Virus record (IMG/VR): IMGVR_UViG_3300009514_000013
Location: 20,363-84,362 of that record
Length of the DNA stretch: 64,000 nucleotides
Strand: one strand, 5' to 3'
Origin: a virus
In this document: positions 1-64,000 of the stretch, piece by piece
Layout of the letters: every line of letters begins with the position of its first letter
Position numbering within the stretch: position 1 is the first letter of the stretch
Position numbers and translations under genes: made by a program
The notes under the pieces: model-generated
Database searches by the model: none
Told to the model about the DNA's origin: nothing
The model's input: only the letters and a program-made list of their open reading frames with translations

Positions 1-194
1 TACGAAGAGGTCACCTCCAAGGACCAAAGGCTGATGGGAATCTCAAGCTAACAGCCGGCACATCGATCACTTGGGGCGATGAGAAGTTTCAGCTCAAAAA
101 GCTGTATACACCCGAAGGTCTAGAGCTGGTTGAGAAAATCGCTCAAAGGCTCGATTCCGAATTACTGGAGGAAGATCGAGATGCTATCAATTGA
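1..194 (+). CDS. 3' end of an unidentified gene (5' truncated)
   Basis: An open frame enters at the window edge and stops at TGA 192-194; about 63 codons are visible. The C-terminus is charged and helical and ends EEDRDAIN. No start lies inside the window. It runs in the same direction as the recombination genes that follow, so it probably belongs to the same early operon. I do not recognise it. Confidence 0.6.
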   Translation, partial: RRGHLQGPKADGNLKLTAGTSITWGDEKFQLKKLYTPEGLELVEKIAQRLDSELLEEDRDAIN

Positions 195-229
195 TGGTCT
201 AGTTAGATTGCCCATGATACGTTTTCAAC

Positions 230-541
230 ATGACATCGAAGAAAACCCGATCTCGACGAATCGAGAAGAGGACGGCTCAACCTCTGTCCGAGCTGATGGA
301 TCTTCCGGAAAAGCCCAAGGAAGAACTGAAGCCAGAAGTAGCATCGTCAAAACCAAATCGAGATGTTCTGACTGCTCTAGCCGAACTTCCAATGGGAGCT
401 CTTGTTCATCAGATCTCTTCGAGAGCAGGGTTGTCGAAATTGGATGCCTACGAATCTCTCAACCTGCTCTGCCAGCAAGGTTACTCAAGAAGAACAGGGA
501 AGGTTTACCAAATCACCCAAAAGGGAAGCAAAGCTTTGTAA
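230..541 (+). CDS. Small winged-helix DNA-binding protein (putative regulator)
   Basis: 103 residues. A basic, proline-rich N-terminal tail (about residues 1-45) precedes a compact helix-turn-helix: the segment around residues 47-95 (ALAELPMGALVHQISSRAG, then a recognition-like helix with SKLDAYESL and a wing with RTGKVYQIT) has the pattern of MarR/ArsR-like winged helices. It lies 16 bases before the SbcD-like gene. It could regulate the early operon or be an accessory replication factor; no partner is evident. The fold call is inferred from the pattern alone. Confidence 0.6.
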   Translation: MTSKKTRSRRIEKRTAQPLSELMDLPEKPKEELKPEVASSKPNRDVLTALAELPMGALVHQISSRAGLSKLDAYESLNLLCQQGYSRRTGKVYQITQKGSKAL

Positions 542-557
542 TCTTCCGAGGTGCCTT

Positions 558-1646
558 ATGAGTAAGGTTGCCTTCGTTGCCGATGTTCATCTTGGCAACC
601 ATCAACGGTACGGTGGAGCTATCGAACTTGGGATGAACCGTCGTTGTCGTGAAGTTCTTGAAACTCTGAAAGTAGCTGTAGCTGAAGCTGATGAGTGCGA
701 ATCTTTCGGAGTACTTGGTGATCTCTTTGATGTTACTAAGCCAATTCCACAGATGGTGAAAGCTGTTCAGGACATCCTAGAACCATCACCATCTCCATTC
801 GTCATGATGGGAAATCATGATCAAGTCTCTTCAAGATCTGGAGATCATGCTCTAGGTCCTCTGGAGCCTGTCTCGGAAGTTATCGAAACGCCTAACCTCA
901 TCCACCTAGATGACTGTGACCTGGTTGTTTTACCTTTCCGGCCAGGTGTCGCCGATGATTGGGTTCCAGAGGACCTAGATTCCTTGTTTTCAAACAGGAG
1001 AATTCGTCCAGGTTCTGTTCTCTGTTTGCACCTAGGGATCAAAGATTCTGAAACACCTAGCTATCTGACCGGTTCTCATGACTGCATCGACGTTGATCAT
1101 GTAGCTGAGCTGATGCAGCGATATGACATCATCGCGACAGTTGCGGGTAACTGGCATGAGTTGAAGAGTTGGAAGCGTGGTAAAAGTCAGATTCTTCAGA
1201 TAGGCACTCTTGCTCCAACCGGCTGGGACAATCCGGGCCTTGATGATTACGGCCATATGGCTATCTGGGATTCGAAGACGATGACGTTTGATGTTCTCGA
1301 GATTCCAGGTCCACGCTTCTTGAAGATACGAGATCGAGAAGAGTTGAAAGCATTACCTCCTGGAGATGAATACGAGATCTACCTTGAGTGGACTGTATCA
1401 GATCCGAATGACTTGGTGAGTGCAAACCAAGAGATTGAGGAGATGATCAGTAAAGGTCGTATCGTCGCTGGTGGTGCATTCCTAGACAAGAAAGAGCAAG
1501 AGAAGAAAGCGAGAGTGTCAGCCAAAGCAGCTGCATCAAGTGAGACTTTGGAAGATGCACTATCGGCTTACATCAACACCATGGAGCTGGATGAACGAGT
1601 GACAACAGATCGGCTGATTGGTCTCACCAAGAGGTACTTGGGATGA
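558..1646 (+). CDS. SbcD/Mre11-like nuclease subunit (T4 gp47-like)
   Basis: 362 residues from ATG 558. Metallophosphoesterase motifs appear in order: DVHLG (residues 9-13), GDLFD, GNHD, an LHLG motif and then GNWHE. In this family SbcD pairs with an SbcC ATPase to process DNA ends during recombination-dependent replication; the matching SbcC-like gene lies 0.7 kb downstream. The last motif is normally GHxH, and here its first histidine is asparagine, so one metal ligand may be altered. The stop overlaps the start of the next small gene (ATGA). Confidence 0.9.
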   Translation: MSKVAFVADVHLGNHQRYGGAIELGMNRRCREVLETLKVAVAEADECESFGVLGDLFDVTKPIPQMVKAVQDILEPSPSPFVMMGNHDQVSSRSGDHALGPLEPVSEVIETPNLIHLDDCDLVVLPFRPGVADDWVPEDLDSLFSNRRIRPGSVLCLHLGIKDSETPSYLTGSHDCIDVDHVAELMQRYDIIATVAGNWHELKSWKRGKSQILQIGTLAPTGWDNPGLDDYGHMAIWDSKTMTFDVLEIPGPRFLKIRDREELKALPPGDEYEIYLEWTVSDPNDLVSANQEIEEMISKGRIVAGGAFLDKKEQEKKARVSAKAAASSETLEDALSAYINTMELDERVTTDRLIGLTKRYLG

Positions 1647-1870
1647 ATCAAATTCGCTTTTTGAAGGGCTATTCGCTTAGGGACTCGCTTAACATTTCGT
1701 TTATTTGGTCGGTTGACTCTCCACTGAGGTTCTCGCCAGATGATTCATTTTTAGGTTACTTGCACTGGTCTTTGAGTGACTATCTTGGTGGTCAAATTGC
1801 TAATTCCGTGAAAGATGTGTTGAAACAATGGCTGAAATCTCAGACGACATCCTTCGAAAATTCGAAATAG
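1643..1870 (+). CDS. xxSL-repeat microprotein, member a
   Basis: 75 residues. ATG 1643 overlaps the TGA of the SbcD-like gene. After a short leader (MNQIRFLKG) the chain follows a four-residue period: YSL-RDSL-NISF-IWSV-DSPL-RFSP-DDSF-LGYL-HWSL-SDYL, continuing to about KDVL-KQWL. Two SL pairs are written TCGCTT, the hexamer that makes up the tandem arrays at 10.7, 21.7 and 25.7 kb. No known family recognised. It overlaps the next gene by 43 bases. It belongs to a set of at least 15 similar genes in this window. Confidence 0.65.
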   Translation: MNQIRFLKGYSLRDSLNISFIWSVDSPLRFSPDDSFLGYLHWSLSDYLGGQIANSVKDVLKQWLKSQTTSFENSK

Positions 1871-2202
1871 CTGCTAAGCACTATTGGGATGAGACTTCCA
1901 AAGAGTGTTGTGTTTGCCAATGCCAGTTTAGAACTGGTGATGTCTGCCTAGTGTATGGAGACTTCGATAACCCGATTGAGAGACAGTTCTTCTACTGTGT
2001 TCCTGATGGCTACAAGCGAATACTTGCGGGTCAGTTTCCGTCAGCGTCTTCTCTTTTCGTTTCAGATGAGCACAGATTCAGCCGGATGAAGGATCTTCCG
2101 GAAGAACTACAACAGTATGTGATTGAAGGTTTCGAATGTATCGAAAAGCTCCACCTCGGAATGGAAGAGTTCATCAAAAAGGTCAAGGAGTCTATGCATT
2201 GA
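1828..2202 (+). CDS. Hypothetical protein with a Cys cluster
   Basis: 124 residues. An N-terminal cluster (CCVCQC near residue 30) and further cysteines suggest a metal site. The C-terminal third is an acidic/basic helix. It lies between the SbcD- and SbcC-like genes, so a link to end processing is possible but unproven. An AAGGAG close to its end serves the following TTG-started gene. Confidence 0.6.
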   Translation: MAEISDDILRKFEIAAKHYWDETSKECCVCQCQFRTGDVCLVYGDFDNPIERQFFYCVPDGYKRILAGQFPSASSLFVSDEHRFSRMKDLPEELQQYVIEGFECIEKLHLGMEEFIKKVKESMH

Positions 2203-2378
2203 ATTCTAGGATTCATACGATTCGGATCGATCTAAAAAATCAACTTTGTTGGGCAATAGATGATCAGGTAGAAACGAGTCTACGGTGGTCTAGAGGAGAT
2301 AGTCTTTGGGACTTTTGGGACTCTCTTCAAGTATCGCACGCTTCTTTTTTCACTTGTTGTAAAAATGAGGGCTTATGA
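2199..2378 (+). CDS. xxSL-repeat microprotein, member b (TTG start)
   Basis: 59 residues. The TTG at 2199 overlaps the upstream stop (ATTGA) and lies nine bases after AAGGAG (2184-2189), which decides the start. The chain has the family's four-residue period: KNQL-CWAI-DDQV-ETSL-RWSR-GDSL-WDFW-DSL. It ends ATGA-coupled to the SbcC-like gene. Function unknown. It sits between the two subunit genes of the SbcCD-like complex. Confidence 0.6.
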   Translation: MNSRIHTIRIDLKNQLCWAIDDQVETSLRWSRGDSLWDFWDSLQVSHASFFTCCKNEGL

Positions 2379-4036
2379 AGATACGTAGAGTCAGTGGAAA
2401 GAACTTCATGCTTTGCAAGGAGTTCGAAATTGAATTCCCCGACAGGGGATTGATCGTCATCTCCGGACCCAACGGAAGTGGAAAGTCCACGTTCGCTGAA
2501 TTCAATGCTTTTGGTCTCTTCGGAAAGACTCTTCGTGGTGCATCTCCATGGCGAAGTGGTGAAGCTGGAGAACTCACGGTCCAAACTGATGGAGTCCAAG
2601 TAACTCGGAAATCTACCAAAGGTGGAAGTCAGAAGCTTGAATGGTCTGAAAGTCAGAGCGATGATGAAGGACCTGTCTATGGTTCGTCTAGCAAAGCCAA
2701 AGAACCTCTCATGGAACTACTCGGATCATTCGAGAACTGGAGGAAGTGTTCAGTCTTCTCATCATCAGACGCAGCTCTCTTCTCCATGGCTACGGACAAG
2801 ATCCGCAAAGAACTTTTGGAAGACCTACTAGGGATCGATAAATTCGATTCAGCTCTGAAGAAGTGTCGTGAAGATCTGAGCCAGGTTGGTTCGAAATACC
2901 AGACTCTTGAGATGGAGATTAGACACACTCAGGTTCTTCTAGAGGAGAAGAAAAACCAACTCCGGCAAGCTTCAGAAGCTATTGAGGAATGGGTGGACCT
3001 TAAGCCAGTCCGATCAACCTCATCAAAACTAACCACGAAGCTTGATGAGATCCGTAAGCAACAGCGCGACGTCGGTAAACAAATCCGGCATCTTGGCTCT
3101 CAAGGCGCTGAGGAAAAAGCCACCCTCCGACAGATTCAAAAACAGCTGTCATGCATTGACGTGGGCCAGTGTCCAACTTGCGGACAAGACGTGGGAGACG
3201 ATGTGCTCGATCCTTTGAAAGGTGAGGTATCGAAGATTGAAGCACAACTGGAGAAGTCTCATCTTGAAGTTACCAAACAAATTGATGAGTTGGAGACTCG
3301 ACTGGATGAACTCCAAACCGCTGGTGATTCCCTCGACAAAAAGATCTCCGATTCAAAACTCAAACAACGTGAGTTCGAACAGGCGAAGCATGTGAAGGAG
3401 AAGTTCGCCAACATCATTGATAATGCTCAGGAAGAGGCCAACGAACTGTCGGAGAAGATCAACGGTTTAGCATCAGAACTTGAGACGATCTCGTTTGAGA
3501 GACTTGAACTCCAATACGTAGAAAAGATCCTTGGGATGAAAGGCGTACGTGCTCATATTCTCGGGAAGTCACTTGATGGTCTCGAATGTGTGGCCAATTC
3601 ATACCTCAACCGGATGACTGATGAGAACGCTACTCTGAAGCTGAAGCCTTACACGGAGAAGAAGACGGGTGGTGTCTCAGATTCGATCTCTATGGAAATA
3701 GGTGAATATGGTGGAGGGCTCGGATACAAGGCGTGCTCAGCTGGCCAGAGACGCCGAGTAGACTTAGCTCTTCTTCTTGGACTAGCTGTGGTCTCAGATG
3801 CTTCGAAAGGTAGTTCTCCTGGGATGTTGTGGTTTGATGAGGTCTTCGATGCTCTAGACGATCAAGGAGTTCAGGCGGTATCAGAGATTCTTCACGAGAT
3901 CTCAAAGGAGCGTCCTGTAGTGGTCATCTCTCATCACCCAGCCATTCTTGGCTACCTCGATCCTGTGGCGAAGTTGAGAATATGGACGGAAAGGGGTTCA
4001 GATGGTTTCTCGAAAATCAAAACCCAAAGCAGATGA
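2375..4036 (+). CDS. SbcC/Rad50-like ATPase (T4 gp46-like)
   Basis: 553 residues. SMC-type layout: Walker A GPNGSGKST (residues 31-39), a long coiled coil, a zinc-hook CPTCG near residue 266, a second coiled coil, an ABC signature SAGQRRRVDL (about 454) and Walker B LWFDEVFDALDD (about 483). It is short for SbcC, as phage gp46 homologues are. It should dimerise through the hook and drive the SbcD-like nuclease on DNA ends. RBS GAGG lies before ATG 2375; the start overlaps the stop of member b. Confidence 0.93.
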   Translation: MKIRRVSGKNFMLCKEFEIEFPDRGLIVISGPNGSGKSTFAEFNAFGLFGKTLRGASPWRSGEAGELTVQTDGVQVTRKSTKGGSQKLEWSESQSDDEGPVYGSSSKAKEPLMELLGSFENWRKCSVFSSSDAALFSMATDKIRKELLEDLLGIDKFDSALKKCREDLSQVGSKYQTLEMEIRHTQVLLEEKKNQLRQASEAIEEWVDLKPVRSTSSKLTTKLDEIRKQQRDVGKQIRHLGSQGAEEKATLRQIQKQLSCIDVGQCPTCGQDVGDDVLDPLKGEVSKIEAQLEKSHLEVTKQIDELETRLDELQTAGDSLDKKISDSKLKQREFEQAKHVKEKFANIIDNAQEEANELSEKINGLASELETISFERLELQYVEKILGMKGVRAHILGKSLDGLECVANSYLNRMTDENATLKLKPYTEKKTGGVSDSISMEIGEYGGGLGYKACSAGQRRRVDLALLLGLAVVSDASKGSSPGMLWFDEVFDALDDQGVQAVSEILHEISKERPVVVISHHPAILGYLDPVAKLRIWTERGSDGFSKIKTQSR

Positions 4037-4286
4037 GAACCGTTCCCTAGAAGACGGTACTCCGCTTCTTGCTCTCGAGGTTGATACAAATAGAGAGCGT
4101 CGACCAAAAACCAAACCTAAGACTCCACTTGAAGAGAAGTTCAAAGAGCAAAAGAGGATCCTTCAGGTGTACGTGATGAGACAACTTCAGTGGGGTGAGG
4201 TCGAGGGTTTCAAACCTATTGAAGTTTCTCTGTTGAAGGAAGCTTTGGAGGTGCTCGGATGGCTACCAACAGACTTGAAATTGTGA
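4002..4286 (+). CDS. Hypothetical basic protein
   Basis: 94 residues, starting inside the 3' end of the SbcC-like gene. The first half is Lys/Arg/Pro-rich and probably disordered (RRPKTKPKTP); the second half is helical. No family recognised. Its stop overlaps the GTG start of the next xxSL gene. Confidence 0.5.
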   Translation: MVSRKSKPKADENRSLEDGTPLLALEVDTNRERRPKTKPKTPLEEKFKEQKRILQVYVMRQLQWGEVEGFKPIEVSLLKEALEVLGWLPTDLKL

Positions 4287-4429
4287 ATTTCGTTGCTCCA
4301 GAACTTGAAATTCCTGCGAGGTATTCTCTTTTTTTCATTGGTATTTCTACATCAATCGAATTTTCTCTACTCGACTCATTAATAAATGAGTTACAATTTC
4401 TCTATGGCTACAAGTCAGAAACGACCTAG
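4283..4429 (+). CDS. xxSL-repeat microprotein, member o
   Basis: 48 residues from GTG 4283, which overlaps the upstream TGA (GTGA); an in-frame ATG at 4259 is an alternative. The period-four core is EFSL-LDSL-INEL after a hydrophobic leader (ELEIPARYSLFF). Its 3' end overlaps the start of the ParB-methyltransferase gene in another frame. It is too short for ordinary gene finders. Start and coding status are inferred from the shared pattern and coupling. Confidence 0.5.
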   Translation: MNFVAPELEIPARYSLFFIGISTSIEFSLLDSLINELQFLYGYKSETT

Positions 4430-5648
4430 AGCAAATCAACTCGCCCATATCCTTTCTGATCTCAGAAAACTCGCTGTCCCAATCGAATCCCTCAATCCAG
4501 ATCCAGAAAACACCAGACGTCACTCGGAATCTGATCTGAACGTCATCAAGTCTTCTCTTGATGAACTCGGCCAGCACCGACCACTTGTTGTCCAGAAGGA
4601 AGGTCGGATCATCCGCGTTGGTAATGGTACTTGGACAGCTGCAAAGGAATTAGGGTGGAAATGGATAGCCGCGGTTGTTGTTGACGAAGACCGTATGACT
4701 GCCACAAGACGATCAATCCTCGATAACCGAACTGCTGAACTCTCTGAGTGGGATACTGATCAGCTCGTAAAGCGCCTTGATGAAGCCAAGGAAGACGATT
4801 GGGAACTAGAAGACTTCGGCTGGGATGATGAAGAACTTGCTAGGTTGACTGCTTCTGAGGTTGAAGATGAAGAGGTAGATTTTGAAGAGGTTGTCGAGGA
4901 TGAAGTTCCGGAGCCTCCCAAGAAAGCAGTTTCGAAGCTAGGTGATGTTTGGAAACTGGGTGATCATATATTGGTTTGTGGCGATTCTCGCGATTCGCAA
5001 TCTTATTCATCTTTTGATTCTTCGTTTCATATGGTTCTGACAGATCCTCCTTATGGAGTTGGGTATGTAGGTGGTACTGGTTTGACCATCCAAAATGATA
5101 CTGAAGATGGGTTGGAAGAAATGTTGACGAATGTTTTTGGCAATGTTTTGGAAAAGTGTGAAAAAGGATCTATGTGGTACGTTTTTGGACCACCCGGTCC
5201 ACTTGGAATAATATTTGGGAGAGTTTTATTATCGTTTGGTGTATTGAGACAGATTCTCATATGGGTGAAAGACCGATTGGTTTTAGGAAGATCTCATTTC
5301 CATTACCGCAACGAGCCGATTTTTTATGGATGGAGTGGAACAAGTTCCAGACATCCTCCTCCAAACAGAAAGCAGGATTCTGTTTGGGAGTTTGATCGAC
5401 CACATGCCAACAAAGAACATCCTACGATGAAACCTCTGAATCTACTTCAGCATGCGATCGTGATGGGATCTTCGAAAGGTGATTTTATAGTTGATCCGTT
5501 TTCTGGTTCTGGATCTACACTAATAGCATCTGAGGCTACCGAAAGAATTTGTTGTTCTGTTGAAATCGATCCTAGATACTCAGATGTCATCATCGAACGT
5601 TGGGAGAACTTCACTGGTAAGAAGGCAAAGAGAATCAAGAAAGGTTAG
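4386..5648 (+). CDS. ParB-like domain fused to DNA adenine methyltransferase
   Basis: 420 residues. The N-terminus has a ParB/Srx-type nuclease fold (IESLNPDPENTRRHSESDL, then GQHRPLVV and VGNGTWTAAKELGW). An acidic linker follows, then a beta-class N6/N4 methyltransferase: DPPYGVGY (about 219) as catalytic motif IV and DPFSGSGST (about 370) as the AdoMet-binding motif I. The architecture is common in phages and plasmids, where it methylates phage DNA, often to evade restriction. ATG 4386 or ATG 4404 could be the start; neither has a clear SD. It ends tail-to-tail with the minus-strand lipoprotein operon. Confidence 0.88.
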   Translation: MSYNFSMATSQKRPRANQLAHILSDLRKLAVPIESLNPDPENTRRHSESDLNVIKSSLDELGQHRPLVVQKEGRIIRVGNGTWTAAKELGWKWIAAVVVDEDRMTATRRSILDNRTAELSEWDTDQLVKRLDEAKEDDWELEDFGWDDEELARLTASEVEDEEVDFEEVVEDEVPEPPKKAVSKLGDVWKLGDHILVCGDSRDSQSYSSFDSSFHMVLTDPPYGVGYVGGTGLTIQNDTEDGLEEMLTNVFGNVLEKCEKGSMWYVFGPPGPLGIIFGRVLLSFGVLRQILIWVKDRLVLGRSHFHYRNEPIFYGWSGTSSRHPPPNRKQDSVWEFDRPHANKEHPTMKPLNLLQHAIVMGSSKGDFIVDPFSGSGSTLIASEATERICCSVEIDPRYSDVIIERWENFTGKKAKRIKKG

Positions 5649-6790
5649 CAACCCGGCCAGAGAATCTCTGAGATGAATACTGGGATCTGATTGGTATGGA
5701 TCGGAAACAACCTTCCATCGGTTTCGTTTGCAATGTCATCAAAAAATGCTTGTAGCTCAACAAATCCGTAGAATGTGATACCTCTCGCTTTCAACTCGTT
5801 TGCCACATCTTGCTCTGTTAACCCTCTTGCACTTTGACCATGTTCATCAGCAAACAAGAAGATGAATCGATTTGCTCCTGGTCTCCAATGTACGAACCTT
5901 CCCTTAGCCGCATCACTGATGATGTCGTATGACAGTTCGCTACTTCCAAATGTCCTGGTCATAGAAGCCAGGTTGTTCGGGTCAGGGCATGGTCCAACTG
6001 GAAATGTCATGCCTAGCGAATAGCATTCTCTATTTGGAGAAGCTGTTGAGGTGGTGTTCCCACCAGGCATGTCGATTGGGAACATAGCCACATCAGTGGA
6101 ATCGTCTTGAGTCTGTCGATTCCAGTAGTCAGCCAGCGAATCTCCAACAACAGAGACACGAGTTCCCATTGAACAACTACGGTCGATAATCACTACGATG
6201 TCGATTTTGACTACGTCCCCTGTGTTTGGAACGTCATCCACAACTCCATTACAATCGTTATCGATCTGGTCACATCGTTCGGCGAATGGAAGAACCTGAC
6301 CTTCACAAATCCACTTTCCATAATCACAATAAGAAAGTCCTATTTTGCATGGTGGGTGTGTAGCTTTCCAAAACTCAGCATCGAAGCACCAGTCTCTGGC
6401 GATCCCGTCATCAACCAACCCGTTGCAGTCGTTGTCTGAACCGTCACATTCTTCTGGTTGTTTCTTGTAATCGGTTGAACAGACGATCTCTTCCCCGTTG
6501 CAGACAGTCCGTCCCCCTCGACAGATGCCCAACCCACATGATTCTCCGACCCCACCGATCCGGTCGTCGACTTCACCATTGCAGTCATTGTCAATACCGT
6601 CACAAATCTCATCGCTTGGAAGAATGTCACCGACACATGAGACACCTATCGATGATGTTTCAGTGGTTCCAGGCCGACATTGCCCAACTCCCGAAGTTCC
6701 ACTTGGTCCCGAATAGCAAGAACCGTAGTGACTCACGAGTGGTTCTTCACACGCATATAGAAGTACCAAGAGGATTGAAAGGCTTCTCAT
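5645..6790 (-). CDS. Lipoprotein with three MopE-type metal-binding motifs and a VWA domain
   Basis: 381 residues, minus strand. A lipoprotein signal ends LLYAC near residue 14. Three Cys/Asp motifs of the form C-D-x-x-D-N-D-C-N-G-x-V-D-D lie at roughly residues 60, 112 and 165, the pattern called the MopE-type putative metal-binding motif. A von Willebrand A domain follows with MIDAS DRSCS (D-x-S-x-S). Further cysteines suggest a secreted, disulfide-rich fold. Such motifs are typical of myxobacterial and other deltaproteobacterial surface proteins. In a phage this looks like a lysogenic-conversion or surface-remodelling cargo gene. ATGA-coupled to the upstream HExxH lipoprotein gene. Confidence 0.85.
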   Translation of the reverse strand: MRSLSILLVLLYACEEPLVSHYGSCYSGPSGTSGVGQCRPGTTETSSIGVSCVGDILPSDEICDGIDNDCNGEVDDRIGGVGESCGLGICRGGRTVCNGEEIVCSTDYKKQPEECDGSDNDCNGLVDDGIARDWCFDAEFWKATHPPCKIGLSYCDYGKWICEGQVLPFAERCDQIDNDCNGVVDDVPNTGDVVKIDIVVIIDRSCSMGTRVSVVGDSLADYWNRQTQDDSTDVAMFPIDMPGGNTTSTASPNRECYSLGMTFPVGPCPDPNNLASMTRTFGSSELSYDIISDAAKGRFVHWRPGANRFIFLFADEHGQSARGLTEQDVANELKARGITFYGFVELQAFFDDIANETDGRLFPIHTNQIPVFISEILWPGC

Positions 6791-7230
6791 CTTTCTCTCT
6801 CCCTCACTTGCTTCGTGTCAGATGCAAGTCTACGAAGATCGTTTTCTACCAGGTTGAAATCAACATCGTGCAACTCAGCTGCTTTGAGCCCATCTTCCAT
6901 GTGACGAACTCTGTGAGCTAGCTCATGTGGTAGGCATCCATCCATGGTCAGTTCTCCAAACACTCGTGCAGTGATCCTAGCTTCATGTTGATAGTACCAG
7001 CATGGGCACCCAGGCTTGCGAATTACTCTCCATGGAGCATTGAGTTGGATATGGATTTCCCAAGTTTCTGGGACCGTTTCGTAACTCTGCATGGATTCTA
7101 GGGCTTCTGGAAGATCTGGCCACGTCCACGAAAATGCTTCCTCTGTGACGATCACTGTGGTATCACCTACGACTATATCTGACCCACAACCACCTGAAAA
7201 CATTGAAAAGAATATGTTGACTAGTGCCAT
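6787..7230 (-). CDS. Putative lipoprotein with HExxH (zincin-like) motif
   Basis: 147 residues from the ATG at 7230 on the minus strand (an in-frame ATG at 7272 adds 14 residues). The N-terminus is hydrophobic and ends FSGGC, a plausible lipobox. A HELAH motif near residue 105 matches the HExxH zinc site of metallopeptidases, and HME and HDVD lie downstream. It may be a short membrane-anchored peptidase or a degenerate zincin. Its stop overlaps the start of the MopE-VWA gene, so the two are co-translated. The third zinc ligand is not certain. Confidence 0.65.
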   Translation of the reverse strand: MALVNIFFSMFSGGCGSDIVVGDTTVIVTEEAFSWTWPDLPEALESMQSYETVPETWEIHIQLNAPWRVIRKPGCPCWYYQHEARITARVFGELTMDGCLPHELAHRVRHMEDGLKAAELHDVDFNLVENDLRRLASDTKQVRERER

Positions 7231-7272
7231 AAAGGTGCTTACCGTATTGGTATGGATGAGAGACAAAGCCAA

Positions 7273-7665
7273 ATGACTATAACAGACCGCTATTTACCCC
7301 CGACACACATCGGGTCCAGAACAGCTGCACTAATTGAGAATATCGAGGCTATCGATATTCGACAGGAAGAAGATGGATACTTTGATGCTGACACAGTTGT
7401 TGCCATCAAACGAAAATCCATTCACAAAGGACTCAAGGTGGCTCGGGATGCTGGTCGCAACGAGAACGAGTTTCGGATTCGTGAGCTTGAAATGGAAGTA
7501 GAGATGTTGAAGTCTCAAGTCGAACGGCTGATCTCCACATTGGAGTTGCACCAGAAAACATCATCGGCTGAATCAAAGATGCTCAAGGATGCCCTTGCTC
7601 AAAATCACCTGATGCTGACTTCTCTCTGGAAATCCTTTGAGCTGAAAAAGGCGGGAAAGAAATGA
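7273..7665 (+). CDS. Coiled-coil protein
   Basis: 130 residues from ATG 7273 (ATG 7252 is an in-frame alternative). The C-terminal two thirds form a heptad-rich coiled coil (residues about 60-125: RIRELEMEVEMLKSQVERL). It is divergent from the lipoprotein operon, about 40 bases away, so a bidirectional promoter must lie in or near 7231-7272. It overlaps the next gene by ATGA and could be a trimerisation partner or chaperone of the beta-helix protein. Confidence 0.6.
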   Translation: MTITDRYLPPTHIGSRTAALIENIEAIDIRQEEDGYFDADTVVAIKRKSIHKGLKVARDAGRNENEFRIRELEMEVEMLKSQVERLISTLELHQKTSSAESKMLKDALAQNHLMLTSLWKSFELKKAGKK

Positions 7666-8810
7666 AATACGTCATTGATACGGAACTGGAACCCATAGCA
7701 GTTGTGGTCCACTCCAAGGATCAGTCTCACTATGTCTCGTTTGAACCACATGAAGAGGAGATCATCTCGGCGGATGAGAACGAACCTGAGCCAGATCCTG
7801 TGGTGGAACCAGATCCAATCATCGAGGTGCAACCTGATCCAGAACCAGAGCCTACACCTGTCACTGAACCTGAACTACCGTTTGAGGTGAACAAACCGGT
7901 GCTTCCGAATTCAACAATCTCACGTGGTCATCGTGAAGGTCTGATCTATGATCCGGGTGTTTATACCTTAAATGGTGATGTTGGAAATCTTGTATTGGCA
8001 ATTGATGATGTGACGATTGATTTCAATGGGCACTCGGCAGCTTCTGTGATTATTGCGAGTGGAGTAGGCAACGTTGCTATCAAAAATGGACGAGCTGATC
8101 ATGTTGTATGCGAGTTCAATTATCGAGACAATCTTGGGAATGTGAATCAGGTGTACGATAGAGTTGGTAGCCATGATCTCTTTTTCGAAGACATGGTCAT
8201 TCACTCGGACACGCAATCAGCTCTCAGTCTACGTGGTCAGAGAGTACACATGTTGAGGTGCAATTTGTTTTCTCGTGACAAGTACGCTGTTTGGGGTGGT
8301 GGTATTTCCAACCAAGAAGACTTTCTGTTCGAACAGTGTGAATTTCGTTCAGGTGGACCGCAAGCTGTGTTCCGTATACATGACGCGTATCGATCACTAG
8401 CTTACAATTGTCTGTTCAGGAGTGGTGACCTGGGAGATGCCAAGCACGCGTTCCGCTATCATTGTAGTGATAGAAATTCTAGACACTTCGAGACTGGAGA
8501 TCTTCAGTGGCCGAACCGTCCTGAAGAGCTTCCTGCACATGATCTTGCAATGGTGAAGTGCACTGTGACTGGTTCAGGTAACGGGATCATGTTGGCGAAG
8601 ACTTCCTCTGAACGAGGTATTGAGGATGTACACTTGATCGAGTCAACGTTTGAGGCATCTGGTGTTGATCGATTCAACTTGAATGTTCCGATGATGAGAA
8701 GAGTCACGGTGACTGGGAACAATGTTGAGACTCATGGTGGTGGGGATCCTTACGGACCATATCGGAATCTTCCACAAGATTGGACTTGGGAACGTAACAC
8801 ATGGACCTGA
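7662..8810 (+). CDS. Right-handed beta-helix protein with Glu/Pro linker
   Basis: 382 residues. A short N-terminal beta domain is followed by an E-P-D-rich spacer (about residues 45-75: PEPDPVVEPDP type). The rest shows parallel beta-helix periodicity (VTIDFNGHSA, VAIKNGRADHV, HMLRCNLFSRD, LFEQCEFRSGG), as in pectate-lyase or tailspike folds. There is no signal peptide. It may bind or cleave a host polysaccharide. It lies far from the tail genes, so virion incorporation is uncertain. Confidence 0.7.
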   Translation: MKYVIDTELEPIAVVVHSKDQSHYVSFEPHEEEIISADENEPEPDPVVEPDPIIEVQPDPEPEPTPVTEPELPFEVNKPVLPNSTISRGHREGLIYDPGVYTLNGDVGNLVLAIDDVTIDFNGHSAASVIIASGVGNVAIKNGRADHVVCEFNYRDNLGNVNQVYDRVGSHDLFFEDMVIHSDTQSALSLRGQRVHMLRCNLFSRDKYAVWGGGISNQEDFLFEQCEFRSGGPQAVFRIHDAYRSLAYNCLFRSGDLGDAKHAFRYHCSDRNSRHFETGDLQWPNRPEELPAHDLAMVKCTVTGSGNGIMLAKTSSERGIEDVHLIESTFEASGVDRFNLNVPMMRRVTVTGNNVETHGGGDPYGPYRNLPQDWTWERNTWT

Positions 8811-8867
8811 GTCATCACTCATTGGTAGGTAGGATTCAAAGACCGATACATGAAAGGATAAGATGGG

Positions 8868-9155
8868 GTGCTTTCGTTCGATTCAAAAAATATTTCGATT
8901 TTAATACGTTTGTTGTTGCTATTGATGCTGAGTGCTTGCGGCAACTACGTAGAGGAGCAGCCGACAATTCAGTTGACATGCGAGAATCATCTGGTGCGTT
9001 GTGAGAACAACAGTTTAGATGAGACTGCTTTGATGAACTGTGCTTCGGTTCATGCACATTGTATATGGAAGCGTGGTTCGGGTTGTGATGATTGTGAAGT
9101 AACAGCTTACCAAGAGACCTGTCGAGATAGGTGTGGTGAGCTCAATGAAAACTAG
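8868..9155 (+). CDS. Small cysteine-rich lipoprotein
   Basis: 95 residues from GTG 8868, preceded by AAGGATAAGATGGG. A hydrophobic segment with LLLLLMLSAC is a clear lipobox. The mature part carries about ten cysteines in CxxxC spacing, suggesting disulfides. Likely exported to the host envelope; a role in superinfection exclusion is possible but inferred. It is the second lipoprotein locus in 3 kb. Confidence 0.7.
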   Translation: MLSFDSKNISILIRLLLLLMLSACGNYVEEQPTIQLTCENHLVRCENNSLDETALMNCASVHAHCIWKRGSGCDDCEVTAYQETCRDRCGELNEN

Positions 9156-9168
9156 AAGGAGATAGACA

Positions 9169-9555
9169 ATGTATAGACAAGGCGATGTGTTCATTTTTCC
9201 AGTGAAGGATCCTGGTTCTGAGAATGTTGGTCCAGAAGTGAAGCGAGACAACGGTCGAGTGGTGCTTCAATACGGTGAGGTGACTGGTCATGCTCATGCA
9301 ATTCATGAATCACCTGTTCATTTGTTTGATTTCAGCGATGACTTTCTGAAATCGAATGAGTCATTTCGAAAGAACGTTGAAGATGTCATTGGAGCGCCAT
9401 TGGATCCTCAAATCGATCGGTTGTTGACGGTTGGTGAAATGTCGGCACTAGTTCACGAAGAGCACGATACAATTCCGATTCCTCCAGGAACGTACATTGC
9501 AAGGAGGCAGCATGAGTACAGCGATCGTGAGCGTGAACGATACGTTGAGGATTAA
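9169..9555 (+). CDS. Conserved protein of the RQGDV/GEVTGHAHAI type
   Basis: 128 residues. It opens YRQGDVFIFPV and contains GEVTGHAHAI, HEEHDTIPIPPGTY and RRQHEY, hallmarks of a small conserved bacterial family that I recall usually next to DUF6745 genes. That partner is present here 0.13 kb downstream. Predicted all-beta, cytoplasmic, function unknown. RBS GGAGAT lies at 9160-9165. Its 3' end is overlapped by an xxSL gene. Confidence 0.7.
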   Translation: MYRQGDVFIFPVKDPGSENVGPEVKRDNGRVVLQYGEVTGHAHAIHESPVHLFDFSDDFLKSNESFRKNVEDVIGAPLDPQIDRLLTVGEMSALVHEEHDTIPIPPGTYIARRQHEYSDRERERYVED

Positions 9556-9715
9556 GAGGGATCTTTATAGGTACACACCGAATTCACTACGTTGGGATCT
9601 CATGCATGGTGTCGCTCACCCTTTGGGAGATGCATTACGCTTGTCTTTGATTCTCAAGGTTGAGGCAGAACTAGAAAGGTATAAAAATGGAGAAAATCAA
9701 AGAACTAACACCTGA
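9512..9715 (+). CDS. xxSL-repeat microprotein, member c
   Basis: 67 residues. ATG 9512 follows AAGGAGG (9501-9507). Period-four core: NSL-RWDL-MHGV-AHPL-GDAL-RLSL-ILKV-EAEL. It overlaps the upstream gene by 44 bases and the downstream DUF6745 gene by 29 bases, so it is wedged between two genes that are normally neighbours. This suggests insertion into a pre-existing pair. Confidence 0.65.
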   Translation: MSTAIVSVNDTLRIKRDLYRYTPNSLRWDLMHGVAHPLGDALRLSLILKVEAELERYKNGENQRTNT

Positions 9716-10640
9716 ACAGAAAGCCGAGATGGTTGTCTGGCGAAAGCGATGGTTTGACATTGGGTCATGTTGCGATCCAGCTGACAAGCCAAAAGCAGAA
9801 GCAGCCATCTCGAAGATGTACGAGCTCATCGGTCAGACTGCACCAAAGTTCATTTGGTGCAAGAGTCCACTTGATGCAAATCGAGAGATTCACCGCTACT
9901 CAAAAGGGTTACCGGCTGATCATTCTCTCGAAGGTGAAGACATCGAAATCCAGGGGGCATACCAATGGGGGCAGATGGACTCCTACTGGATTTCTTTCTA
10001 CCTCTTCTGTCGGGATGTAGTTGGTGTTGAGTACTCTGAGAAAGATTCAGAGACGTTGGACCTATGGTCTGAGATTGCTCAGTCTTGTGGTTGGTGGTGG
10101 CCTTATGAAGGTGTGTGTTTTGTGTCTGACCGCCCTCTTGCGGTTCATTGGGAAGACGATCGGGATCCTCCTAGGATTCACAATCCGAATGGACCAGCTG
10201 TGGAGTACCGTGATGGATTCAAGGTCTACGCTATTCGGGACATCCGGGTAGAGCCAAGGATTATCGAGAATCCAGAAACCATCACGTTCGAGGAGATACT
10301 CAGAGAGCGAAACGCTGAGATCCGTAGAGTCCTACTCAGGCAATACGGTGAAGAGCGATTTGTGAATGATTCGCGAGTGAAGATGTTTGCCCAAGATGAA
10401 GAAGGTATCCTCTATTCGATTGATGGTGAGGACATCGACTTCATGTTGCTCAAGGTCATCAATTCAACGCCTGAACCAGATGGTAGCCTTAAGCCGTATT
10501 TTCTCACGACGTTCACTAGTACTGAGACGACGAGAGAGAATACTGGTATCGACTACCACGGACCATGGACACCTCACGCAGCTAGAGCGATCAGCTTCAA
10601 GATTCATCCAGACAAGTTCAATTGTTTGATGGAGACCTAG
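9687..10640 (+). CDS. DUF6745-family protein
   Basis: 317 residues. Recognised by GWWWPYEGVCFVSDRP, HNPNGPAVEYRDGF, a segment like IENPETITFEEI, RNAEIRRVLL.QYGEERF, and VINSTPEPDG near the C-terminus, all typical of DUF6745. In bacteria this family often occurs beside leucine-rich-repeat-like proteins and the RQGDV protein. Function unknown. The pair is probably cargo taken from a host or plasmid. Confidence 0.75.
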   Translation: MEKIKELTPEQKAEMVVWRKRWFDIGSCCDPADKPKAEAAISKMYELIGQTAPKFIWCKSPLDANREIHRYSKGLPADHSLEGEDIEIQGAYQWGQMDSYWISFYLFCRDVVGVEYSEKDSETLDLWSEIAQSCGWWWPYEGVCFVSDRPLAVHWEDDRDPPRIHNPNGPAVEYRDGFKVYAIRDIRVEPRIIENPETITFEEILRERNAEIRRVLLRQYGEERFVNDSRVKMFAQDEEGILYSIDGEDIDFMLLKVINSTPEPDGSLKPYFLTTFTSTETTRENTGIDYHGPWTPHAARAISFKIHPDKFNCLMET

Positions 10641-10641
10641 G

Positions 10642-10827
10642 ATGAAGAAAGTTGAAATGAAACCTCTTAGCTCCTCGCTTAGGTCCTCGTTTAGCTCCTC
10701 GCTTTGGTCCTCGCTTGGCTCCTCGCTTTGGTCCTCGCTTGGCTCCTCGCTTAGGTCCTCGCTTGGCTCCTCGCTTGGCTCCTCGCTTAGGTCCTCGCTT
10801 GAGGAAGAGTTGAGGTCTCGACGTTAA
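10642..10827 (+). CDS. xxSL-repeat microprotein, member d (expanded array)
   Basis: 61 residues: leader MKKVEMKPL, then 11 four-residue units (SSSL, RSSF, SSSL, WSSL, GSSL and so on), then EEELRSRR. The leader is almost identical to that of member n at 25605. The stop TAA lies inside the palindrome at 10823-10838. The product is strongly biased to Ser and Leu with W/G/R at the variable position. Function unknown. Confidence 0.6.
   Translation: MKKVEMKPLSSSLRSSFSSSLWSSLGSSLWSSLGSSLRSSLGSSLGSSLRSSLEEELRSRR
10669..10800 (+). repeat. 12-bp in-frame tandem repeat, 11 units
   Basis: Eleven consecutive 12-mers of the form nnn-TCC-TCG-CTT (one has TTT). The first codon alternates AGC, AGG, TGG, GGC. 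The unit length is a multiple of three, so gain or loss of units keeps the frame. The same unit type recurs at 21665-21820 and 25632-25787. Confidence 0.95.
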
Positions 10828-10838
10828 AGCGATTTAAC
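10823..10838. promoter_or_regulatory. Palindrome GTTAAAGCGATTTAAC (site 1)
   Basis: Six-base half-sites GTTAAA/TTTAAC flank GCGA. It ends four bases before ATG 10843, so no Shine-Dalgarno can fit. It contains the stop codon of the preceding xxSL gene. Candidate operator, or RNA hairpin controlling initiation. Confidence 0.7.
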
Positions 10839-10842
10839 CGCC

Positions 10843-11019
10843 ATGAACTTCCTCCTAGCCACATCAGTTCCCCCTAAGCAACCTCCTGAACTGGAAGAAA
10901 ACCCCCCTCTCCCGGTTCAGGAGGTTGTACCCAACACCCCACCAACCTACTCAGAAGCTGTCGAAGATACCCTCTCAGATGAAGAGGATTACGTACCATT
11001 CGAAAGGAATTCGTGGTGA
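10843..11019 (+). CDS. Small proline-rich acidic protein with a PPTY motif
   Basis: 58 residues. Proline-rich (SVPPKQPPELEENPPLP) with PPTYSEAVED followed by an acidic tail. Not in a known phage family I recognise. The start lies four bases after the palindrome and has no SD. The PPxY-like motif resembles eukaryotic WW-domain ligands; in a bacterium it may be coincidental, in an otherwise disordered protein. Overlaps the next gene by seven bases. Confidence 0.55.
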   Translation: MNFLLATSVPPKQPPELEENPPLPVQEVVPNTPPTYSEAVEDTLSDEEDYVPFERNSW

Positions 11020-11285
11020 TCGCATTACGCCTTGTTATTGTTAGCCTTTTCCTGTGCTTTGTGGCCTTCGTCTACGGTTTCGTGATAGCTCGGAATTCTA
11101 TGGATGGAAACGTTGACCACATCAGATGCGAAGCATGGTGCGACCAGGTCAAAGCTACTGACTACAAGTTGATCGACTCTGGTTGCTGGTGTGAGCACTC
11201 AAATGTCTGGTTCAGACAAGCTGATTTCGAAACTGGAGTTGTTCGAACTTGTGACCAATCTGTTGAATCCGAGGTGGTGAGGTAA
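11013..11285 (+). CDS. Single-span membrane protein with cysteine-rich outer domain
   Basis: 90 residues; GTG 11013 (or GTG 11016) after AAAGGAATTC. One N-terminal transmembrane segment (ALRLVIVSLFLCFVAFVYGF) and a C-terminal part with paired cysteines (CEAWCDQ, GCWCEHS) likely facing the periplasm. Function unknown; envelope-active small phage proteins often affect lysis or exclusion. Confidence 0.6.
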   Translation: MVIALRLVIVSLFLCFVAFVYGFVIARNSMDGNVDHIRCEAWCDQVKATDYKLIDSGCWCEHSNVWFRQADFETGVVRTCDQSVESEVVR

Positions 11286-11491
11286 TCCCATTCGTTCATC
11301 TGGTTGGTGATCCCATCTTTTTAGAACGACCTTTGTCATGGAACGTTGAACTTGAGGTAAGGGAATGTTTGAAGACCTTGTTTGGAAAAGTCCGATTAAC
11401 TTGGGAGAGATATCCAAATTCCGAGGAATGGTCATTTGATTTGAAACGAATTTCATCATTGACTCAACCACCGACGATCATTGATGATTAA
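11285..11491 (+). CDS. xxSL-repeat microprotein, member e (start uncertain)
   Basis: An open frame with no ATG/GTG/TTG start near its beginning. ATC 11285 overlaps the upstream TAA and follows GAGGTGGTGAGG; CTG 11300 is an alternative. The core ERPL-SWNV-ELEV-RECL-KTLF has the family period and is followed by a different tail (ERYPNSEEWSFDLKR). It may be a decayed member. Confidence 0.35.
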   Translation: MPFVHLVGDPIFLERPLSWNVELEVRECLKTLFGKVRLTWERYPNSEEWSFDLKRISSLTQPPTIIDD

Positions 11492-11498
11492 TTCCCTC

Positions 11499-12233
11499 AT
11501 GGCAAAAGCACGAATATCCGAAAAGAAATACAACCTCCTCCTAGAAGCATTTCGCGAAGTCCCTGGAAGGACATGGAAGGCATCTGAGATCGCCGGAGTG
11601 CAGCCTAAAACCGCACAAAGAGCTTGGGAACGCGGTTGGGATGATCCGATATGGGCTCGAACTCCGATCAGAGAAATCGTCGAGAAAGAACAGATTGCAG
11701 CTAGAGCAGAGCTTCAACGCCAAGGTGAAAAAGAGAAAGCCAAAGACACGGCTGATCGCGAGAAAGCTAAACTCGACATTGTCCAACAACGAACCAAAGA
11801 AGCAGCCGGTATCAGGAACTCCACCACCAACGTTCTCGCCATCATTCAGAACCAAGGGAAATTCCTACAGAGTACCCAACGCATCAACGATCATCTCCTG
11901 GTCAAGTTTGAAGAAGATGTCAAAGCAAACAAGATCTCGGTGAAGGAGTACACTCAGATTATCAACAGCCTGGCCAATGCTGTGACGAGAGCTGTTCAAG
12001 GTCTGAAGACCGGAATGGAAGCAGCAAGACTCTACCTTGGAGAACCTGAGCAGATCGTTGGTTTCGTCCAACCTCAGGTGAACTATCAACTCGACTACAA
12101 CAAAGCAGAAGCTACATTCGGAGCTGAGTTCATCAAGAAGGTCATGAGAGACTTGGCGGAAGAGAGGATGACTGCAGAGGTCGATCGCTTCTTCGAATGG
12201 GAACATGAGCAAAGGAACATGGAGTTGAACTGA
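11499..12233 (+). CDS. Putative terminase small subunit
   Basis: 244 residues from ATG 11499 (TTG 11481 and ATG 11484 extend it by 5-6). The N-terminus reads as a helix-turn-helix (WKASEIAGVQPKTAQRAWERGWD) like TerS DNA-binding domains. A long charged coiled coil follows (about residues 65-110), then an oligomerisation-like region and a C-terminal helix. It precedes the terminase ATPase by 1.7 kb, with a block of microproteins and membrane proteins between. A TerS role is inferred from fold and position. Confidence 0.6.
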   Translation: MAKARISEKKYNLLLEAFREVPGRTWKASEIAGVQPKTAQRAWERGWDDPIWARTPIREIVEKEQIAARAELQRQGEKEKAKDTADREKAKLDIVQQRTKEAAGIRNSTTNVLAIIQNQGKFLQSTQRINDHLLVKFEEDVKANKISVKEYTQIINSLANAVTRAVQGLKTGMEAARLYLGEPEQIVGFVQPQVNYQLDYNKAEATFGAEFIKKVMRDLAEERMTAEVDRFFEWEHEQRNMELN

Positions 12234-12409
12234 TGAAGCAGTTGGAGATGAAAAATGTCAGGCGTGATCTTGATAAGACTCTTGGTTCCTCCATTGTCAT
12301 GAGACTCGATGCGTTCATTACGTCATCTATTTTTCATCCACTCATGGATTCGCTTCATCAGTCACTTGTAGGCTCAGTACGTCGTGAAGAGAGAAGAGAG
12401 TTGAAGTGA
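12233..12409 (+). CDS. xxSL-repeat microprotein, member f
   Basis: 58 residues; ATG 12233 overlaps the upstream TGA. Leader MKQLEMKNV resembles MKKVEMKPL of members d and n. Units: RRDL-DKTL-GSSI-VMRL-DAFI-TSSI-FHPL-MDSL-HQSL-VGSV, with one TCGCTT. First of three consecutive family members. Confidence 0.65.
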   Translation: MKQLEMKNVRRDLDKTLGSSIVMRLDAFITSSIFHPLMDSLHQSLVGSVRREERRELK

Positions 12410-12594
12410 TGGAGCCGCTTATGAATGAAGTGAATTCAAAGCTCAAGCATCCGCTCATGGATCGACTCTATACATTGCTTTCATTTCAACCTCATATTCT
12501 ACACCCGCTCGATGTTTCTCTTTGGGGATCACTAGGAAGATCATTCCTAGTAGGAGTTCGTACATGTTTGAACGAAAAGACGAGTTCGAAATGA
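12409..12594 (+). CDS. xxSL-repeat microprotein, member g
   Basis: 61 residues; ATG 12409 shares a base with the stop of member f. Units: NSKL-KHPL-MDRL-YTLL, then HPL-DVSL-WGSL-GRSF-LVGV-RTCL. Most TCGCTT hexamers are lost but the period-four hydrophobic pattern remains, so the pattern rather than the DNA repeat seems to be retained. Its stop overlaps the next start. Confidence 0.65.
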   Translation: MEPLMNEVNSKLKHPLMDRLYTLLSFQPHILHPLDVSLWGSLGRSFLVGVRTCLNEKTSSK

Positions 12595-12734
12595 AATTCA
12601 GGTCTTTGAATGAGACCTTGGCAGAGTCGCTTGAGTACTCCATCGAGGGCGCTCTCAGATTTTCACTTGAGAAACCGCTTAGGGATTCTCTTATCCGGTC
12701 GCTGGTGATGCATCTTTCCATGAAGAGTGAATAA
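12591..12734 (+). CDS. xxSL-repeat microprotein, member h
   Basis: 47 residues from ATG 12591, in an ATGA overlap with member g. Units: RSL-NETL-AESL-EYSI-EGAL-RFSL-EKPL-RDSL-IRSL-VMHL, an almost unbroken ten-unit series despite diverged codons. An in-frame ATG at 12564 is possible. Third of the f-g-h trio. Confidence 0.65.
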   Translation: MKFRSLNETLAESLEYSIEGALRFSLEKPLRDSLIRSLVMHLSMKSE

Positions 12735-13099
12735 TGGACTGGCTCCTTTCTTCAACAACTGGTGTTGTTCTACTCCTGCTGCTATTTCCGGCATTGGTTG
12801 GTCTGGTCATAAAACTGTTGCAAAAGCATGAACAGAAGGTGGAGCCTAGAAACAGCTATGAGTGTTGGATCAGGAAGAGGAAGATGAGAGTTGAAGTAGT
12901 CGAGATGATGTGTGACCCGGAGTCGATGAGTGAGTTCACGGCTACCGTGTGGCGAGTTGATGAGAACAACAAAAGTCATATCGAACGATACGAATCGTGG
13001 TTAGGTGCGCAATGGAGACAAGGTCTAGATTTGGTGGATCCAGAAACCAACGACCTACTGAAAACGGAGTTTGAACGATGGGTGAACAAGACAAAGTAG
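12734..13099 (+). CDS. Single-span membrane protein
   Basis: 121 residues; ATG 12734 overlaps the stop of member h. An N-terminal membrane segment (VVLLLLLFPALVGLVIKLL) is followed by a soluble alpha/beta domain (EVVEMMCDPESMSEFTATVW). The topology suggests the soluble part is cytoplasmic. Function unknown. Confidence 0.6.
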   Translation: MDWLLSSTTGVVLLLLLFPALVGLVIKLLQKHEQKVEPRNSYECWIRKRKMRVEVVEMMCDPESMSEFTATVWRVDENNKSHIERYESWLGAQWRQGLDLVDPETNDLLKTEFERWVNKTK

Positions 13100-13263
13100 T
13101 TTCCGACGAAGAGCTAGCACAAGTCTTTCATCAGAAGGCTATGGATGCTCTTGGTGTTTCTGGAGAGGTTGCACTGCAGATGTATCGAGATGGCAATACA
13201 GACAACAATCGATTCTGGGATGACATGCGTGTGCTTTTGCACATGTTCGACAGGGGTGAATAA
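13078..13263 (+). CDS. Hypothetical acidic helical protein
   Basis: 61 residues, overlapping the upstream gene by 22 bases and sharing a base with the next start. Predicted helical, no motif recognised. The tight overlaps at both ends support translation. Confidence 0.5.
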   Translation: MGEQDKVVSDEELAQVFHQKAMDALGVSGEVALQMYRDGNTDNNRFWDDMRVLLHMFDRGE

Positions 13264-13580
13264 TGAATGTAAATGACTTCGCCAAAAAGCTTGGATGGCC
13301 ACCACCTACTGACGATCCAGCTTTCCGGACAATTGCGTTGATCTTCAAGCGATACGTCGTCCATTACATTAAGCTCTTCTTCATCTGGACTGTCCCGATG
13401 TTCGCACTTGGCGGTCTTCTCTCCCTTTGGGCTTACCTAGGCATCAGGACCTCTCTTTGGATCTGGACCCCTGATTCTTACATCATGTACCTAGCCTGGG
13501 TTTGGGGCTTCAATTCGATGTTGACCTTTCCAGTACTCGTACCGTTTGCTTTGTGGGTGGCAGACAAGGTTGGGTTGTGA
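13263..13580 (+). CDS. Two-span membrane protein (holin-like topology)
   Basis: 105 residues. A soluble N-terminus (GWPPPTDDPAFRTIALIFKR) precedes two or three hydrophobic segments (YIKLFFIWTVPMFALGGLL, and from YIMYLAWVWGF to VLVPFALWVADKV). Holin-like by topology only; no endolysin gene lies beside it. Its stop overlaps the GTG of member i. Confidence 0.6.
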   Translation: MNVNDFAKKLGWPPPTDDPAFRTIALIFKRYVVHYIKLFFIWTVPMFALGGLLSLWAYLGIRTSLWIWTPDSYIMYLAWVWGFNSMLTFPVLVPFALWVADKVGL

Positions 13581-13765
13581 AGATGTCGTCAATCCGATTG
13601 GATATTTATTCCTTTTTGGAAGAGCTACCTAAACTAGCAATGATGGATACAGTACTGGATCTGCCATGTAGTGCTCGGCTTGACCTCTATGAGGGTCTTG
13701 ATACTCCATTAAGGGAGTCGCTCAACTTTTCAATGCAAAAGACGATTGAGTTCGAGGTTGGGTGA
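13577..13765 (+). CDS. xxSL-repeat microprotein, member i
   Basis: 62 residues from GTG 13577 in a GTGA overlap (ATG 13583 is an alternative). The C-terminal half shows the period: DTPL-RESL-NFSM-QKTI-EFEV. The N-terminal half (SIRLDIYSFLEELPKL) is less regular. Directly abuts member j. Confidence 0.55.
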   Translation: MKMSSIRLDIYSFLEELPKLAMMDTVLDLPCSARLDLYEGLDTPLRESLNFSMQKTIEFEVG

Positions 13766-13954
13766 ATGGCGAAATTGAAGCTATGTGGTACGTTCTCCCT
13801 ACGGGATCATCTCCAAATTGAGCTTGAAGATGTCGTTGAAAAGAGCTTGTCTGAACCAGTACACGATATCATCATCGGTGAAATCTATGACATCCACAAA
13901 TCGCTTAATACCTCTCTGTGGCGACACACTCACGTAACCTTATATGAGCGTTAA
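13766..13954 (+). CDS. xxSL-repeat microprotein, member j
   Basis: 62 residues; ATG follows the TGA of member i without a gap. Units: FSL-RDHL-QIEL-EDVV-EKSL-SEPV-HDII-IGEI, then KSL-NTSL. Its stop codon lies inside the palindrome that precedes the terminase gene, exactly as member d ends in site 1. Confidence 0.6.
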   Translation: MAKLKLCGTFSLRDHLQIELEDVVEKSLSEPVHDIIIGEIYDIHKSLNTSLWRHTHVTLYER

Positions 13955-13965
13955 ATCGCTTTAAC
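13950..13965. promoter_or_regulatory. Palindrome GTTAAATCGCTTTAAC (site 2)
   Basis: The reverse complement of site 1. It ends four bases before the terminase ATPase start and replaces the SD. The centre TCGCTT is the same hexamer as in the xxSL arrays. Confidence 0.7.
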
Positions 13966-13969
13966 ACCC

Positions 13970-15955
13970 ATGGCTGAACACTCTCTCCTCCACATCCGCA
14001 ACCGAGCGATCCAGAAAGCCAGAGGCAACTACAACCACTACGCCGAGTTCGCTCTTCGCAACAACTTAGGAGACCACATCAGGCAGGGAGTCCTTCACCG
14101 CATCTGGCAGGTTCACATCCAGCACTGTTGGAAGCATGGGTACGATCCAGCAATCCTGGCCCCATTTGCTCACGGAAAGTGCCAGCCCAAAGGTTCGTTG
14201 GTCCAAATGGCCGATGGGTCGAGAGTTCCTATTGAGAGGATCAACGGTGAACAAGTCATTGGTTTCGATGAAGAGGAATACTCGTTCTCTCCATCTTCTG
14301 CCCGGTCATTCCCAAACGGAGTCAAGCGAGTCCTCAGGTTGAATCTATGGTCTGGTCGTTCTGTTGAAGTAACCGAAAATCACCCACTCCTGACGGCCGA
14401 TGGGTGGTCTCCAGCTACCAAATTGGAAGTGGGTGATCATGTAGCTGTGTCTCGTAAAATTCCAGACGTTGGTCGTACTCGTCTACGTGAAGGTGAGGCG
14501 CGACTAATTGGGTATTTCATTGGGGATGGGGGGACAACTACACGTCCGATTTTCACAGTAGCCGATGAAGTGATTGAGCAATCCTTTTGTGAGACTGCGA
14601 GGGGGCTTGGGTTTGATCCCAATTCTCACTGTTACCAAAAGACAGCGAAGACGGTATATGTCAAAGGTGCTAGGAAGTGGCTTCGTAGCATAGGCCTTCT
14701 TGGTTGCAACTCGCACACAAAGCGCATCCCGGAGAGCATCTTCAAGGCACCTCTAGATCAGGTATCCGAGTGTCTCGCTGCTTATTTTGAATGCGATGGT
14801 AACGTCTCCACACAACGTACAGGGTCCGCTGAATACTATTCGGTTAATCGAGATTTGCTTTCCGATGTCCAATCTCTCCTCCTGCGGTTCTCAATCAGAT
14901 CTCAACTCAGACGAAAACGAGGTCGTTACAATGGTGAAGTTCACGAGTCTTGGCGCCTGACGATCACAGGGAGTGATAACCTCGAATTGTTCAGAGATCA
15001 GATTCCTGTGATCGGTTCGAAGCGGGAGAAGCTAAAGTCGATTCAATTGGTCAAGGCAAATGCGAATGACGATGGGGTACCTCTAGTGTACCGTGAGTAC
15101 CTGTATCAAACTCCTTATTGGCATAAGAGGAATACCGGTGTTTCTCTCGACCAAATGTCAAAAAGGACTACCAACCGAGAGACTGTTCGGAAAGCAGCCT
15201 TAGCTGAAGGAAACAAGTATCTGATGAACTTGGTTTCGGATTGGGTGTCGTGGGATCGAATCGTATCGATTGAAGACATGGGTGAATTGGAGACCTTTGG
15301 GTTGGAAGTCGATCGTCTTCACACGTACATCACTAATGACGTCATCGTTCACAACACGATTCAGCTAGTCGTTGGTTTCCCAACATTCCTACTCGGACAA
15401 GATCCAAACCAACGCATCAAGGTCATCTGTCAGAATGACGTCAGAGCCATGGAGCGCGTCATGGGTATCTCTGCAATCATCAGATCAGCTCCTTACCAGG
15501 TCCTGTTCCCAAACGTCAGAGAGGTACCAAGAGAGCTCGCTAGGAAGAAAGGTCTACAGTCCAAATGGACTTCTCACGAGATCTTCTTACACAGAGAAGG
15601 CTTCGCCATTGACCCATCCGTTCAAGCAGCAGGCGTCCTCTCAGGCGGTACTGGTGGCCGTTGCGATCTCCTCATCTTTGACGATGTTGTTGACCAGAAG
15701 AACGCCATTGACCAACCAGAACTCAGACAGAAGGTGATCGACAACGTAGACAACGTCTGGTCTCAAAGGCTCGAGCCGACAGGTAGAAAGCTCTTTGTAG
15801 GAACTCCATGGCATCAGGCCGATCTGACCCACAAACTCATGGAGAGGCCATCCTGGTCGGTCTTACGCAACTGGATATCCGAAGACTTCAAACGGATTGA
15901 GATGGAGGTCTACAATCCACCACCTGGCTATCCGATTCCTGTGCTTCAGGAGTGA
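13970..15955 (+). CDS. Terminase large subunit, ATPase domain only, with intein
   Basis: 661-residue precursor. The extein is about 269 residues: N-part (1-70) ending PFAHGK, then the intein, then TIQLVV, which together restore a Walker A P-loop (HGK-T). Walker B is LLIFDD, and a motif like FVGTPWHQADLTHKLM follows. The chain stops after NPPPGYPIPVLQE, where an ordinary TerL would continue into the linker and nuclease domain. That nuclease is encoded separately at 28970. The protein should power DNA packaging through the portal. The start has no SD, only the palindrome. Confidence 0.9.
   Translation: MAEHSLLHIRNRAIQKARGNYNHYAEFALRNNLGDHIRQGVLHRIWQVHIQHCWKHGYDPAILAPFAHGKCQPKGSLVQMADGSRVPIERINGEQVIGFDEEEYSFSPSSARSFPNGVKRVLRLNLWSGRSVEVTENHPLLTADGWSPATKLEVGDHVAVSRKIPDVGRTRLREGEARLIGYFIGDGGTTTRPIFTVADEVIEQSFCETARGLGFDPNSHCYQKTAKTVYVKGARKWLRSIGLLGCNSHTKRIPESIFKAPLDQVSECLAAYFECDGNVSTQRTGSAEYYSVNRDLLSDVQSLLLRFSIRSQLRRKRGRYNGEVHESWRLTITGSDNLELFRDQIPVIGSKREKLKSIQLVKANANDDGVPLVYREYLYQTPYWHKRNTGVSLDQMSKRTTNRETVRKAALAEGNKYLMNLVSDWVSWDRIVSIEDMGELETFGLEVDRLHTYITNDVIVHNTIQLVVGFPTFLLGQDPNQRIKVICQNDVRAMERVMGISAIIRSAPYQVLFPNVREVPRELARKKGLQSKWTSHEIFLHREGFAIDPSVQAAGVLSGGTGGRCDLLIFDDVVDQKNAIDQPELRQKVIDNVDNVWSQRLEPTGRKLFVGTPWHQADLTHKLMERPSWSVLRNWISEDFKRIEMEVYNPPPGYPIPVLQE
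14180..15355 (+). other. Intein with LAGLIDADG homing endonuclease in TerL Walker A
   Basis: 392 residues. It starts at Cys (TGC 14180) after GK and ends HN (AAC 15353-15355) before Thr. Splicing blocks: CQPKGSLVQMADGS (block A), TENHPLL (block B), LIGYFIGDGG and AAYFECDGNVS (two LAGLIDADG-type motifs), then FGLEVDRLHTYITNDVIVHN (blocks F/G). Cys1, the HN end and a Thr nucleophile at +1 fit a class 1 cis-splicing intein. Insertion between GK and T makes packaging ATPase activity depend on splicing. Confidence 0.93.
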
Positions 15956-15963
15956 TCAAGATC

Positions 15964-16035
15964 ATGGACATTGCTGCCATCATAAGTTTGGTGCTGCTTC
16001 TGTCTGCAGTTCGAGGTTGGAATGATGAGGAGTAG
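15964..16035 (+). CDS. Tiny hydrophobic peptide
   Basis: 23 codons, MDIAAIISLVLLLSAVRGWNDEE, a possible single membrane span with an acidic tail. No strong SD. It could be a real phage micropeptide or chance. The 83 bases after it hold no other gene. Confidence 0.3.
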   Translation: MDIAAIISLVLLLSAVRGWNDEE

Positions 16036-16118
16036 ACGGAAGTGAGCTTCGTCACAAGTCCTTGAAATCAGTTCTTTTTTGTTTGACCTCTCCGACCAGG
16101 TGTTTAAACTATTTGTAC

Positions 16119-16286
16119 ATGAACAACACGGCAAGCATCGAAGTGAAATCCACCAGCAAAAAACACACTACTCGCGACGATCGTGGGCGATTCGCTGCTG
16201 AGTGCATCACTTGCGGCGAAGCGAAATCAGACCCCATGAATGAAAAATGCGACGACTGCAACGCGCATGACTATGGACAATTTTAG
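16119..16286 (+). CDS. Small zinc-ribbon protein
   Basis: 55 residues from ATG 16119. Two C-x2-C pairs (CITCG and CDDCN) suggest one zinc knuckle. Codon use is richer in GCG/CGA than its neighbours. There is no clear SD. Function unknown. Confidence 0.5.
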   Translation: MNNTASIEVKSTSKKHTTRDDRGRFAAECITCGEAKSDPMNEKCDDCNAHDYGQF

Positions 16287-16298
16287 GAGTAAGGAACG

Positions 16299-16586
16299 AT
16301 GAAACTTTTCATTCGAAGCATTCCCGAAAACGTAACATGGAACGAACTATTCGACCTGTGTGATAACGCTAGCAAAATGTCGGCCCTACTCGATGAACAG
16401 AACACTATCCGCAAGCGCGAGGGTCGTTCTACGCTACTTAGGACTGTGGTGCGACATAACCAGGTCGTTCGCCATCTGATGGATGTTGTCGGTCATGAAA
16501 GCTTCCCAGCATTCGCACATGCGAACGACTGCACTCCTGGCGACATGGCATTTGTACGATTTGCGTCACATCCGAAATATCTTTAG
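16299..16586 (+). CDS. Hypothetical protein
   Basis: 95 residues; RBS AGGAG lies upstream of ATG 16299. Mixed alpha/beta, no recognised motif. Its stop overlaps an alternative start of the DUF932 gene, so the two are likely co-expressed. Confidence 0.55.
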   Translation: MKLFIRSIPENVTWNELFDLCDNASKMSALLDEQNTIRKREGRSTLLRTVVRHNQVVRHLMDVVGHESFPAFAHANDCTPGDMAFVRFASHPKYL

Positions 16587-16621
16587 TGAAACCAACACAA
16601 GGAAAAGGAAAGGTAACAACA

Positions 16622-17497
16622 ATGAAACTGAACACAATCGAAGCACTCGACAAGTACAACATCAACTTTGACGTCCGAAAGGTTCCCGTGACTCTCGCAT
16701 CTGGAACACCAGTTCCAAACGTCAACGCAATGGTCCGGACTGACACTCTCCAGCCATTTGAAGGAGTCTCGGTCTCCGATACCTACGAGGTAGTTCAGAC
16801 CCGAGACTTCGCTGACATCATTGAGAGGGTCACTGGTAGATTCCAAGCAGATTTCATCAATGGTGGTTCGTTCAAAGAAGGTCGGGTTGTACATCTCCAA
16901 TGCAAGCTACCTGACACGATTAGAGTCTTGGATACGGATGACGTGATTGAGAAGTATCTGACCTTCGTCAATTCGTTTGACGGCTCATCACGGTTTCTCA
17001 TCCTTCCAACATCGATTCGGATCTTCTGCCAGAACCAGATGCCAGCACTGAACGCTGATGCTCGAGATCGAGGATTGAGGTTCAGTCACACTCGTTCGGT
17101 ACGACAGCGGATTAAGCAAGCTGATGAAGCAATCCTTTCGGCTATGAACGCCTACAGGAAGACTGAGGAGACTATTAACCAGTTGGCATCGACTCAGTTC
17201 ACCGATCAACAGTTCGAACAAGTCAACCGGATGATCTTCGGAGTTAAGGATGATGTAGAAGAGATTCCAACTCGAACGAAGAATGCAATGGACAAAACCC
17301 GAGATCTCTTTGAATCTGGTATTGGGTTGGATCGATGGAGGGGTACAGCGTGGGCTGCTTACAACGCAGCAACAGAGTATAGCGATCACCATCGATCGCT
17401 GAGAGCAACCACTAACAAGTTGGAATCTCAGTTGATGGGTTCTGGACTTCTCTTCAAGCAAAAGGCTCTTGGGGCGATCATGAACGTGGCTGCGTAG
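16622..17497 (+). CDS. DUF932 family protein (phage/plasmid-like)
   Basis: 291 residues from ATG 16622, preceded by GGAAAGG; ATG 16586 is an upstream in-frame start. Family features: SDTYEVVQ.RDFADI near the N-terminus, SFDGSSRF, IRIFCQNQM and the segment TRTKNAMDKTRDLFESG. DUF932 proteins are widespread in phages and plasmids; their molecular role is unknown. Soluble, cytoplasmic. Confidence 0.8.
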   Translation: MKLNTIEALDKYNINFDVRKVPVTLASGTPVPNVNAMVRTDTLQPFEGVSVSDTYEVVQTRDFADIIERVTGRFQADFINGGSFKEGRVVHLQCKLPDTIRVLDTDDVIEKYLTFVNSFDGSSRFLILPTSIRIFCQNQMPALNADARDRGLRFSHTRSVRQRIKQADEAILSAMNAYRKTEETINQLASTQFTDQQFEQVNRMIFGVKDDVEEIPTRTKNAMDKTRDLFESGIGLDRWRGTAWAAYNAATEYSDHHRSLRATTNKLESQLMGSGLLFKQKALGAIMNVAA

Positions 17498-17598
17498 GAA
17501 AGGTAGAATGGGATCATTATTTCGGGCGTATGGCCGGTAGATCTTCAAAAGAGAATGAGATCATGCGTGCTATGGGTACAATTCGTGGTTGGTGATCA

Positions 17599-17877
17599 AT
17601 GACTTGGGACTTCACAGGACTCAAACATGAGTACAGGTGCAATTCATGCGGATATTCAATCTACACTGAACCGGGAAAGAAACCTTCAGTTCTCTGTCCA
17701 GCGTGCAATCCGATCATTCTTCCTGGTCTAATGTTTGGAGACGATGACACTCTCCCAGGCTATCCTGTTGAACCTCCTGATGAAGAGTTGACTGAAGATG
17801 AACAAGCGAAGAAGAAGTTGGACAAGTTCTTTCACGACCCAAAAGATCCGAAGAACAAGTGGTGGCCTGATGAGTAA
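17599..17877 (+). CDS. Zinc-ribbon protein with acidic tail
   Basis: 92 residues. Two CxxC pairs (CNSCG and CPACN, about residues 15 and 35) form a rubredoxin-like ribbon, followed by an acidic helix and KNKWWPDE. Unknown function. Two tiny frames in 17500-17597 are too short to call. Confidence 0.6.
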   Translation: MTWDFTGLKHEYRCNSCGYSIYTEPGKKPSVLCPACNPIILPGLMFGDDDTLPGYPVEPPDEELTEDEQAKKKLDKFFHDPKDPKNKWWPDE

Positions 17878-17878
17878 G

Positions 17879-17937
17879 TCATCAAAAGTGATGGGTTAAG
17901 CGTGTATGAGTACGCATCTCATCAAAAGTGAGGAGAT
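17879..17937. repeat. Two 13-bp direct repeats TCATCAAAAGTGA before a start codon
   Basis: Copies at 17879-17891 and 17919-17931, 40 bases apart. The first forms CATCA-AAAG-TGATG. The second is enclosed by ATCTC...GAGAT, which would pair the GGAG of the following gene's RBS. Possible translational control element. Confidence 0.45.
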
Positions 17938-18516
17938 ATGACTACCTGGTTCACATCAGATCTACATCTTGGTCATAAACGGATGCTGGACTTCAGAAGA
18001 GATCCACTCGACCGACCATTCAACTCTGTTCAAGAGCATGATGAGCACATCATTAGCCTATGGAACTCCAACGTTGACCCAAAGGACAACGTGTACATCC
18101 TGGGTGATCTGTCCTTCCTTCCGAAAGGCGAGCTGCTTGGAGCTCTGTATCGGATGAACGGTAACAAGCATCTGGTGCTCGGCAATCACGACAAGAGGAA
18201 CCTGAACAACGAAGTGAAGAAGAGGTTCTGTTGGGTCAAGGACTACTATGAGCTGAAGTACGAAGGTCAACACATCGTGATGTCTCACTATCCAATGCTG
18301 GTCTGGAACAAGCACTACCGAGGTTCTTGGATGCTTCATGGTCATTCTCATGGGCATCTCAAAGAGGACCCGTTGGCGAAGCGCATGGATGTCGGCCTAG
18401 ATGCAGCGAAAAACCTATTGCCTAGTAAGGAGATGCGACCACTCTCGTTCGAAGAGGTAAAGAAAGTGATGGACAATCGGGGATTCAAGGCGTTGGATCA
18501 TCATGGGGCGCAATGA
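17938..18516 (+). CDS. Calcineurin-like metallophosphoesterase
   Basis: 192 residues with all five motifs: SDLHLGH (7-13), GDLSF, GNHD, SHYP and HGHSH. It matches the small phage/bacterial phosphoesterase class. Substrate unknown; such enzymes may act on nucleotides or phosphodiesters. Complete metal-ligand set. One of three metallophosphoesterases in the window. Confidence 0.88.
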   Translation: MTTWFTSDLHLGHKRMLDFRRDPLDRPFNSVQEHDEHIISLWNSNVDPKDNVYILGDLSFLPKGELLGALYRMNGNKHLVLGNHDKRNLNNEVKKRFCWVKDYYELKYEGQHIVMSHYPMLVWNKHYRGSWMLHGHSHGHLKEDPLAKRMDVGLDAAKNLLPSKEMRPLSFEEVKKVMDNRGFKALDHHGAQ

Positions 18517-18527
18517 AAGGAAGGGCG

Positions 18528-19400
18528 ATGAAACAATTGTATGACTTCTCGAATGATCGGAAGAGCGAATCCTTGATTGAGACAGTCAAGAAAGAATTTG
18601 AAGTGAAGAAACCAATCCTCGACCCACAAAAAGCTGCCGAGTATGCGAATGAGCACGGATTGCCTGTGCCGGGGCGGCGCAAACGACATGGTGGAACATT
18701 AGATGGATCGCCGTTCTTGATTCGGGAAATGAGGAACGGGAAGTTGTCCGACCGCAAATGGGTCAGTTGTAGTTCGTATGGGTATGGACATGCTTTTATG
18801 TTAGTCCCAACCGGAGAAACACGAAAATTGATGGAGCAAGAAGATGAGCCCAAAAACAAAGATACAAATCGCTCACGACATCAAGGAGGCAGCAGAAAGG
18901 CTGAAGAGTGCTTTGGTGAGTCTTCCAGCGAACAGTTTAGCGGTGGAGACCATAGAGGAACTAGTGCTAGCTGTGATTACAGCCAACCTAAAACTGCTCA
19001 AGCGTGCGACCAAACCTCAGCCCACGGAGTCAAGCCAAGAGGAGGATGGCGATGGTTAGAACTTGGTGAGTCATTGTCTGAACATGATCAACGTCGATGG
19101 TCAGCACAGAATCCAAACAAATGGGCTATGAAGAAAAAACTCGACATGTTTGCGGATGAGTCTAGATGGCGCCGTCCCATCTTCGAAGGCAAAACAGATG
19201 TGGAACGCGCTATACTTGGTGAGATTCCAGACAAAAGGCGCCATAGGCCTGAATTAGCGGGTGTAGAGAGATGGTCTTGTCTCCGTCATGACAAGAGAGA
19301 TGAAGACCATTGGCTTGCTTCAAATATCCCAGGAGCACGTTCTGATTTCGATACAGCCGTTGGCTACGATTGTATGTACGGTGAAGAGTTCGAGGAATGA
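18528..19400 (+). CDS. Hypothetical protein, possibly two genes read as one
   Basis: 290 residues from ATG 18528 (ATG 18513 is in frame). Residues 1-105 and 185-290 look like normal protein. The middle (about 110-180) is Ser/Gly/Gln/His-rich and coincides with an overlapping +1 frame at 18844-19059 that looks like a real protein. Either this is a single protein with a disordered linker, or two genes whose separating stop was lost; TTG 19074 would start the second part. No family recognised. Confidence 0.45.
   Translation: MKQLYDFSNDRKSESLIETVKKEFEVKKPILDPQKAAEYANEHGLPVPGRRKRHGGTLDGSPFLIREMRNGKLSDRKWVSCSSYGYGHAFMLVPTGETRKLMEQEDEPKNKDTNRSRHQGGSRKAEECFGESSSEQFSGGDHRGTSASCDYSQPKTAQACDQTSAHGVKPRGGWRWLELGESLSEHDQRRWSAQNPNKWAMKKKLDMFADESRWRRPIFEGKTDVERAILGEIPDKRRHRPELAGVERWSCLRHDKRDEDHWLASNIPGARSDFDTAVGYDCMYGEEFEE
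18844..19059 (+). CDS. Overlapping small helical protein
   Basis: 71 residues in the +1 frame inside the preceding entry. ATG 18844 follows GGAGCAAGAAG. Composition is that of an ordinary helical protein (DIKEAAERLKSALVSLPANS). Its tail is acidic. If both frames are translated this is a dual-coding stretch of 216 bases. Confidence 0.5.
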   Translation: MSPKTKIQIAHDIKEAAERLKSALVSLPANSLAVETIEELVLAVITANLKLLKRATKPQPTESSQEEDGDG

Positions 19401-19501
19401 GAAGTATTGTGAAATTCGAATGGCTTGATGGTGATTGTTTTGGTCCGCGAACGATTATCCTTCGAGCTGGCAGCTCGAGGTCGAGGGTGAATGATGGCTA
19501 A
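19397..19501 (+). CDS. Tiny basic protein
   Basis: 34 residues; ATG 19397 overlaps the upstream TGA. A perfect 7-bp hairpin TCGAGCT-GGC-AGCTCGA lies within it (19462-19478), just before the RHH gene. It may be a leader peptide or chance. Confidence 0.35.
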   Translation: MRSIVKFEWLDGDCFGPRTIILRAGSSRSRVNDG

Positions 19502-19685
19502 AAAGAAAAAGAAAAAGAACCACAAAGGCAAACAGAGCGTCTACCTTCCCGAACCGATTCTCAACGAGATCCGTTCCGAATCAGCAAGACAAGAGCGATC
19601 CATGTCATGGCTCATCCAGAAGTCTTGGGAGCTATCAAGGAAGAAGCTCATGTCACTGCAGGATATAGAGGTCCTGACGAAGTGA
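19494..19685 (+). CDS. Ribbon-helix-helix DNA-binding protein (TIGR04563-like)
   Basis: 63 residues. A Lys-rich tail is followed by KQSVYLPEPILNEIR, ARQERSMSWLIQKSWELSR and KKLMSLQ. The KQS-[VL]-Y-[LF]-P strand, the paired helices and the SMSW motif match the RHH family I associate with myxobacteria. A likely repressor or copy-control protein, and a candidate binder of the GTTAAA-N4-TTTAAC palindromes. RBS GAGGG. The next gene starts inside its stop (GTGA). Confidence 0.75.
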   Translation: MAKKKKKKNHKGKQSVYLPEPILNEIRSESARQERSMSWLIQKSWELSRKKLMSLQDIEVLTK

Positions 19686-19906
19686 TCGGTCGTCTCCTCA
19701 GACTGAATGTCTTCATAGCTGCTATTTGGGTACCTTGGATTGTTGGGAAAGTGGCGATTGAACACACTGGTTTGGATGTGACGAAGTTTCCATTTCCTGT
19801 ACCTCAGACATGGGCTGTTGGCTTCGTATTCGTCGCTGGTACATTCTTAGTTGGATACCTTGTGTTGCGAATTATCGAATGGGTCTGGTACGGGGATATT
19901 CTTTGA
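19682..19906 (+). CDS. Two-span membrane protein
   Basis: 74 residues from GTG 19682 in a GTGA overlap with the RHH gene. Two hydrophobic helices (LNVFIAAIWVPWIVGKVAI and TWAVGFVFVAGTFLVGYLVL). Unknown role; the coupling makes it a likely operon partner of the regulator. Confidence 0.55.
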   Translation: MIGRLLRLNVFIAAIWVPWIVGKVAIEHTGLDVTKFPFPVPQTWAVGFVFVAGTFLVGYLVLRIIEWVWYGDIL

Positions 19907-19952
19907 CACTTTTCTCCTTCACTTTCCCCGATCAATCACTCACCATTTCTGA

Positions 19953-20978
19953 ATGAAGAAAATCCTAGTCCTAGGTGGTGGTCATCAAGGCAAGATCATC
20001 GCAAAAGAACTCGCACCTGATTTCGAAGTAATGGTTGGTGACATTTACGAGACCGTCTTACCAAACGTGGATCCTATATATCTTGATGTTACAGACACTG
20101 AGATGCTCAAGGACGAAGTCCTCGGATACGATCTCGTCATTGGTGCTCTCCCATCGAAGTTCGGATACCAAGCTGTTAGAGCCGTCCTAGAGGTCGGTGT
20201 TCCAATGATAGACCTCTCGTTCTGTCCAGAAGATTTGATGGAGTTAAATGGTCTAGCCAAAAAGAATGGCACCTTCCTCATTTCAGATTGTGGTCTCGCT
20301 CCAGGTCTCTCCAATCTCATTGTTGGCTACGAATTCAGCAAGAGAGAAGTAGAGAACATCAAGATCATGGTTGGTGGAGTGGCCAAAGACATCGATGCAC
20401 CGTATGGGTACAAGGTCAGCTGGTCTGTTGATGACCTCTTAGAGGAATACACTAGACCTGCAAGGATTCGTATTGATGGAGAGAATGTCCAGATCCCAAC
20501 GCTCACCAACTACGAGGTTGTAAACATCCCAGGAGTTGGAATCATGGAAGCGTTCTGCACCGACGGTCTCCGATCACTACTGCGAATTCACGGCCCTAAG
20601 AACCTCGTTGAGAAGACTCTCAGGTGGAGAGGTCATGTTGACCAGATCAAGCCACTGATACGTGATGGAACGTTCGTAGAGACCATCACAAGAGAATGCC
20701 AGAATGGTGAGGATCTCGTGGTGATGAGGATCGAGATGGATGATGATGTCATTCAGACAGTCATCAAGGCATCTGATGGAATCTCCGCTATGTCTCGTGG
20801 AACAGCTCTCACTACAGCGATGACAGCTAGGTTGGTTCTGGAAGATGATGTGTTTGTGAATTCGAAAGGAGTCTACTTCATGGAAGACTTCTTACCAGAA
20901 GAGTCGATGAAGTTGTTAGAGATGTTGGAGACTCGAGCTGGGGTAGCGTTCAATTGGTTCAAGAAAGGAGAAGAGTAA
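19953..20978 (+). CDS. Saccharopine-dehydrogenase-like oxidoreductase
   Basis: 341 residues. N-terminal Rossmann motif ILVLGGGHQGKIIAKEL (residues 4-20), then DLVIGALPSKFG and LISDCGLAPGLSNLIVG, and a C-terminal catalytic-like domain; this is the saccharopine dehydrogenase / lysine-6-dehydrogenase-type superfamily. An uncommon phage auxiliary metabolic gene. It could act on lysine-derived or carboxynorspermidine-type substrates; the substrate cannot be read from sequence. No SD is evident; 46 bases precede it. Confidence 0.85.
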   Translation: MKKILVLGGGHQGKIIAKELAPDFEVMVGDIYETVLPNVDPIYLDVTDTEMLKDEVLGYDLVIGALPSKFGYQAVRAVLEVGVPMIDLSFCPEDLMELNGLAKKNGTFLISDCGLAPGLSNLIVGYEFSKREVENIKIMVGGVAKDIDAPYGYKVSWSVDDLLEEYTRPARIRIDGENVQIPTLTNYEVVNIPGVGIMEAFCTDGLRSLLRIHGPKNLVEKTLRWRGHVDQIKPLIRDGTFVETITRECQNGEDLVVMRIEMDDDVIQTVIKASDGISAMSRGTALTTAMTARLVLEDDVFVNSKGVYFMEDFLPEESMKLLEMLETRAGVAFNWFKKGEE

Positions 20979-21024
20979 TCGCGACAAAACACTGTCACGA
21001 TTCTGTCGCGATTCTGTCACGATT
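20977..21024. repeat. Inverted repeat plus three 11-bp tandem repeats
   Basis: CTGTCACGATT occurs as three abutting copies (20992-21002, 21003-21013 with one change, 21014-21024). AATCGCGACA (20977-20986) is the exact inverse of TGTCGCGATT (21004-21013). Between the oxidoreductase and a membrane-protein gene: possible operator or terminator. Confidence 0.6.
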
Positions 21025-21061
21025 CTAGTCAATCGGCTGGGTTAAGAAAGGAGAGGGGTGA

Positions 21062-21292
21062 GTGAAAAAGGCATGGAATGTTATCGTAAGAAACGTGGTA
21101 GGTGGTCTGGTTGGCTACGGAGCACTCTCAGCATCAAATGACTTCATGGGTATCTTCTTCCCGAAAGTGGAGTCGAGGACTTTCGCTTATGTGGTTGGGG
21201 TTGGTATCGGTTTGGTCTTTTTCGTCATATGTATGAAACCGATCGTGGATTTGGAAGCTAATCAATCCACATCGGATCCAAGTAGAGAGTGA
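21062..21292 (+). CDS. Two-span membrane protein
   Basis: 76 residues from GTG 21062 after AAAGGAGAGGGG. Two hydrophobic stretches (VVGGLVGYGALSASNDFMGIFF and AYVVGVGIGLVFFVICM). Its 3' end overlaps the opposite-strand gene by 35 bases. Function unknown. Confidence 0.55.
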   Translation: MKKAWNVIVRNVVGGLVGYGALSASNDFMGIFFPKVESRTFAYVVGVGIGLVFFVICMKPIVDLEANQSTSDPSRE

Positions 21293-21533
21293 GTTCATCG
21301 ACGTTCAGCTTGCTCACTGGTTTCCCATCTCGAATCTCTTCGTTCTGAAACTTCTCTTGAATGAACTGACGAGCTGCTTCCAAGATCTCGTCACACTTCG
21401 GTGGTTCTTCCCAGATATTCAGGCACTTCTTGCACAGTGGAGTAATCACTTTTGACTTGTCGAGAGTGTAGGTCCCAAGAGAGGTCTGGCATTGCATGCA
21501 TTCGATTTCGATGAGTGGTTGTGTGTGACTCAT
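21258..21533 (-). CDS. Small zinc-finger protein
   Basis: 91 residues, minus strand, from the ATG at 21533 (longer start at 21572 possible). Two C-x2-C pairs (CMQCQ and CKKCL) suggest a treble-clef or ribbon; a helical tail follows. It is the only minus-strand gene in this region and faces the palindrome at 21555-21570, 21 bases upstream. Possibly an autoregulated switch gene. Confidence 0.55.
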   Translation of the reverse strand: MSHTQPLIEIECMQCQTSLGTYTLDKSKVITPLCKKCLNIWEEPPKCDEILEAARQFIQEKFQNEEIRDGKPVSKLNVDELTLYLDPMWID

Positions 21534-21554
21534 GCGGTGAGTATACGCCAGTAC

Positions 21555-21570
21555 GTTAAAGTGCTTTAAC
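21555..21570. promoter_or_regulatory. Palindrome GTTAAAGTGCTTTAAC (site 3)
   Basis: Half-sites are conserved; the centre differs (GTGC). It lies upstream of the minus-strand zinc-finger gene, not against a plus-strand start as at the other four sites. This placement favours an operator role over an RNA-only role. Confidence 0.6.
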
Positions 21571-21643
21571 ACAGGGAATGCCCTCTTCAGATTTCTGTTG
21601 ACCTCTGTTGAACGGGTGGATCATGCTTTCGAGTGTGGGTGAA

Positions 21644-21850
21644 ATGAAGAAATTGAAATCGCTTAGGTACTCGCTTGGCTCCTCGCTTTACTACTCGCTT
21701 TACTCCTCGCTTGAGGACTCGCTTAGGCACTCGCCTAGGTACTCGCCTTGGTCCTCGTTTAGCTCCTCGCTTTACTCCCCGCTTTGGTTCTCGCTTTGGT
21801 CCTCGCTTAGGTTCTCGCTTTGGTCCCAAATGTGTTTAACAAAGGAATAA
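21644..21850 (+). CDS. xxSL-repeat microprotein, member k (expanded array)
   Basis: 68 residues; ATG 21644 after a weak GTGGGTGA. Leader MKKLKSL, then 13 units (RYSL, GSSL, YYSL, YSSL, EDSL, RHSP and so on), then WSQMCLTKE. It stands alone rather than coupled to a preceding plus-strand gene. Confidence 0.55.
   Translation: MKKLKSLRYSLGSSLYYSLYSSLEDSLRHSPRYSPWSSFSSSLYSPLWFSLWSSLRFSLWSQMCLTKE
21665..21820 (+). repeat. 12-bp in-frame tandem repeat, 13 units
   Basis: Thirteen 12-mers with core CTCGCTT; a few carry CTCGCCT, CTCGTTT or CCCGCTT. More diverged than the array at 10669. On the opposite strand it gives an artefactual Lys/Arg/Pro frame. Confidence 0.92.
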
Positions 21851-21854
21851 ACCA

Positions 21855-22199
21855 ATGACAGAAGGAACAGAACTGTTTGAAAGCGTAATCCATCACTTCT
21901 CAGAGCAAGTGAATGAGCTTGCTAAGGAGAAAGGTTGGTGGGAAGAAGATCGCAACGACGGAGAGATGATTGCTCTCATCCATAGCGAATTGTCAGAAGC
22001 TCTTGAAGCTCTCAGGCATGGCAACCCACCAAGTGAGAAGATTCCAGAGTTCAGCCAAGTCGAAGAAGAACTCGCTGATGTTCTCATCCGCATCTTTGAT
22101 TTCGCCTACACCCGTGGATGGAACCTAGGTGAAGCTGTTGTGGCCAAGCATGACTACAACCAGAGTCGGCCATACAAACATGGCGGAAAGAAGTTCTAG
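21855..22199 (+). CDS. MazG-like nucleotide pyrophosphohydrolase
   Basis: 114 residues. MazG-fold signature: IHSELSEALEALRHG (helix with E-x2-E), EEELADVLIRIFDFA (E-x2-E/D metal site) and a C-terminal HDYNQSRPYKHGGKKF. Such enzymes hydrolyse dNTPs/NTPs to monophosphates. It clusters with an HD phosphohydrolase and a DUF5664 protein within 1.9 kb, suggesting a nucleotide-pool module. Confidence 0.85.
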   Translation: MTEGTELFESVIHHFSEQVNELAKEKGWWEEDRNDGEMIALIHSELSEALEALRHGNPPSEKIPEFSQVEEELADVLIRIFDFAYTRGWNLGEAVVAKHDYNQSRPYKHGGKKF

Positions 22200-22358
22200 A
22201 TGAAACTGGTAAAGATTTCGACTCAAGGTTGGTCGGTGAAAACGGAACTACCGGTAAAGATCCGATCTCTAGCTTCTTTTCTAAGACATTCGATAGCGTG
22301 GTCATTTGGATTCAACGAAGAAGATGAGTTAGTCGAAAGAGGTAGGATCAGTGAGTGA
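22200..22358 (+). CDS. xxSL-repeat microprotein, member l
   Basis: 52 residues; ATG 22200 follows the MazG stop directly. Weakly periodic: KTEL-PVKI, then SFL-RHSI-AWSF-GFNE-EDEL. The leader MKLVKISTQ resembles other members. One of the more diverged copies. Overlaps the next GTG start. Confidence 0.45.
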   Translation: MKLVKISTQGWSVKTELPVKIRSLASFLRHSIAWSFGFNEEDELVERGRISE

Positions 22359-22554
22359 AACAACAACGGTGTTTGAAGTCGAATGCATAGCTGAGACTGA
22401 GAAAGCAATCCTAGTCACTGACAATGCAGGTTTTGAAGAATGGATTCCAAAGAGCCAGATTCATGATGATTCTGAAGTGTACAAAGAAGGCACCTCAGGA
22501 GATCTCGTGGTCAAGACTTGGATGGCGAAGAAACTCGGATTGGATACGGAATGA
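22351..22554 (+). CDS. Small conserved phage protein
   Basis: 67 residues from GTG 22351. The pattern VECIAETEKAILV, EEWIPKSQIHDDSEV and LVVKTWMAKKLGL is familiar from many phage and plasmid hypothetical proteins. Beta-rich, function unknown. Confidence 0.6.
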   Translation: MSETTTVFEVECIAETEKAILVTDNAGFEEWIPKSQIHDDSEVYKEGTSGDLVVKTWMAKKLGLDTE

Positions 22555-22760
22555 GAATGATCGAGTTCAGTCCGAATCGCATGTACTCTGCGCCAAAAGC
22601 TTCTCTTCGATACAGGTTACAAACCGAAGTTATAAACTTCTTTTGGCCTTACTCGCCTTTAGAGTTTGAACCTATTCAACTTGGGCTGATCTCTTCTCTA
22701 ACTTCAATTACACATTGCGTAAGACAAGAGCTTGAAGTAAGGAGCACCCATGACAAGTGA
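22551..22760 (+). CDS. xxSL-repeat microprotein, member m
   Basis: 69 residues; ATG 22551 lies in an ATGA overlap. Units: ASL-RYRL-QTEV-INFF, then YSPL, ISSL and TSIT, ending CVRQELE. Diverged. Its 3' end overlaps the HD gene start, which uses AAGGAG inside this frame. Confidence 0.5.
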   Translation: MRMIEFSPNRMYSAPKASLRYRLQTEVINFFWPYSPLEFEPIQLGLISSLTSITHCVRQELEVRSTHDK

Positions 22761-23283
22761 CAGAAGTTGGTTCCAGACCTACACTGCAAAAGTATTCAGG
22801 CCCAAGGAACCCGAATCAGAACTTGTGTGTATCGAAGACATCGCCCATCACCTATCGAATATTTGCCGCTACAACGGAGCATGCCGATCGTTCTACTCAG
22901 TAGCTCAGCACTCAGTTCTCGTCTCAAGGATTGTTCCGAGAGAAGATGCACTTTGGGGATTGCTTCATGATGCAGGTGAAGCTTACATAGGTGACATGGT
23001 CCGGCCTCTGAAGATCCACATGCTGGAGTTCCAGAAAGTAGAAGAAGGAGTCATGAAAGCTGTGTGTGAACGCTTTGGACTCAATCCAAAGCAACCTGCA
23101 TCGGTGACCAAAGCTGACATGACTATCCTTGCAACAGAAAAGAGAGATCTCTGTAGAGAAGCTCCGATTCCATGGGGTATTGAGCACATCGCTCCAATCA
23201 CAACAACGATCAGTCCATGGCCACCGCAGAAAGCAAAAGAGATCTTTTTAGAAGAGTTCCGGAATCTATTTGAGGGAGAGTGA
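22750..23283 (+). CDS. HD-domain phosphohydrolase (YfbR/DatZ-like)
   Basis: 177 residues. Metal site H (SVAQHSV), HD (LLHDAGEAYIGD) and a downstream Asp (KADMTILATEKRDL); N-terminal IEDIAHHLSNICRYNG is typical of the 5'-deoxynucleotidase-like group. The size and type also resemble DatZ, the dATP hydrolase of phages with 2-aminoadenine DNA. Whether it is DatZ cannot be decided here; no PurZ gene is in the window. Confidence 0.85.
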   Translation: MTSDRSWFQTYTAKVFRPKEPESELVCIEDIAHHLSNICRYNGACRSFYSVAQHSVLVSRIVPREDALWGLLHDAGEAYIGDMVRPLKIHMLEFQKVEEGVMKAVCERFGLNPKQPASVTKADMTILATEKRDLCREAPIPWGIEHIAPITTTISPWPPQKAKEIFLEEFRNLFEGE

Positions 23284-23708
23284 TGACATTGGTAATGGGA
23301 AGTCGAACAACACCTGGTCTGCTTGAAGAAGTGAAAGAGAAGAAGTCTGAACGGAAGTGGGAGAAGCCATCCGGCGAACAAGCTGTTCAGTATGATGAGG
23401 GAAAACTTCGGTATGATCTGATTTCTCGATTTGCTCTCCGTGAAGTTGTCAGAGGAGCTACGTTTGGAGCAAACAGCAAGTATGACGACTGGAATTTCCT
23501 TAAAGGAAAAGGGTTGTCAGTCTCAGCTCAGTTGGCTTCTATCGAACGCCATTTCAACAAAATCATGATGGGAAATGACATCGATGAAGAGTCTAAGGTT
23601 CACCATCTTGGGCTGATTGCGCTGCGGGCGATGATGGCTTACGAGACTCTGATGTTTCACCCAGAACAAGATGATCGCTTCTACAAGAACAACAAGCCGA
23701 AGAAATGA
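23283..23708 (+). CDS. DUF5664-like dATP/dGTP diphosphohydrolase-type protein
   Basis: 141 residues; ATG 23283 overlaps the HD gene's TGA. Core features: QYDEGKLRYDLISRFAL, GATFGANSKYDDWNF and IERHFNKIMMGNDIDEESKVHHLGL, matching the phage DUF5664 / dGTP-diphosphohydrolase-N pattern, an all-alpha MazG relative. It is likely to act with the neighbouring HD and MazG enzymes on dNTPs. Confidence 0.75.
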   Translation: MTLVMGSRTTPGLLEEVKEKKSERKWEKPSGEQAVQYDEGKLRYDLISRFALREVVRGATFGANSKYDDWNFLKGKGLSVSAQLASIERHFNKIMMGNDIDEESKVHHLGLIALRAMMAYETLMFHPEQDDRFYKNNKPKK

Positions 23709-23742
23709 ACGCCATCCAACAACTGCTCTTTAGTCAAGTAGA

Positions 23743-24162
23743 ATGTCGAATGCACAAGAACTATTTGAGAATCTCATCCTCACCGAAACTGATCTCTCTG
23801 GATTAGCCGCAACCATCGCTGTCCTCGCTTCTCCTAGCGATCGAGGTTCTGCACTTACTCGCATCTATATTGGTGTCGACTACTGCAACAAGCTCCTCAA
23901 TCAACTTCTCCAATTGACAGATCAAGAGCTTCCATTCCGAGACAAGTTCTTGAAACTTAGTGATGTGTACCAACGGCGTTTGAGTGCTCTTGAAGAGATC
24001 GGAAATCAAAGTCGTATACCTACGGTTGGAGCTATGACTACCGTTTCTTGGGTTGTTGAACTGGTTGATGAACCACTCCGTGAGATTGTTGATGGGTTGA
24101 AGACACTGGCAGCGATTTCATCAATCGAGAACTTCTTGCGTTGGTGTCTGCTCAGAGTGTGA
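23743..24162 (+). CDS. Hypothetical helical protein
   Basis: 139 residues, mainly alpha-helical, acidic and amphipathic. No recognised motif. The preceding 34 bases hold no clear SD. Part of the early accessory operon. Confidence 0.5.
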   Translation: MSNAQELFENLILTETDLSGLAATIAVLASPSDRGSALTRIYIGVDYCNKLLNQLLQLTDQELPFRDKFLKLSDVYQRRLSALEEIGNQSRIPTVGAMTTVSWVVELVDEPLREIVDGLKTLAAISSIENFLRWCLLRV

Positions 24163-24178
24163 TAAGTTCGAAATTGAA

Positions 24179-24514
24179 ATGACCAAGTGCGTTGGCTGCG
24201 AATGGCCATCAGGTTGTAAAGCTCAATTCAACCCACCCAAAATCATGATCCGGAATCGTTATCGGTACTTGTGCAAAGCTCATGTTCAGATAGCCGAAAG
24301 AGATCCGATCTCAACAGCAGAAACTTTCTGGGCGCTCGACAATTGGAAACCGAAAGATATGGTTTGTCCGCTCTGTGATGGTCCGTTGATGACTACTGGC
24401 GTCTGTGTGAGTTGTGACGAACTCCTAGTCAGACGGGAAATAGCTGGTCTTTTTGACAAGTTGGTGACTGAAGAGGTTCCTGATGAGGACGACGAATCCT
24501 CAGAAGCTGCCTAG
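24179..24514 (+). CDS. Zinc-binding protein with two Cys clusters
   Basis: 111 residues. An N-terminal cluster (CVGCEWPSGC, then CKAH) and a C-terminal ribbon (CPLCDGPL...CVSCDE) suggest two metal sites, followed by an acidic tail. The stop TAG abuts palindrome site 4. Unknown function. Confidence 0.6.
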   Translation: MTKCVGCEWPSGCKAQFNPPKIMIRNRYRYLCKAHVQIAERDPISTAETFWALDNWKPKDMVCPLCDGPLMTTGVCVSCDELLVRREIAGLFDKLVTEEVPDEDDESSEAA

Positions 24515-24530
24515 GTTAAAGCGATTTAAC
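24515..24530. promoter_or_regulatory. Palindrome GTTAAAGCGATTTAAC (site 4)
   Basis: Identical to site 1. It begins at the first base after the upstream stop and ends two bases before ATG 24533, again leaving no room for an SD. Confidence 0.7.
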
Positions 24531-24532
24531 AC

Positions 24533-24901
24533 ATGGAGAACACCGACGAGATTCGTATCCATCTCACCACCCTGGTGCAGAACGCTGCGAGAGCCTGCAA
24601 AATAGCCGGTCTCGAGCATGAATTCAGAAAGCTGTCCCAAGTCCAGGTAGATTTCAAAACCCGCCTAGCGTGCGTTTTCAAAGCTGTCAGGCTGGTGGAG
24701 ACTTCCATCTTGGTGAATTGGGGTAAATCGCTCATGACCCCAGGTTTTTCTGGCCTAGCCGCGGAATCTATTGCTATCGTTCGATTAGGGGCTATCACTG
24801 CTCTCACGGAGGCTGATGTAGATGTCAAAAGGAAATGGATCCAAGAACTGGTCAACCGTTCCGACTGTAAAGTTCTCTCCTACTCGAAAGAAGGAACTTG
24901 A
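24533..24901 (+). CDS. Hypothetical helical protein behind a palindrome
   Basis: 122 residues, helical, amphipathic, with a hydrophobic patch but no membrane span. Higher GC at some codons than neighbours. The start is set by ATG 24533 immediately after site 4. Overlaps the next gene by 80 bases, so one of the two 3' or 5' boundaries may be wrong. Confidence 0.5.
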   Translation: MENTDEIRIHLTTLVQNAARACKIAGLEHEFRKLSQVQVDFKTRLACVFKAVRLVETSILVNWGKSLMTPGFSGLAAESIAIVRLGAITALTEADVDVKRKWIQELVNRSDCKVLSYSKEGT

Positions 24902-25211
24902 GAAGCTATTCGAAGAACGTGTCGAACAGTACCTGGGTGATCCGACGATCAAAGAATTGGTGCAACGATACAGAAAGAAGATCGATCTACAAGAAGAGAT
25001 CTTCGCATCTCCAATTGATGTTCATGAAGCTTTCGACGCGGTAGTTGTTGCCCACTGCTTCGCAGATCACGAACCAGTTGACCTAGCGAAGAAGGTTGAA
25101 AGTAACCTAGTTATGGTTCGTGCGATGTGTCGCCACTACAAGAAACTTGCTGACATCTGGAAAGAGAACTGTGATGCTCTTTGCGAATTGGTGAAAAATG
25201 ACGACGTTTGA
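24822..25211 (+). CDS. Hypothetical protein
   Basis: 129 residues from ATG 24822 with GGAGG upstream. Basic start, then helical (RKKELEKLFEERVEQYL; KVESNLVMVRAMCRHYKKL). No family recognised. Overlaps both neighbours. Confidence 0.5.
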   Translation: MSKGNGSKNWSTVPTVKFSPTRKKELEKLFEERVEQYLGDPTIKELVQRYRKKIDLQEEIFASPIDVHEAFDAVVVAHCFADHEPVDLAKKVESNLVMVRAMCRHYKKLADIWKENCDALCELVKNDDV

Positions 25212-25608
25212 AGAGAAGTACCCAAATGTGAAACCAGCTCCTCTTCTTTCGGATAGCGATCGAAATAGGTGGATCGTAGAAAAAGAACCACAGAAGGTAG
25301 AGACAGAAGATCTCGTTGTAGAGGAGAAAAAGGCTGAACCTGTTGTTGATCGATGGGCGAAGATTGGCAAACTCTCTCTCAATCTCGACGGGATCGGTGG
25401 TACAGTTCCAGAACTTCTCTTGCTCCTCATTGCAGAAGTTAGAGAGTTGGTGATGCAACCAAAACAAGAAACAGTTGCTTCAGTGGTTCAATCCAGACCG
25501 GATTTGCAGAATGCTTTGAAAGACAGCATCGGAGAGATTCAAAAGATGATGGGTGCTCTCAACCGAGGTAAGCCAGGAACTCCATTGAAGAAGGTGAATG
25601 GAGAATGA
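25198..25608 (+). CDS. Hypothetical protein
   Basis: 136 residues; Lys/Glu-rich linker then a helical domain (VPELLLLLIAEVRELVM). The stop overlaps the start of xxSL member n. No function assigned. Confidence 0.5.
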   Translation: MTTFEEKYPNVKPAPLLSDSDRNRWIVEKEPQKVETEDLVVEEKKAEPVVDRWAKIGKLSLNLDGIGGTVPELLLLLIAEVRELVMQPKQETVASVVQSRPDLQNALKDSIGEIQKMMGALNRGKPGTPLKKVNGE

Positions 25609-25805
25609 AGAAGGTTGAAATGAAACCTCTTGGCTCCTCGCTTTGGTTCTCGCTTGAGGACTCGCTTGAGGACTCGCTTGAGTTCTCGCTTGAGGACTCG
25701 CTTGAGGACTCGCTTAAGGACTCGCTTTGGTCCTCGCTTGGCTCCTCGCTTTACTCCTCGCTTGGCTCCTCGCTTTGGTTCTCGCTTAGAGAGGAGTTGA
25801 AGTAG
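25605..25805 (+). CDS. xxSL-repeat microprotein, member n (expanded array)
   Basis: 66 residues; ATG 25605 in an ATGA overlap. Leader MKKVEMKPL is identical to member d. Thirteen units follow: GSSL-WFSL-EDSL-EDSL-EFSL and so on, then REELK. The variable positions favour E-D here and R/W/G in member d, so arrays expanded independently after a shared leader. Confidence 0.6.
   Translation: MKKVEMKPLGSSLWFSLEDSLEDSLEFSLEDSLEDSLKDSLWSSLGSSLYSSLGSSLWFSLREELK
25632..25787 (+). repeat. 12-bp in-frame tandem repeat, 13 units
   Basis: Units such as GAGGACTCGCTT, GGCTCCTCGCTT, TGGTTCTCGCTT. All retain TCGCTT. Several neighbouring units are identical, suggesting recent slippage. Confidence 0.95.
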
Positions 25806-26020
25806 TGATTCCTAAACCATCTCCATGGTCCAAGTGGGTTGTTAAATCTCTACAGATTGTAGGTGGAACCTTCTTGGGGTCTCTCATAAGCATGTTGGCA
25901 AGCAACTTCTTCCCTATATCACCGGGATTTCTACTTCTTTTGTATGGTCTCTCATGCTCCTGGGGTGTCGTCTTCATCACCGACCTCATGATTTTCTGGT
26001 CAAAACGTAAAAAGTCCTGA
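25805..26020 (+). CDS. Two-span membrane protein
   Basis: 71 residues from GTG 25805 (overlaps the TAG of member n), preceded by GAGGAG. Two hydrophobic helices (IVGGTFLGSLISMLASNFF and GFLLLLYGLSCSWGVVFI) and a basic C-terminus. Unknown function. Confidence 0.55.
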   Translation: MIPKPSPWSKWVVKSLQIVGGTFLGSLISMLASNFFPISPGFLLLLYGLSCSWGVVFITDLMIFWSKRKKS

Positions 26021-26034
26021 TAAGGAAGAACGTA

Positions 26035-26259
26035 ATGAAAAATGAACACCAAGCTGTCGTACTAGCAATGGCTCAGCACATTTACAAAGATCTTGTCGCC
26101 AAGAACATCACTAGTGAAGTGATGACGGATCCACCAGAAGGAGAAAAAGCTGACCAACTTGCCGACGCTCTAGGCAACGCAGCTGTCTTCTCAATCCAGG
26201 CTGCTGAGATCTTCCTCGCATCAGCAGAAGGTTGGTTTGGTGACGAAGAGGGTAAGTAA
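26035..26259 (+). CDS. Hypothetical protein
   Basis: 74 residues; RBS AAGGAAG. Helical, acidic. The stop shares a base with the ClpP-like start, so the two are co-translated. Confidence 0.5.
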   Translation: MKNEHQAVVLAMAQHIYKDLVAKNITSEVMTDPPEGEKADQLADALGNAAVFSIQAAEIFLASAEGWFGDEEGK

Positions 26260-27059
26260 TGGCTGTTGCTCTCATTAAAGAAGACATTGATCGTTGGTTC
26301 GAATATGGAGTCTACCCGCGAACAAGGACGATCTACTTAGGTGGTATTCATGGATACGATCATGGTGAAGATGAAGACCATTTGGGTGAGTCTGGGATCT
26401 ATTGGAACACCGCACGACGGATGATTCAGAGCCTACACTTACTTGATAGCAACATTGATCAACCTATTACTGTTGTGATGAATAGCGTTGGTGGTGACTG
26501 GCAGCATGGAATGGCAATCTACGATGCGATTCGTTTGTCAAAATGTCATATAACGATCATTAACATGTCTCATGCTCGTTCCATGACGAGTTTGATTTTC
26601 CAAGCAGCCGATCTGCGCATCATTGCACCGAACGGCTATTACATGATTCACGATGGGACCAGTGGATTTGGAGGTATCCCAAGATCAGCTATCAACTGGA
26701 TACAGTACGAAAAAGATGTGATCTTGCCAAAGATGTACAGTATTTATTTGGAACGTATCAAAGAGGTGGATGGTAAAGGGGAGTACAAAGTTGACATCCA
26801 CGAAGCAGCTGAGATTTTGAATTCGAAAATCCCAGATGGTTCAAAGCGAATTCTTCCATCGAGAGGGATTGAAGGTATCAAACTCTCTCATATTCAAGCT
26901 CTTTGTTCTCAAGATACGATCTTCACACCTACGGAAATGATCCGACTTAACTTTGTTGATCGGATGATGGAAACTGGTGATCTTGTGGGGGCTTATGTGA
27001 ATCCGAAGATGCATGGTCTTCCGACAGGATTGGAGAGTCTTCAAGATGAAGACGAATAG
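26259..27059 (+). CDS. ClpP/crotonase-fold serine protease
   Basis: 266 residues. Characteristic motifs: MNSVGGDWQHGMAIYDAI (oxyanion/Gly loop), HARSMTS (nucleophile Ser in the ClpP position), MIHDGTSG (catalytic His) and a late FVD Asp. In phages this fold serves as prohead protease or a ClpP relative. Here it lies before the terminase nuclease and 6 kb from the portal, so prohead maturation is plausible but not certain. Confidence 0.85.
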   Translation: MAVALIKEDIDRWFEYGVYPRTRTIYLGGIHGYDHGEDEDHLGESGIYWNTARRMIQSLHLLDSNIDQPITVVMNSVGGDWQHGMAIYDAIRLSKCHITIINMSHARSMTSLIFQAADLRIIAPNGYYMIHDGTSGFGGIPRSAINWIQYEKDVILPKMYSIYLERIKEVDGKGEYKVDIHEAAEILNSKIPDGSKRILPSRGIEGIKLSHIQALCSQDTIFTPTEMIRLNFVDRMMETGDLVGAYVNPKMHGLPTGLESLQDEDE

Positions 27060-27067
27060 GACTGCTT

Positions 27068-28216
27068 ATGAAACGGAAAAAATGCGGCAAATGCGGCAAA
27101 GTCAGACAGATGGCTTTGAACGGAAAAAGAAAAGATGGGGCTCAGAAATATAGAAACGTATGTAATTCTTGCAAAGGTAAATCTCCTAATAATCGTCGAA
27201 AAGTTGAACGTCCCATCAAGACAAAGATTCCAGATGAAGCTCCGACCAAAAACCCACAAATACTGAAACTGTGGCAGCTGGCTTCAACACGACCTCAAGC
27301 ATTCGAAGAACTCTGCGATCGTATGGATGTGTCACCGAAGATCATGCGGAAACTGATCCAAGAAGCTAGGGATGGTGGTTTAAGCATTCATGTAGAAAAC
27401 GATCATGTTGGTGCTCGAGTCCAATCTATTGATGACGAACAAAATCTTTTCCACAAGAACGATATTTCTCCTGTGGTCGGTAAAGAAGTTGTTGTAGGTG
27501 TTATTTCCGATACCCACTACGGATCGAAGTACTGCCTTCGTGGTCACATCAAAGACGCAGTGAAGAAGATGTACGAAGCTGGTGCTCGAATCATTCTTCA
27601 TCCTGGAGATGTGATCGATGGTTGTTATCGACACGGTGAGTTCGAACTCACTCATTACGGTTTAGAGGATCAAGTTCGTGACCTTTTCAAGAATCTACCC
27701 AAACACAAGGGTTTATCGTATCACTGCATCACTGGCAATCATGACGACACGTTCTGGGACCGGACCGGAGTCAATGTTGGTCACTATATCGAAGGGACCT
27801 TTAGGCGTCGTGGACGAAACGATATTCACTTCTACGGCCAACGAGGAGCTTTCCTCAATATATACGGCGTTCGAGTACATTTGTGGCACCCACGAGGTGG
27901 AGGGAGTTACGCTCGAAGTTATGCCCTCCAGAAAAAACTAGAAGGGTACATGCCGGGTGAGAAGCCAAAGATCATGGTGGCTGGCCACTGGCATCAGTAC
28001 TGTCATATTCACGAGAGAGGTATCCACGCATTTATGTGCCCGACCTTCCAAGGGGGAGGATCTGCGTTTGGTCGCTCGATGAGAGGTTCTCCGAATATCG
28101 GTGGATTGTTGTTTAGATGGCGTCTTGCGGAAAACGGAACCCTCCGACAATTCAATTCCGAGAAATTCACCTATTACGAGAGAGAAGTTGTCCACGAGGT
28201 TGGAGAATCTGAGTAG
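27068..28216 (+). CDS. Zinc-ribbon, HTH and metallophosphoesterase protein
   Basis: 382 residues. The N-terminus has two CxxC pairs (CGKCGKVRQM and CNSCKGK); residues about 70-110 form a helix-turn-helix (FEELCDRMDVSPKIMRKLI); the rest is a metallophosphoesterase with SDTHYG, GDVIDG, GNHDD, HPRGG and GHWHQ. The DNA-binding N-terminus suggests a nuclease or phosphatase acting at DNA, possibly tied to packaging as it is near the terminase nuclease. That link is inferred. Confidence 0.85.
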   Translation: MKRKKCGKCGKVRQMALNGKRKDGAQKYRNVCNSCKGKSPNNRRKVERPIKTKIPDEAPTKNPQILKLWQLASTRPQAFEELCDRMDVSPKIMRKLIQEARDGGLSIHVENDHVGARVQSIDDEQNLFHKNDISPVVGKEVVVGVISDTHYGSKYCLRGHIKDAVKKMYEAGARIILHPGDVIDGCYRHGEFELTHYGLEDQVRDLFKNLPKHKGLSYHCITGNHDDTFWDRTGVNVGHYIEGTFRRRGRNDIHFYGQRGAFLNIYGVRVHLWHPRGGGSYARSYALQKKLEGYMPGEKPKIMVAGHWHQYCHIHERGIHAFMCPTFQGGGSAFGRSMRGSPNIGGLLFRWRLAENGTLRQFNSEKFTYYEREVVHEVGESE

Positions 28217-28298
28217 TTTGGCAGGAACCTAGCTCCTGACGTATCTTCAATCTAGAGACTTACTTGGATCTGTTCTAAGGGGTTCTCCGGAATGAGAT

Positions 28299-28661
28299 AT
28301 GAAAAGTTTCCTGTTAGCAATCGCCCTATTCCTCGTACCTGCCATGGCATCGGCCGATTGTCGCGTTGTTCGTTCAGCTACTAAGAAAAGTAAAGAGTTC
28401 GTAACAACCATCTCATGCACGATCGAAGGTCAGTTGGTGGACCTCCTCCTCATCCGCCAACACCTGGCTGCGGTGAAAATCCAAAACAAAGATTCTGGTT
28501 CGTTGATAACGGTGCATGAGGATGATCTCATCTTGAATGTTGAAGCATGGTCATGGGCGATCATCCGCCTCCAGAACATCATCCATGAACAAGGTAAAGT
28601 GATTCAGAAGCTACAAAAGTCTTGTCGGAAGCATTGTTTTACGACTAAAGATAAGAAGTGA
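28299..28661 (+). CDS. Secreted periplasmic protein
   Basis: 120 residues. A signal peptide (MKSFLLAIALFLVPAMASA, cleavage before DC) and a mature part with four Cys and a helical C-terminus. It could be a spanin-like or envelope protein; no lysis gene cluster is seen. Upstream 28217-28298 (83 bases) holds only a short CAGGA...TCCTG hairpin. Overlaps the next GTG start. Confidence 0.6.
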   Translation: MKSFLLAIALFLVPAMASADCRVVRSATKKSKEFVTTISCTIEGQLVDLLLIRQHLAAVKIQNKDSGSLITVHEDDLILNVEAWSWAIIRLQNIIHEQGKVIQKLQKSCRKHCFTTKDKK

Positions 28662-28969
28662 CTTCAGACAAGACTCCTCCTGAAGAATGGCTGTTCGAGC
28701 AACCGGATCCGGTCAAACAATATGCGAATCGACTACGAGATGAGTGGTATCGGGAAGACATTAAACTTCTCAGATCGAGAATTCGTGACCTCGAACAGCA
28801 GAAAGTAGAAGTTGGAAAAGAACGTGATCGATGGGCGAAGCGTATGAAGCTCCTTGAAGCTCGAATCAGACACGCAGCTGAAACTCTCGATGGTGGCTTC
28901 AGTCCACCCGAGATCAATGAAATCCGCAAAACCAGAGGTCTACCAATCATCAAACAACTGGAGGACTAG
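28658..28969 (+). CDS. Coiled-coil protein
   Basis: 103 residues from GTG 28658 (overlaps TGA). A central coiled coil (RIRDLEQQKVEVGKERDRW) is flanked by short helices. It lies immediately before the terminase nuclease gene, and its last codons carry that gene's GGAGGA. Possible assembly factor. Confidence 0.55.
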   Translation: MTSDKTPPEEWLFEQPDPVKQYANRLRDEWYREDIKLLRSRIRDLEQQKVEVGKERDRWAKRMKLLEARIRHAAETLDGGFSPPEINEIRKTRGLPIIKQLED

Positions 28970-29743
28970 GTGTCAATTCCAATCCGTCTCAAGTCGATTC
29001 CTCTATGGGTTGAACACTGGTCAGAAGAATCACTCCGGAAGAGATACTCCCAAGAACCAAGAGCATTCGAACGCGGATTCAGACTCAAGGCATTCTCTGA
29101 TGATGAAGCAACATTCCCGAGCTTCTCCCAATGCGAAGTCCCTGGGATCACTCTTGGAGAGATTCAACGATCGAACTGGCCCAAGTTCACAGGAGTCGAC
29201 CTCTCATCTAAGAAGCGTCCTGGTAACACCATTGCCACGGTTGCAGTCGATCCGAAGACAAGACGTCGATATCCCATAGACATTCGATATGGTGCCTGGA
29301 GGTCATCTGAGACGGCTGAGCAAATCCGTATTGTTGATGAACTCTTCAGCCCGATGGTTATCATGGTTGAAGACAACGCTTACCAAGAGGCTCTCCTGGA
29401 TTGGATCTCTGATGACAAGTCTCGGTTTCCGTATTGGGTTAAGATCGAAGCCACTACCACTACAGGTGGTAGAAAGTCGGATCTAGAGAAAGGTCTCCCC
29501 GGACTTGAGGTCGAATTCTCGAAAAAGGGTTGGGCGTTTCCCCTATCCGAGTATGAGAATGTGACTCCTGATGAGGCACCACCAGCTGGCCACTGGGCGC
29601 GTTTAGCCCAAGAACTTCGCCATCACCCCATTGCAGCTACATCGGACGGTGTAATGGCTTTGTGGTTCGCCAGGCAAGGTATTGAACTCTACGGCGGAAT
29701 GGCTTTCCACGATGTCCAAATTGGAGACTTGACAGTCCGCTAA
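28970..29743 (+). CDS. Terminase large subunit, separate nuclease domain
   Basis: 257 residues from GTG 28970, with GGAGGA at 28960-28965. Reads as the C-terminal half of TerL: linker PLWVEHWSEESLRKRY (residues 11-26), then RNase H-like nuclease with GVDLS (Asp77), IMVEDNAYQ (Glu134/Asp135) and TSDGVMALWFA (Asp226), the three acidic positions of T4 gp17 D401/E458/D542. It should cut phage concatemers in complex with the ATPase at 13970. The stand-alone gene has its own SD and a natural start. Confidence 0.85.
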   Translation: MSIPIRLKSIPLWVEHWSEESLRKRYSQEPRAFERGFRLKAFSDDEATFPSFSQCEVPGITLGEIQRSNWPKFTGVDLSSKKRPGNTIATVAVDPKTRRRYPIDIRYGAWRSSETAEQIRIVDELFSPMVIMVEDNAYQEALLDWISDDKSRFPYWVKIEATTTTGGRKSDLEKGLPGLEVEFSKKGWAFPLSEYENVTPDEAPPAGHWARLAQELRHHPIAATSDGVMALWFARQGIELYGGMAFHDVQIGDLTVR

Positions 29744-29763
29744 CACTAATTTGATCTTTTATA

Positions 29764-29951
29764 GGTTGTGCACGCAAACGTGACGGAGGGTCGTAAAAGG
29801 AGTACTGGTGGTCCGGGTTGCGACGGAGAAGCCTGCGAGACTGGCGTATACAGGGGGATGAGACACATGCTGAAGCCCCGATACCAGTCAGGTGGCATTG
29901 TGGTTCCGACTGCGATGTTCATCAGTTGTGTGACGATCGGGAGAGACCGAT
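29764..29951 (+). ncRNA. Candidate structured RNA after the terminase nuclease gene
   Basis: No convincing coding frame. Stem-loops by eye: CACG-CAAA-CGTG (29771-29782); GTCGTAA (29790-29796) with TTGCGAC (29818-29824); CCT...GACTGG..TAT (29832-29849) with ATA-CCAGTC-AGG (29881-29892), enclosing GGGG/CCCC; ATCGG-GAGAGA-CCGAT (about 29935-29951). Several stems include G-U pairs, as expected of RNA. With the tRNA-like domain that follows it fills a gap of about 300 bases. Confidence 0.45.
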
Positions 29952-29954
29952 ATC

Positions 29955-30034
29955 GGGGATGAGAAGGGTTCGACAGTCTGATGAAATCCTGAAAGGGACC
30001 AGGCTGGACCAGCGTTCGATTCGCTGCATCTCCA
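29955..30034 (+). ncRNA. tmRNA-like tRNA domain without a tag region
   Basis: 80 nt. Acceptor GGGGATG (29955-29961) pairs with CATCTCC (30027-30033) with a G-U at pair 3-70 and A73, the alanine identity set. The 5' half has GGGTTCGAC, the tmRNA D-loop hallmark; the 3' half has GGAC directly before T-arm CAGCG-TTCGATT-CGCTG. Between them CAGTCT (29974-29979) pairs with AGGCTG (30001-30006) as a short P2 helix. The roughly 250-nt mRNA-like part of normal tmRNA is absent. CCA is not encoded. It does not fit a normal tRNA. Confidence 0.55.
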
Positions 30035-30071
30035 TTGAAACCAGGTGGGCAAATGAGCCTAGCTTTATTGG

Positions 30072-30269
30072 ATGCGTATGAACTCGGTAAGAAAACATGC
30101 TCTCAAAGCGGGAATGGCCAACTCCATGTGGACCCCTGAAGATATCCGTGAAATTCGCAAGTTGAGGGAAGAGGGTTCCTCTTACAAGGAAATCCTTTAC
30201 ATGTACCCGATGTCCAAATCCACACTTTCCTACATTGTGAATTACAAAACCCATGTATCATCTCTCTAG
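30072..30269 (+). CDS. Small helix-turn-helix protein
   Basis: 65 residues; ATG 30072 or, more conservatively, ATG 30114. The C-terminal segment WTPEDIREIRKLREEGSSYK and STLSYIVNYKTHV has the layout of resolvase/transposase-type HTH. A possible regulator of virion genes. A 28-codon frame at 30053 overlaps and is not called. Confidence 0.5.
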   Translation: MRMNSVRKHALKAGMANSMWTPEDIREIRKLREEGSSYKEILYMYPMSKSTLSYIVNYKTHVSSL

Positions 30270-30277
30270 AGAAAGAG

Positions 30278-30634
30278 ATGGACTCATACTCCAAATCGGA
30301 TTTCGAACTTCTTGTTTTTGAGAGTGGGATAGCATTCTCCATCCGAGAAAAAGGCGGTAGCAAAGCAAGATTTGAGAACGTGTCGATAGATGCTATTGGC
30401 ATTTCAACAAGTGGTTTTCTTTATGGATATTGGTACCCGATAGATGCGGATTTCCCGACTCGCATCACTGGAGTTTCTTTCAAAGCGGTGTGCGAATTCT
30501 GCGAAAGCGAGATGGTTGTCCGTCGCATTACGAAGAAACCTGCTCAGTTCAGTGTGTCTTGCAAAGAGTGTAAAAGAATTCTGAATGTTCCGAATCGTCC
30601 TCCGCTACGTCTGGTGATCAACAACAAAAAATGA
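30278..30634 (+). CDS. Protein with C-terminal zinc ribbon
   Basis: 118 residues. Beta-rich N-terminus; two C-x2-C pairs (CEFCE and CKECK) about 30 residues apart near the C-terminus. Unknown function. Confidence 0.55.
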   Translation: MDSYSKSDFELLVFESGIAFSIREKGGSKARFENVSIDAIGISTSGFLYGYWYPIDADFPTRITGVSFKAVCEFCESEMVVRRITKKPAQFSVSCKECKRILNVPNRPPLRLVINNKK

Positions 30635-30649
30635 TGTAGGTGTTGATCA

Positions 30650-31204
30650 ATGAGTGATTACGTCCGTGGAGACATCGTTAATCTAAACCGTGCTCAAAGT
30701 TCTCAAGTTGAGATTTTGACTGTCCCGACAACCGAAGATGAACCGTACACAATAACACTTCCGATCAACGAAGAATATAAGTCTTTCACATACTTAGCAT
30801 CGGTTGATGATTCGCTATCAGATGTTGCGTTTGGCCTCGAAGATGTTCTAGAGAAAGAACAAACCAAGTTCTCAGTTGCTGTGAATGACGATCAGGATGC
30901 TGTTGTCATCGTTGGACCGTTGGGTCTGTCATTTGAAGGCACTACCTCAACCAATCTTCGGTACTCGCTCATTGAAGACGCAGTTCGAGCCATTCGTCAC
31001 GATACTGGTGAAAAGATTGGAAACTGCCGTGTCCTCGCTTCGGAGAATTCTTTGGAGAAGCTTCGGGAATACGCTACAAGAGATCGTGATGGTACTGTTC
31101 GGATTGTGAATCAGATCCGGTTACGAGAATTGAATTCGGCTAATGTTTTCGAAGTGGAAGCTGATGAGATCCTCACAGTCATCGAAAGAGAAGGAACCGC
31201 ATGA
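30650..31204 (+). CDS. Hypothetical protein
   Basis: 184 residues, alpha/beta, acidic. No recognised motif. The stop overlaps the next start (ATGA). It lies in the run of small genes before the portal. Confidence 0.55.
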   Translation: MSDYVRGDIVNLNRAQSSQVEILTVPTTEDEPYTITLPINEEYKSFTYLASVDDSLSDVAFGLEDVLEKEQTKFSVAVNDDQDAVVIVGPLGLSFEGTTSTNLRYSLIEDAVRAIRHDTGEKIGNCRVLASENSLEKLREYATRDRDGTVRIVNQIRLRELNSANVFEVEADEILTVIEREGTA

Positions 31205-31575
31205 TGGAGAAGACGTGTGTGAACTGTGGGGATGAGTTCGAGACAGATAACGAGGACTGCCATTGGTGTTCTGAGTCTTGTTGGGGAGAAATAGAAAACC
31301 TTCAACTACAGACACACGATTCGTACCACGAAGAAATCGGTGTTTCAGAAGCAGACAAGGCCCGAACAGCATTATCGTCTCCTATGGAAACAGAGATTTC
31401 AGAAGACGTAGAAAAACCATGGACGCGGGATTTGGCGGTAGCTGAACGACTTGTTGAGAGTGCAGAAATTGCCAACGATCCAAATGACGTTTCCTTTTTG
31501 ATCGATCTTGCTTCTAGCTATCTGCAACGTGCTCGAGATAGCGTCCAACCATTTGTAAATCAAAGGGCTAGCTGA
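31201..31575 (+). CDS. Zinc-finger protein
   Basis: 124 residues. N-terminal C-x2-C...C-x2-C...C (CVNCGDEFETDNEDCHWCSESC) forms a ribbon; the C-terminus is helical. It shares a base with the next start. Unknown function. Confidence 0.55.
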   Translation: MMEKTCVNCGDEFETDNEDCHWCSESCWGEIENLQLQTHDSYHEEIGVSEADKARTALSSPMETEISEDVEKPWTRDLAVAERLVESAEIANDPNDVSFLIDLASSYLQRARDSVQPFVNQRAS

Positions 31576-31784
31576 TGTTTCAGATTAAAACGTTCGATTT
31601 GCCGGTCACTTACAACGAAGTAGGTAATCGGGAAGTGCTAGAAGACTTCGCCAGAACCAGACTTCGGAGTGACATGAAAAAGATGGGGTATGAAATTATT
31701 CCTTCCTCTTTTCGTGTGGTTTGGTATGAATCATCTCGCGGTGTGGCTACTGCCAATGGCCTTCCGATCAAAGGAGTTAGTTGA
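31575..31784 (+). CDS. Hypothetical small protein
   Basis: 69 residues; starts on the last base of the upstream stop. Alpha/beta. It contains AAGGAG near its end, which serves the following gene. No family recognised. Confidence 0.5.
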   Translation: MFQIKTFDLPVTYNEVGNREVLEDFARTRLRSDMKKMGYEIIPSSFRVVWYESSRGVATANGLPIKGVS

Positions 31785-32236
31785 TGAAGTATGAGCTTGA
31801 ATTGGATGACACCGGCAATCGGTACTGGTTGTGTACGCTAGATGACGGTACGCAAGAAGCGATTCCGCCAGGATGGAAATTGGAACTAGGTTCGGGTTCC
31901 TGGACTGTCGAAGGTACAAACCACGGGCTTCCGATTGGAACTGTGGTCGCGGTCGAATTTCCTGAGAATCCAGAAGAGAGGAAGAAAGAATCTCTCTTGA
32001 AGCTATTACGACGCTCTCTGCAGAAGTCTTTCAAAGCTGAAGGATTGGAACTGTCTGACGAAGAAGCTGACGAGAAGATCCAACAGACGATTGATGAGAT
32101 TCTCGAGAAAACCAAGAACCCCGATGTCTTAAGAGCGAAATCGTCACTTGAAATTCCTGAGCCACCGCAAATCCTACCTGGTGAACAGAAGATTGTTGAT
32201 CAGTTGATAGGGGCAGGTTTCGGACGACATGGCTGA
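31784..32236 (+). CDS. Hypothetical acidic protein
   Basis: 150 residues from ATG 31784 (AAGGAG at 31771-31776). Beta-rich N-terminus, then a helical segment (LLKLLRRSLQKSFKAEG) and an acidic coiled tail. No assignment. Confidence 0.5.
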   Translation: MKYELELDDTGNRYWLCTLDDGTQEAIPPGWKLELGSGSWTVEGTNHGLPIGTVVAVEFPENPEERKKESLLKLLRRSLQKSFKAEGLELSDEEADEKIQQTIDEILEKTKNPDVLRAKSSLEIPEPPQILPGEQKIVDQLIGAGFGRHG

Positions 32237-32798
32237 ATCGAAATCACAGACTTCTGAAGCACCTCTAGTAAGACGTTCGGATGTAGAAGTCTTGGATGAT
32301 CCTCGTCAGATTCGACTGACTCCCAAACAACGGGAGGAGATGGATCGGAAAATCTACAAGACTTGGAGAGCTGTTCAAGATGGAATTCCAGAACAGAGGC
32401 ACACTCCTCGAATTGATCCCTACGATGTTGCTCAGATCGAACAAGACCAGATGCAGGAAGCTGCTAAGAAACCTGAGGTCTGGAAAAAGATCATGGAATA
32501 TTATGGTTTCACCTGGTATTCAGCTTCTGATCTCGATGCTCATCCCATGGTAGGACCAGCTCGCTACCGAACTAGAGATCAGAGAATCTTTTTGAAACCT
32601 CAGCCTTGTGGTCAATGGAGAAATGACTTGGAGATCCAAGAAGGTTTTTCTAATCCTCCAGAACGCTTGAAAATGGCTTTCACCTTGAAGGACCTCATCC
32701 TTGGATTTCGAACACCTGAGCAATTCGACAAATGGATGAAGAAACAGATTTCCGCAGTGATTTCGACCCAAATGCGAATGAGCCGAAATTCCGTATAG
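32229..32798 (+). CDS. Hypothetical protein upstream of portal
   Basis: 189 residues. A soluble helical protein with LTPKQREEMDRKIYKTWRA and YRTRDQRIFLKP. It overlaps its predecessor by eight bases. It may be a packaging or head accessory protein by position only. Confidence 0.5.
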   Translation: MAESKSQTSEAPLVRRSDVEVLDDPRQIRLTPKQREEMDRKIYKTWRAVQDGIPEQRHTPRIDPYDVAQIEQDQMQEAAKKPEVWKKIMEYYGFTWYSASDLDAHPMVGPARYRTRDQRIFLKPQPCGQWRNDLEIQEGFSNPPERLKMAFTLKDLILGFRTPEQFDKWMKKQISAVISTQMRMSRNSV

Positions 32799-32808
32799 TA
32801 TTGGCTCT

Positions 32809-32964
32809 ATGCCTGCCAAGTCGAAAGCTCAACTTCGCTTTCTATTCTCCAAAGGAGCCAAGAAAAAAGGCATCACCGAAGAACAAGTTCGAGAGTGGGC
32901 AAGATCTACTCCGAACATCTCTAAACTACCTGAACGTGTAGGCAAAAAATCTAAGAAGAAGTAG
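32809..32964 (+). CDS. Small phage protein of the MPAKSKAQ type
   Basis: 51 residues from ATG 32809. MPAKSKAQLRFLFSKG, TEEQVREWARST and LPERVGKKSKKK match a short basic protein commonly encoded just before phage portal genes. A competing frame at 32732-32941 is a shadow. Confidence 0.65.
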   Translation: MPAKSKAQLRFLFSKGAKKKGITEEQVREWARSTPNISKLPERVGKKSKKK

Positions 32965-32974
32965 GGTCAAGACA

Positions 32975-34693
32975 ATGGCTGGAATCGATATGTCTTTTGG
33001 TGGTCAAGAATTTCCGAGAGCGTTGGAGGTTCGCCAATACCTCTACAACAATGCGATCTTAGGGCAAACGACTAGGCTCCGAACTTTGGATCGATTGGAT
33101 GCTTTCTACAAAGGTCTTGAATATGCTCACCACCAAACCGGATGGGATGGATTCTCCGCAGATCAATTAGAGACGATTTCTCCTGATGCCACTAAACCGT
33201 TAGGTTTCACCAAACCAGCCGACAAGACCATGGTTGGTCAAAAGCGACCAACAGCACCTCTTCGTTTGACCGGAACGGTTGTGGATCGGTTCACAGGCCT
33301 CCTCTTCTCGAAGAAGCGTCTACCCAAAGTCACGATTGAAGATGATCAAGAATCCAACGACTTCGTCCAAGCCGTATTCAAGAAGACACGGTTTTGGAGA
33401 ACTATGTACAACTCCCGAACCTATGGCGGTTCGATGGGCTCTTCTTTGATCACAGTTCAGTTGAGGAATGGTCGTTTCTCGTTCAAAGCTCATAGTCCCA
33501 AGACGATTCAAGACATCGTTTGGGAAGATCCAGATCTCAAGATACCTGCTGGAGTTCTCATCCAGTACATCTATTACGTGGAAAAGGATGAAGTAGATCC
33601 GAAGACAGGTGCTCCGACTGGAACAATGAAGAACTGTCCTTATCTCTATCGAAGGATTATAGATGCTGAGTGTGACGTCATTTTCAAACCGGCTGAGATT
33701 GTGAACAACAAACTTCCTGAGATGGAGATTGATGAACACCAAAGCTACCAGCATAGATTGGGAGAATTCCCTGGAGTCTGGATTCAGAACCTTCCATGTG
33801 AAGAAGAAATCGATGGCGTTGCCGATTGCGAAGGTGTCTATCAGATCTTCGACACAATCGATCGGCAACTGGCTCAATCGAACAAGGGGTTGTTAGCCAA
33901 TCAGGATCCTACAGTTGTCCTTTCGATTGATAAGAAACTCATGTCGGCAGGAGTTCCTATCCACAAAGGATCTGAAAATTCTTTGAATGTTGGAATGGGT
34001 GGATCAGCCAACTACTTGGAGATATCTGCATCGGGAATCACAGCAGCAAGAGAATTCGTCAAAGACTTGAAACAAGCTGCAATGGATCGAGCTCAGGTTG
34101 TTCTTGCTGATCCTCAGACGATGGCTGGTTCAGCACAGTCTGCTTTAGCAATTGAGTTTCTTTATCAACCGATGCTCGAGAAAGCTGACAGGTTACGAGA
34201 GCAGTATGGTCAAGCGATTGAGGTTCTTGTTGACCTACTGTTGAAGTTGGGTCGGATTTGGTCGGATCCGCTTCGATATGAAGGAAATGCGAAACCTAAG
34301 TTTGATTTGCCTCCGAAGATTGTTGAGATGGATTCAGATCCCGAGAATCCAGAAGCTGAGATGGGTGTTCAAAAGCTCAAAGTGTTTCCAGTACCCGGAG
34401 AAGGTTCTCAGGTAGCATTGTCTTGGGGTCCTTACTTCTCGCCTACTCCTACAGATGTTCAGACGCAAATTGGTGTTGTTGCTACAGCTTATGGAGCTGG
34501 ATTGATTGACCTGGACACGGCAGTCAGCAAAGTAGCTCACATCCTGGATATTGAAGATGAAGAAGGTCTGTTACGGCGAGTGAAGGAAGAAAGCAAAAAG
34601 CGCAAAGCTGATGTGATGGCTAATTTAGAAGAAGCTGGAATGGGATGGCCTACCTCTCCAATTCCACGTCCAGAAGGTGAGGAACTCATATGA
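32975..34693 (+). CDS. Portal protein
   Basis: 572 residues; RBS AAGAAGTAGGG region. Features: RPTAPLRLTGTVVDRFTGL, RQLAQSNKGLLANQDPTVV, and the helical stem region ending EVLVDLLLKLGRIWSD, as in long portal families. Sits at the head vertex, binds terminase and the neck. Followed directly by a Pro/Gln-rich protein and MuF, the usual order. Confidence 0.85.
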   Translation: MAGIDMSFGGQEFPRALEVRQYLYNNAILGQTTRLRTLDRLDAFYKGLEYAHHQTGWDGFSADQLETISPDATKPLGFTKPADKTMVGQKRPTAPLRLTGTVVDRFTGLLFSKKRLPKVTIEDDQESNDFVQAVFKKTRFWRTMYNSRTYGGSMGSSLITVQLRNGRFSFKAHSPKTIQDIVWEDPDLKIPAGVLIQYIYYVEKDEVDPKTGAPTGTMKNCPYLYRRIIDAECDVIFKPAEIVNNKLPEMEIDEHQSYQHRLGEFPGVWIQNLPCEEEIDGVADCEGVYQIFDTIDRQLAQSNKGLLANQDPTVVLSIDKKLMSAGVPIHKGSENSLNVGMGGSANYLEISASGITAAREFVKDLKQAAMDRAQVVLADPQTMAGSAQSALAIEFLYQPMLEKADRLREQYGQAIEVLVDLLLKLGRIWSDPLRYEGNAKPKFDLPPKIVEMDSDPENPEAEMGVQKLKVFPVPGEGSQVALSWGPYFSPTPTDVQTQIGVVATAYGAGLIDLDTAVSKVAHILDIEDEEGLLRRVKEESKKRKADVMANLEEAGMGWPTSPIPRPEGEELI

Positions 34694-35193
34694 ACAAATT
34701 CAAATCATGGGCTGTTGAAGAACAAGAAGAAGATTTCGACTTCACAGAAGTGAGGAGAAACGAAGAACCTGTTCAACCACAGCAACAAGTTCAACCGACA
34801 TACCAACAGCCAGTTCCACAAGCACAACCACAAGGAGCTGTGTTCTATTCTCCACCTCCACAACCAATGATGATTCAACAATCGACTGGCTTTGTCGGCA
34901 ATTACCATCCAGCACCTCAACCAATAGAACCGATTCCTCGAACTTGTTGTTTGGTGAAAGCTGATCCTGATGGGGATCCGTATGAACGAATGATGGCGCA
35001 GATTCCAGATTCGGCTAAAGAAGCAGGGATTGATAAATCAAACGGTGTTGATGCGATGTCTCTCTCGGCTGAATCTATTGATGATCACATTCACCGAGTT
35101 CATTCGACACCGTCAGGAATGGTACGCCAACAAGGAAGACCGAGCCGAATCAGTACTAAAGGAAACTCCTCAGGTGGTCCAGTTGGATTGTGA
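34690..35193 (+). CDS. Pro/Gln-rich disordered protein
   Basis: 167 residues; ATGA overlap with the portal. Acidic N-terminus, then about 70 residues of P/Q repeats (PTYQQPVPQAQPQG), then a helical segment. Likely a flexible virion or assembly protein. Function unknown. Confidence 0.55.
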   Translation: MNKFKSWAVEEQEEDFDFTEVRRNEEPVQPQQQVQPTYQQPVPQAQPQGAVFYSPPPQPMMIQQSTGFVGNYHPAPQPIEPIPRTCCLVKADPDGDPYERMMAQIPDSAKEAGIDKSNGVDAMSLSAESIDDHIHRVHSTPSGMVRQQGRPSRISTKGNSSGGPVGL

Positions 35194-35194
35194 T

Positions 35195-35210
35195 GTTAAA
35201 TCGCTTTAAC
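35195..35210. promoter_or_regulatory. Palindrome GTTAAATCGCTTTAAC (site 5)
   Basis: Identical to site 2. It lies two bases after the upstream stop and four bases before the MuF-like start; no SD. Confidence 0.7.
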
Positions 35211-35214
35211 ACCA

Positions 35215-36195
35215 ATGGCTGATCCTTTTACCAAGAGGTTATTTGAACTTCATCTGAATCAACTCCAGAGACACGTTCGAAAGAATGGTGTTAAAGGCCT
35301 GGAATCTTTGTATAAAGAAGCTAAAGCTGACTTGTATGATCGTCTCCTCCAGGCTGGTGGTAGTTCTGCAACAACGCCAACAGCACTCCAATTGAGAGCG
35401 ATGATTGCCCAAGTAGATGCGGTTACAGAATCTCTTGGAAAGAATTTGAATAGTCATCTCAAAGACATATCAAAGTCTGCTTCTGAAATGGGTGCTCGAC
35501 ACGGAATTGATGAGTTCAAGAAGTTGGAGAAACATTTCACGGGGAACGTTCCAGTCCTTCAAATTGAAACTGCTGCTCAACTTAAAGGTCTTGTGAAAGA
35601 TACAACTTCGTCGCTACTCCGTCGCTATAGTCTTGCTTCGTCTGTTTGGAGTAATCAGGCCATTCAGGACATCGAGCAAGCTATGTCTGTTGGTTCAATG
35701 GCTGGTAAGCCAACCAATGACATCATCCAGGAAGTGATGGGGAAAACCGGCATCCTGGAACAAGAAAGATGGAGAGCTGAGAGAATTGTTCGGACCGAAA
35801 CAGCATTTGCTCATGGCCGGTCAAAATACGATGCGATGAAGCGAACCTCGGAAGAGCTTGGAGAGAAGAAACTCTACAAACGATTGATCGAGACTTTAGA
35901 CAATCGAACTGGTGATGACTCTTTTGTTCTCCATGGTCAGACAGTTCCAATCGATGAACCGTTTCGGTGGAAGCACAAACGAGCTGGTTCTTGGGTCGTG
36001 ACAGAATACCAACATCCTCCAAACAGACCGAATGACAGAGCTGTTGTGATTCCGTGGGATCCATCATGGGAAGAAACTTCTGGTGAGCGCCCATTGACGC
36101 GAGCCGAACTCAATACAGCACCTCCCACAAGATGGCGAAAGAAAGCAGGAGTTGAGATCCCACCTGGCCATCGTCCTGGTAAACCGGCTAGATAG
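35215..36195 (+). CDS. Minor head protein, Mu gpF-like
   Basis: 326 residues. C-terminal MuF domain: RWRAERIVRTETAFAHGRSK, LYKRLIETLDNRTGDDSFVL, and HGQTVPIDEPF. In this family the protein is incorporated in the head near the portal. The N-terminal half is helical. Start immediately after site 5. Confidence 0.85.
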   Translation: MADPFTKRLFELHLNQLQRHVRKNGVKGLESLYKEAKADLYDRLLQAGGSSATTPTALQLRAMIAQVDAVTESLGKNLNSHLKDISKSASEMGARHGIDEFKKLEKHFTGNVPVLQIETAAQLKGLVKDTTSSLLRRYSLASSVWSNQAIQDIEQAMSVGSMAGKPTNDIIQEVMGKTGILEQERWRAERIVRTETAFAHGRSKYDAMKRTSEELGEKKLYKRLIETLDNRTGDDSFVLHGQTVPIDEPFRWKHKRAGSWVVTEYQHPPNRPNDRAVVIPWDPSWEETSGERPLTRAELNTAPPTRWRKKAGVEIPPGHRPGKPAR

Positions 36196-36200
36196 AACTT

Positions 36201-36410
36201 ATGGAACAACCAGCCGACAACCCTTCTCTCGATGAGATCGAGCTGTGGGTGCGAGCAGCTGCACGTCAGATCCGCGCATGTGCAAAAAACAATATTTACG
36301 GGACTCTGAGATTTGAATTCTTCAATGGTCGAATCACAAGAAGTTTGATCGAGAAATCTGTGAAGGATCCATCAACTCTTGCGCCAGGCTTCGAATCGTC
36401 TGTAGATTAG
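36201..36410 (+). CDS. Hypothetical small protein
   Basis: 69 residues, a helix followed by beta (GTLRFEFFNGRITRSLIEKS). Six bases after the MuF stop. Possibly an assembly factor. Confidence 0.5.
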   Translation: MEQPADNPSLDEIELWVRAAARQIRACAKNNIYGTLRFEFFNGRITRSLIEKSVKDPSTLAPGFESSVD

Positions 36411-36449
36411 CGAAGGTATCAGCAGTCTTAGCTATCAGGGAGAAATAAA

Positions 36450-37001
36450 ATGCCAATGCCACCAAATGTTCTTCGAAATTGGGCAAACGGAGCCACCCAA
36501 AACGCCATGACTCCAGAAGAGGAAAACCCGGGCGAAGAGAATCTCATGGAGGAAGAATCCGAAGGAGAAGAAGTCGAGGGTAAAAACCGACTTTGGAATG
36601 ATGGGATCGAAGAAGGTGAAGAAGTAGAGCCAGAGGAATTGGAAGAACTCTCCGGATGGCTTGAAGAAAATGAACCTGAGATCGCTGCTGCAGTGAATGA
36701 ACTCGGAGAAGCAGTTTCTCTGGAAGACGCTGCAATGATCGATAGGGCAAAGGTTTCTCTCCAAGAAGCAACTCAGTATCTGAATCCTGAATATCCCGAA
36801 CTCTCCGAAGGTCAAAAGGAAAAAGCTGAGAAGACTATCTCTAAGCACATGCGTGAAAAGGGTCACCCGGCTGCTGGTACTCCAGAACATAAGCAAGCTG
36901 TTGCCATCGGACTGGCAGAAGCCCGTAAAGGCGAATCAAATCCAGGTCCTGAAGATGAAGAAGAGCTAGCCGAAGAAGAGATGGATATGGGTGAAATCTA
37001 A
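36450..37001 (+). CDS. Highly acidic protein with AxAIGLAEARK motif
   Basis: 183 residues; RBS AGGGAGA. Glu-rich coiled N-terminus and a C-terminal segment MREKGHPAAGTPEHKQAVAIGLAEARKG, resembling the DUF6496-type motif. Possible scaffold-like or DNA-mimicking head protein. Start of the next gene overlaps the stop. Confidence 0.55.
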   Translation: MPMPPNVLRNWANGATQNAMTPEEENPGEENLMEEESEGEEVEGKNRLWNDGIEEGEEVEPEELEELSGWLEENEPEIAAAVNELGEAVSLEDAAMIDRAKVSLQEATQYLNPEYPELSEGQKEKAEKTISKHMREKGHPAAGTPEHKQAVAIGLAEARKGESNPGPEDEEELAEEEMDMGEI

Positions 37002-37327
37002 TGACGCTTCCAGCACGCGATACTCCGGGGACTCTCGGTACTCTCGGATTCACAGGAGCTGGCTCGGACGAATTCCGAGATTATCGCCCGAGAGATGGTC
37101 ACACAGTTTCGGTGTATTTCGTCCGAGCCACTGTCAACGGAAATGCTGATTTCATTCGAGTTGCCCAAGATGGTAGCGAACAAGTAATTGCTCCTGGAGT
37201 TGCGGTAACGGCTGGGACTGAATTGATTCAACAAATTCAACATCCTGTGAATCAAATTCGTGTTCGATACACCGCAGTGGGAGTAGGCACAGCAACGTGT
37301 GAAGCGTTGGATGGTGGCATGGCGTAA
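37001..37327 (+). CDS. Beta-rich head accessory protein (putative)
   Basis: 108 residues. Gly-rich N-terminus (GTLGTLGFTGAGSDEF), then beta-strands (HTVSVYFVRATVNGNADFIR). Lies between head genes; possible decoration or fibre protein. No family recognised. Confidence 0.5.
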   Translation: MTLPARDTPGTLGTLGFTGAGSDEFRDYRPRDGHTVSVYFVRATVNGNADFIRVAQDGSEQVIAPGVAVTAGTELIQQIQHPVNQIRVRYTAVGVGTATCEALDGGMA

Positions 37328-37350
37328 CTATCCAGTGATACGTTCTAAAA

Positions 37351-37536
37351 ATGGATCAACCGAAAAAGAGTTCAACTCCTATTCCTGACACACCTTTTGA
37401 GTCTGAAAACGTCATGGCTGAAGACGCGGCCCGTGTGTTGAAACAACAGAGAGAACAGTCCGGTGGACTTGAAGACGCATCCAATGAAGGCGATGCACGA
37501 GTTTCAGATTCAAAACCTTACAAGAATCTGAAATAG
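37351..37536 (+). CDS. Hypothetical small protein
   Basis: 61 residues, polar and probably disordered. No SD seen. Unknown function. Confidence 0.4.
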   Translation: MDQPKKSSTPIPDTPFESENVMAEDAARVLKQQREQSGGLEDASNEGDARVSDSKPYKNLK

Positions 37537-37581
37537 CTCGGGACTTGTAACGAATTCCGTTCGACTGGTAGAACCTTAACT

Positions 37582-37839
37582 ATGCCAACCCCGAGAGATG
37601 CTGCGATGAAACATAACGCACCTGGTTCGATGCCTTCTTATTGTGGTCAGTGTGGTGGACCTGGCTCCATGTGTACTTGTGCAAGTTACAAAGAGCATGG
37701 GGCAAACGCCACAAATGCTGGTTCAGCCTCTGCTGACAATGGTCCGGAGATCAAAGAGACAAAATCTAATGGGCCCGGCAATGGTTCAGAAAAGAAAGAG
37801 AACGGTTCGGAAGAAAAGAAAAACGGAAACCCGTACTAA
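37582..37839 (+). CDS. Small protein with Cys motif and polar tail
   Basis: 85 residues. YCGQCGGPGSMCTC (about 20-33) is a possible zinc or disulfide site, followed by an Asn/Gly/Lys-rich disordered tail. Found among head genes. Function unknown. Confidence 0.5.
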   Translation: MPTPRDAAMKHNAPGSMPSYCGQCGGPGSMCTCASYKEHGANATNAGSASADNGPEIKETKSNGPGNGSEKKENGSEEKKNGNPY

Positions 37840-37850
37840 GAGGAAACGAC

Positions 37851-38033
37851 ATGGCTCAAGACAACACTCAGAATAAGCCCACTCAGCAAGATTCCGAACG
37901 AAAAGATGAATACCTTGGCGGTTACAAAGATGGATCGGAAGGCCTCTCGGAAGCACAGAAGTTCGGAACAGATCAGATTCCTGTGACCCACGATGCTCTT
38001 CCTGCGAAAAACCTCCAAAAAGCCGGTGGATAG
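37851..38033 (+). CDS. Hypothetical polar protein
   Basis: 60 residues; RBS AGAGGAAACG. Disordered, Gln/Asp/Lys-rich. It ends directly before the next gene. Confidence 0.45.
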   Translation: MAQDNTQNKPTQQDSERKDEYLGGYKDGSEGLSEAQKFGTDQIPVTHDALPAKNLQKAGG

Positions 38034-38426
38034 ATGTCGGTTCCGAAACAAGTAAAGATTTCGGGTGCGATGACCATCGGGCCTATTCAACCAACCACCG
38101 CACCTTTCCCAAGTGGTGAAGGTGTTGTGAGTTTGAATTTGCTTCACACAAGTCAGGTTGACACAGGTCCCAGATCAAGAATGATCAACTCACCAGCTTC
38201 TTTTGAAGATCTCCTTGCTGGTACAGGGATTACCAACCTTCGTTGGCTGTATCTTCGACCTCGTAATGCAACATTGACGTTCCGTCTGACATCTCCAGCT
38301 GGCGTCGATCAAGTCTTAACAATCTCTGAAATGTTGGTGATGTCTTGCCCATCACCTGGTTCTGAATGGACCTCTCTTGGTGTTCAAGGGGCTGGTGATC
38401 TTGAAATGATGCTGGCCGGAGATTAG
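38034..38426 (+). CDS. Beta-sandwich-like head or neck protein
   Basis: 130 residues; starts right after the upstream stop. Predicted all-beta (NATLTFRLTSPAGVDQVLTI). Candidate capsid decoration protein by position before the scaffold and capsid genes. Confidence 0.5.
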   Translation: MSVPKQVKISGAMTIGPIQPTTAPFPSGEGVVSLNLLHTSQVDTGPRSRMINSPASFEDLLAGTGITNLRWLYLRPRNATLTFRLTSPAGVDQVLTISEMLVMSCPSPGSEWTSLGVQGAGDLEMMLAGD

Positions 38427-38452
38427 AAATCCTATTGGAAGGAAAATAGAAA

Positions 38453-38872
38453 ATGTCTGCAGAAAATCCTACTGTTCGAGAAACTCTTAACAATGGCGTT
38501 GTCATGCGCATGTCTGATGCGAGTCGTGAGCTTTGCATGGGGGATGTTCTTGCTCGCTTGGTATCAGGTACAGCAGCGGATGAAACCGCTCTGGATCCCG
38601 ACGGCGCTGGAAACACTTTGAATTTGGCCTCTGCTCCATCTTGCTTGTTGGATCTTGTAGCTAACGCGGGAACTTTCACCGGCCGTCTTGAATTGGTGAT
38701 TGATGCTCGTGACACATCAGCTCCTCGATCTGGTCAAGCGATGTGGGATGGTCCCGGATCAACCAGGCTTCGATTCAATGCATCTGATGCAATTACTGAT
38801 CTTGATGCTTGGTATGCCCAATCAACTGACACCTTGAGCGCTCTTGATCGTGTTCTTGGTCAACGTGACTAA
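38453..38872 (+). CDS. Beta-rich putative structural protein
   Basis: 139 residues; RBS GGAAGG. Glycine- and alanine-rich with beta-strands (GRLELVIDARDT). Like its neighbour, a possible decoration protein. No family recognised. Confidence 0.5.
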   Translation: MSAENPTVRETLNNGVVMRMSDASRELCMGDVLARLVSGTAADETALDPDGAGNTLNLASAPSCLLDLVANAGTFTGRLELVIDARDTSAPRSGQAMWDGPGSTRLRFNASDAITDLDAWYAQSTDTLSALDRVLGQRD

Positions 38873-38889
38873 AATCAAAGGAGAATTTG

Positions 38890-39834
38890 ATGTTTGAAAA
38901 CGGAAAACCCGTCGAAGGTCAAGTTCAGATTGTCGCTTCCGATTCTCAGGAACCTCCTAAGGATCCTATGGTTTCGGCTGAACCTCCAAAAGAGGCAGAA
39001 GCTCAACCAGTAACCCCGGAAGCGAAATCTTCTGAAGAAAAGCCAGAAGCCAAAGAAGAGAAAAAGCCCACGTCTGTGAAAGCGAAGAGGACCAACATGG
39101 CCCAGCCACCGAAGAAAAAGACATCTCAGCGTAAACGATCCATTGAAGATCAAATCGTTTCTCGAGCTCGTCGAGAGTTTCGAAAAAAGATGAAGCCTGT
39201 TGCTGAAGCTTTAGGAATTGATCCCAATGACGATGAAGCTTTCAACGCAAAAATCGACGAAATGTTGAAAGTTCAAGAAGAATCGAAATCTGTGAGTGAG
39301 CGTCTGGAAGGTCGGTCGAAAGCTCTTGAAGAAAAAAATGGTGAATTGAACGCCAAGATCCACCAACTGCAGACAGAGCTTACGAAATCTCGTCGTGAAC
39401 TTGTTTCTGAACAAAGAAGCTTTCAGAACCTTCAGATTGAATATGAAATCAGGACTGAAGCGACGAAAGCTGGTCTCAGAGATCATGACTACGCGGTACA
39501 TCTCTTCAAACAATTTGTGAAAAGTTCTCCAGAAGATGCGGAAATTGATCCGGGTTCTTATTTCGAAGGCTTGAAAAAGGATTCTTCGAATCGTCATTTG
39601 TTTGTCGAAGAATCCGTATCGGCTGGACCAAAGCCAGTTTCAGATCAGGTTCAAAATCAAGAAGCAGTAGGAAATAACCAAAACCAAGCCCAGAATCTTC
39701 CTCCCCAGGGTGCACCTAAGCCTGTGGATCCAGGGACAAACACACAGGAAGCTCCTGATGCGCTAACCATGAATCAGCGTGATTTTAACAAACACACGCA
39801 AGACAAATATGGGTTCAGAGCTGGGCTGGCTTGA
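38890..39834 (+). CDS. Capsid scaffolding protein
   Basis: 314 residues from ATG 38890, SD AAAGGAGA. A Pro/Glu/Lys-rich N-terminus, a central coiled coil (about residues 120-190: SKALEEKNGELNAKIHQLQTEL) and a disordered Gln/Asn/Pro region ending DKYGFRAGLA. Position directly before the major capsid gene and the composition are typical of scaffolds. The ClpP-like protease at 26259 could be its processing enzyme; that is inferred. Confidence 0.75.
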   Translation: MFENGKPVEGQVQIVASDSQEPPKDPMVSAEPPKEAEAQPVTPEAKSSEEKPEAKEEKKPTSVKAKRTNMAQPPKKKTSQRKRSIEDQIVSRARREFRKKMKPVAEALGIDPNDDEAFNAKIDEMLKVQEESKSVSERLEGRSKALEEKNGELNAKIHQLQTELTKSRRELVSEQRSFQNLQIEYEIRTEATKAGLRDHDYAVHLFKQFVKSSPEDAEIDPGSYFEGLKKDSSNRHLFVEESVSAGPKPVSDQVQNQEAVGNNQNQAQNLPPQGAPKPVDPGTNTQEAPDALTMNQRDFNKHTQDKYGFRAGLA

Positions 39835-39881
39835 ACCAAATACGGTGCTTTGTGTAAGTTGCCGTGTAGAGGGAGATTGAA

Positions 39882-41273
39882 ATGGCCGAGTCAACTGTCG
39901 GTGCTAACTTTGTTGTAGCGTTTAACCCAACCGTCGTGAGTGCGATCCAAGACCGTACTCTCGTGCGTGTCTTCCGTGATGCGCTCTTTCCACGCCTCCT
40001 GTATCGAGGCGAAGCAGCACCTGAAATGTGGCCGGTCAATCTCGGTGCAAATCAGACCTTTACTCGTACTGGTTTGATGCGTCCGACCACTCGGCCTCTT
40101 GATCAGAATCAAGATCCTACTCCGAGTGGTTATGACATTGAGCAATGGGAAGCAGAAGCCAAGCAATATGGTTCTGCTATCGATACCCACATGCCGACCA
40201 GCTATGTTTCGTTGGCTTCAGTCTATTTGCGAAACATGCATCAACTTGGCCTCCACTCTGGCCAATCTCTCAACCGAACAGTTCGTGACAAAGTGTTCAA
40301 CGCCTATACGGCTGGAAATACTGTTGTTGATGGTGCTGTTGGTGGTGGAGTCGCTGTTCCTGTTGTTTCTCTGAATGGTTTCGCCCGAGTCATCTCTGGT
40401 GGACGGCCAGTCCCGGTCTCAGCAGCTGCTCCTCTCCAGGTCACGATTATCTCTGGTGGTGTTCCGATTACACGAAATGTAATCGCTGCAACTCCTACGA
40501 CTGCTGGTGATGAAATTCACGGTGGTACTCTGACCCTGGATGTGGCCCATGCGGGTCTCGCAGATCGAGACATCGTTCTTGCTGGGAATCGTTCTCAGGT
40601 CATCAACTCAGGCGGTTCAGTTTCGATTGACGGTATCGCTAGCTCGGATCAGTTCACCATGGCTGACATTCGTGCTTCGATTGCTCAGTTGAGGCGAAAC
40701 AATGTTCCGGCTCACGAGGATGGCACCTATCACTGCCACTTGGATCCGACTTCCGAAAGTCAGATCTTTGGTGACAACGAGTTCCAACGTCTGAACCAAT
40801 CGATTCCTGATTACGTTCACTATCGTGACTTCGCCCTTGCTTCTATTGCAGGAACCACGTTCTACAGGAACACCGAAGCTCCTTTGAGTGCGACAGTCGA
40901 TCAGGATCCTCAGTTCGGAAACACCTTTGCTCCGGAGATCTTCAACACTCCAGCTGCTGGGTCTGCAGTTGAGATCCACCGACCTCTCTTCACCGGAACT
41001 GGTTACCTGGAAGAGAAATACCTCGATGAGAGCAAATACATCTCTGAAGCTGGAATCATCGGTAAAATCGGCGAGTTCGCTGTTGTGAACAACGGCATCC
41101 AGATCATGACGGAGCGAATTCGTCTCATCCTTCGTGCTCCGTTGGATCGGCTCCAGCAACAGACTTCGGCTGCTTGGTCGTTCTCTGGTGACTGGCCTCT
41201 GCCTACGGATTCAACTGTCTTGACCTCACCAGCTGACTACAAACGAGCTGTTGTCGTTCAACACGGTTCTTAA
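39882..41273 (+). CDS. Major capsid protein
   Basis: 463 residues; RBS GGGAGA at 39871-39876. Placement after the scaffold, length, and segments such as VVSAIQDRTLVRVFRDALFPR, SVYLRNMHQLGLHSGQSLNR (HK97-like E-loop/P-domain style) and IDGIASSDQFTMADIRASI support the call. A beta-rich region near residues 160-250 may be an inserted surface domain. Followed by a run of stem-loops, consistent with high expression. Confidence 0.85.
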   Translation: MAESTVGANFVVAFNPTVVSAIQDRTLVRVFRDALFPRLLYRGEAAPEMWPVNLGANQTFTRTGLMRPTTRPLDQNQDPTPSGYDIEQWEAEAKQYGSAIDTHMPTSYVSLASVYLRNMHQLGLHSGQSLNRTVRDKVFNAYTAGNTVVDGAVGGGVAVPVVSLNGFARVISGGRPVPVSAAAPLQVTIISGGVPITRNVIAATPTTAGDEIHGGTLTLDVAHAGLADRDIVLAGNRSQVINSGGSVSIDGIASSDQFTMADIRASIAQLRRNNVPAHEDGTYHCHLDPTSESQIFGDNEFQRLNQSIPDYVHYRDFALASIAGTTFYRNTEAPLSATVDQDPQFGNTFAPEIFNTPAAGSAVEIHRPLFTGTGYLEEKYLDESKYISEAGIIGKIGEFAVVNNGIQIMTERIRLILRAPLDRLQQQTSAAWSFSGDWPLPTDSTVLTSPADYKRAVVVQHGS

Positions 41274-41278
41274 TCTTT

Positions 41279-41508
41279 CGGACTCAGGTCCGATTGCACC
41301 TCCCAATATGGGAGGTTTCGGGAGTTCGCTCCCACCTACGCCTTCGTGCGGTACTAGGGACTCAGGTCTCTAGGTTTACGAGGGTCCGGGATATTGGTTC
41401 TTATCCTTTTGTGGATCCCTCCTGCGGGGTTATAGCTGTGTGCGTTATGAACGCTTTATCAAACCCGGGCCCTCAATTCTTTTTCCAACCGGAAAACCGG
41501 AGAATCAA
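41279..41508 (+). terminator. Array of stem-loops after the capsid gene
   Basis: No gene. Hairpins in order: CGGAC-TCAG-GTCCG (41279-41292); ACCTCCC-AATAT-GGGAGGT (41298-41316); GGGAG-TTCG-CTCCC (41320-41333); CTAGGGAC-TCAG-GTCTCTAG (41354-41373); GGATA...TATCC followed by TTTT (41389-41410); a CCC/GGG stem (41415-41430); TTTTCC-AACC-GGAAAA (near 41481-41497). Two have the same TCAG loop. Only the fifth looks like a rho-independent terminator; the others may protect or attenuate the capsid transcript. Confidence 0.65.
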
Positions 41509-41985
41509 ATGACAGAAGAAACGCCAAAACGTCGTCGTGGACGTCCAAAGAAGAATCAATCTCTTTCTGAACCAAAAGGTAGCCAAGTTGTAAAAGCACC
41601 ACCTGAGAAACCAGAAGAACTGGATGGTGTAGTTTTTGTTGATGACAAAGGCGATCCAAGAGAGCTGAACGCTCAGGTTGAAGAAACAAAAGAGAGAACT
41701 GTAGCTAGTGACAGTGCGAATCAGGAAGCAGCTAAGAAGGTGGTTGAGCGGCTTCGATATGAAGTTCCACAAATCAAAAAGGTGACAGTCGATGTCCCGA
41801 AAGCGACTGATGAGGAGCAACAGAAGGCAAAACCAACTGTGTACAGAGTTATCAGTTCACCAGGCCCACTAGCTCGAGGTGCTTCAACTTTCGAACTGAA
41901 GCGAGGCAAGTTGATCACCAACCGCGACTACGACATTGAAGGTCTCATAGCTCAGGGCGTACAGTTGGAAGAGTTCCGAGTCTAG
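41509..41985 (+). CDS. AT-hook-containing protein
   Basis: 158 residues from ATG 41509 (GGAGA upstream). KRRRGRPKK (residues 6-14) is a classical AT-hook. The rest is polar and helical with a beta-containing C-terminus. Perhaps a DNA-binding head protein or regulator of late genes. An upstream in-frame start at 41440 lies within the hairpin region and is not used. Confidence 0.65.
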   Translation: MTEETPKRRRGRPKKNQSLSEPKGSQVVKAPPEKPEELDGVVFVDDKGDPRELNAQVEETKERTVASDSANQEAAKKVVERLRYEVPQIKKVTVDVPKATDEEQQKAKPTVYRVISSPGPLARGASTFELKRGKLITNRDYDIEGLIAQGVQLEEFRV

Positions 41986-42012
41986 AGTTTCCCTGGCTCG
42001 GGGGAGGAAAAC

Positions 42013-42447
42013 ATGGCAGTTCGTCTGTCCGAGCCAGATCGTTGTAGGGTTCGACACCATCTCGGGTACTTGAATACCGAACCTGTAAGTTCAATTGCAC
42101 TTGGTTTTCCAGGAGCTGGACAAGCTCAATTCTTGGTTGAAACAGCTATGGACCGGCTCATCCCGGAAGCAGTCGGAAAGATTCTCAAGTATCTAGCGAT
42201 CTTAGATTCGATTGAAGCTCAGATGGTTGATGCTCTCAAACGTCTAAAGGTGCAGAAACTAGGAGAGATCACTCTTCGAAACAGCAACGAGGAACCTGTT
42301 GAACAAGACCTTCTGGAGAAGGAATACAACCGCTGGGCGAAACGTCTAGCTGATGATCTCGGTGTTCCGATCAACAAGTTCTCAGAGAGATTCCAAAGCG
42401 GTTTCTTCGGTGGTCCTGGAATCAACATTCCTGTAGCAGGTCCCTAA
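42013..42447 (+). CDS. Neck/head-completion protein (putative)
   Basis: 144 residues; SD GGGGAGG. Helical with EAQMVDALKRLKVQKLGEI. Located where head-tail connectors are coded. Its stop abuts the next start. Confidence 0.55.
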   Translation: MAVRLSEPDRCRVRHHLGYLNTEPVSSIALGFPGAGQAQFLVETAMDRLIPEAVGKILKYLAILDSIEAQMVDALKRLKVQKLGEITLRNSNEEPVEQDLLEKEYNRWAKRLADDLGVPINKFSERFQSGFFGGPGINIPVAGP

Positions 42448-43182
42448 ATGGCAAAAACAAATCTCCGACCGTTGGGTGACATGTCTTTGGTGGACTGTCT
42501 CACCGAGTGTGTAGATGATGCTCGTCAGCTCTACACCGACTTCGGACTTCGTCCTTACAGGGTAAAGCTTGTTTGGATCGGTTGGTCTGTTGATGAAAAC
42601 GAAGATGGGATGGTGCAAGAAAACGTCTGGGCCGATGTCAACGAAACCGATCTTGAAACCGTAACTAGAGATCCAGACATCATTGACCCCCACACTGGCC
42701 AGCCTGCTCACCTTGCGTCTGTTGGCGTTGGTAGACCCTTCTTAGCTAGAGAAATAGAACTCCTTCCTACGCCTCGTGTAGGAGCTCTAACAGGGATAGG
42801 GAAAAACCAAGATTCGGTTGGTCTAACAGAACGAGGAACACTTTCTGTTGATCAGATCTCATCTCGTCTCTCTGAAGATCTTTTGATGGGTCTGGAGTTT
42901 CCATTTCGAGATCTTGATCAGCCAGACAATCTGAAACGAGGAATTGAGTTCTTCTGGGAAGTCCAAGAAGACCGAAAGTCTGGATATGTCACTCCTGGTT
43001 TTGAAGGTTGTGAAGAACCACAAGAACTTCGATCAGTTCGGCATCGGTACCATGTGTCGAGTAAGCCATATCGAAAAGCTGATGCATTTCAATGGAGTGT
43101 GAATCTCAATCGTGCGGATGGTGAACGAGGGCGAGAAGGTGATACGTCAGTCATCGGATCAGGTGGTGATGTAGATGGTTGA
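42448..43182 (+). CDS. Putative head-tail connector/stopper protein
   Basis: 244 residues, alpha/beta. Contains KLVWIGWSVDENEDGM and EIELLPTPRVGAL. No SD because the gene starts at the stop of its predecessor. Overlaps the next gene by eight bases. Assignment by position between capsid and tail genes. Confidence 0.5.
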   Translation: MAKTNLRPLGDMSLVDCLTECVDDARQLYTDFGLRPYRVKLVWIGWSVDENEDGMVQENVWADVNETDLETVTRDPDIIDPHTGQPAHLASVGVGRPFLAREIELLPTPRVGALTGIGKNQDSVGLTERGTLSVDQISSRLSEDLLMGLEFPFRDLDQPDNLKRGIEFFWEVQEDRKSGYVTPGFEGCEEPQELRSVRHRYHVSSKPYRKADAFQWSVNLNRADGERGREGDTSVIGSGGDVDG

Positions 43183-43672
43183 GAAAGTCATTGCTTTTAA
43201 AGACATCCCGGCGGAACTCCGAAAGGTTGCTGAGAAAGATCGTAAAGCTGCAATGAGGGCTGTTCGACGTACACTCGAAGTCGATGCTCAACGTTGGATC
43301 CAATGGTCGATTCGTGGAGGTAACTCATCTGGCAATTACAGAACTCCGATCAATACTGGTGCTTATGCGAATTCTTGGAAGCACGAAATGACTTCAGATG
43401 GTGGAATCTTCTACTCAACTGATGGAGTCAAAGCAGCGGTTATCGAAGACGGAAGGCGCGAAGCACCAATTCCGATTGTACCATTGGTACATTGGATTCG
43501 TCAGAAACTTGGAGAGACTGATGTTAAGAAGGCTACAAGAATCGCTTTTGCTATCTCAAAGACAGCAGCGGAGAAAGCCCGAGAAGGATTGAAAGTTCTC
43601 GATCGGGCTCATCCAAAGATCTTTGATGCGTATGTAAAGAACATCGAATCTGAGCTAAAAAAGAACGAGTAA
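43175..43672 (+). CDS. HK97 gp10-like tail completion protein
   Basis: 165 residues. Helix, beta and helix layout with TPINTGAYANSWKHEM, FYSTDGVKAAVIEDGRR and LDRAHPKIFDAY, the pattern of HK97-gp10/neck proteins. It should link head and tail. Its stop abuts the next start. Confidence 0.7.
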   Translation: MVEKVIAFKDIPAELRKVAEKDRKAAMRAVRRTLEVDAQRWIQWSIRGGNSSGNYRTPINTGAYANSWKHEMTSDGGIFYSTDGVKAAVIEDGRREAPIPIVPLVHWIRQKLGETDVKKATRIAFAISKTAAEKAREGLKVLDRAHPKIFDAYVKNIESELKKNE

Positions 43673-45229
43673 ATGGTTGCTCTGGCTCAAGAATACCCGC
43701 TGAAGGCAACAACGGATTGTCGTAGTGCCATGGCTACCGCACTGGCTACTTTCATCCAAGATCAAGTTTTCGATCTTCCTAAGTCAGCAGAGAAGTTCAA
43801 GATTGAAGCTGTTTACGCAACCTGGGCTGGATTTGAGAATCGAGCGATGAGTTCTGGTGGAGCACTTCCAGCAGCTGCAGTACTCCCTGATCGGCCTGTC
43901 TATGAAGCAGCAGCGTTTGGTCCACGTATCATTGAGAACACTTGGGGTGGTGGAGATCCAAAACTTCTCGATCAGTACGGAAAACAGAAATACCCGCTAG
44001 GTGATGGATCTGGCGATGGATTCGCTCTCTACACAGTCGCTGATTTGGTAGTGCCATTCATTTTGATTTTCAGAGCAAAGACTGTAGCTCAACGCGCTGC
44101 GATTGTTAGGACTTTGGAAACATTGATGGTTGAAGACGGAAGCACTCTTCCTGATCCATCTCGACTTGATCCTGATGTTCCGTTGATGAATCCAGAAGAA
44201 GCTCTCCAACCAGTTCGATACGGCCGCCTGTTGGAGATGAAGAACTACTTCAACAGAAAGGTTCGCCTTACTCTGGATACCCAACAACTGCTAGACAATG
44301 CAGCAAATGCGTCCGAAAACAGATGGTTGGCTCAGTTCGAAATCACTGCTCACGCACAAGTATGTGTCAGGAGACGATTGAAAGTTCTGAAATCTAGAAC
44401 TTTTCTGGTAGCTGATGATGTTGCTTCTGATCCATCTCAGCCCCAAGGAGGAATTGCTATTGAAGGACTTGGAGGATGGACTTGGGCTTATGGCGGTGAA
44501 GGAGCATTCCAAAACCCAGGTTGGCAACCTGTTCAAAGCTATCCAACCTCACTTCGAAAACGAGCACGTCTTAATGGACTTGGGGATTATTCACTGGACA
44601 ACTCCACAGGTCCACTCACAGTAGCTGGCTTGGGACCATCTCGAATCAACAAAGCTGTCCGTGGAGAAGCGAACAATGTCAGCTTTCATCACAATCGAAG
44701 GTTCATTGGGGATTCAACGGCTTTTCCAAATCCTGGGAACAATCCCATTCATATGCGTGCAATTGTGAGGGATCCTTTCGATCAGGTACCGAATGGAGTC
44801 ACTTTCCCAGGATATATGCAGTTGCTCGATCCTTCATTTACAGTCTTTTTTGGACTTTCTGGAGTAGCCGTTGGGGCATTTGGAAATACTGAAGGCCAGA
44901 TCAACTTTGTTGTCGGGTTGGAATCATTCAGAGCAGATATGGGTCAGTTTGCTGATCAATGGATGTTGATTGATGCTCAATATACACCTGGGCCAAACAC
45001 TCCCCAACTATTTGTAAATGGTATTGATTTTTCATCTGTGCTACCCCCACCGGCTGGTAACTTGCCTGGATTCACAGCAAATCCGGCTGTATCGATCATG
45101 AATTCAGTTTTCGAAGGTGGGCTTACCTCAGCTTTGAGAATATCCATAGTCTTCGCAGGGGTAGCGGTCGGACGACCGATTGACTTCGCTCGCCATCAGA
45201 GTGACGCACAAGCTCTCGGTCTGTTATAA
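43673..45229 (+). CDS. Neck/tail-terminator protein fused to a lectin-like domain
   Basis: 518 residues. The N-terminal ~320 residues look like an alpha/beta virion protein (AVYATWAGFENRAM, GGGDPKLLDQYGKQKYPLGDG). The C-terminal part from about residue 330 is a beta-sandwich with AIVRDPF, INFVVGLESF and QWMLIDAQYTPG, reminiscent of concanavalin/laminin-G folds. A lectin-like domain on the neck could decorate or bind the cell surface. The fold call is inferred. Confidence 0.5.
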   Translation: MVALAQEYPLKATTDCRSAMATALATFIQDQVFDLPKSAEKFKIEAVYATWAGFENRAMSSGGALPAAAVLPDRPVYEAAAFGPRIIENTWGGGDPKLLDQYGKQKYPLGDGSGDGFALYTVADLVVPFILIFRAKTVAQRAAIVRTLETLMVEDGSTLPDPSRLDPDVPLMNPEEALQPVRYGRLLEMKNYFNRKVRLTLDTQQLLDNAANASENRWLAQFEITAHAQVCVRRRLKVLKSRTFLVADDVASDPSQPQGGIAIEGLGGWTWAYGGEGAFQNPGWQPVQSYPTSLRKRARLNGLGDYSLDNSTGPLTVAGLGPSRINKAVRGEANNVSFHHNRRFIGDSTAFPNPGNNPIHMRAIVRDPFDQVPNGVTFPGYMQLLDPSFTVFFGLSGVAVGAFGNTEGQINFVVGLESFRADMGQFADQWMLIDAQYTPGPNTPQLFVNGIDFSSVLPPPAGNLPGFTANPAVSIMNSVFEGGLTSALRISIVFAGVAVGRPIDFARHQSDAQALGLL

Positions 45230-45301
45230 GTTTTCATGTAGAAGCGAAGTGGCGGTATCACGAACACCGGGCCGGCCATCAAGACAACTTAGGAGTAAGC
45301 T

Positions 45302-47017
45302 GTGGCTGGTTTTATTAGACGATTTACCTCATTCCCAGGATTGGACGTCATCACCGAGATCGAAGGTGTCAACATCATCGATCTCATTCCTCCGTCGATT
45401 TTCGTTGGTCGGCAGACTGGAACGGTTTGTCTTGTTGGGGAATGGCCTAAAGGACCAACAAACACTCCTACAGTTGTAGAAGGTGATGCGACCATCACAG
45501 GAGTCTTTGGAGGATTCTCTCTATCAGTCACAGATCCTCTGTCGTTTTCGTCCAACCCGTATAGCAATGGTAATGCGTTCGTTTGGTTGAAGAACAAGAT
45601 CTTCCGCCGTCTGGTTCTTGTTCGAGTCAATATGGATTTGGCCGAAGGTGTCAAAATTCAATTGACTGGAACTCCTTCTCCGTTGACTCAAGATATTACA
45701 ATTCCAGCTGGAACTCGTGTCAGTGCATCTGGTGCACCTACTCAAGAATTTGCTCTTTCGGCAGATGTCACTTTCGCCGAAGGTACTGATTTGGGTGTTG
45801 TTGCTTTCACAGCTTTCGATGCTGACACAGCTTCTTATTCAACAAGAACTGTTTCCGGTGTCCCCGTGTATTCCACACAAGGAGTGACCGAAACAGCTGT
45901 GGTTGATACGGTAAATACCCAAGATCTTTTCCGAGCTGGAATCGGAGCAGGTACAGCCTTGCCATCATTGGTAGTTGCAACCACAACTGGTGCACTTGAT
46001 GGAGCTCCTGCGAACACTGCTGGTTTGACTGTTCTGACCACTGGAACGATCGATACCCGGTATGAGAATGCAATTGATGCATCCTTACCGGGAGATATCG
46101 CTTCAGATTTCATTGAGACTCTTGCTTCCGCAAGACAATCAGCAGCGATTCGAACAAAAGGTCTTGAAAACGCTAGGGATTCGTCCAATGTTGGAACTGG
46201 TCGTCATTATCTGAGCCGAGCTCCGATTGGAACTCTTCCTGGAACAGGTGCTGGTGAAGCACAGAGCGCAACTGATCCTGGTGTTGGAGCCAATCGAAGT
46301 GATCGCGTCTTCTATTGCTACCCGCATTTTGAACAAAGGATTTCAGAACTTGCTGAGTTGGATCCGACAGGAGCGATCTCGACAGAGAACATTCTCCTAG
46401 GTGCGGATGCAGCTATGGCTACAATTCTGTCGAATCTACCTCCAGAGAATAACCCTGGTCAGAGTACTGCTCAGATTGTGTCTGGTGGACTGCTTTCGTT
46501 CATCCGTAAGCTCGAAGATGGTCTGACTGGAGCGAGCCTCCCAACCAAATTCACTCTTGATAACTACAAAGCTTTCAAAGCTAGTGGAATCGCAGCCCTT
46601 CGTAGAGATCCTAGAATTGCTGAATGGGTTATTCAAAGTGGAGTCACTTCTGTAGATCCTGCTGCGTTTCCATCACTTGCTCCGATTAAACGCCGAAGAA
46701 TGGCTGATTTCATTCAAGACAGCTTGGCGACCGTTGCGCTTCGCTTCAACAAGCTCCCGGCCACAACGGAGCGAACCGATTCGCTGGCCGGCGAGCTTTC
46801 TGATTTCTTGGATCTGTTGTTATCCCCAGACAACCCAGCGCAGCAAAGGATTGCTGCTTGGTCGATTGATACTCGATCGGGTAACACAGAAGCGCTTCAG
46901 GGTTCAGGTGTCTTTGTCATCATCATCAAAGTCCAATTGTTGGATACGTTGGACTTCATTGTTCTCCAGACAACCATTGGTGAAACGGTAGAGATCGAAG
47001 CGTTTGAAACCGCTTAG
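45302..47017 (+). CDS. Tail sheath protein
   Basis: 571 residues from GTG 45302 (SD TAGGAG). Starts MAGFIRRF, then ITEIEGVNIIDLIPPSIFVG. Typical sheath features include LVGEWPKGP near residue 45, the middle variable beta region, and the C-terminal RFNKLPATTERTDSLAGEL with ending VIIIKVQLLDTLDFIVLQT. Contracts during DNA injection. Followed by the tail tube gene. Confidence 0.85.
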   Translation: MAGFIRRFTSFPGLDVITEIEGVNIIDLIPPSIFVGRQTGTVCLVGEWPKGPTNTPTVVEGDATITGVFGGFSLSVTDPLSFSSNPYSNGNAFVWLKNKIFRRLVLVRVNMDLAEGVKIQLTGTPSPLTQDITIPAGTRVSASGAPTQEFALSADVTFAEGTDLGVVAFTAFDADTASYSTRTVSGVPVYSTQGVTETAVVDTVNTQDLFRAGIGAGTALPSLVVATTTGALDGAPANTAGLTVLTTGTIDTRYENAIDASLPGDIASDFIETLASARQSAAIRTKGLENARDSSNVGTGRHYLSRAPIGTLPGTGAGEAQSATDPGVGANRSDRVFYCYPHFEQRISELAELDPTGAISTENILLGADAAMATILSNLPPENNPGQSTAQIVSGGLLSFIRKLEDGLTGASLPTKFTLDNYKAFKASGIAALRRDPRIAEWVIQSGVTSVDPAAFPSLAPIKRRRMADFIQDSLATVALRFNKLPATTERTDSLAGELSDFLDLLLSPDNPAQQRIAAWSIDTRSGNTEALQGSGVFVIIIKVQLLDTLDFIVLQTTIGETVEIEAFETA

Positions 47018-47068
47018 CTTCCTTTCCGTTCCTTGACGCTGGTTCCAGGAACCACGTAAAACCAAGAC

Positions 47069-47518
47069 ATGGCTGAGACTCGCATCAGGGGACAAGAAGT
47101 CACCATTCGCCTCGCTCGGGGAAATCAAGTAGAAGCAACCATCACCGCAATCAAGGATTTCTCATACCAATATGAGACGGCGACAATATCCGAAGGATAT
47201 ATAGGCGAAACCACGATGAGGCAAGACGATATCTTCAACGGTATCAGTGGCTCCTTCACTGTGGACCACGAAAGCCAAGACGTCCTTCTACTTGCGGATT
47301 TCATCAAGAAGAGAGCACGGCGATCTCCTGAAGCGCCAATCAATCAAAGTCGAATCAATGCAACTGGAAGGTTCACATTCCCCAATGGAGAAACACCAAG
47401 AGTTCTCATTAAGGATATGAAATTCGACGCAATTCCAGTGAACATTGGGTCTCGAGATACGTACGTCAATACAACCTTCTCATTCCGATGTGAGGATGCA
47501 TTGGTGATCACTACGTAA
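47069..47518 (+). CDS. Tail tube protein
   Basis: 149 residues. Beta-rich, with TIRLARGNQVEATITAIKDF and GSFTVDHESQDVLLLAD. Size and position between sheath and chaperone fit the major tail tube of contractile tails. Confidence 0.75.
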   Translation: MAETRIRGQEVTIRLARGNQVEATITAIKDFSYQYETATISEGYIGETTMRQDDIFNGISGSFTVDHESQDVLLLADFIKKRARRSPEAPINQSRINATGRFTFPNGETPRVLIKDMKFDAIPVNIGSRDTYVNTTFSFRCEDALVITT

Positions 47519-47558
47519 AACCATTTTGAAACCCTAACCGGAACAACCGGAGGAGAAC

Positions 47559-47999
47559 ATGGAAAAACAAACTCGAAATACAAAAGTGAAGCCAGTAGTC
47601 AAAAAAGGACCTGCTGCATCGGCCCCGTCTGCCATTTCTTATTCAGCAGGGGATTTGCCATCAGTTCCAATTGAGAAATACAAATTCCAAATTCCTGCGA
47701 AGGTGAGGAAAGAAAACGATCCACATACTGTAGTGATCAAGGAACTCACTGAGAGTGAAATCGATACAGCTAGTAAGATTGGTGGCGATAACCAACGGAA
47801 GATTGTCCAGGAAATGGTGAAAGCGTCAATCGTTGAAGTGGATGAACATGAAGTGAACCACGCCGAAGCCGAAGCTGATGCTTACTGGTCTCGATGGAGT
47901 CAGAAAGTCAGATACCAACTGATTGCTGGATGGAGGAAGATTAATCAAACCTCAGAAGAGGAAGACGCCCTTTTTTTCGAAAGTATGGAGAGAGTGTAG
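47559..47999 (+). CDS. Tail assembly chaperone, short form
   Basis: 146 residues; SD GGAGGA (47550-47555). A disordered Lys/Pro/Ser-rich start, then helical (ESEIDTASKIGGDNQRK). Ends 21 bases after a slippery run. The size and location directly before the tape measure match gpG-type chaperones, whose longer form comes from frameshifting. Confidence 0.8.
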   Translation: MEKQTRNTKVKPVVKKGPAASAPSAISYSAGDLPSVPIEKYKFQIPAKVRKENDPHTVVIKELTESEIDTASKIGGDNQRKIVQEMVKASIVEVDEHEVNHAEAEADAYWSRWSQKVRYQLIAGWRKINQTSEEEDALFFESMERV

Positions 48000-48190
48000 A
48001 TCTAGATGCTTACCGTGAGCGTATCCAAGAACGTCATGAACGATTCAAAATATACGCGTTTCTCGCAAAACACGCCGGTCAGCAAGTTCCACTCTTGCTG
48101 GGTAGGCAGATGACTTTCGTCGAACTTTTAATCCTTCAAAGAGAAGTTGGAAAGCTTGTAGCTCGGGATCCTATTCTCCCGATGATGTGA
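47559..48190 (+). CDS. Tail assembly chaperone, -1 frameshift long form
   Basis: At T-TTT-TTC (47972-47978; 0-frame codons CTT-TTT-TTC) a -1 slip moves reading to the frame that starts with CGA at 47978. That frame continues RKYGESVDLDAY, EERHERFKIYAFLAK, QREVGKLVARDPILPMM to TGA 48188-48190, six bases before the tape measure gene. This is the gpG/gpGT-type arrangement common in tailed phages. The downstream frame has no good own start before the slip. Confidence 0.85.
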
Positions 48191-48196
48191 TGAGTT

Positions 48197-49771
48197 ATGG
48201 CCGGACCAGAAACAATTCATAAGATTGTCGAGAAGATCGAAGTCCAAGGAGTCGATAAAGCCGGCAAACAGATGGATAAGGTTGGCGAGTCATCTAAACT
48301 CGTCGCGACTGGGTTCTTCCGTGCAAACCTCGCAGCTAACCTGGCTTCTAAAGCCATTTCGGCAATTACGATGAAACTTGCTGAGCTCCAACGACGAGCA
48401 TGGTTGGTCAATGAAGAATTCGAAAGGATGCAGAGCCGTACTCAAGGTCTGATCCTTGGCCTTGTTGATTGGGGAGAAGCTACAGAAGCAGAGAAAATCA
48501 CTCAATCTCGCAAACTGACTAACCGTCTGATGGAGGAATACAAGGATCTTGCCGTCAAAACAGCAACGCCAATTCGCTTGATCGAAGCGGCTCATGCGCG
48601 TGTGAACTCAGTTCTTTCTGGTATGGGGATGAATCAGAAAGAGATTCTCGACATCACTGATCAAGCAGCAGCTGCTGCGAAAGTCTATGGCGATAATGCC
48701 GAAGTCGCTGGCGGTATTGTTTCGAAAGCTATTCAAGAAGGAACTGTTGAAGGTGAAACAGCTTTTGCTAAAGCATTGAAAGCTCAAGCCAACATTACTT
48801 CGAAAATGAAGCCAGAAGAACGCTTGAAGAAAGTCACAGCTGTTCTAGAAAGCATGGGCGCTCCTCTAGCGGTGGTCACACGAGATACAGAAAGTGCTCT
48901 GACAAGATGGGGCATTCTGTCAAATGACATTCTCCAACGTGTCACCTATCCCATCTATCAGAAGATCGGTTTTGTTGTTGGTGAAATTGTCGACTGGATG
49001 ACTGAACATGAATCTCAAATTGATCGTGTCATCAGCGATGTTTCTGAGTGGGGAGAAACTCTTTGGGATGTTGGAACAGCTACTTACGAGATTTGGAAAG
49101 TGGTTTCTGCATGGACTGAAGAACTAACTTCTTCGAAAGATATGATCAATACGATCTGGTCCAGTTTGAAACTGATCAATCAGACGGTTTCAATCATCTT
49201 CCGTGCGTTTGAGACTCTATCAGAATTGGTAAAAGTCCTTTCTGGAGACGATTCCGGAATCGGAAAACTTTATGCCCTATCAGCTTCTTTGGAAGTGAAA
49301 TGGCTCGAGATCCAAAAGAGCATACTCAGTGTGGTTACCTCATTAGCAAAGCTGGCTGTACCTGGTTTCATTAGAGAGAAAGTTCCTGGTCTTAGTACCT
49401 TTTTTGAAACGCTTGACGGAATCGGAACGGTTCTCGATCGAGACATCCGAAAAGCTGGTGAACGTCTACGTGGTCTAGAAAAGCCTCTTATCGCAGCTGG
49501 AGAGATTCCAGGTGGTCTAACTCAAACCACTAGAGAAATGATTGCTGATGAAAACAAAGCTCTAGAAGAAGCATTGAAGAAGACTCGTGGTCGGAAACTT
49601 TCCATCACTCAGCAAATTGGAAAGATCGAAATCAGACAAGACTTCCGAGATCAGGATCCTGATCGAATTCTTGTTGAATTTGTAAGTGATCTTGAACGAC
49701 TTGGAGAGACTGCACTTCAGTCAACTGCCGGTGGAGAAGGTATGGCTCTTGAAGGAGGTTCTTCCTACTAA
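48197..49771 (+). CDS. Tape measure protein
   Basis: 524 residues, short for the family and so consistent with a short contractile tail. Alpha-helical throughout, with a TMP-like repeat region (AAAAAKVYGDNAEVAGGIVSKA), a hydrophobic helix region (VSIIFRAFETLSELVKVL) and a C-terminal helical tail. It sets tail length and is ejected with DNA. SD weak; ATG 48197 follows GATGTGATGAGTT. Confidence 0.8.
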   Translation: MAGPETIHKIVEKIEVQGVDKAGKQMDKVGESSKLVATGFFRANLAANLASKAISAITMKLAELQRRAWLVNEEFERMQSRTQGLILGLVDWGEATEAEKITQSRKLTNRLMEEYKDLAVKTATPIRLIEAAHARVNSVLSGMGMNQKEILDITDQAAAAAKVYGDNAEVAGGIVSKAIQEGTVEGETAFAKALKAQANITSKMKPEERLKKVTAVLESMGAPLAVVTRDTESALTRWGILSNDILQRVTYPIYQKIGFVVGEIVDWMTEHESQIDRVISDVSEWGETLWDVGTATYEIWKVVSAWTEELTSSKDMINTIWSSLKLINQTVSIIFRAFETLSELVKVLSGDDSGIGKLYALSASLEVKWLEIQKSILSVVTSLAKLAVPGFIREKVPGLSTFFETLDGIGTVLDRDIRKAGERLRGLEKPLIAAGEIPGGLTQTTREMIADENKALEEALKKTRGRKLSITQQIGKIEIRQDFRDQDPDRILVEFVSDLERLGETALQSTAGGEGMALEGGSSY

Positions 49772-50889
49772 TGGCACGTTCAGATCCAACTGCATGGGTT
49801 GTTGAAGTTCTCGAAGGACCAGCTGCCGGAGCGACTGTTGAATTGAATGGTCGAGAACTTCCATATCGCTCTGCTCAAGGCGGAACAATTTCGTTTGGTA
49901 AAACACAGCGCACCAAACAAACATGGTATCAAGGCAATCCTGTTGCGTCTCAACAGATCATCGGACCTATCCTCAAACCAACTGCCATCAATGGTGTTTG
50001 GAAAGAACGCTACATCGGAACAGATAGACCGATCGATCTCGTTGAACTATTTGAAGAGCTCTTAGATACAGGTGTCCAAGTTCGAATTTCTTGGTCGACA
50101 ATTGAAAGAGTCGGAATCGTTAAAGATTTCACTTGGTATCCAGGCGATCCCATTGGAGGTCTTGGTGACATCCGTTGGGAAATGATCTTTGAGTGGAATC
50201 AAGCTGTCCCCGCTATTCCCCGTAGAGTTGGTGATGGGCAACCAGCTGTCAGAGATCTCCTCGCGGACGCAGCTAACAAACTTGTCATTTTGGGAGACGG
50301 TATTGAAGCATTCTCCTCTGGAGTTGGAACCTTCGTAGGACAAGCTAAGCAATCGTACGAGAGCATTGATCGTGCATTCAGCACATTCACAGAAGCTCTA
50401 GAATCGCCTTTAGACATTCAATCCAGCACTGCTGCGAGGATGGGCGATGAACCCAATTTACCAGCTAGACTTCTTGAAGATGCCTCATCAGCAGCTGGAA
50501 GTGCTCAAGAAACATCAGGTCGGATTGCTCTATTCACTGGAAGTATCTTCCCAGGAAACACAGTTGTTTCTGACAACTTCGAAGACATCTTAGAAGAGTC
50601 TCTTTCTCGGTATGAGATCATCGACAATTGCTATGACTCGATGGAGTCTCAATTTGATACCAGAGTTCGTCTTGAAGAGATTGTAAGGCCTGATGAGTTC
50701 ACTACAATTCCTGCTTTTGTTGGTGGAGATCTTCGTGAGGTAGCAATTCAGTTCTACGGAGATGCTGATCTTTGGGATCGGATTGCTAAGCAGAATGGTC
50801 TTGATACCTCCCTCATTCCTGACGATGTTGAAGAACTCGTCATTCCATTGTCATTGCCTGACGCTACGGATCGAAAGATTGGGTGCTAA
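49771..50889 (+). CDS. LysM-containing baseplate hub-associated protein
   Basis: 372 residues. Beta-rich N-terminal part, a helical middle (ALDSP-like linker regions) and a C-terminal LysM-type domain (GDLREVAIQFYGDADLWDRIAKQNGL, about 315-350). Resembles XkdP/gp53-type proteins that bind at the tail tip. Its start shares a base with the tape measure stop. Confidence 0.7.
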   Translation: MARSDPTAWVVEVLEGPAAGATVELNGRELPYRSAQGGTISFGKTQRTKQTWYQGNPVASQQIIGPILKPTAINGVWKERYIGTDRPIDLVELFEELLDTGVQVRISWSTIERVGIVKDFTWYPGDPIGGLGDIRWEMIFEWNQAVPAIPRRVGDGQPAVRDLLADAANKLVILGDGIEAFSSGVGTFVGQAKQSYESIDRAFSTFTEALESPLDIQSSTAARMGDEPNLPARLLEDASSAAGSAQETSGRIALFTGSIFPGNTVVSDNFEDILEESLSRYEIIDNCYDSMESQFDTRVRLEEIVRPDEFTTIPAFVGGDLREVAIQFYGDADLWDRIAKQNGLDTSLIPDDVEELVIPLSLPDATDRKIGC

Positions 50890-52743
50890 ATGGCACGTGG
50901 AAACATCCGTAGAACGACGGAGAATGCAAACCGTGACAGGTACTATCCATCGACTCGTACGGTTCTATTAGTGCGTTTTGATGATGGTTCTACGGACAAG
51001 TACAACGACGACGAAATTCGAAACGAACGGAATCCAGATCCGGATCTTCCTTCGCGCCGAAGAGAACCTATCCAGAAGCAACCACGTCAACTTGAGACTG
51101 GCCCTAAGGTGTTCTCAAGAAGAGATTTCAGAGCTGCTTTGGACAGCGCTCGAGTGAATATCGCAGATGCGGTAGCTAAGACTCCGAGGCCAGATGGCCT
51201 TTCTAGAATCATCGATGTTCAACCAATCAAGTCGACTCGTAGAGTGAATACGTACAGAAAAGCAGATGAGTTGGATCTCACATTGTCTTGGAAATCGGTC
51301 CCTTTCGATGCTCGGATTGTTCGAGCAATTCTAGCTTTTCACTACGAAGGGACCACATCACCTGATGGATTTTCTACCGGAGAACGTGAGTTGGCGCCTG
51401 ATAATCCAAACCCGACCGGATTCATTGTTCCTGCGACCGGGGACAATCTTCGATGGGTCGGAACAATTGATGAGATATCAGATGCTCATGGAGATGGTGG
51501 TGACATTGTCACGATGAAAGGTCGTGATCTGACAAGCCTTCTCTTGGATACAGAAATTGCTCCTGGTCTCGAAACGAGGATGGCTCCTGGCACAACCATC
51601 CAAGAAGTCATCAAGAACCTATTGGCAACTGACGATGTCTTTGAATTGATCAGAGGTCCATTTCTCCGCACTGAGAATCCGTTACCTCAACTAGACGCAG
51701 CTCGATACACAAGACTCGCTGTGGTTCCTAAAGAAAGACATCGGGAAAATAGCGCTGGAGGAAGGCCATTTGTGATTCGTCATCCCCCAAAAGCTGGTGG
51801 AAAAACTTCATACTGGGACGTAATCAGCGAATTGTGCCTTGCTCATTGTCTCAGACCATCGATTGAGAAAGACCAATTGGTTCTTCTTGAGCCGAGGATT
51901 CTTTATTCCAGAGTTCCTGAAATCACTACTCAACCAGGAATTCCGAGTTTTCCGAAACCCGGTGGTCATCGTCAGGCAATTGGTGAAACGCGAACTACCA
52001 GACGAATGGTTTATGGGAAGAACATTCAGATGTTGCGTTTTCACCGCAAACTTGGGCGCATCAAGTCTCCTACGATTGAAGTCATTGGTTACAATCCAGA
52101 CGCTGAACGTTCGGATGAACGAAGAGTGATTGTTCGGTATCCACCCACAACTCGAACGAACACAACAGACGCAGCTGGAAAGAAGCCCAAAGAGAATTTC
52201 CACACAGTGCAAATCCAAGGTGTAGTCGACAAGACTCAATTGAGAGACATCGCGAAACAGGTCTACGAAGGAATGGGTAGGCAAGAAATGGGAATTGCGA
52301 TCCAAACTGCTGATCTGGCTAGCTTTTCAGACAATCCGAGGTTTGATCCTAATCTAGATCCTGACTTGCTCGATCTCCGTGCTGGAGATCCGATTGAGAT
52401 TCTTGTGATTCCAACCGATCGCGAAACAGGAAAACTCTTCTCATTGGCAGAGCTAAACACATTCATTTCGAAACGAGACAAGGTGACTTCTGGAACATCC
52501 GCAGTCAGAGAGAATGCAGTTCAGTTTCTAGTAGAACAAGGATGGGATCGTGATGACGCCAATCAGTTGGTAAAGATTCTTGCCTCTGCAAATCTACCGA
52601 ACGAGTTCCGTGTGATTTCAGCGTCTTTTTCTTTTGACGCGGATAGCGGTTTTGACATTCAGATTGATGCTAGAAACTATGTGAAAGTCAGGGCAGATCC
52701 AGAAGACGTATCCCAAACCAGAACAACTGTTGGAGGTGGGTGA
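50890..52743 (+). CDS. Baseplate hub protein (gpD/XkdQ-like)
   Basis: 617 residues. N-terminal disordered region, then beta domains; segments IIDVQPIKSTRRVNTYRKAD and YWDVISELCLAHCL. Similar to the tail protein D / hub family that forms the trimeric base onto which the spike docks. ATG abuts the upstream stop. Confidence 0.7.
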   Translation: MARGNIRRTTENANRDRYYPSTRTVLLVRFDDGSTDKYNDDEIRNERNPDPDLPSRRREPIQKQPRQLETGPKVFSRRDFRAALDSARVNIADAVAKTPRPDGLSRIIDVQPIKSTRRVNTYRKADELDLTLSWKSVPFDARIVRAILAFHYEGTTSPDGFSTGERELAPDNPNPTGFIVPATGDNLRWVGTIDEISDAHGDGGDIVTMKGRDLTSLLLDTEIAPGLETRMAPGTTIQEVIKNLLATDDVFELIRGPFLRTENPLPQLDAARYTRLAVVPKERHRENSAGGRPFVIRHPPKAGGKTSYWDVISELCLAHCLRPSIEKDQLVLLEPRILYSRVPEITTQPGIPSFPKPGGHRQAIGETRTTRRMVYGKNIQMLRFHRKLGRIKSPTIEVIGYNPDAERSDERRVIVRYPPTTRTNTTDAAGKKPKENFHTVQIQGVVDKTQLRDIAKQVYEGMGRQEMGIAIQTADLASFSDNPRFDPNLDPDLLDLRAGDPIEILVIPTDRETGKLFSLAELNTFISKRDKVTSGTSAVRENAVQFLVEQGWDRDDANQLVKILASANLPNEFRVISASFSFDADSGFDIQIDARNYVKVRADPEDVSQTRTTVGGG

Positions 52744-52744
52744 G

Positions 52745-53311
52745 ATGCCGATTGAAGTAACTGATAAGACTCCTAGAAAAGGCCAAATGGCTCGAAGAAG
52801 GGGTGCTGTAGGACGTCCTAATATTGATGTTCAGCGCCTTGGGCGAGCAATTGCAGGACCTGGAATTGATACTCGTTATTGGCTAGCTGCAGGAACCGTT
52901 GGTCACCGAGATGATCGTGGAACATTTGTCACCAATGACACCGAAGCGATCTATGCTGATCGTTTAGGACCAGTGGTTTCAGTTCGTCTTGAAGCAAATG
53001 TTGATGATCGTGTCATAACAGCCCGTTGGCAAGGAATCGGTTGTGGACGATATGGATTCATGCTGTTCCCGCTTCGTCCGGGAGATGAGGTTGTTGTTGC
53101 GATTCCTGAAGGAGATCTCAACAGCGCGGCAATCACCATAGTTGCAGTTCTCCCTAATCAGACAGCTAGAATCCCTCAAGATTGGAATAACGATCGGGTT
53201 TTGTTTGATTTGAATGTGCCCTTTGAAGTAAAAGCTCCAGCAATCCGAATGACTTCAGGCAGCCTAGTGTTGAACGACAGACAAGTAAACTTTAGCCCGG
53301 AAGATATCTAG
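52745..53311 (+). CDS. Baseplate spike/puncturing protein (gpV-like)
   Basis: 188 residues from ATG 52745. An OB-fold-type beta domain with ITARWQGIGCGRYGFMLFPLRPGDEVVVAIPEGD (about residues 95-128). Resembles gp5/gpV N-terminal OB domains. No long spike repeats follow, so a separate tip may exist. Start preferred over 52730 because it abuts TGA. Confidence 0.7.
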   Translation: MPIEVTDKTPRKGQMARRRGAVGRPNIDVQRLGRAIAGPGIDTRYWLAAGTVGHRDDRGTFVTNDTEAIYADRLGPVVSVRLEANVDDRVITARWQGIGCGRYGFMLFPLRPGDEVVVAIPEGDLNSAAITIVAVLPNQTARIPQDWNNDRVLFDLNVPFEVKAPAIRMTSGSLVLNDRQVNFSPEDI

Positions 53312-54553
53312 ATGGCCGAAAACGAAGCACCAGACATTGAGGAGTTTTGTCCTGAAACGAGTCCTATTGATTCTCTTCCGGCGATTCACTTCATAGGAGG
53401 CGCAATCCTGGAACCGCAGGTAGATCCGACAAAGGGTCAACCGGGAACCTGTGCATTGACCATCGATCTGGTTGCTCAACTACAAACAGCTCTTGCACCT
53501 CTACAACCCTTTCTCACGTTGTTGGATTTGGTTGCCCACCTGGTGCAGTGCTTTTTGTTGGTCGTTGAAGTCATCACCAATCCACTGAAGATCATTGATC
53601 TTTTGAAGTGTCTTCCTGGCCTTGTAAGTAAAATCAATCAAATACTTGCATTGATTCCGGTCCTACCTCAGGGAATCGTTGCGTTTGTTACGTTCATCGT
53701 CGACATCATCCGATTCATCGGAACTCAAATCGATTGTGTCATTCAGATTCTGGAATCCATTCAGGCAGAAATAGGAGCTATCAACGATTTGCTTCGCAAG
53801 ATAGCAGAAGTAGATGACGATGAGATCAGAGCAGCTCTTCAATTCCAATACGACTGTCAGTCGGAACAAATCGCAACTAGATTGAGTACTGCTCTCGGTG
53901 TTCTAGGTCCTGTTGCAAGGATTCTCTGTACTATCCGAGCAATCCTCTCGATCATTCCAGGTGGGAAAGCAATTGCTGATCAACTGAAGTTTCCAGATCC
54001 ATCGAGTATAGAAGCTCTTGATGATGCAATTGATGCTCTGAAAGCTGTCAGAGATACCCTGTTGGGGGTTGTCGATGTAATTGAAGCACTTGCTGCTCCT
54101 TTCGGCGGAATCATTCCTCCTCCAGAAATCGGCTTTGTTTGTGCTCTGGATACTGCTCCTAGTGAAGATGAAGAAGTGATTCCGGCTGAGGTTCCGGAAA
54201 TCGATTCCATATCACTTCCTGACGGAACTCCTATTTTTCCACCTACAATTCCTCAAACAGCTGTAGGTGATCCGAATGTTGAGATTCTCGTCCTGGGAAG
54301 TGGCTTCAACGAACAAACCCTATGGTTTTGGAACACCGCTCCTCTTACCGAAGATGGAAATCAATTTTTGGGTGCGAATAAATTTAAGATTGAAATTCCC
54401 TCAAGCCTTCTTACGAATCTAGGTGTGTTCTACCTAGCCGCTGTTAACGAACCTGAAGGTGGTGGTGGAGCTTTCTCAGGACTCGCTGAACCTGGGGAAA
54501 CTCCCGATACTGGTGTTGAGGTGTCAAATCAGTTTGATATAGAAGTAGTCTAG
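53312..54553 (+). CDS. Hydrophobic helical baseplate-region protein
   Basis: 413 residues. A long series of hydrophobic helices (FLTLLDLVAHLVQCFLLVVEVI; PQGIVAFVTFIVDIIRFIG; ILCTIRAILSIIP) covers residues 60-250, followed by a proline-rich segment and an Ig/IPT-like beta domain (NVEILVLGSGFNEQTLWFW) ending in an acidic tail. It might penetrate the cell envelope or form a channel during injection. No family recognised. Confidence 0.55.
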   Translation: MAENEAPDIEEFCPETSPIDSLPAIHFIGGAILEPQVDPTKGQPGTCALTIDLVAQLQTALAPLQPFLTLLDLVAHLVQCFLLVVEVITNPLKIIDLLKCLPGLVSKINQILALIPVLPQGIVAFVTFIVDIIRFIGTQIDCVIQILESIQAEIGAINDLLRKIAEVDDDEIRAALQFQYDCQSEQIATRLSTALGVLGPVARILCTIRAILSIIPGGKAIADQLKFPDPSSIEALDDAIDALKAVRDTLLGVVDVIEALAAPFGGIIPPPEIGFVCALDTAPSEDEEVIPAEVPEIDSISLPDGTPIFPPTIPQTAVGDPNVEILVLGSGFNEQTLWFWNTAPLTEDGNQFLGANKFKIEIPSSLLTNLGVFYLAAVNEPEGGGGAFSGLAEPGETPDTGVEVSNQFDIEVV

Positions 54554-55942
54554 ATGACTTACTTCCAAGACACGACGCTGACAGACATTCCAGACGCGAT
54601 AAACTTCTTGAGAGATCAGTGTCTTGCTGAAGGTTGGACAGTCACAGAACTCAACACCTCGGTTGCAGATGTAACCACAGTTCGACGTGTTGGTAGGGAG
54701 TTCATCGCTGAGATTCCAGGAGATACTCCAGGATCTGGAAATGCTGCTCTTGGTCATATTTGTGTTTCATTTCTCCATGCATTCTCATCAGGACGACACA
54801 TCAACCTTTGCGGATGGACTGGTCAGAAAGTAGCTACGATCGCTTCTTCTTCTCGTTCTGGAACTACACTCTCAGTGACCACGTCATCCCCTCATGGATT
54901 CGCTACAGGCGATCTTGTCATCGTCAACGGCCAATCCGATGCCGACCTCAATCAACCTATTGGGGGGGCGGCTGCTTCGCCAAACACAATCACAGTCACA
55001 GGAGGTTCGACGTTCGATGTCACTATTCCAGTAGGTGCTGGTGGACCAGCCACAGGAGGAACGGTGGTAGCTGTCTACAATTTCACCGGAACAAGGACTG
55101 GAGACCAGACCGAACAAAATCGAATGGCTCTCATGAACGCTGCCATGGATTGCTTTGGGTACATCGACAACTACCGGATGTGCGGAATCATTCTTCAAGG
55201 TGGTGTTTTCTTTCCGTTTTATCTTGGTCTTTCTGGACGAGAACACGTTCAAGCTGAAGGATCGAACGTCGCGAAAGTGACAGGTGGTGGAGTTACCGGA
55301 AATGGCGCAACCGATGTTGTGATCACTCTCGATCGAGCATCACCCAATCTCTATGTTGGGCAGCCAATATTTCTATGTCCTCCCGACTCAGCTGTTCCGA
55401 ATTCAGTAGATCAAGCGAACTCAAGTCTTGAGTCAGTCACCATCTCTGCAGTCAATTCACCGACCGAGATTGAAGCTACTCTCTCTGCGAATACGTTTCC
55501 CGATGGGACGATCGTTGGTTGGGATGCAATACCACTTGCTATTATGGGTAATGGTCCAACGGCCACTACAACGATTATTGCTAGTAAAACCGTATACATG
55601 TCTCATGAACTTGATGGAACCAGGACCTCTAGTCCGATTGGAGTTGTCTACACACCAGAAATAGAACTTTCAAATGAAACTGTTGTGGATCCGGATGGTC
55701 AGCCGTCTGGAGGGTTCTATCAAGGAAGACCTGTCATTCTGGAAAAGACCACGGCGCCCGCTGGCCATAGAAAGAATATGGAGGGAATGCCGGCGTTTCC
55801 TGTAGGTGCCCAAGTCGATCAAGACATTATGAGAATTGGTGATCCTGCGAATGCCCCAGCTGGAGACTTTAGAATCTTTGTCAGTCAAGAAGTTGAAGGT
55901 GGATACTCAGTTTCATACGGACCTGGCGCAAATCCACCCTAG
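54554..55942 (+). CDS. Tail-tip/baseplate-associated beta protein
   Basis: 462 residues, beta-rich and Gly/Ser/Thr-rich, with an internal TIASSSRSGTTLSVTTSSPHGFATGDLV domain of bacterial Ig-like type. It abuts the previous stop. It may be a receptor-contacting or structural protein of the baseplate. Not recognised. Confidence 0.5.
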   Translation: MTYFQDTTLTDIPDAINFLRDQCLAEGWTVTELNTSVADVTTVRRVGREFIAEIPGDTPGSGNAALGHICVSFLHAFSSGRHINLCGWTGQKVATIASSSRSGTTLSVTTSSPHGFATGDLVIVNGQSDADLNQPIGGAAASPNTITVTGGSTFDVTIPVGAGGPATGGTVVAVYNFTGTRTGDQTEQNRMALMNAAMDCFGYIDNYRMCGIILQGGVFFPFYLGLSGREHVQAEGSNVAKVTGGGVTGNGATDVVITLDRASPNLYVGQPIFLCPPDSAVPNSVDQANSSLESVTISAVNSPTEIEATLSANTFPDGTIVGWDAIPLAIMGNGPTATTTIIASKTVYMSHELDGTRTSSPIGVVYTPEIELSNETVVDPDGQPSGGFYQGRPVILEKTTAPAGHRKNMEGMPAFPVGAQVDQDIMRIGDPANAPAGDFRIFVSQEVEGGYSVSYGPGANPP

Positions 55943-55951
55943 GAGTACTTC

Positions 55952-56125
55952 GTGGCTATCTATCAAGCAGTTGTTGATTTCACTCCAGCTTCAACCACAC
56001 CTCCTCCGGAACCTCGTCCGAAGTTCCGGTTGGTCGGTCAGCACGTTCAATCGGCACCAACTGGAACTATTCATGTAGGAGTGAAAAACAGATCGAAGCG
56101 TCAAAGAACAGCTGGGAGTTTCTAA
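55952..56125 (+). CDS. Small proline-rich protein
   Basis: 57 residues from GTG 55952 after AGGAG. N-terminal beta-like AIYQAVVDFTPAS, then proline-rich and basic (KNRSKRQRTAG). It ends directly before the gp25-like gene. Confidence 0.5.
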   Translation: MAIYQAVVDFTPASTTPPPEPRPKFRLVGQHVQSAPTGTIHVGVKNRSKRQRTAGSF

Positions 56126-57004
56126 ATGGTTATCCATCCAGCAATTCTGGATTCGGAAGCAGCTCCTCTACCTCCTCCACCGTTGGCTTTTCAGGTGGTG
56201 TTTGCGACGCCTTTGAACTCGAATACGATCCGAGTATTCCTGACCAAAGAACCACGTCATTCGTCTCCTCTAGGACCTGCAGACGCTCTCAACCGTTTGA
56301 ATTGGGATATCTCTTTGATTGCTGGCCCTGGGAAAGTTCCCATCGTAACGAAAGTGGAGAACCCATTACCACAACCTGATCTTGAAGATGATGCTCTTGG
56401 ACCTCTTCCGACAGCTTGGTCAGTGGATTTGAGAACCAATCAGAGAATCTTGTTGGAATCTACGTACCTCACAGTTGCTAGTCCTGACATCGAGACTCAG
56501 GACGGCTTAGAGACCATGGCAGCTCCACCCGATGACCGGGGAGAGCATCCAGGCATCAAGGAGCCTCGCCAATTGGTCCCATTTCGCGCTGTAACGACTC
56601 AGCTGGGGATTGATCTCTTCTATGATTTCTTCGGCGATAGGAGCGCTGAGGGGGCTTACAACTTAGATCCTCGTAACGACTTGGACGTTCACAGTGGTCT
56701 ATCAGCTCTCAAGAAACGGATCATTCGGAGGTTGATCACTCGCCCTGGTGGTTTCTTCCACCTTCCAAGCTACGGAGCAGGTCTTAAAACCAAAGAACTC
56801 TTCAACTCAACTCAGCTAGCCGTGTTGAGAACTCAAATCGAAAGACAGGTGAGAGAAGAAGAGGAAGTTTCCGACCTTAGCGCGGTAGTCACTTCACCAG
56901 CACCTGGGGTTTTGATCGTAGAGTTGAAAATTCGAACTGCAAAAGGTTTTGCAACTTCTATGAGAATTGAGGTTCCTGATGAAGGTGATATCTTGATTTC
57001 CTAG
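56126..57004 (+). CDS. Baseplate wedge protein, gp25-like (copy 1)
   Basis: 292 residues. The N-terminal ~150 residues form a fibronectin/Ig-like domain (FATPLNSNTIRVFLTKEPRHSSPLG). The C-terminal half contains NDLDVHSGLSALKKRIIRRLIT and LPSYGAGLKT, matching gp25/W lysozyme-fold wedge proteins. A closely related gene follows. It should join the baseplate ring between hub and J-like proteins. Confidence 0.75.
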   Translation: MVIHPAILDSEAAPLPPPPLAFQVVFATPLNSNTIRVFLTKEPRHSSPLGPADALNRLNWDISLIAGPGKVPIVTKVENPLPQPDLEDDALGPLPTAWSVDLRTNQRILLESTYLTVASPDIETQDGLETMAAPPDDRGEHPGIKEPRQLVPFRAVTTQLGIDLFYDFFGDRSAEGAYNLDPRNDLDVHSGLSALKKRIIRRLITRPGGFFHLPSYGAGLKTKELFNSTQLAVLRTQIERQVREEEEVSDLSAVVTSPAPGVLIVELKIRTAKGFATSMRIEVPDEGDILIS

Positions 57005-57799
57005 ATGACTCTTTCGGTAATCCTAGCTTCACCTTTGAACTCCAACACCGTCAGGGTGTTCTTCTCTATAGAGCCTAGGCACTCGTCTCCATTAGGAGAA
57101 TTTGATTCTCTCAATCGGTTGAATTGGACACTGGAACTTGTAAGTTCGACGCCAAGAGTGACAGAACCCGTAATCACTCGGTGTGAGAACCCTTTGAGGC
57201 AACCGGATGTTGATCCTGGATTTCCCGATGCTTGGTCTATTGACCTACGTATAGACCGCATCCTGGTTCTAGGGTCTGTATATAGAACAATCGCTAGTTC
57301 AATCATCGAATCTGCAGACGGAGCATTCACTATGCTCCCAGATCCTGATGATCGTTATGACTTCCCGGGTATTGAAGAATTACGACCTAGAGTTCCAGCG
57401 AAAGCTGAGCAAACTGAAACTGGTTTAGATCTCTTCTACGACACATTTGGAGCAACGTTTCGGCTAGATCCTCGTAATGATTTAGATACTCACCGTGGGA
57501 TTGAAACCATCAAGAAGCGAATCATTCGAAGGTTGATGACTTCTCCTGGTGGGTTTTCTCATCTCGAAACATACGGAGCAGGTATCCGGACCAAAGAACC
57601 AGCAAACACCACGAACCTAAATGAAATTCGTGCATCGGTACTTCGACAAGTGGAAGCAGAGGAAGAAGTGGTTCGGGCTTCAGTGAATGTGAGCTTCCAA
57701 GCTGGAGTCTTGTTCGTTGATGTCAAAGCTAGAACCAGAAGAGACCAATTCGCCTTAGGGTTTGAAATTCCAGAAGAAGGTGAAATCATTGTCAGCTGA
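57005..57799 (+). CDS. Baseplate wedge protein, gp25-like (copy 2)
   Basis: 264 residues. Clear tandem paralogue of the previous gene (LASPLNSNTVRVFFSIEPRHSSPLG; NDLDTHRGIETIKKRIIRRLMT). It starts at the upstream stop. A duplicated wedge component suggests two non-identical subunits. Confidence 0.75.
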   Translation: MTLSVILASPLNSNTVRVFFSIEPRHSSPLGEFDSLNRLNWTLELVSSTPRVTEPVITRCENPLRQPDVDPGFPDAWSIDLRIDRILVLGSVYRTIASSIIESADGAFTMLPDPDDRYDFPGIEELRPRVPAKAEQTETGLDLFYDTFGATFRLDPRNDLDTHRGIETIKKRIIRRLMTSPGGFSHLETYGAGIRTKEPANTTNLNEIRASVLRQVEAEEEVVRASVNVSFQAGVLFVDVKARTRRDQFALGFEIPEEGEIIVS

Positions 57800-57839
57800 T
57801 CCTGTAAACGATTAACATGCCTCCAGAAGGAGCACCCAG

Positions 57840-58979
57840 TTGGCTGATCTACCTACCAGAGAAGAACTCTTTCAACGATGGCGAGCAGCTGCTTTGGCTG
57901 TTCCAGGTACCCGGATTTCCCCTCGTGAAATCGATCGCGATGGATCAGATCTCAATCTGGTAGCAGCAGCCGGATCCATTCTCGGTGAGGAAATTGTCAA
58001 CCGCGAAGCTAAAGCACTGGCTGGTGTTTTCGAAGATACTGCTGAAGGTGAAGCTCTTGACCGAGTCGTCTTCGATCGAAAGGGATTGCCCAGAAAGCCA
58101 TCAGCACCAGCTGTTGGTGAGGTTGAACTGACTCGTCCAACATTTGCCGCTGGTGCTGGAACCATCGATGGTGGCTTGTCAGGCTCTTTACCTACTCCGA
58201 CACGAATCCGAACCAATCAGGGAATCACTTATATTCTAACAGAACCAGCTGTGTTCGGAGCTGCTGATCTCGGACCAATCACGGTGACCGTACAGGCTGA
58301 GCTAGCTGGCCTATCTGAAGAGGTAGCTGAAGACCAAGCTTGGAATTTCGTTGATGTTCCTTTTGATACGTCAATTGTAATTGCCAATCCGGTAGAGATG
58401 GCAGGTGCTGCTGATGAAGAAACAGACGCAACCTATCGTTCACGAGCCAAAGCGTTCTTTCCTACCATCCGAAGAGGAACCTTAGGCGCAATCGAGTTTG
58501 GCTTGGTATCCACTCCTGGAATTGAAACAGCAACTGTTCTGGAAACGATTGCACCTGGAACGGGTTTACCAGCTTGTTCTGTTCAAGCATTCATTCTGGA
58601 TGCTTTAGGAAATGCGAACGAAACACTCGCAGCACGAGGACTTCTGAACCTATTGGAATTCAGAGCTGCCGGTATACCCGTAATCATTGTTCCTGGAACA
58701 CCTCGATTCATTGATATCCGAATCATTCTTTCATTCGACACAGCTGTTGTTTTGGACACTAGCCAAGCTGCTGATGATGTTCGATCGGCGATCATTACTG
58801 CTCTCAACAATCAGAGACCAGGTCAAAATCTATTGCGTTCTACCATCATTGCAGCAGCTAGATCTGTTGAAGGTGTAACCATTGAAGATACCGATTTGAT
58901 CGAACCTGCTGGTACATTGATTCCAGCAACTCCCGATGAAGCTTTCCGCACCCGTCGAGAGTTGATTGAAACCACTTAG
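57840..58979 (+). CDS. Baseplate J-like protein (copy 1)
   Basis: 379 residues from TTG 57840 after GAAGGAG. Start like LPTREELFQRW. Baseplate J/gp47 features include SDLNLVAAAGSILGEEI, ADEETDATYRSRAKAFFPTI, RRGTLGAIEFGLVSTPGIETATVLE. It forms the ring of the baseplate with the gp25-like subunits. Confidence 0.8.
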   Translation: MADLPTREELFQRWRAAALAVPGTRISPREIDRDGSDLNLVAAAGSILGEEIVNREAKALAGVFEDTAEGEALDRVVFDRKGLPRKPSAPAVGEVELTRPTFAAGAGTIDGGLSGSLPTPTRIRTNQGITYILTEPAVFGAADLGPITVTVQAELAGLSEEVAEDQAWNFVDVPFDTSIVIANPVEMAGAADEETDATYRSRAKAFFPTIRRGTLGAIEFGLVSTPGIETATVLETIAPGTGLPACSVQAFILDALGNANETLAARGLLNLLEFRAAGIPVIIVPGTPRFIDIRIILSFDTAVVLDTSQAADDVRSAIITALNNQRPGQNLLRSTIIAAARSVEGVTIEDTDLIEPAGTLIPATPDEAFRTRRELIETT

Positions 58980-58987
58980 GAAATTCA

Positions 58988-60649
58988 ATGGCTGAATTCG
59001 GACCACCTCTCCCAATCACTCGAGATGAACTCATTGATGTTCTGAGAAGGAACTTCGAAGCCCATTGGATAGGTGACGATGATCCTGCTTTTCCATCGGG
59101 TTTGTTGGGAGACCCTTCTAGCCTTTCGATCTTCGAAGGTGCCATTGCTCAGATTCTAAGGATTCAAGAGTCTGTAGATGAAAACCTTTACAATGGAGCA
59201 TTCATCCTCACTGCTCCTGGCCGATCACCAGCCACTTCAACGGTTAGATTATCTAGACCATCAGGTGCTGAAGTTGTTGTACTAACCACAACAAGATTCC
59301 AAGACGATCGTGGAGCAATTTGGAGACCAATTTCTAATTTTACCATTCCTGCTTCTGGTGGTGCTCAAGAGGTAGATGTTCCGATTCAAACCGAGCGAGC
59401 TGGCTACTTTCTCAATTCGTTTCTACCACTTACCTACCAAGCGTTGGACCCTCTTCCTGATCCAACGCTCATAACAATTGCTGGGGTTGATCCTGCAGTC
59501 GGTGGGAAAACTCCTTATCTGGATCAACATGGAAAAGAACGTCGTGTATTTCGGGCATCTTTAGAAAGTGATGAACAGTACCGTGCAAGAATTCGTTTTA
59601 TCGAGGACCAGGTCAGTCCAAAAGCTATTGCACAGACAGTCATTGATATACTTGATGCTTTCCCTCTGACGAAACCGATTGTTGATCTCATCATTCGAGA
59701 TGGGCTTAGAACAGTCATAGAGCCATTTGAAGACTCTGCTCAACACGCTCAGATCAACCTCACTGGTAGTCCTGGTGGTTTGTTCTATGACAGCGAAGTC
59801 CCGATACCTGTACCCGCAATTACGCCATACATAGGCGGGGCATTCTTAGATGATTTGAATGGTGGAGTTCTGAGATCAAGAGAGGATGCGTGTGCTTGGT
59901 TTGACATCTTTCTCCCAAATCTAGTCGATCCTGACGAAGCTAGAAGGTTCACAGATGATCCGGATCCACTTTTGGGTTTTTGGTTCGATGATGACGATTT
60001 CGGATATATGGATGGCGTGGCCAGCGAAGCTCTTACTGCACCAATAGCAGCACTTGCGGATGAGTTAGATCGAAGAAGAGCCGCTTGTGTGAGATTTCGA
60101 ATCATTGTTGGGGAAGACGTTCGTTTAGTTAGAGTTCCTCCATTTGGAAGTCTGCGTATTTTTGGAGCGTGGTCTGACCAGAGTGGAGCGACTACTGAAC
60201 CTGAAATAATTGATGCCGTTGCTACCTTCGATGGTGATGAAACGTACATGGTTACTACAACAGGTGCTGGACCATCAGCTGCTTTTACAGCTTCCGATCT
60301 TCTCTTTGATATGCCGACTGTCACTCCTCCTGTGTCTATTTCACATGTTGTGATGAGAGCTAGAGTAAGAAAACAAGATGTTGGGGCTGGGGCTGATCCG
60401 ATTTTCAATTTCGTCATCGGACCGACAGCAGTTGCACCCGAAAGAGTGCCACCATCAGTTACAATCGACACAGAATCATATCGAGAAATCGAAGTAATTC
60501 TTGAAGAAAATCCAATAGCTGCTGCTCCTTGGACTCTAGGAGATATCTCAGGGATCGTGATATTTGGATGCGCGAATACAGCTGGTGTTGCTACAGAAGA
60601 ACTTCGTGTGTCTGAACTATCAATTGAATTCGTGGTAAATCATGGCTAG
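58988..60649 (+). CDS. Baseplate J-like protein (copy 2)
   Basis: 553 residues. Similar start (LPITRDELIDVLRRNF) and middle (SDEQYRARIRFIEDQVSPKAIAQTV) to copy 1, with an added C-terminal beta domain of about 200 residues. Copies 1 and 2 are probably a heterodimer. Confidence 0.75.
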   Translation: MAEFGPPLPITRDELIDVLRRNFEAHWIGDDDPAFPSGLLGDPSSLSIFEGAIAQILRIQESVDENLYNGAFILTAPGRSPATSTVRLSRPSGAEVVVLTTTRFQDDRGAIWRPISNFTIPASGGAQEVDVPIQTERAGYFLNSFLPLTYQALDPLPDPTLITIAGVDPAVGGKTPYLDQHGKERRVFRASLESDEQYRARIRFIEDQVSPKAIAQTVIDILDAFPLTKPIVDLIIRDGLRTVIEPFEDSAQHAQINLTGSPGGLFYDSEVPIPVPAITPYIGGAFLDDLNGGVLRSREDACAWFDIFLPNLVDPDEARRFTDDPDPLLGFWFDDDDFGYMDGVASEALTAPIAALADELDRRRAACVRFRIIVGEDVRLVRVPPFGSLRIFGAWSDQSGATTEPEIIDAVATFDGDETYMVTTTGAGPSAAFTASDLLFDMPTVTPPVSISHVVMRARVRKQDVGAGADPIFNFVIGPTAVAPERVPPSVTIDTESYREIEVILEENPIAAAPWTLGDISGIVIFGCANTAGVATEELRVSELSIEFVVNHG

Positions 60650-60664
60650 TAGAAGGAGCACCCG

Positions 60665-62572
60665 ATGACCAGTCCGAGAACTGTTATTTTCAACACCTTA
60701 GAGCAAATCCTATCAACGGATATGAACAGAGTTGGGACCTTAGCTGGTAAAGCCGCTATGGATACTTTGCTTTGGATATCTACTGGGTTTTCAGGAGCAA
60801 CTCCCAAGAATGCAACTGTTCAAGGTTTAGATCTGACTGCTGCAGCAGCCCTCACTGTGGATCTTTCTCCAGGTGAACTTCTTCTTTATGACGGAGCCGC
60901 TTCTGGTGACGATTCTAAGATGAGACTTGGTCGGCTCGATGCAACCGAGAACATCAATCTTGGACCAGCGGCTGCTGCAAATCCAAGAGTCGATTTAATC
61001 TATGCCACACCAACTGTGGTAACTAGCGATTCTTCGATCCGAAACGTTTTGACGCTTCCAGCTAGGACAGTGACTCCAACTCTTATTGATAAGACCTCAG
61101 ACTCAGGTTTGAGTATTACTGTAGCAACTGGTGGCGAAAGTGCGTTACCAACTCCACCTGTAGCTCCAGCTGGCGCTATTCCTCTTTGGTATGTATTTGT
61201 CGGAGTAGGTGTCGGAGGATTTACAGATGCGGAATTTATCGATGCTAGGGATAAGTTACAACCCGAATCACTAGCTATTCAGAATGAAAGGCAACATGGT
61301 TGCTACATAGCTCGAGATCCTTTGTCTACGACATCAGCAATTTTGGAAAATGGTGTTGTAACTGTAGGTGGACGTTCGGTAAAAGTTTCATCCCAACAAT
61401 CTTTCACAGGTGTTGGGATGAGTGCTGATGGTTCTACAGCACTCACAGCAAGTACAGATTACGACATCTATATGATTGCTGGAGGCTCTTTGTCTCCAAT
61501 GGGGAAGAATACGAACGATGGATTTGTTCTTCGTATTGAGAGTGGCAACGCTCCTCAAGACAGCGGTTTCCCAATAGGAAGTATTACTTACCGACCACTT
61601 CCTGGAGTTCACGATGAAGTTCGTTTTACAACAACCCAGGCTCTTTATCTTGGTTCGTTAAGAACAAATCCAGGTGGTGGATTCGAAACTGGTGGGAGTG
61701 GTCAGCCCATTTCAAGAGATGGGGTGTCAAGAGATGTCACTGTCGAACCTGGACAAATTGGAGTCGCTACACTTCCCCATTGTTGGTTGAGACCACCGGT
61801 TGTCCGCTATGTAAGTTCAGAAGCTATTTCTGTAGGAGCTAGTCAATTTCTTATGTCTGGAATCCCTGGCCGAATAGGAACAACTACTGTAGTCGACATC
61901 ACTACAGATCTCCATAATTTAGAAGTTGAGCAGAATAGCACGTGGTATTACATCTACATGAGGAATCTGGTCGCAAAGAGTGCTTTGTCCAGGACACTTG
62001 TTCATTCGTACGTTTTTGAATTGTCTTCTGAAAAACCAGATTCGTTCGGAAGAAAGCCGACACCTCAAGTCGGCTTTGCTTCCGACGATTACTTATATTG
62101 CGGTGTCGTTTACAATAACTCAGCTGGAGATTTCTACCCGTTCCGAAAGAATGGTCATATTTATTTACTCGAAGGGACTTCCTTAGCTGCTCCTTGGGTC
62201 GATTTCTATATGGGAGCAACTCCTGCAACAGGAGATACTATTCCAAACAACCCGGGTGTTTTGGTGCAAACTATGAACCTTCCAGGGACTGCAAGGAATG
62301 GGATTGTGGATATAGAAATTGAGAGAAGCGGTACAACAAGTTCAGTAGCAGGTGTGAATATTTTCAACAATAATACAGGAGCAGTCCCCAAATTAACCCG
62401 ATTGGAATGGGGAGGAACAAATAATTTCGCCCCTGATGCAAAAACAGTCCAACTGTTTATGAAAGGTACAAGTGCTAGACAAATAGGACTTCGACAAGAT
62501 GGAATGGTAGACCTGACTGCCCATGTGAGCCTTTCTGGATTTGTTGAAGATGTTAACAGCCCTGATCAGTAG
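60665..62572 (+). CDS. Long tail protein/fibre (putative)
   Basis: 635 residues; SD GAAGGAGC (60653-60660). Beta-rich with Gly/Ser/Thr-rich stretches and no strict repeat. It carries segments such as ADGSTALTASTDYDIYMIAGG. Position after the baseplate ring suggests a fibre or tail-tip receptor protein. Not recognised. Confidence 0.55.
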   Translation: MTSPRTVIFNTLEQILSTDMNRVGTLAGKAAMDTLLWISTGFSGATPKNATVQGLDLTAAAALTVDLSPGELLLYDGAASGDDSKMRLGRLDATENINLGPAAAANPRVDLIYATPTVVTSDSSIRNVLTLPARTVTPTLIDKTSDSGLSITVATGGESALPTPPVAPAGAIPLWYVFVGVGVGGFTDAEFIDARDKLQPESLAIQNERQHGCYIARDPLSTTSAILENGVVTVGGRSVKVSSQQSFTGVGMSADGSTALTASTDYDIYMIAGGSLSPMGKNTNDGFVLRIESGNAPQDSGFPIGSITYRPLPGVHDEVRFTTTQALYLGSLRTNPGGGFETGGSGQPISRDGVSRDVTVEPGQIGVATLPHCWLRPPVVRYVSSEAISVGASQFLMSGIPGRIGTTTVVDITTDLHNLEVEQNSTWYYIYMRNLVAKSALSRTLVHSYVFELSSEKPDSFGRKPTPQVGFASDDYLYCGVVYNNSAGDFYPFRKNGHIYLLEGTSLAAPWVDFYMGATPATGDTIPNNPGVLVQTMNLPGTARNGIVDIEIERSGTTSSVAGVNIFNNNTGAVPKLTRLEWGGTNNFAPDAKTVQLFMKGTSARQIGLRQDGMVDLTAHVSLSGFVEDVNSPDQ

Positions 62573-62583
62573 AAGGTGAATAA

Positions 62584-63207
62584 ATGACAACTAAGTTCGT
62601 CAACATAGATGAGATCACCTCCTATACTGATGAGGAATTTACTCCTGCAATTCAGATAGTCGGAACAGACGGGATCAATACAAAGCCGATCTTACTAGAT
62701 TCGAATGGAAGGATCCTCGTTTCGGTTACAACCCCATTATCACCCGGTAGCAATATAATCGGAAAGGTAAAGCTTACAGGTGACGATGAAAATTCATCAT
62801 TGGGTGTTACTGAGGACGGTCGACTGAAAGCGGAACTATCTCCTCCAACCACACCTTCTTCTAAAACAGGTGTGGTTGGAGAAGATCTTGGAACGATTTC
62901 ATCTCCTACATATCGAAACTATGATATTCCGATTGGAGAAACTTTAGTTCTTCAGCATTTTCTCGCTGGTTGCGAAGGTGAAAGGGGGAAGGGATCGAAA
63001 ATAGAAATATTTTACGATCAAGCTGTCGGTGAACCGATTCAAGATCAACGCTTGTCTCTTGTCTATGTCAATTCAAGTTCGATATTTGTACCGTTGAATT
63101 TCACAACACCTAGACCGGCCATATCCGGAGATAGGATCCGAATCCTACGAACTCCTTTGGAAGGATCGAGTCAGGAAATTTATGCAAAGTGGGAAGGGTA
63201 CTATTAA
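62584..63207 (+). CDS. Small beta-rich tail protein
   Basis: 207 residues; SD GAAGGTG. Beta-rich with a proline/Thr linker (SPPTTPSSKTG). Ends directly before the next gene. Likely a tail-fibre accessory; not recognised. Confidence 0.5.
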   Translation: MTTKFVNIDEITSYTDEEFTPAIQIVGTDGINTKPILLDSNGRILVSVTTPLSPGSNIIGKVKLTGDDENSSLGVTEDGRLKAELSPPTTPSSKTGVVGEDLGTISSPTYRNYDIPIGETLVLQHFLAGCEGERGKGSKIEIFYDQAVGEPIQDQRLSLVYVNSSSIFVPLNFTTPRPAISGDRIRILRTPLEGSSQEIYAKWEGYY

Positions 63208-64000
63208 ATGGAATTCTCAAATATCCCATACGCAGAATGGAAATCTCTAGCCCAATCCCACAATTGGGGCATTTATCATAAAACGGTTGATTTTGAGACG
63301 TGTGTTCTTTTTACAGGAACATCTGAGAACATCTTTCAAACGTTAGCTAAGAATATGACTTCTGGACAAACGGTAGATGGAAACCCAATCATCGATTGGG
63401 ATGATTGGAACACCCTCTTCAGCGGAACTAGCATAAGTGTAGCATCGAGCGATGAAGCCAAAACCAAACTTCTAGGCAATATCCCAAAAATAAACCCACC
63501 GAGAACTGAAGACAATAAACCTATCGTTGTCCTCTATCCGGCTAGAGAAGGATTCAACACTTGGATTACTGGGGCTTGCGATTACGACACGAGTCAAAAT
63601 CCACCCACTCTTCAAGCTAGAGGTGAAGGAACTCCTTTTGAATTATCGTGGACTTCCAACGAAACGGGTATCAAATCCATAGAGATGCAATTCTCAGAAC
63701 CGGTAGAGATACATGACGGTCAAGGTCAAATGAGAGAGACTGATGCTTGGGGTGTACAAGATAAAGTATCTTTTGTAGCTAAGCTTCCAGCTACTCCGGC
63801 AACTAATAATGTTGGAGTTGGAAATGCGGATAAGATAGCAACCGGTCTTGGATACAACATCTTTGTGCCAGCAGCAGGTGATGGTGACTGGGATATCGAT
63901 TATGGTGACGGGATCACAACACCTGGTACTGCAGTGCCTGCTCTCACAAATGGAGATGGTTATTGGGATGTCGATGTTGTATTAGGAGTGATCACTCCTA
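63208..64000 (+). CDS. Tail protein gene, 3' truncated by window
   Basis: ATG 63208 follows the upstream TAA; the frame is open to the window end (264 codons). Starts MEFSNIPYAEWKSLAQSHN. Contains beta-rich Asp/Gly segments near the end (DGDWDIDYGDGI, then DGYWDVDVVL), repeat-like. Probable receptor-binding or fibre protein. Confidence 0.6.
   Translation, partial: MEFSNIPYAEWKSLAQSHNWGIYHKTVDFETCVLFTGTSENIFQTLAKNMTSGQTVDGNPIIDWDDWNTLFSGTSISVASSDEAKTKLLGNIPKINPPRTEDNKPIVVLYPAREGFNTWITGACDYDTSQNPPTLQARGEGTPFELSWTSNETGIKSIEMQFSEPVEIHDGQGQMRETDAWGVQDKVSFVAKLPATPATNNVGVGNADKIATGLGYNIFVPAAGDGDWDIDYGDGITTPGTAVPALTNGDGYWDVDVVLGVITP

Follow-up and report, generated by a model that had tools for sequence, protein, structure and literature searches.

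The window analysed here (64,000 nucleotides; positions 20,363 to 84,362 of the 84,362-bp IMG/VR virus record IMGVR_UViG_3300009514_000013, an uncultured phage) carries a scatter of short frames whose products place a hydrophobic residue at every fourth position, raising the question of whether these frames form one family and what such a family would do for a phage. The first-pass annotation had grouped 15 of them as microproteins with a strict xxSL period. We evaluated each frame by two scores, hydrophobic residues at every fourth place and S-hydrophobic dipeptides, against 5000 shuffles per protein. The pattern proved real and the set heterogeneous: nine frames were clear (p ≤ 0.003 on both scores; the crisp and divergent window microgenes of Table 1), three were marginal (p 0.004–0.05, which over 290 ORFs is not significant alone) and three were not supported. 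Of the unsupported frames, 11285 begins with ATC and lacks a start codon (p 0.04 and 0.37), 22200 gave p 0.28 on hydrophobicity, and 22551 gave p 0.34 and 0.24. Among the 290 window ORFs of 45–80 aa, the top scores belonged to the reported frames and to out-of-frame shadows of the crisp copies. A strict xxSL unit is found in 10642, 21644 and 25605 only; the others keep the hydrophobic residue at every fourth place and do not keep Ser. In a period scan the crisp copies fitted best at four, with 0.76–0.94 of in-phase places hydrophobic, compared with 0.33–0.38 at five and 0.38–0.44 at seven, which rules out a heptad (period 7 or 3.5) or pentapeptide (5) identity, in agreement with the first-pass annotation.

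The crisp arrays, three in the window and six upstream in the 84-kb record, have the 12-bp unit [x1][x2]TCG-CTT and end caps in common; the remaining window copies are divergent, with diversified codons (Table 1). No array of the xxSL kind lies past window position 25,805, confirming the described absence among virion genes, and most microgenes show start/stop overlaps of 1–4 nt, in agreement with the reported ATGA/GTGA-type coupling. Such overlaps also occur at other genes of the window, for example at 13263 and 18513.

Table 1 Array microgenes and the DUF6745 gene (window positions unless stated).
Feature	Position	Strand	Length (aa)	Remarks
Marginal candidate	2199..2378	+	59	TTG start; p 0.006 / 0.016
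Marginal candidate	4283..4429	+	48	GTG start; p 0.05 / 0.004
Marginal candidate	13577..13765	+	62	GTG start; tandem with 13766; p 0.02 / 0.006
Divergent period-four microgene	1643..1870	+	75	Ser/Leu codons mixed; 78% of in-phase places hydrophobic
Divergent period-four microgene	9512..9715	+	67	Shine-Dalgarno AAGGAGG
Divergent period-four microgene	12233..12409	+	58	N-cap MKQLEMKN, similar to MKKVEMKP
Divergent period-four microgene	12409..12594	+	61	In tandem with neighbours
Divergent period-four microgene	12591..12734	+	47	In tandem with neighbours
Divergent period-four microgene	13766..13954	+	62	
DUF6745 gene (PF20530)	9687..10640	+	317	Pfam E=1e-42; array-less
Crisp xxSL array microgene	10642..10827	+	61	N-cap MKKVEMKPL; start 1 nt past DUF6745 stop
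Crisp xxSL array microgene	21644..21850	+	68	N-cap MKKLKSL
Crisp xxSL array microgene	25605..25805	+	66	N-cap MKKVEMKPL, C-cap LREELK; ATGA overlap with preceding gene
Crisp copies upstream of window	3915-4109, 4616-4802, 5745-5952, 7422-7721	-		Positions in the 84,362-bp record
Crisp copies upstream of window	12480-12698, 17172-17345	+		Positions in the 84,362-bp record

Megablast of window positions 1000–25000 against named phages gave no match, and tblastn of the microproteins returned none against phages or as seeds in IMG/VR, probably because low-complexity filtering removes such queries; array records were found by DNA patterns where tblastn gave none. Pfam and PHROG matches of the microproteins were weak and unrelated, and a pattern scan of genome contigs yielded mostly chance matches, together with some bacterial embedded arrays. 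PADLOC Cas2 matches to the array were discarded as low-complexity artefacts. A PDB match (9ikm, E 0.08) was also set aside, being a TASX repeat whose Ser register matched by chance.

The earlier suggestion that no known family has this pattern was wrong: arrays of the same format are embedded in DUF6745 proteins and in an unnamed second phage family, with mycobacteriophage Tweety gp54 a relative in kind. That the microproteins are paired inhibitors or chaperones for the preceding genes is not supported in general, as each copy tends to have a different gene before it. A DUF6745 gene is the one recurrent partner: it accompanies nearly every multi-copy family and is always array-less; a microgene follows it directly in the window and in three other records (G010, G012, G013). 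In relatives (L133, L077, L088, L052 and MW202476) an array is embedded between '...F[IV]WC.SP' and 'WGQ...YW[IL][AS]FY'. The window microgenes carry x-x-S-(L/V) units in register, with x1 mostly W, G, R or E, as do the DUF6745 arrays of L088, L133 and MW202476. The phage-encoded fused protein of MW202476.1 (46595-47872, annotated 'hypothetical protein') has an identical unit format (WSSL, GSSL, RSSL, ESSL) and an identical frame; its array lies within one gene, whereas here about ten stand-alone copies (47–75 aa) accompany an array-less core.

Unrelated phages carry further stand-alone xxS(L/V) families, each family with its own caps; the genes have start codons and a narrow length of 13–17 units. 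DUF6745 was present in 15/18 IMG/VR records with stand-alone array genes, which are not independent and represent about eight lineages, and it was array-less in each (for G070, as judged from a length of 333 aa and a match to G009). Conversely, a stand-alone array gene was found in 0/15 phages with an embedded-array DUF6745, namely 14 such records and the complete phage MW202476. DUF6745 itself occurred in 0/30 control virus records with simple repeats (SLSL microsatellite records, the main catch of the first DNA pattern). These results indicate that the fused and split forms are mutually exclusive. DUF6745 is missing from three array-bearing records. In G001 and G068 the arrays sit at the ends of contigs or where the stretch read stops, and G008 measures 16.7 kb; a weak DUF6745 match in G001 was left out of the count as a DGPA-repeat protein, which we take to be YwqK-like. 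Three array-less DUF6745 genes (L132, L452, L453) had no detectable array nearby, so the array is not obligatory for DUF6745. A fold search with the DUF6745 model found no PDB relative, and in BFVD it matched only DUF6745 and uncharacterised phage proteins; PADLOC gave no match of note for DUF6745. Our literature search yielded neither a paper on DUF6745 nor a description of the split, multi-copy array form, and no cultured phage with such a family turned up in INPHARED.

We propose, with a probability of roughly 45%, that the microproteins are the stand-alone, multiplied form of the DUF6745 tetrapeptide-repeat module, and serve as trans-acting tunable modules with DUF6745, probably in counter-defence. 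The split form would consist of an array-less DUF6745 core and a panel of 50–75-residue array proteins supplied in trans, each predicted to be a long helix of about 13–17 x1-x2-Ser-(Leu/Val) units with phage-specific end caps. Within each phage the 12-bp units become homogenised, and recombination adds, removes or swaps them, so that x1x2 pairs and unit number change fast while Ser-Leu/Val is kept. The sequences show the pattern, its frame (set by what flanks the array in fused proteins) and codon evidence for constraint at the protein level, as well as unit gain and loss, block sharing, co-occurrence with DUF6745 and exclusivity of the two forms. The microproteins are presumably translated and would act together with the DUF6745 core; by analogy with Tweety gp54, the complex may be a tunable counter-defence whose specificity is set by repeat number and x1x2 residues.

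The same fused/split exclusivity, together with the single helix predicted for the array microproteins, the uniform unit number of stand-alone genes and the location of the arrays in the non-virion region, would suit helical spacers or oligomerisation modules, supplied in cis or trans to a DUF6745 protein that acts in host takeover or regulation and has no role in defence. We regard this structural or regulatory role as rather unlikely, since a pure spacer leaves unexplained both the number of different copies, which ranges from 1 to about 39 per phage, and the concentration of change in the arrays. L445 and L446, phages other than the window's, share 99.6% identity across 36 kb; the indels between them measure exactly 12 and 36 bp, or one and three units, and both fall in arrays, as do 17/17 substitutions of a 12-kb stretch.

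Within one phage the 12-bp units are near-identical at the DNA level, third codon positions included, and position entropies describe tandem repeats of 12 bp in which one pair is fixed and the other variable, with third positions fixed. The near-identity of units, the unit indels, and the fact that the arrays stay open in other frames and strands as well, could mean that the arrays serve as hot spots of recombination or as sites of protein binding, or are simple minisatellites, with the frames as by-products. Such a DNA-level element is improbable, however, because the Ser-Leu/Val codons are phage-specific (window TCG-CTT, L164 TCT-GTA, L238 TCA-GTA, L239 TCA-CTC, L088 TCG-CTG, MW202476 AGC-CTC), Ser being kept while its codon varies among TCG, TCT, TCA and AGC, which suggests that the pattern is held at the protein level and that units are homogenised within each phage. 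In addition, arrays fused within DUF6745 or scaffold B run in frame with the host protein and invariably read as xxS(L/V); the divergent window copies, with mixed codons, are still hydrophobic at every fourth residue; and unrelated phages carry capped stand-alone genes of constrained length.

The window arrays have common blocks of up to 7 units, with 9 four-unit blocks against 0.6 expected. This exchange of units between dispersed arrays, and the whole-unit differences between near-identical phages, lend good support to the earlier notion of a self-expanding microgene. Expansion might also be selfish or neutral, the array having been lost from DUF6745 and its copies multiplying as a mobile or amplifying microgene with no benefit to the phage; the wide range of copy number, the gradation between crisp and worn copies of a single genome and the lack of catalytic features are consistent with this. 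We consider it very improbable, as both the open frame and the period of hydrophobic residues survive in worn copies, and the split form recurs in about eight lineages, any DUF6745 found with it being array-less. Membrane-active or lysis-related amphipathic helices, suggested by the prediction of one helix in which every fourth residue is Leu, are most improbable, given that Asp, Glu and Arg are frequent at x1x2, that fused arrays lie inside a soluble-looking DUF6745 fold, and that an exact period of four winds the hydrophobic stripe 40 degrees per unit round the helix, leaving no fixed membrane face.

The counter-defence part of the proposed model draws on Tweety gp54, whose repeat-number mutants escape the Phrann gp29/gp30 prophage defence (PMC9262239, PMC8549241). 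Like the arrays here, gp54 is built of 12-bp units in which one pair varies and the other is constant, and its codons vary at the first and second positions but are fixed at the third (PMC2884959); its unit number varies between relatives, and its N and C ends are unique. Unlike them, gp54 (phrog_3416; units [GWQ][SY]AA) has AA as the constant pair rather than S(L/V), and is a single gene with 40–48 units. Homology of its flanks to DUF6745 was rejected, as gp54 has no Pfam match and hhalign gave a probability of 0.2% against the DUF6745 alignment; together with the different constant pair, this means that the functional analogy may be one of format only. Experiments have shown counter-defence for Tweety gp54 only.

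An extended version of the proposed model, which we think unlikely, is a combinatorial counter-defence in which one invariant DUF6745 core works with an exchangeable set of array microproteins, up to about 39 of them, x1x2 residues and unit number forming a recombination-editable recognition surface with many specificities at once and the fused form being the single-specificity version. If the proposed model is true, a fast-evolving repeat module is kept either fused to one core or as a trans-acting gene family, forming a natural protein repertoire diversified by whole-unit recombination and not by point mutation. Many 'hypothetical' phage proteins would become interpretable, the uncharacterised DUF6745 would gain a testable role, and repeat-number-tuned counter-defence, with Tweety gp54 as its one known case, would extend to many uncultured phages.

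Two further systems resemble these arrays in part. Scaffold B (MCKFFS...[array]...PSFDGKxWRLHSG; L209, L156, L215; no Pfam family) also has an xxSV array embedded in one protein; however, homology to DUF6745 was rejected since its flanks are unrelated, its phages lack DUF6745 (0/19 records), and no stand-alone copies occur in the stretches read. The bbp36 VR2 of Bordetella phage BMP-1, known to us through PMC2884959, is likewise an in-gene repeat with a copy number that varies between isolates, but with a 24-bp unit and in a single gene.

Tandem arrays of the tetrapeptide x1-x2-Ser-(Leu/Val) constitute a real, widespread phage gene-family type, a fast-evolving module that is fused to a larger protein in some phages and carried as many trans genes in others. 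The window spans positions 20,363-84,362 of a viral IMG/VR record 84,362 bp long. The first-pass annotation had listed 15 period-four frames in the window; when each was compared with shuffles of itself, a hydrophobic four-residue period stood out clearly in nine, was marginal in three and was unsupported in three, the last including frame 11285, which has no start codon. The family comprises two grades, crisp and divergent. Crisp copies are built of 12-bp units, codon1-codon2-TCG-CTT, in which TCG and CTT are nearly invariant, codon1 is chiefly TGG, GGC, AGG, GAG or TAC and codon2 is TCC, GAC, TTC, TAC or ACC, and most of them carry the same two end caps, MKKVEMKPL at the N terminus and LR-x-EL-K at the C terminus. 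In divergent copies, Ser and Leu codons are mixed and Ser is often missing. Across all phages, stand-alone array genes mostly hold 13-17 units, with 5-39 genes per multi-copy record.

Array genes and the adjoining DUF6745 gene (window start positions, unless marked as record coordinates)
Feature	Position	Strand	Description
Crisp copy	10642		12-bp-unit array
Crisp copy	21644		12-bp-unit array
Crisp copy	25605		12-bp-unit array
Crisp copy, upstream of window	3915-4109 (record)	-
Crisp copy, upstream of window	4616-4802 (record)	-
Crisp copy, upstream of window	5745-5952 (record)	-
Crisp copy, upstream of window	7422-7721 (record)	-
Crisp copy, upstream of window	12480-12698 (record)	+
Crisp copy, upstream of window	17172-17345 (record)	+
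Divergent copies	1643, 9512, 12233, 12409, 12591, 13766		hydrophobic residue every fourth place
DUF6745 gene (PF20530)	directly 5' of 10642, one base between		317 aa; E=1e-42

A DNA-pattern scan of IMG/VR, with classification by flanks, placed the arrays in three settings: within DUF6745 (50 ORFs in 49 loci), within a second phage protein, scaffold B (42 loci), and in short stand-alone genes. The DUF6745-embedded array follows an N-terminal part ending near '..WC.SP' and precedes a 'WGQ..(Y/F)WIAFY' segment; the window DUF6745 is short at the same place and has no repeat. One DUF6745 relative (L443:14769-16496) embeds an xxEL array (SELDREL), not xxSL, so the constant pair is able to change. 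Scaffold B (L209:9892-10668(-), L156, L215 and about 40 other loci; MCKFFS...PSFDGKxWRLHSG, with the xxSV array embedded) had no Pfam match.

Among 18 records with stand-alone array families, including the window's own, 15 carried DUF6745 (G000, G002-G007, G009-G014, G069 and G070), in every case without an array, G070 being judged by length and its match to G009. DUF6745 was not found in G001 (arrays at the contig end), G008 (16.7 kb) or G068 (a single array copy, on the margin of the region read), nor in any of the controls, which were 30 viral records bearing simple SLSL repeats and 19 scaffold-B records. Conversely, no stand-alone array gene was found in 14 embedded-array records or in the complete phage MW202476. 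Fisher p-values of 1e-9 (earlier count, 13/15) and 3e-8 (15 versus 13) are both too small given kinship, because the split records represent only about eight lineages, as we estimate from DUF6745 similarity; the DUF6745 proteins of G002, G004, G005 and G007 are 93-100% identical. The absence is asymmetric: no array was detectable near the array-less DUF6745 of L132, L452 and L453 within the stretch read. At L450, a frame resembling, by eye, a divergent period-four gene lies in the 300 nt 3' of DUF6745. In the 260-kb virus record G069 (L491), xxSV microgenes (MNLENVG...IREERG), at least eight of them, flank an array-less DUF6745 on both sides, and the largest family seen, about 39 tandem xxSV microgenes at L398 (G012) 39-8252, lies immediately 3' of a DUF6745 gene.

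Each phage uses nearly one codon pair for Ser and Leu/Val, and the pair varies from phage to phage (window, TCG-CTT; L164, TCT-GTA; L238, TCA-GTA; L239, TCA-CTC; L088, TCG-CTG; L133, TCG-GTC; MW202476, AGC-CTC). Because amino acids are conserved and codons are not, these sequences argue for selection on the protein plus within-genome DNA homogenisation. Window arrays have blocks of up to seven units in common, and four-unit blocks were shared 9 times versus 0.6 expected from shuffled unit orders. G004 and G005 are 99.6% identical over 36 kb; in the 20.9 kb around DUF6745 just two of their indels exceed one base, one of 12 bp and one of 36 bp, each within an array gene, and between 6,827 and 19,072 of that stretch 17/17 substitutions lie in arrays, although part of those adjoining the 36-bp indel may be an alignment effect.

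AlphaFold2 predicted a single helix for the 25605 product (residues 9-65, pLDDT 73) from a shallow, repetitive alignment. For the fused DUF6745 of L133, the core was predicted confidently (mostly above 85-90) and the array as a helix scoring below 50; the core had no fold relative in the PDB. The nearest characterised protein to the microproteins is mycobacteriophage Tweety gp54, whose 12-bp units have fixed third codon positions (PMC2884959) and read [GWQ][SY]AA, and whose defence-escape mutants, which have gained or lost repeats, overcome Phrann gp29/gp30 (PMC9262239, PMC8549241). Since the gp54 flanks lack homology to DUF6745, we propose, with moderate confidence, that the array system works like gp54, not that it belongs to the same family. 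The microproteins would be translated, bind the DUF6745 core and serve counter-defence. In the literature searched, which covers only a minority of subscription journals, we found no paper naming DUF6745, and neither the split multi-copy form, fused/split exclusivity nor the DUF6745 link.

Several other window genes were observed. The period-four microgene 1643 sits between SbcD-like phosphoesterase (402-1646) and SbcC-like ATPase (2375-4036) genes, and an N6/N4 DNA methylase is fused to a ParB_N domain at 4386-5648. An intein (13970-15955; splicing domain plus LAGLIDADG endonuclease) is inserted at GK|T of the Walker A motif in an apparent terminase large subunit, and a saccharopine dehydrogenase-like gene, with both Pfam domains present, occupies 19953-20978. 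The protein at 5645-6790 (-) bears MopE-type putative metal-binding motifs, which are common in myxobacteria-like hosts, and is a possible host hint.

Follow-up and report, generated by a model that had tools for sequence, protein, structure and literature searches.

The closest described counterpart of the locus reported here is the TLD-only tmRNA (a tRNA-like domain without mRNA-like domain) of mycobacteriophage DS6A, for which Mao et al. 2009 is reportedly the primary paper. Hudson et al. 2014 list DS6A as 'TLD only'; according to them, tmRNA was strongly inhibited by a similar molecule whether or not this could be charged, and titration of SmpB is a possible cause (PMC4131195). The inhibition by the similar molecule, in E. 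coli, is repeated by Nawrocki et al. 2025, where CDS-less tmRNAs in mitochondria and two plastid sequences are described and the search included RefSeq viruses (PMC11915505). No paper describing a broad family of such genes in phages was found in our literature search, the primary DS6A paper being outside its scope.

The 80-nt RNA gene and its genomic setting

The window analyzed here comprises 64,000 nucleotides of virus record IMGVR_UViG_3300009514_000013, and the coordinates of this locus refer to it. A search with covariance model RF00023 (cmscan) matched 29955-30037 with 56.0 bits and E 2.5e-21, above the gathering score of 47, thereby supplying the Infernal match which a preliminary description had named as a check and confirming the coordinates it had given for an 80-nt TLD exactly. 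The alignment spans model positions 1-374, nearly the entire interior being deleted. Within the complete virus record of 84,362 bases the same match has E 9.1e-23, and a second tmRNA match was absent from the RF00023 search. The individual parts and the neighbouring frames are:

28970-29743, + strand: upstream neighbour, C-terminal (nuclease) part of the terminase large subunit (phrog_38 positions 485-699, E 4.4e-8)
29955-30034, + strand: TLD-only tmRNA (mini-tmRNA) gene, 80 nt (RF00023 match; mature ends inferred)
29955-29961, + strand: 5' strand of the acceptor stem, GGGGAUG, contributing G3 to the alanine identity pair G3-U70 (sequence; conservation in relatives)
29966-29974, + strand: tmRNA D-loop hallmark GGGUUCGAC (sequence; Rfam alignment)
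29974-29980, + strand: P2 5' strand CAGUCUG (sequence; P2 covariation in relatives)
29987-29998, + strand: apical hairpin UCCU-GAAA-GGGA capping P2 (folding; comparable apical hairpin in relatives)
30000-30006, + strand: P2 3' strand CAGGCUG (sequence; covariation in relatives)
30010-30026, + strand: T arm CAGCG-UUCGAUU-CGCUG (sequence; Rfam alignment)
30027-30034, + strand: 3' strand of the acceptor stem, CAUCUCC, with U70, and discriminator A73 (sequence; conservation in relatives)
30072-30269, + strand: downstream small ORF with weak HNH/invertase-family matches (phrog_20467, E 1.2e-5; phrog_125, E 0.0045)

The full RNA (29955-30034, +) reads GGGGAUG-AGAA-GGGUUCGA-CAGUCUG-AUGAAA-UCCU-GAAA-GGGA-C-CAGGCUG-GAC-CAGCG-UUCGAUU-CGCUG-CAUCUCC-A. 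The two acceptor strands (29955-29961 and 30027-30033) pair in 7/7 positions including G3-U70 and are followed by A73 at 30034, P2 comprises 7 bp, the T arm is perfect and GGAC lies just 5' of it, whereas CCA is not encoded at the 3' end (CUCCA-UUG). The acceptor with G3-U70, A73, the hallmark GGGTTCGAC and the GGAC before the T arm, all of which had been pointed out beforehand, can thus be read directly in the sequence; the D-loop hallmark of tmRNA is the SmpB/T-loop contact region. The 'short P2' of the preliminary description is present as well but does not account for the whole region, which consists of P2 and, on top of it, an apical hairpin of 4 bp closed by a GAAA loop, standing where a full tmRNA has its mRNA-like domain and pseudoknots. 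With only about 31 nt between the hallmark and GGAC no room remains for an mRNA-like domain, a resume codon, a tag frame or pseudoknots, and together with the deleted model interior this bears out the proposed lack of a tag region.

While the T arm and the GGNUUCGAC D-loop hallmark are present, an anticodon arm is absent (sequence, Rfam alignment); RF00005 (tRNA) gave no match at E 1, and the criteria of a tRNA (D arm, anticodon arm, tRNA call) are not met. A full tmRNA was rejected, as the criteria for an mRNA-like domain are unmet and the sole tmRNA match in the record is TLD-sized. A permuted two-piece tmRNA, which had been doubted from the outset, was likewise rejected, the halves being in normal order and the permuted model reaching 10.9 bits versus a cut-off of 47. 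Evidently, 29955-30034 (+) is a tmRNA tRNA-like domain which is complete and normally ordered but lacks an mRNA-like domain; as a TLD on its own in a phage genome it fulfils the genomic criterion of a phage TLD-only tmRNA of the DS6A type. ARAGORN returned 0 genes, and the mini-tmRNA was equally missed when the full window was scanned by cmscan under its default filters; genes of this sort may stay unannotated for that reason. The single-sequence fold is unremarkable (z -1.29), and the evidence consequently lies in the match to the family model and in the comparative data.

The mini-tmRNA sits in a 328-base gap with the terminase-like ORF on one side and small ORFs leading to the portal gene on the other; a ClpP-like head maturation protease is located upstream. 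Of the 760 profile positions the terminase match spans just the C-terminal stretch 485-699, so that the ATPase part may be encoded by another gene elsewhere. Amid the head and packaging genes a 382-aa ORF (27068-28216) shows exonuclease-type matches (phrog_7339, phrog_284), and a 66-aa ORF (25605-25805) consists mostly of a short repeat (SLEDSLEDSLEFSLEDSLEDSLKDSLWSSLGSSLYSSLGSSLW). In the upstream 210 nt (29744-29954) neither a convincing Rfam family nor unusual folding was seen. A search near the mini-tmRNA gave no sigma-70-like promoter, so expression of the gene would need late-operon read-through or another promoter type. Neither SmpB nor a tRNA, a tyrosine integrase or a serine resolvase was found in the 84-kb record; the suggested search for an integrase elsewhere in the genome thus came back empty. 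As the record is classed as linear and may be incomplete, these absences are not final. Close relatives of the phage were found neither in IMG/VR by a terminase peptide scan nor by DNA searches of phages, and its portal is only 22% identical to those of two Komagataeibacter phages.

Recurrence, covariation and alanine identity elements

IMG/VR was scanned with a pattern which demands the tmRNA hallmarks and permits just 20-50 nt from the fixed parts of one half to those of the other. The N8 D-arm spacing matched 81 IMG/VR contigs and the N7 spacing at least 119; the window's own RNA has N7 spacing and is therefore unmatched by the N8 pattern. At least 120 IMG/VR matches were obtained with a third, acceptor-free pattern. 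Pooled, the three scans amount to about 240 short TLD-only loci among the matches listed, in which the 3' 60 nt occur in 182 distinct versions and from which 111 representatives remain at a similarity below ~85%, whereas a scrambled core (TTCGA to TTGCA, same pattern) gave zero IMG/VR matches. Among the matches listed two tight length classes stand out, 61-68 nt and 74-82 nt, the peak being at 79 nt, and inserts of 51-81 nt are rare in IMG/VR (17 loci). These intermediate-insert loci (L177-L193, n=17) measure about 92-115 nt overall.

Whole-record searches of 39 IMG/VR phage records gave one above-cutoff tmRNA match each, TLD-sized in every case. SmpB was found in 0/29 IMG/VR phage records tested, and as it was also not found in the window's record, the SmpB of the host would be the partner. 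The genomic contexts differ, comprising the terminase/portal gap, the gap between head protease and major capsid protein, positions beside helicase or exonuclease genes, and tRNA clusters; this variety, from tRNA clusters to head and packaging genes, fits a trans-acting RNA. As in the surroundings of the window's gene, phrog_284 recurs in locus L126, there as an exonuclease immediately before the TLD. One contig of 136 kb (IMGVR_UViG_3300027749_000047) carries two separate TLD-only matches (L224 and L242). At 5905-6228 of locus L024 a tmRNA of 324 nt carrying an odd tag (AWDYNPMWVQCSA) was called by ARAGORN, although its 3' end belongs to a TLD-only gene (5908-5987); annotation software may hence make a false full-length tmRNA from a mini-tmRNA. 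A single scan of 84,980 species genomes of bacteria and archaea, performed with the N8 spacing only, was nearly empty, so that the gene looks like a viral one. Its two matches (L083, L084) both failed Rfam and were treated as chance.

Copies in cultured phages were identified by BLAST in the Streptomyces phages LuckySocke, GiJojo, Alone3, pSt2308 and BRock (n=5). None of the five copies has an RNA annotation, the site in GiJojo being listed as a hypothetical protein. In LuckySocke, pSt2308 and BRock, for which the surroundings were read, the copy lies within a tRNA cluster, and the tmRNA model scores are 57.1 bits for LuckySocke and 61.0 bits for pSt2308.

P2 of the family is fully compensatory. 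In 86 representatives standard pairing reaches 91-100% at its pairs 1-5, where as many as six pair types occur, and slid P2 registers are mostly 20-50% paired, except for the first pair at a slide of +1 because of a conserved GG. For 14 diverse 79-nt members 96.4% of the cells are paired versus 66% in shuffles and at most 55% in slid registers, with a covariation score of 0.779 versus 0.183 in shuffles. As the search patterns prescribed the D-loop hallmark and the T loop, the conservation of these two is not independent evidence. In the longer class a small hairpin recurs atop an internal loop with conserved A residues. As the Rfam consensus P2 also runs beyond a 3-by-1 internal loop (RF00023 alignment), the mini form may be read as a tmRNA truncated just above this loop and then capped, a homology inferred from the alignment.

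The first two scan patterns forced G3-U70, and their count of 134/134 was excluded as evidence. In the acceptor-free scan, among the matches listed, A73 was found in 113/113 and G3-U70 in 112/113 distinct sequences, the sole exception (L213) having a degenerate or mis-registered acceptor. Within the same sample pair 4 occurs as five types, pairs 5 and 6 vary widely, and pairs 4-6 covary. G3-U70 is an established identity element of AlaRS. Its retention together with A73 while the neighbouring pairs vary points to selection for charging by AlaRS; that alanylation is under selection in the family would be the natural inference, in the absence of charging data. The possibility of alanine charging raised in the preliminary description hence gains support from the near-invariant G3-U70 and A73 of an acceptor-unbiased sample, charging itself being inferred.

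Proposed role and rival explanations

The RNA fold, the missing mRNA-like domain, the recurrence in phages, the covariation and the kept alanine identity elements are directly supported. Their reading in terms of function, which we hold to be rather probable, is that of a phage-encoded, trans-acting, alanine-charged and tagless tmRNA mimic competing with the host tmRNA; the host of the phage is unidentified, and for none of the members examined here is there evidence on expression, charging or binding. The 80-nt RNA would be excised from its transcript in a tRNA-like manner, receive CCA from the host, be charged with alanine by the host AlaRS via G3-U70 and be bound by host SmpB and EF-Tu like tmRNA. 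It would then enter ribosomes stalled at mRNA ends, or merely occupy SmpB. Offering neither resume codon nor tag, it would compete with the host tmRNA and thereby blunt trans-translation and ssrA tagging during infection. That the mini-tmRNA is transcribed, processed, charged and bound by SmpB is inferred, as is the inhibitory outcome; by the same inference it probably interferes with the host rescue of stalled ribosomes. The earlier idea of a decoy finds its published experimental analogue in the case of phage DS6A (PMC4131195, PMC11915505), and inhibition by the RNA of the window would be inferred from this analogy.

The main rival is a tag-free rescue, in which Ala-TLD together with SmpB takes the nascent chain and the ribosome dissociates or recycles without a degradation tag. 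It would free ribosomes and spare phage proteins, resembling the role proposed for tagless mitochondrial tmRNAs, and we regard it as the less likely reading without dismissing it. The almost invariant G3-U70 and A73, by which charging is probably selected, speak for it, and many carriers lie within phage tRNA clusters next to other translation genes; we know, however, of no established route by which peptidyl-TLD could leave the ribosome in the absence of a resume codon. CDS-less tmRNAs persist alongside SmpB in some mitochondria (PMC11915505), whereas the sole experiment on a similar phage-type molecule is reported as inhibition (PMC4131195). As this inhibition occurred regardless of chargeability, a simple titration of SmpB leaves the strict G3-U70 unexplained, and its conservation may indicate a productive role. 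The inferred selection for alanylation argues against a pure protein sponge as well as against a remnant; as the conserved charging determinant fits both an inhibitor and tag-free rescue, it does not choose between them.

A cis-acting tRNA-like processing signal, where cleavage by RNase P/RNase Z at the TLD splits the neighbouring late-gene messages, would fit those several phages in which the gene lies between co-directional packaging or head genes. The widely differing contexts, tRNA clusters included, count against such a signal, which would moreover require neither G3-U70 nor the tmRNA D-loop, and we consider it improbable. Least credible of all is a tmRNA remnant without function, of phage or host origin, or a fragment of an attachment site, both of which the preliminary description had entertained. 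While ssrA is often used as an integration site by islands and prophages (PMC11915505), the TLD is complete with both halves and no integrase or resolvase was found in the record, which argues against an att site in ssrA; the strong covariation and the recurrence in many diverse phages argue against a remnant, and the species genomes (N8 scan) gave only the two chance-like matches failing Rfam.

Comparison with described tmRNA forms

We lean towards a large unannotated phage family of mini-tmRNAs of about 60-90 nt, mostly with a capped P2 hairpin, selected for alanylation and acting on stalled host ribosomes in many phage lineages, either as trans-translation inhibitor or as tag-free rescue RNA. 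If this family is real, as is suggested by the data, many phages bear an RNA aimed at tmRNA-SmpB which standard annotation overlooks. The conserved G3-U70 yields the specific prediction of a need for charging, by which an active ribosome substrate can be told from a mere SmpB sponge, and the cultured Streptomyces phages LuckySocke, GiJojo, Alone3, pSt2308 and BRock offer a direct test system. Furthermore, mini-tmRNAs would provide natural minimal examples with which to ask what the ribosome does with a message-less tmRNA.

Among standard phage tmRNAs, that of Streptomyces phage Wakanda has the same TLD and lies in a phage tRNA cluster, but is full length (280 nt) with the model interior present. 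The permuted two-piece tmRNA of cyanophage S-CAM1 is similar to the mini-tmRNA in the sequence of T arm and acceptor; it differs by its permuted halves and its mRNA-like domain, the mini-tmRNA being in normal order. The mitochondrial tmRNA without mRNA-like domain (RF02544) and the ~65-bp Mallomonadaceae plastid tmRNA likewise retain the TLD and have no tag frame, yet are organellar and not phage-borne, and those of mitochondria are accompanied by an SmpB which is encoded in the nucleus and targeted to the mitochondrion. The TLD-only tmRNA of DS6A (Mao et al. 2009) is of the same type, a TLD alone in a phage, and a single case; in the literature accessible to our search the phage TLD-only tmRNA has so far been this one odd case. 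With DS6A as the one published phage precedent, the gene in the window is a further case of the same kind, whereas the breadth of the family, its shared architecture and the conserved G3-U70 appear to be undescribed, and it is the size of the family, its constancy and its charging signature which constitute the new and interesting part.
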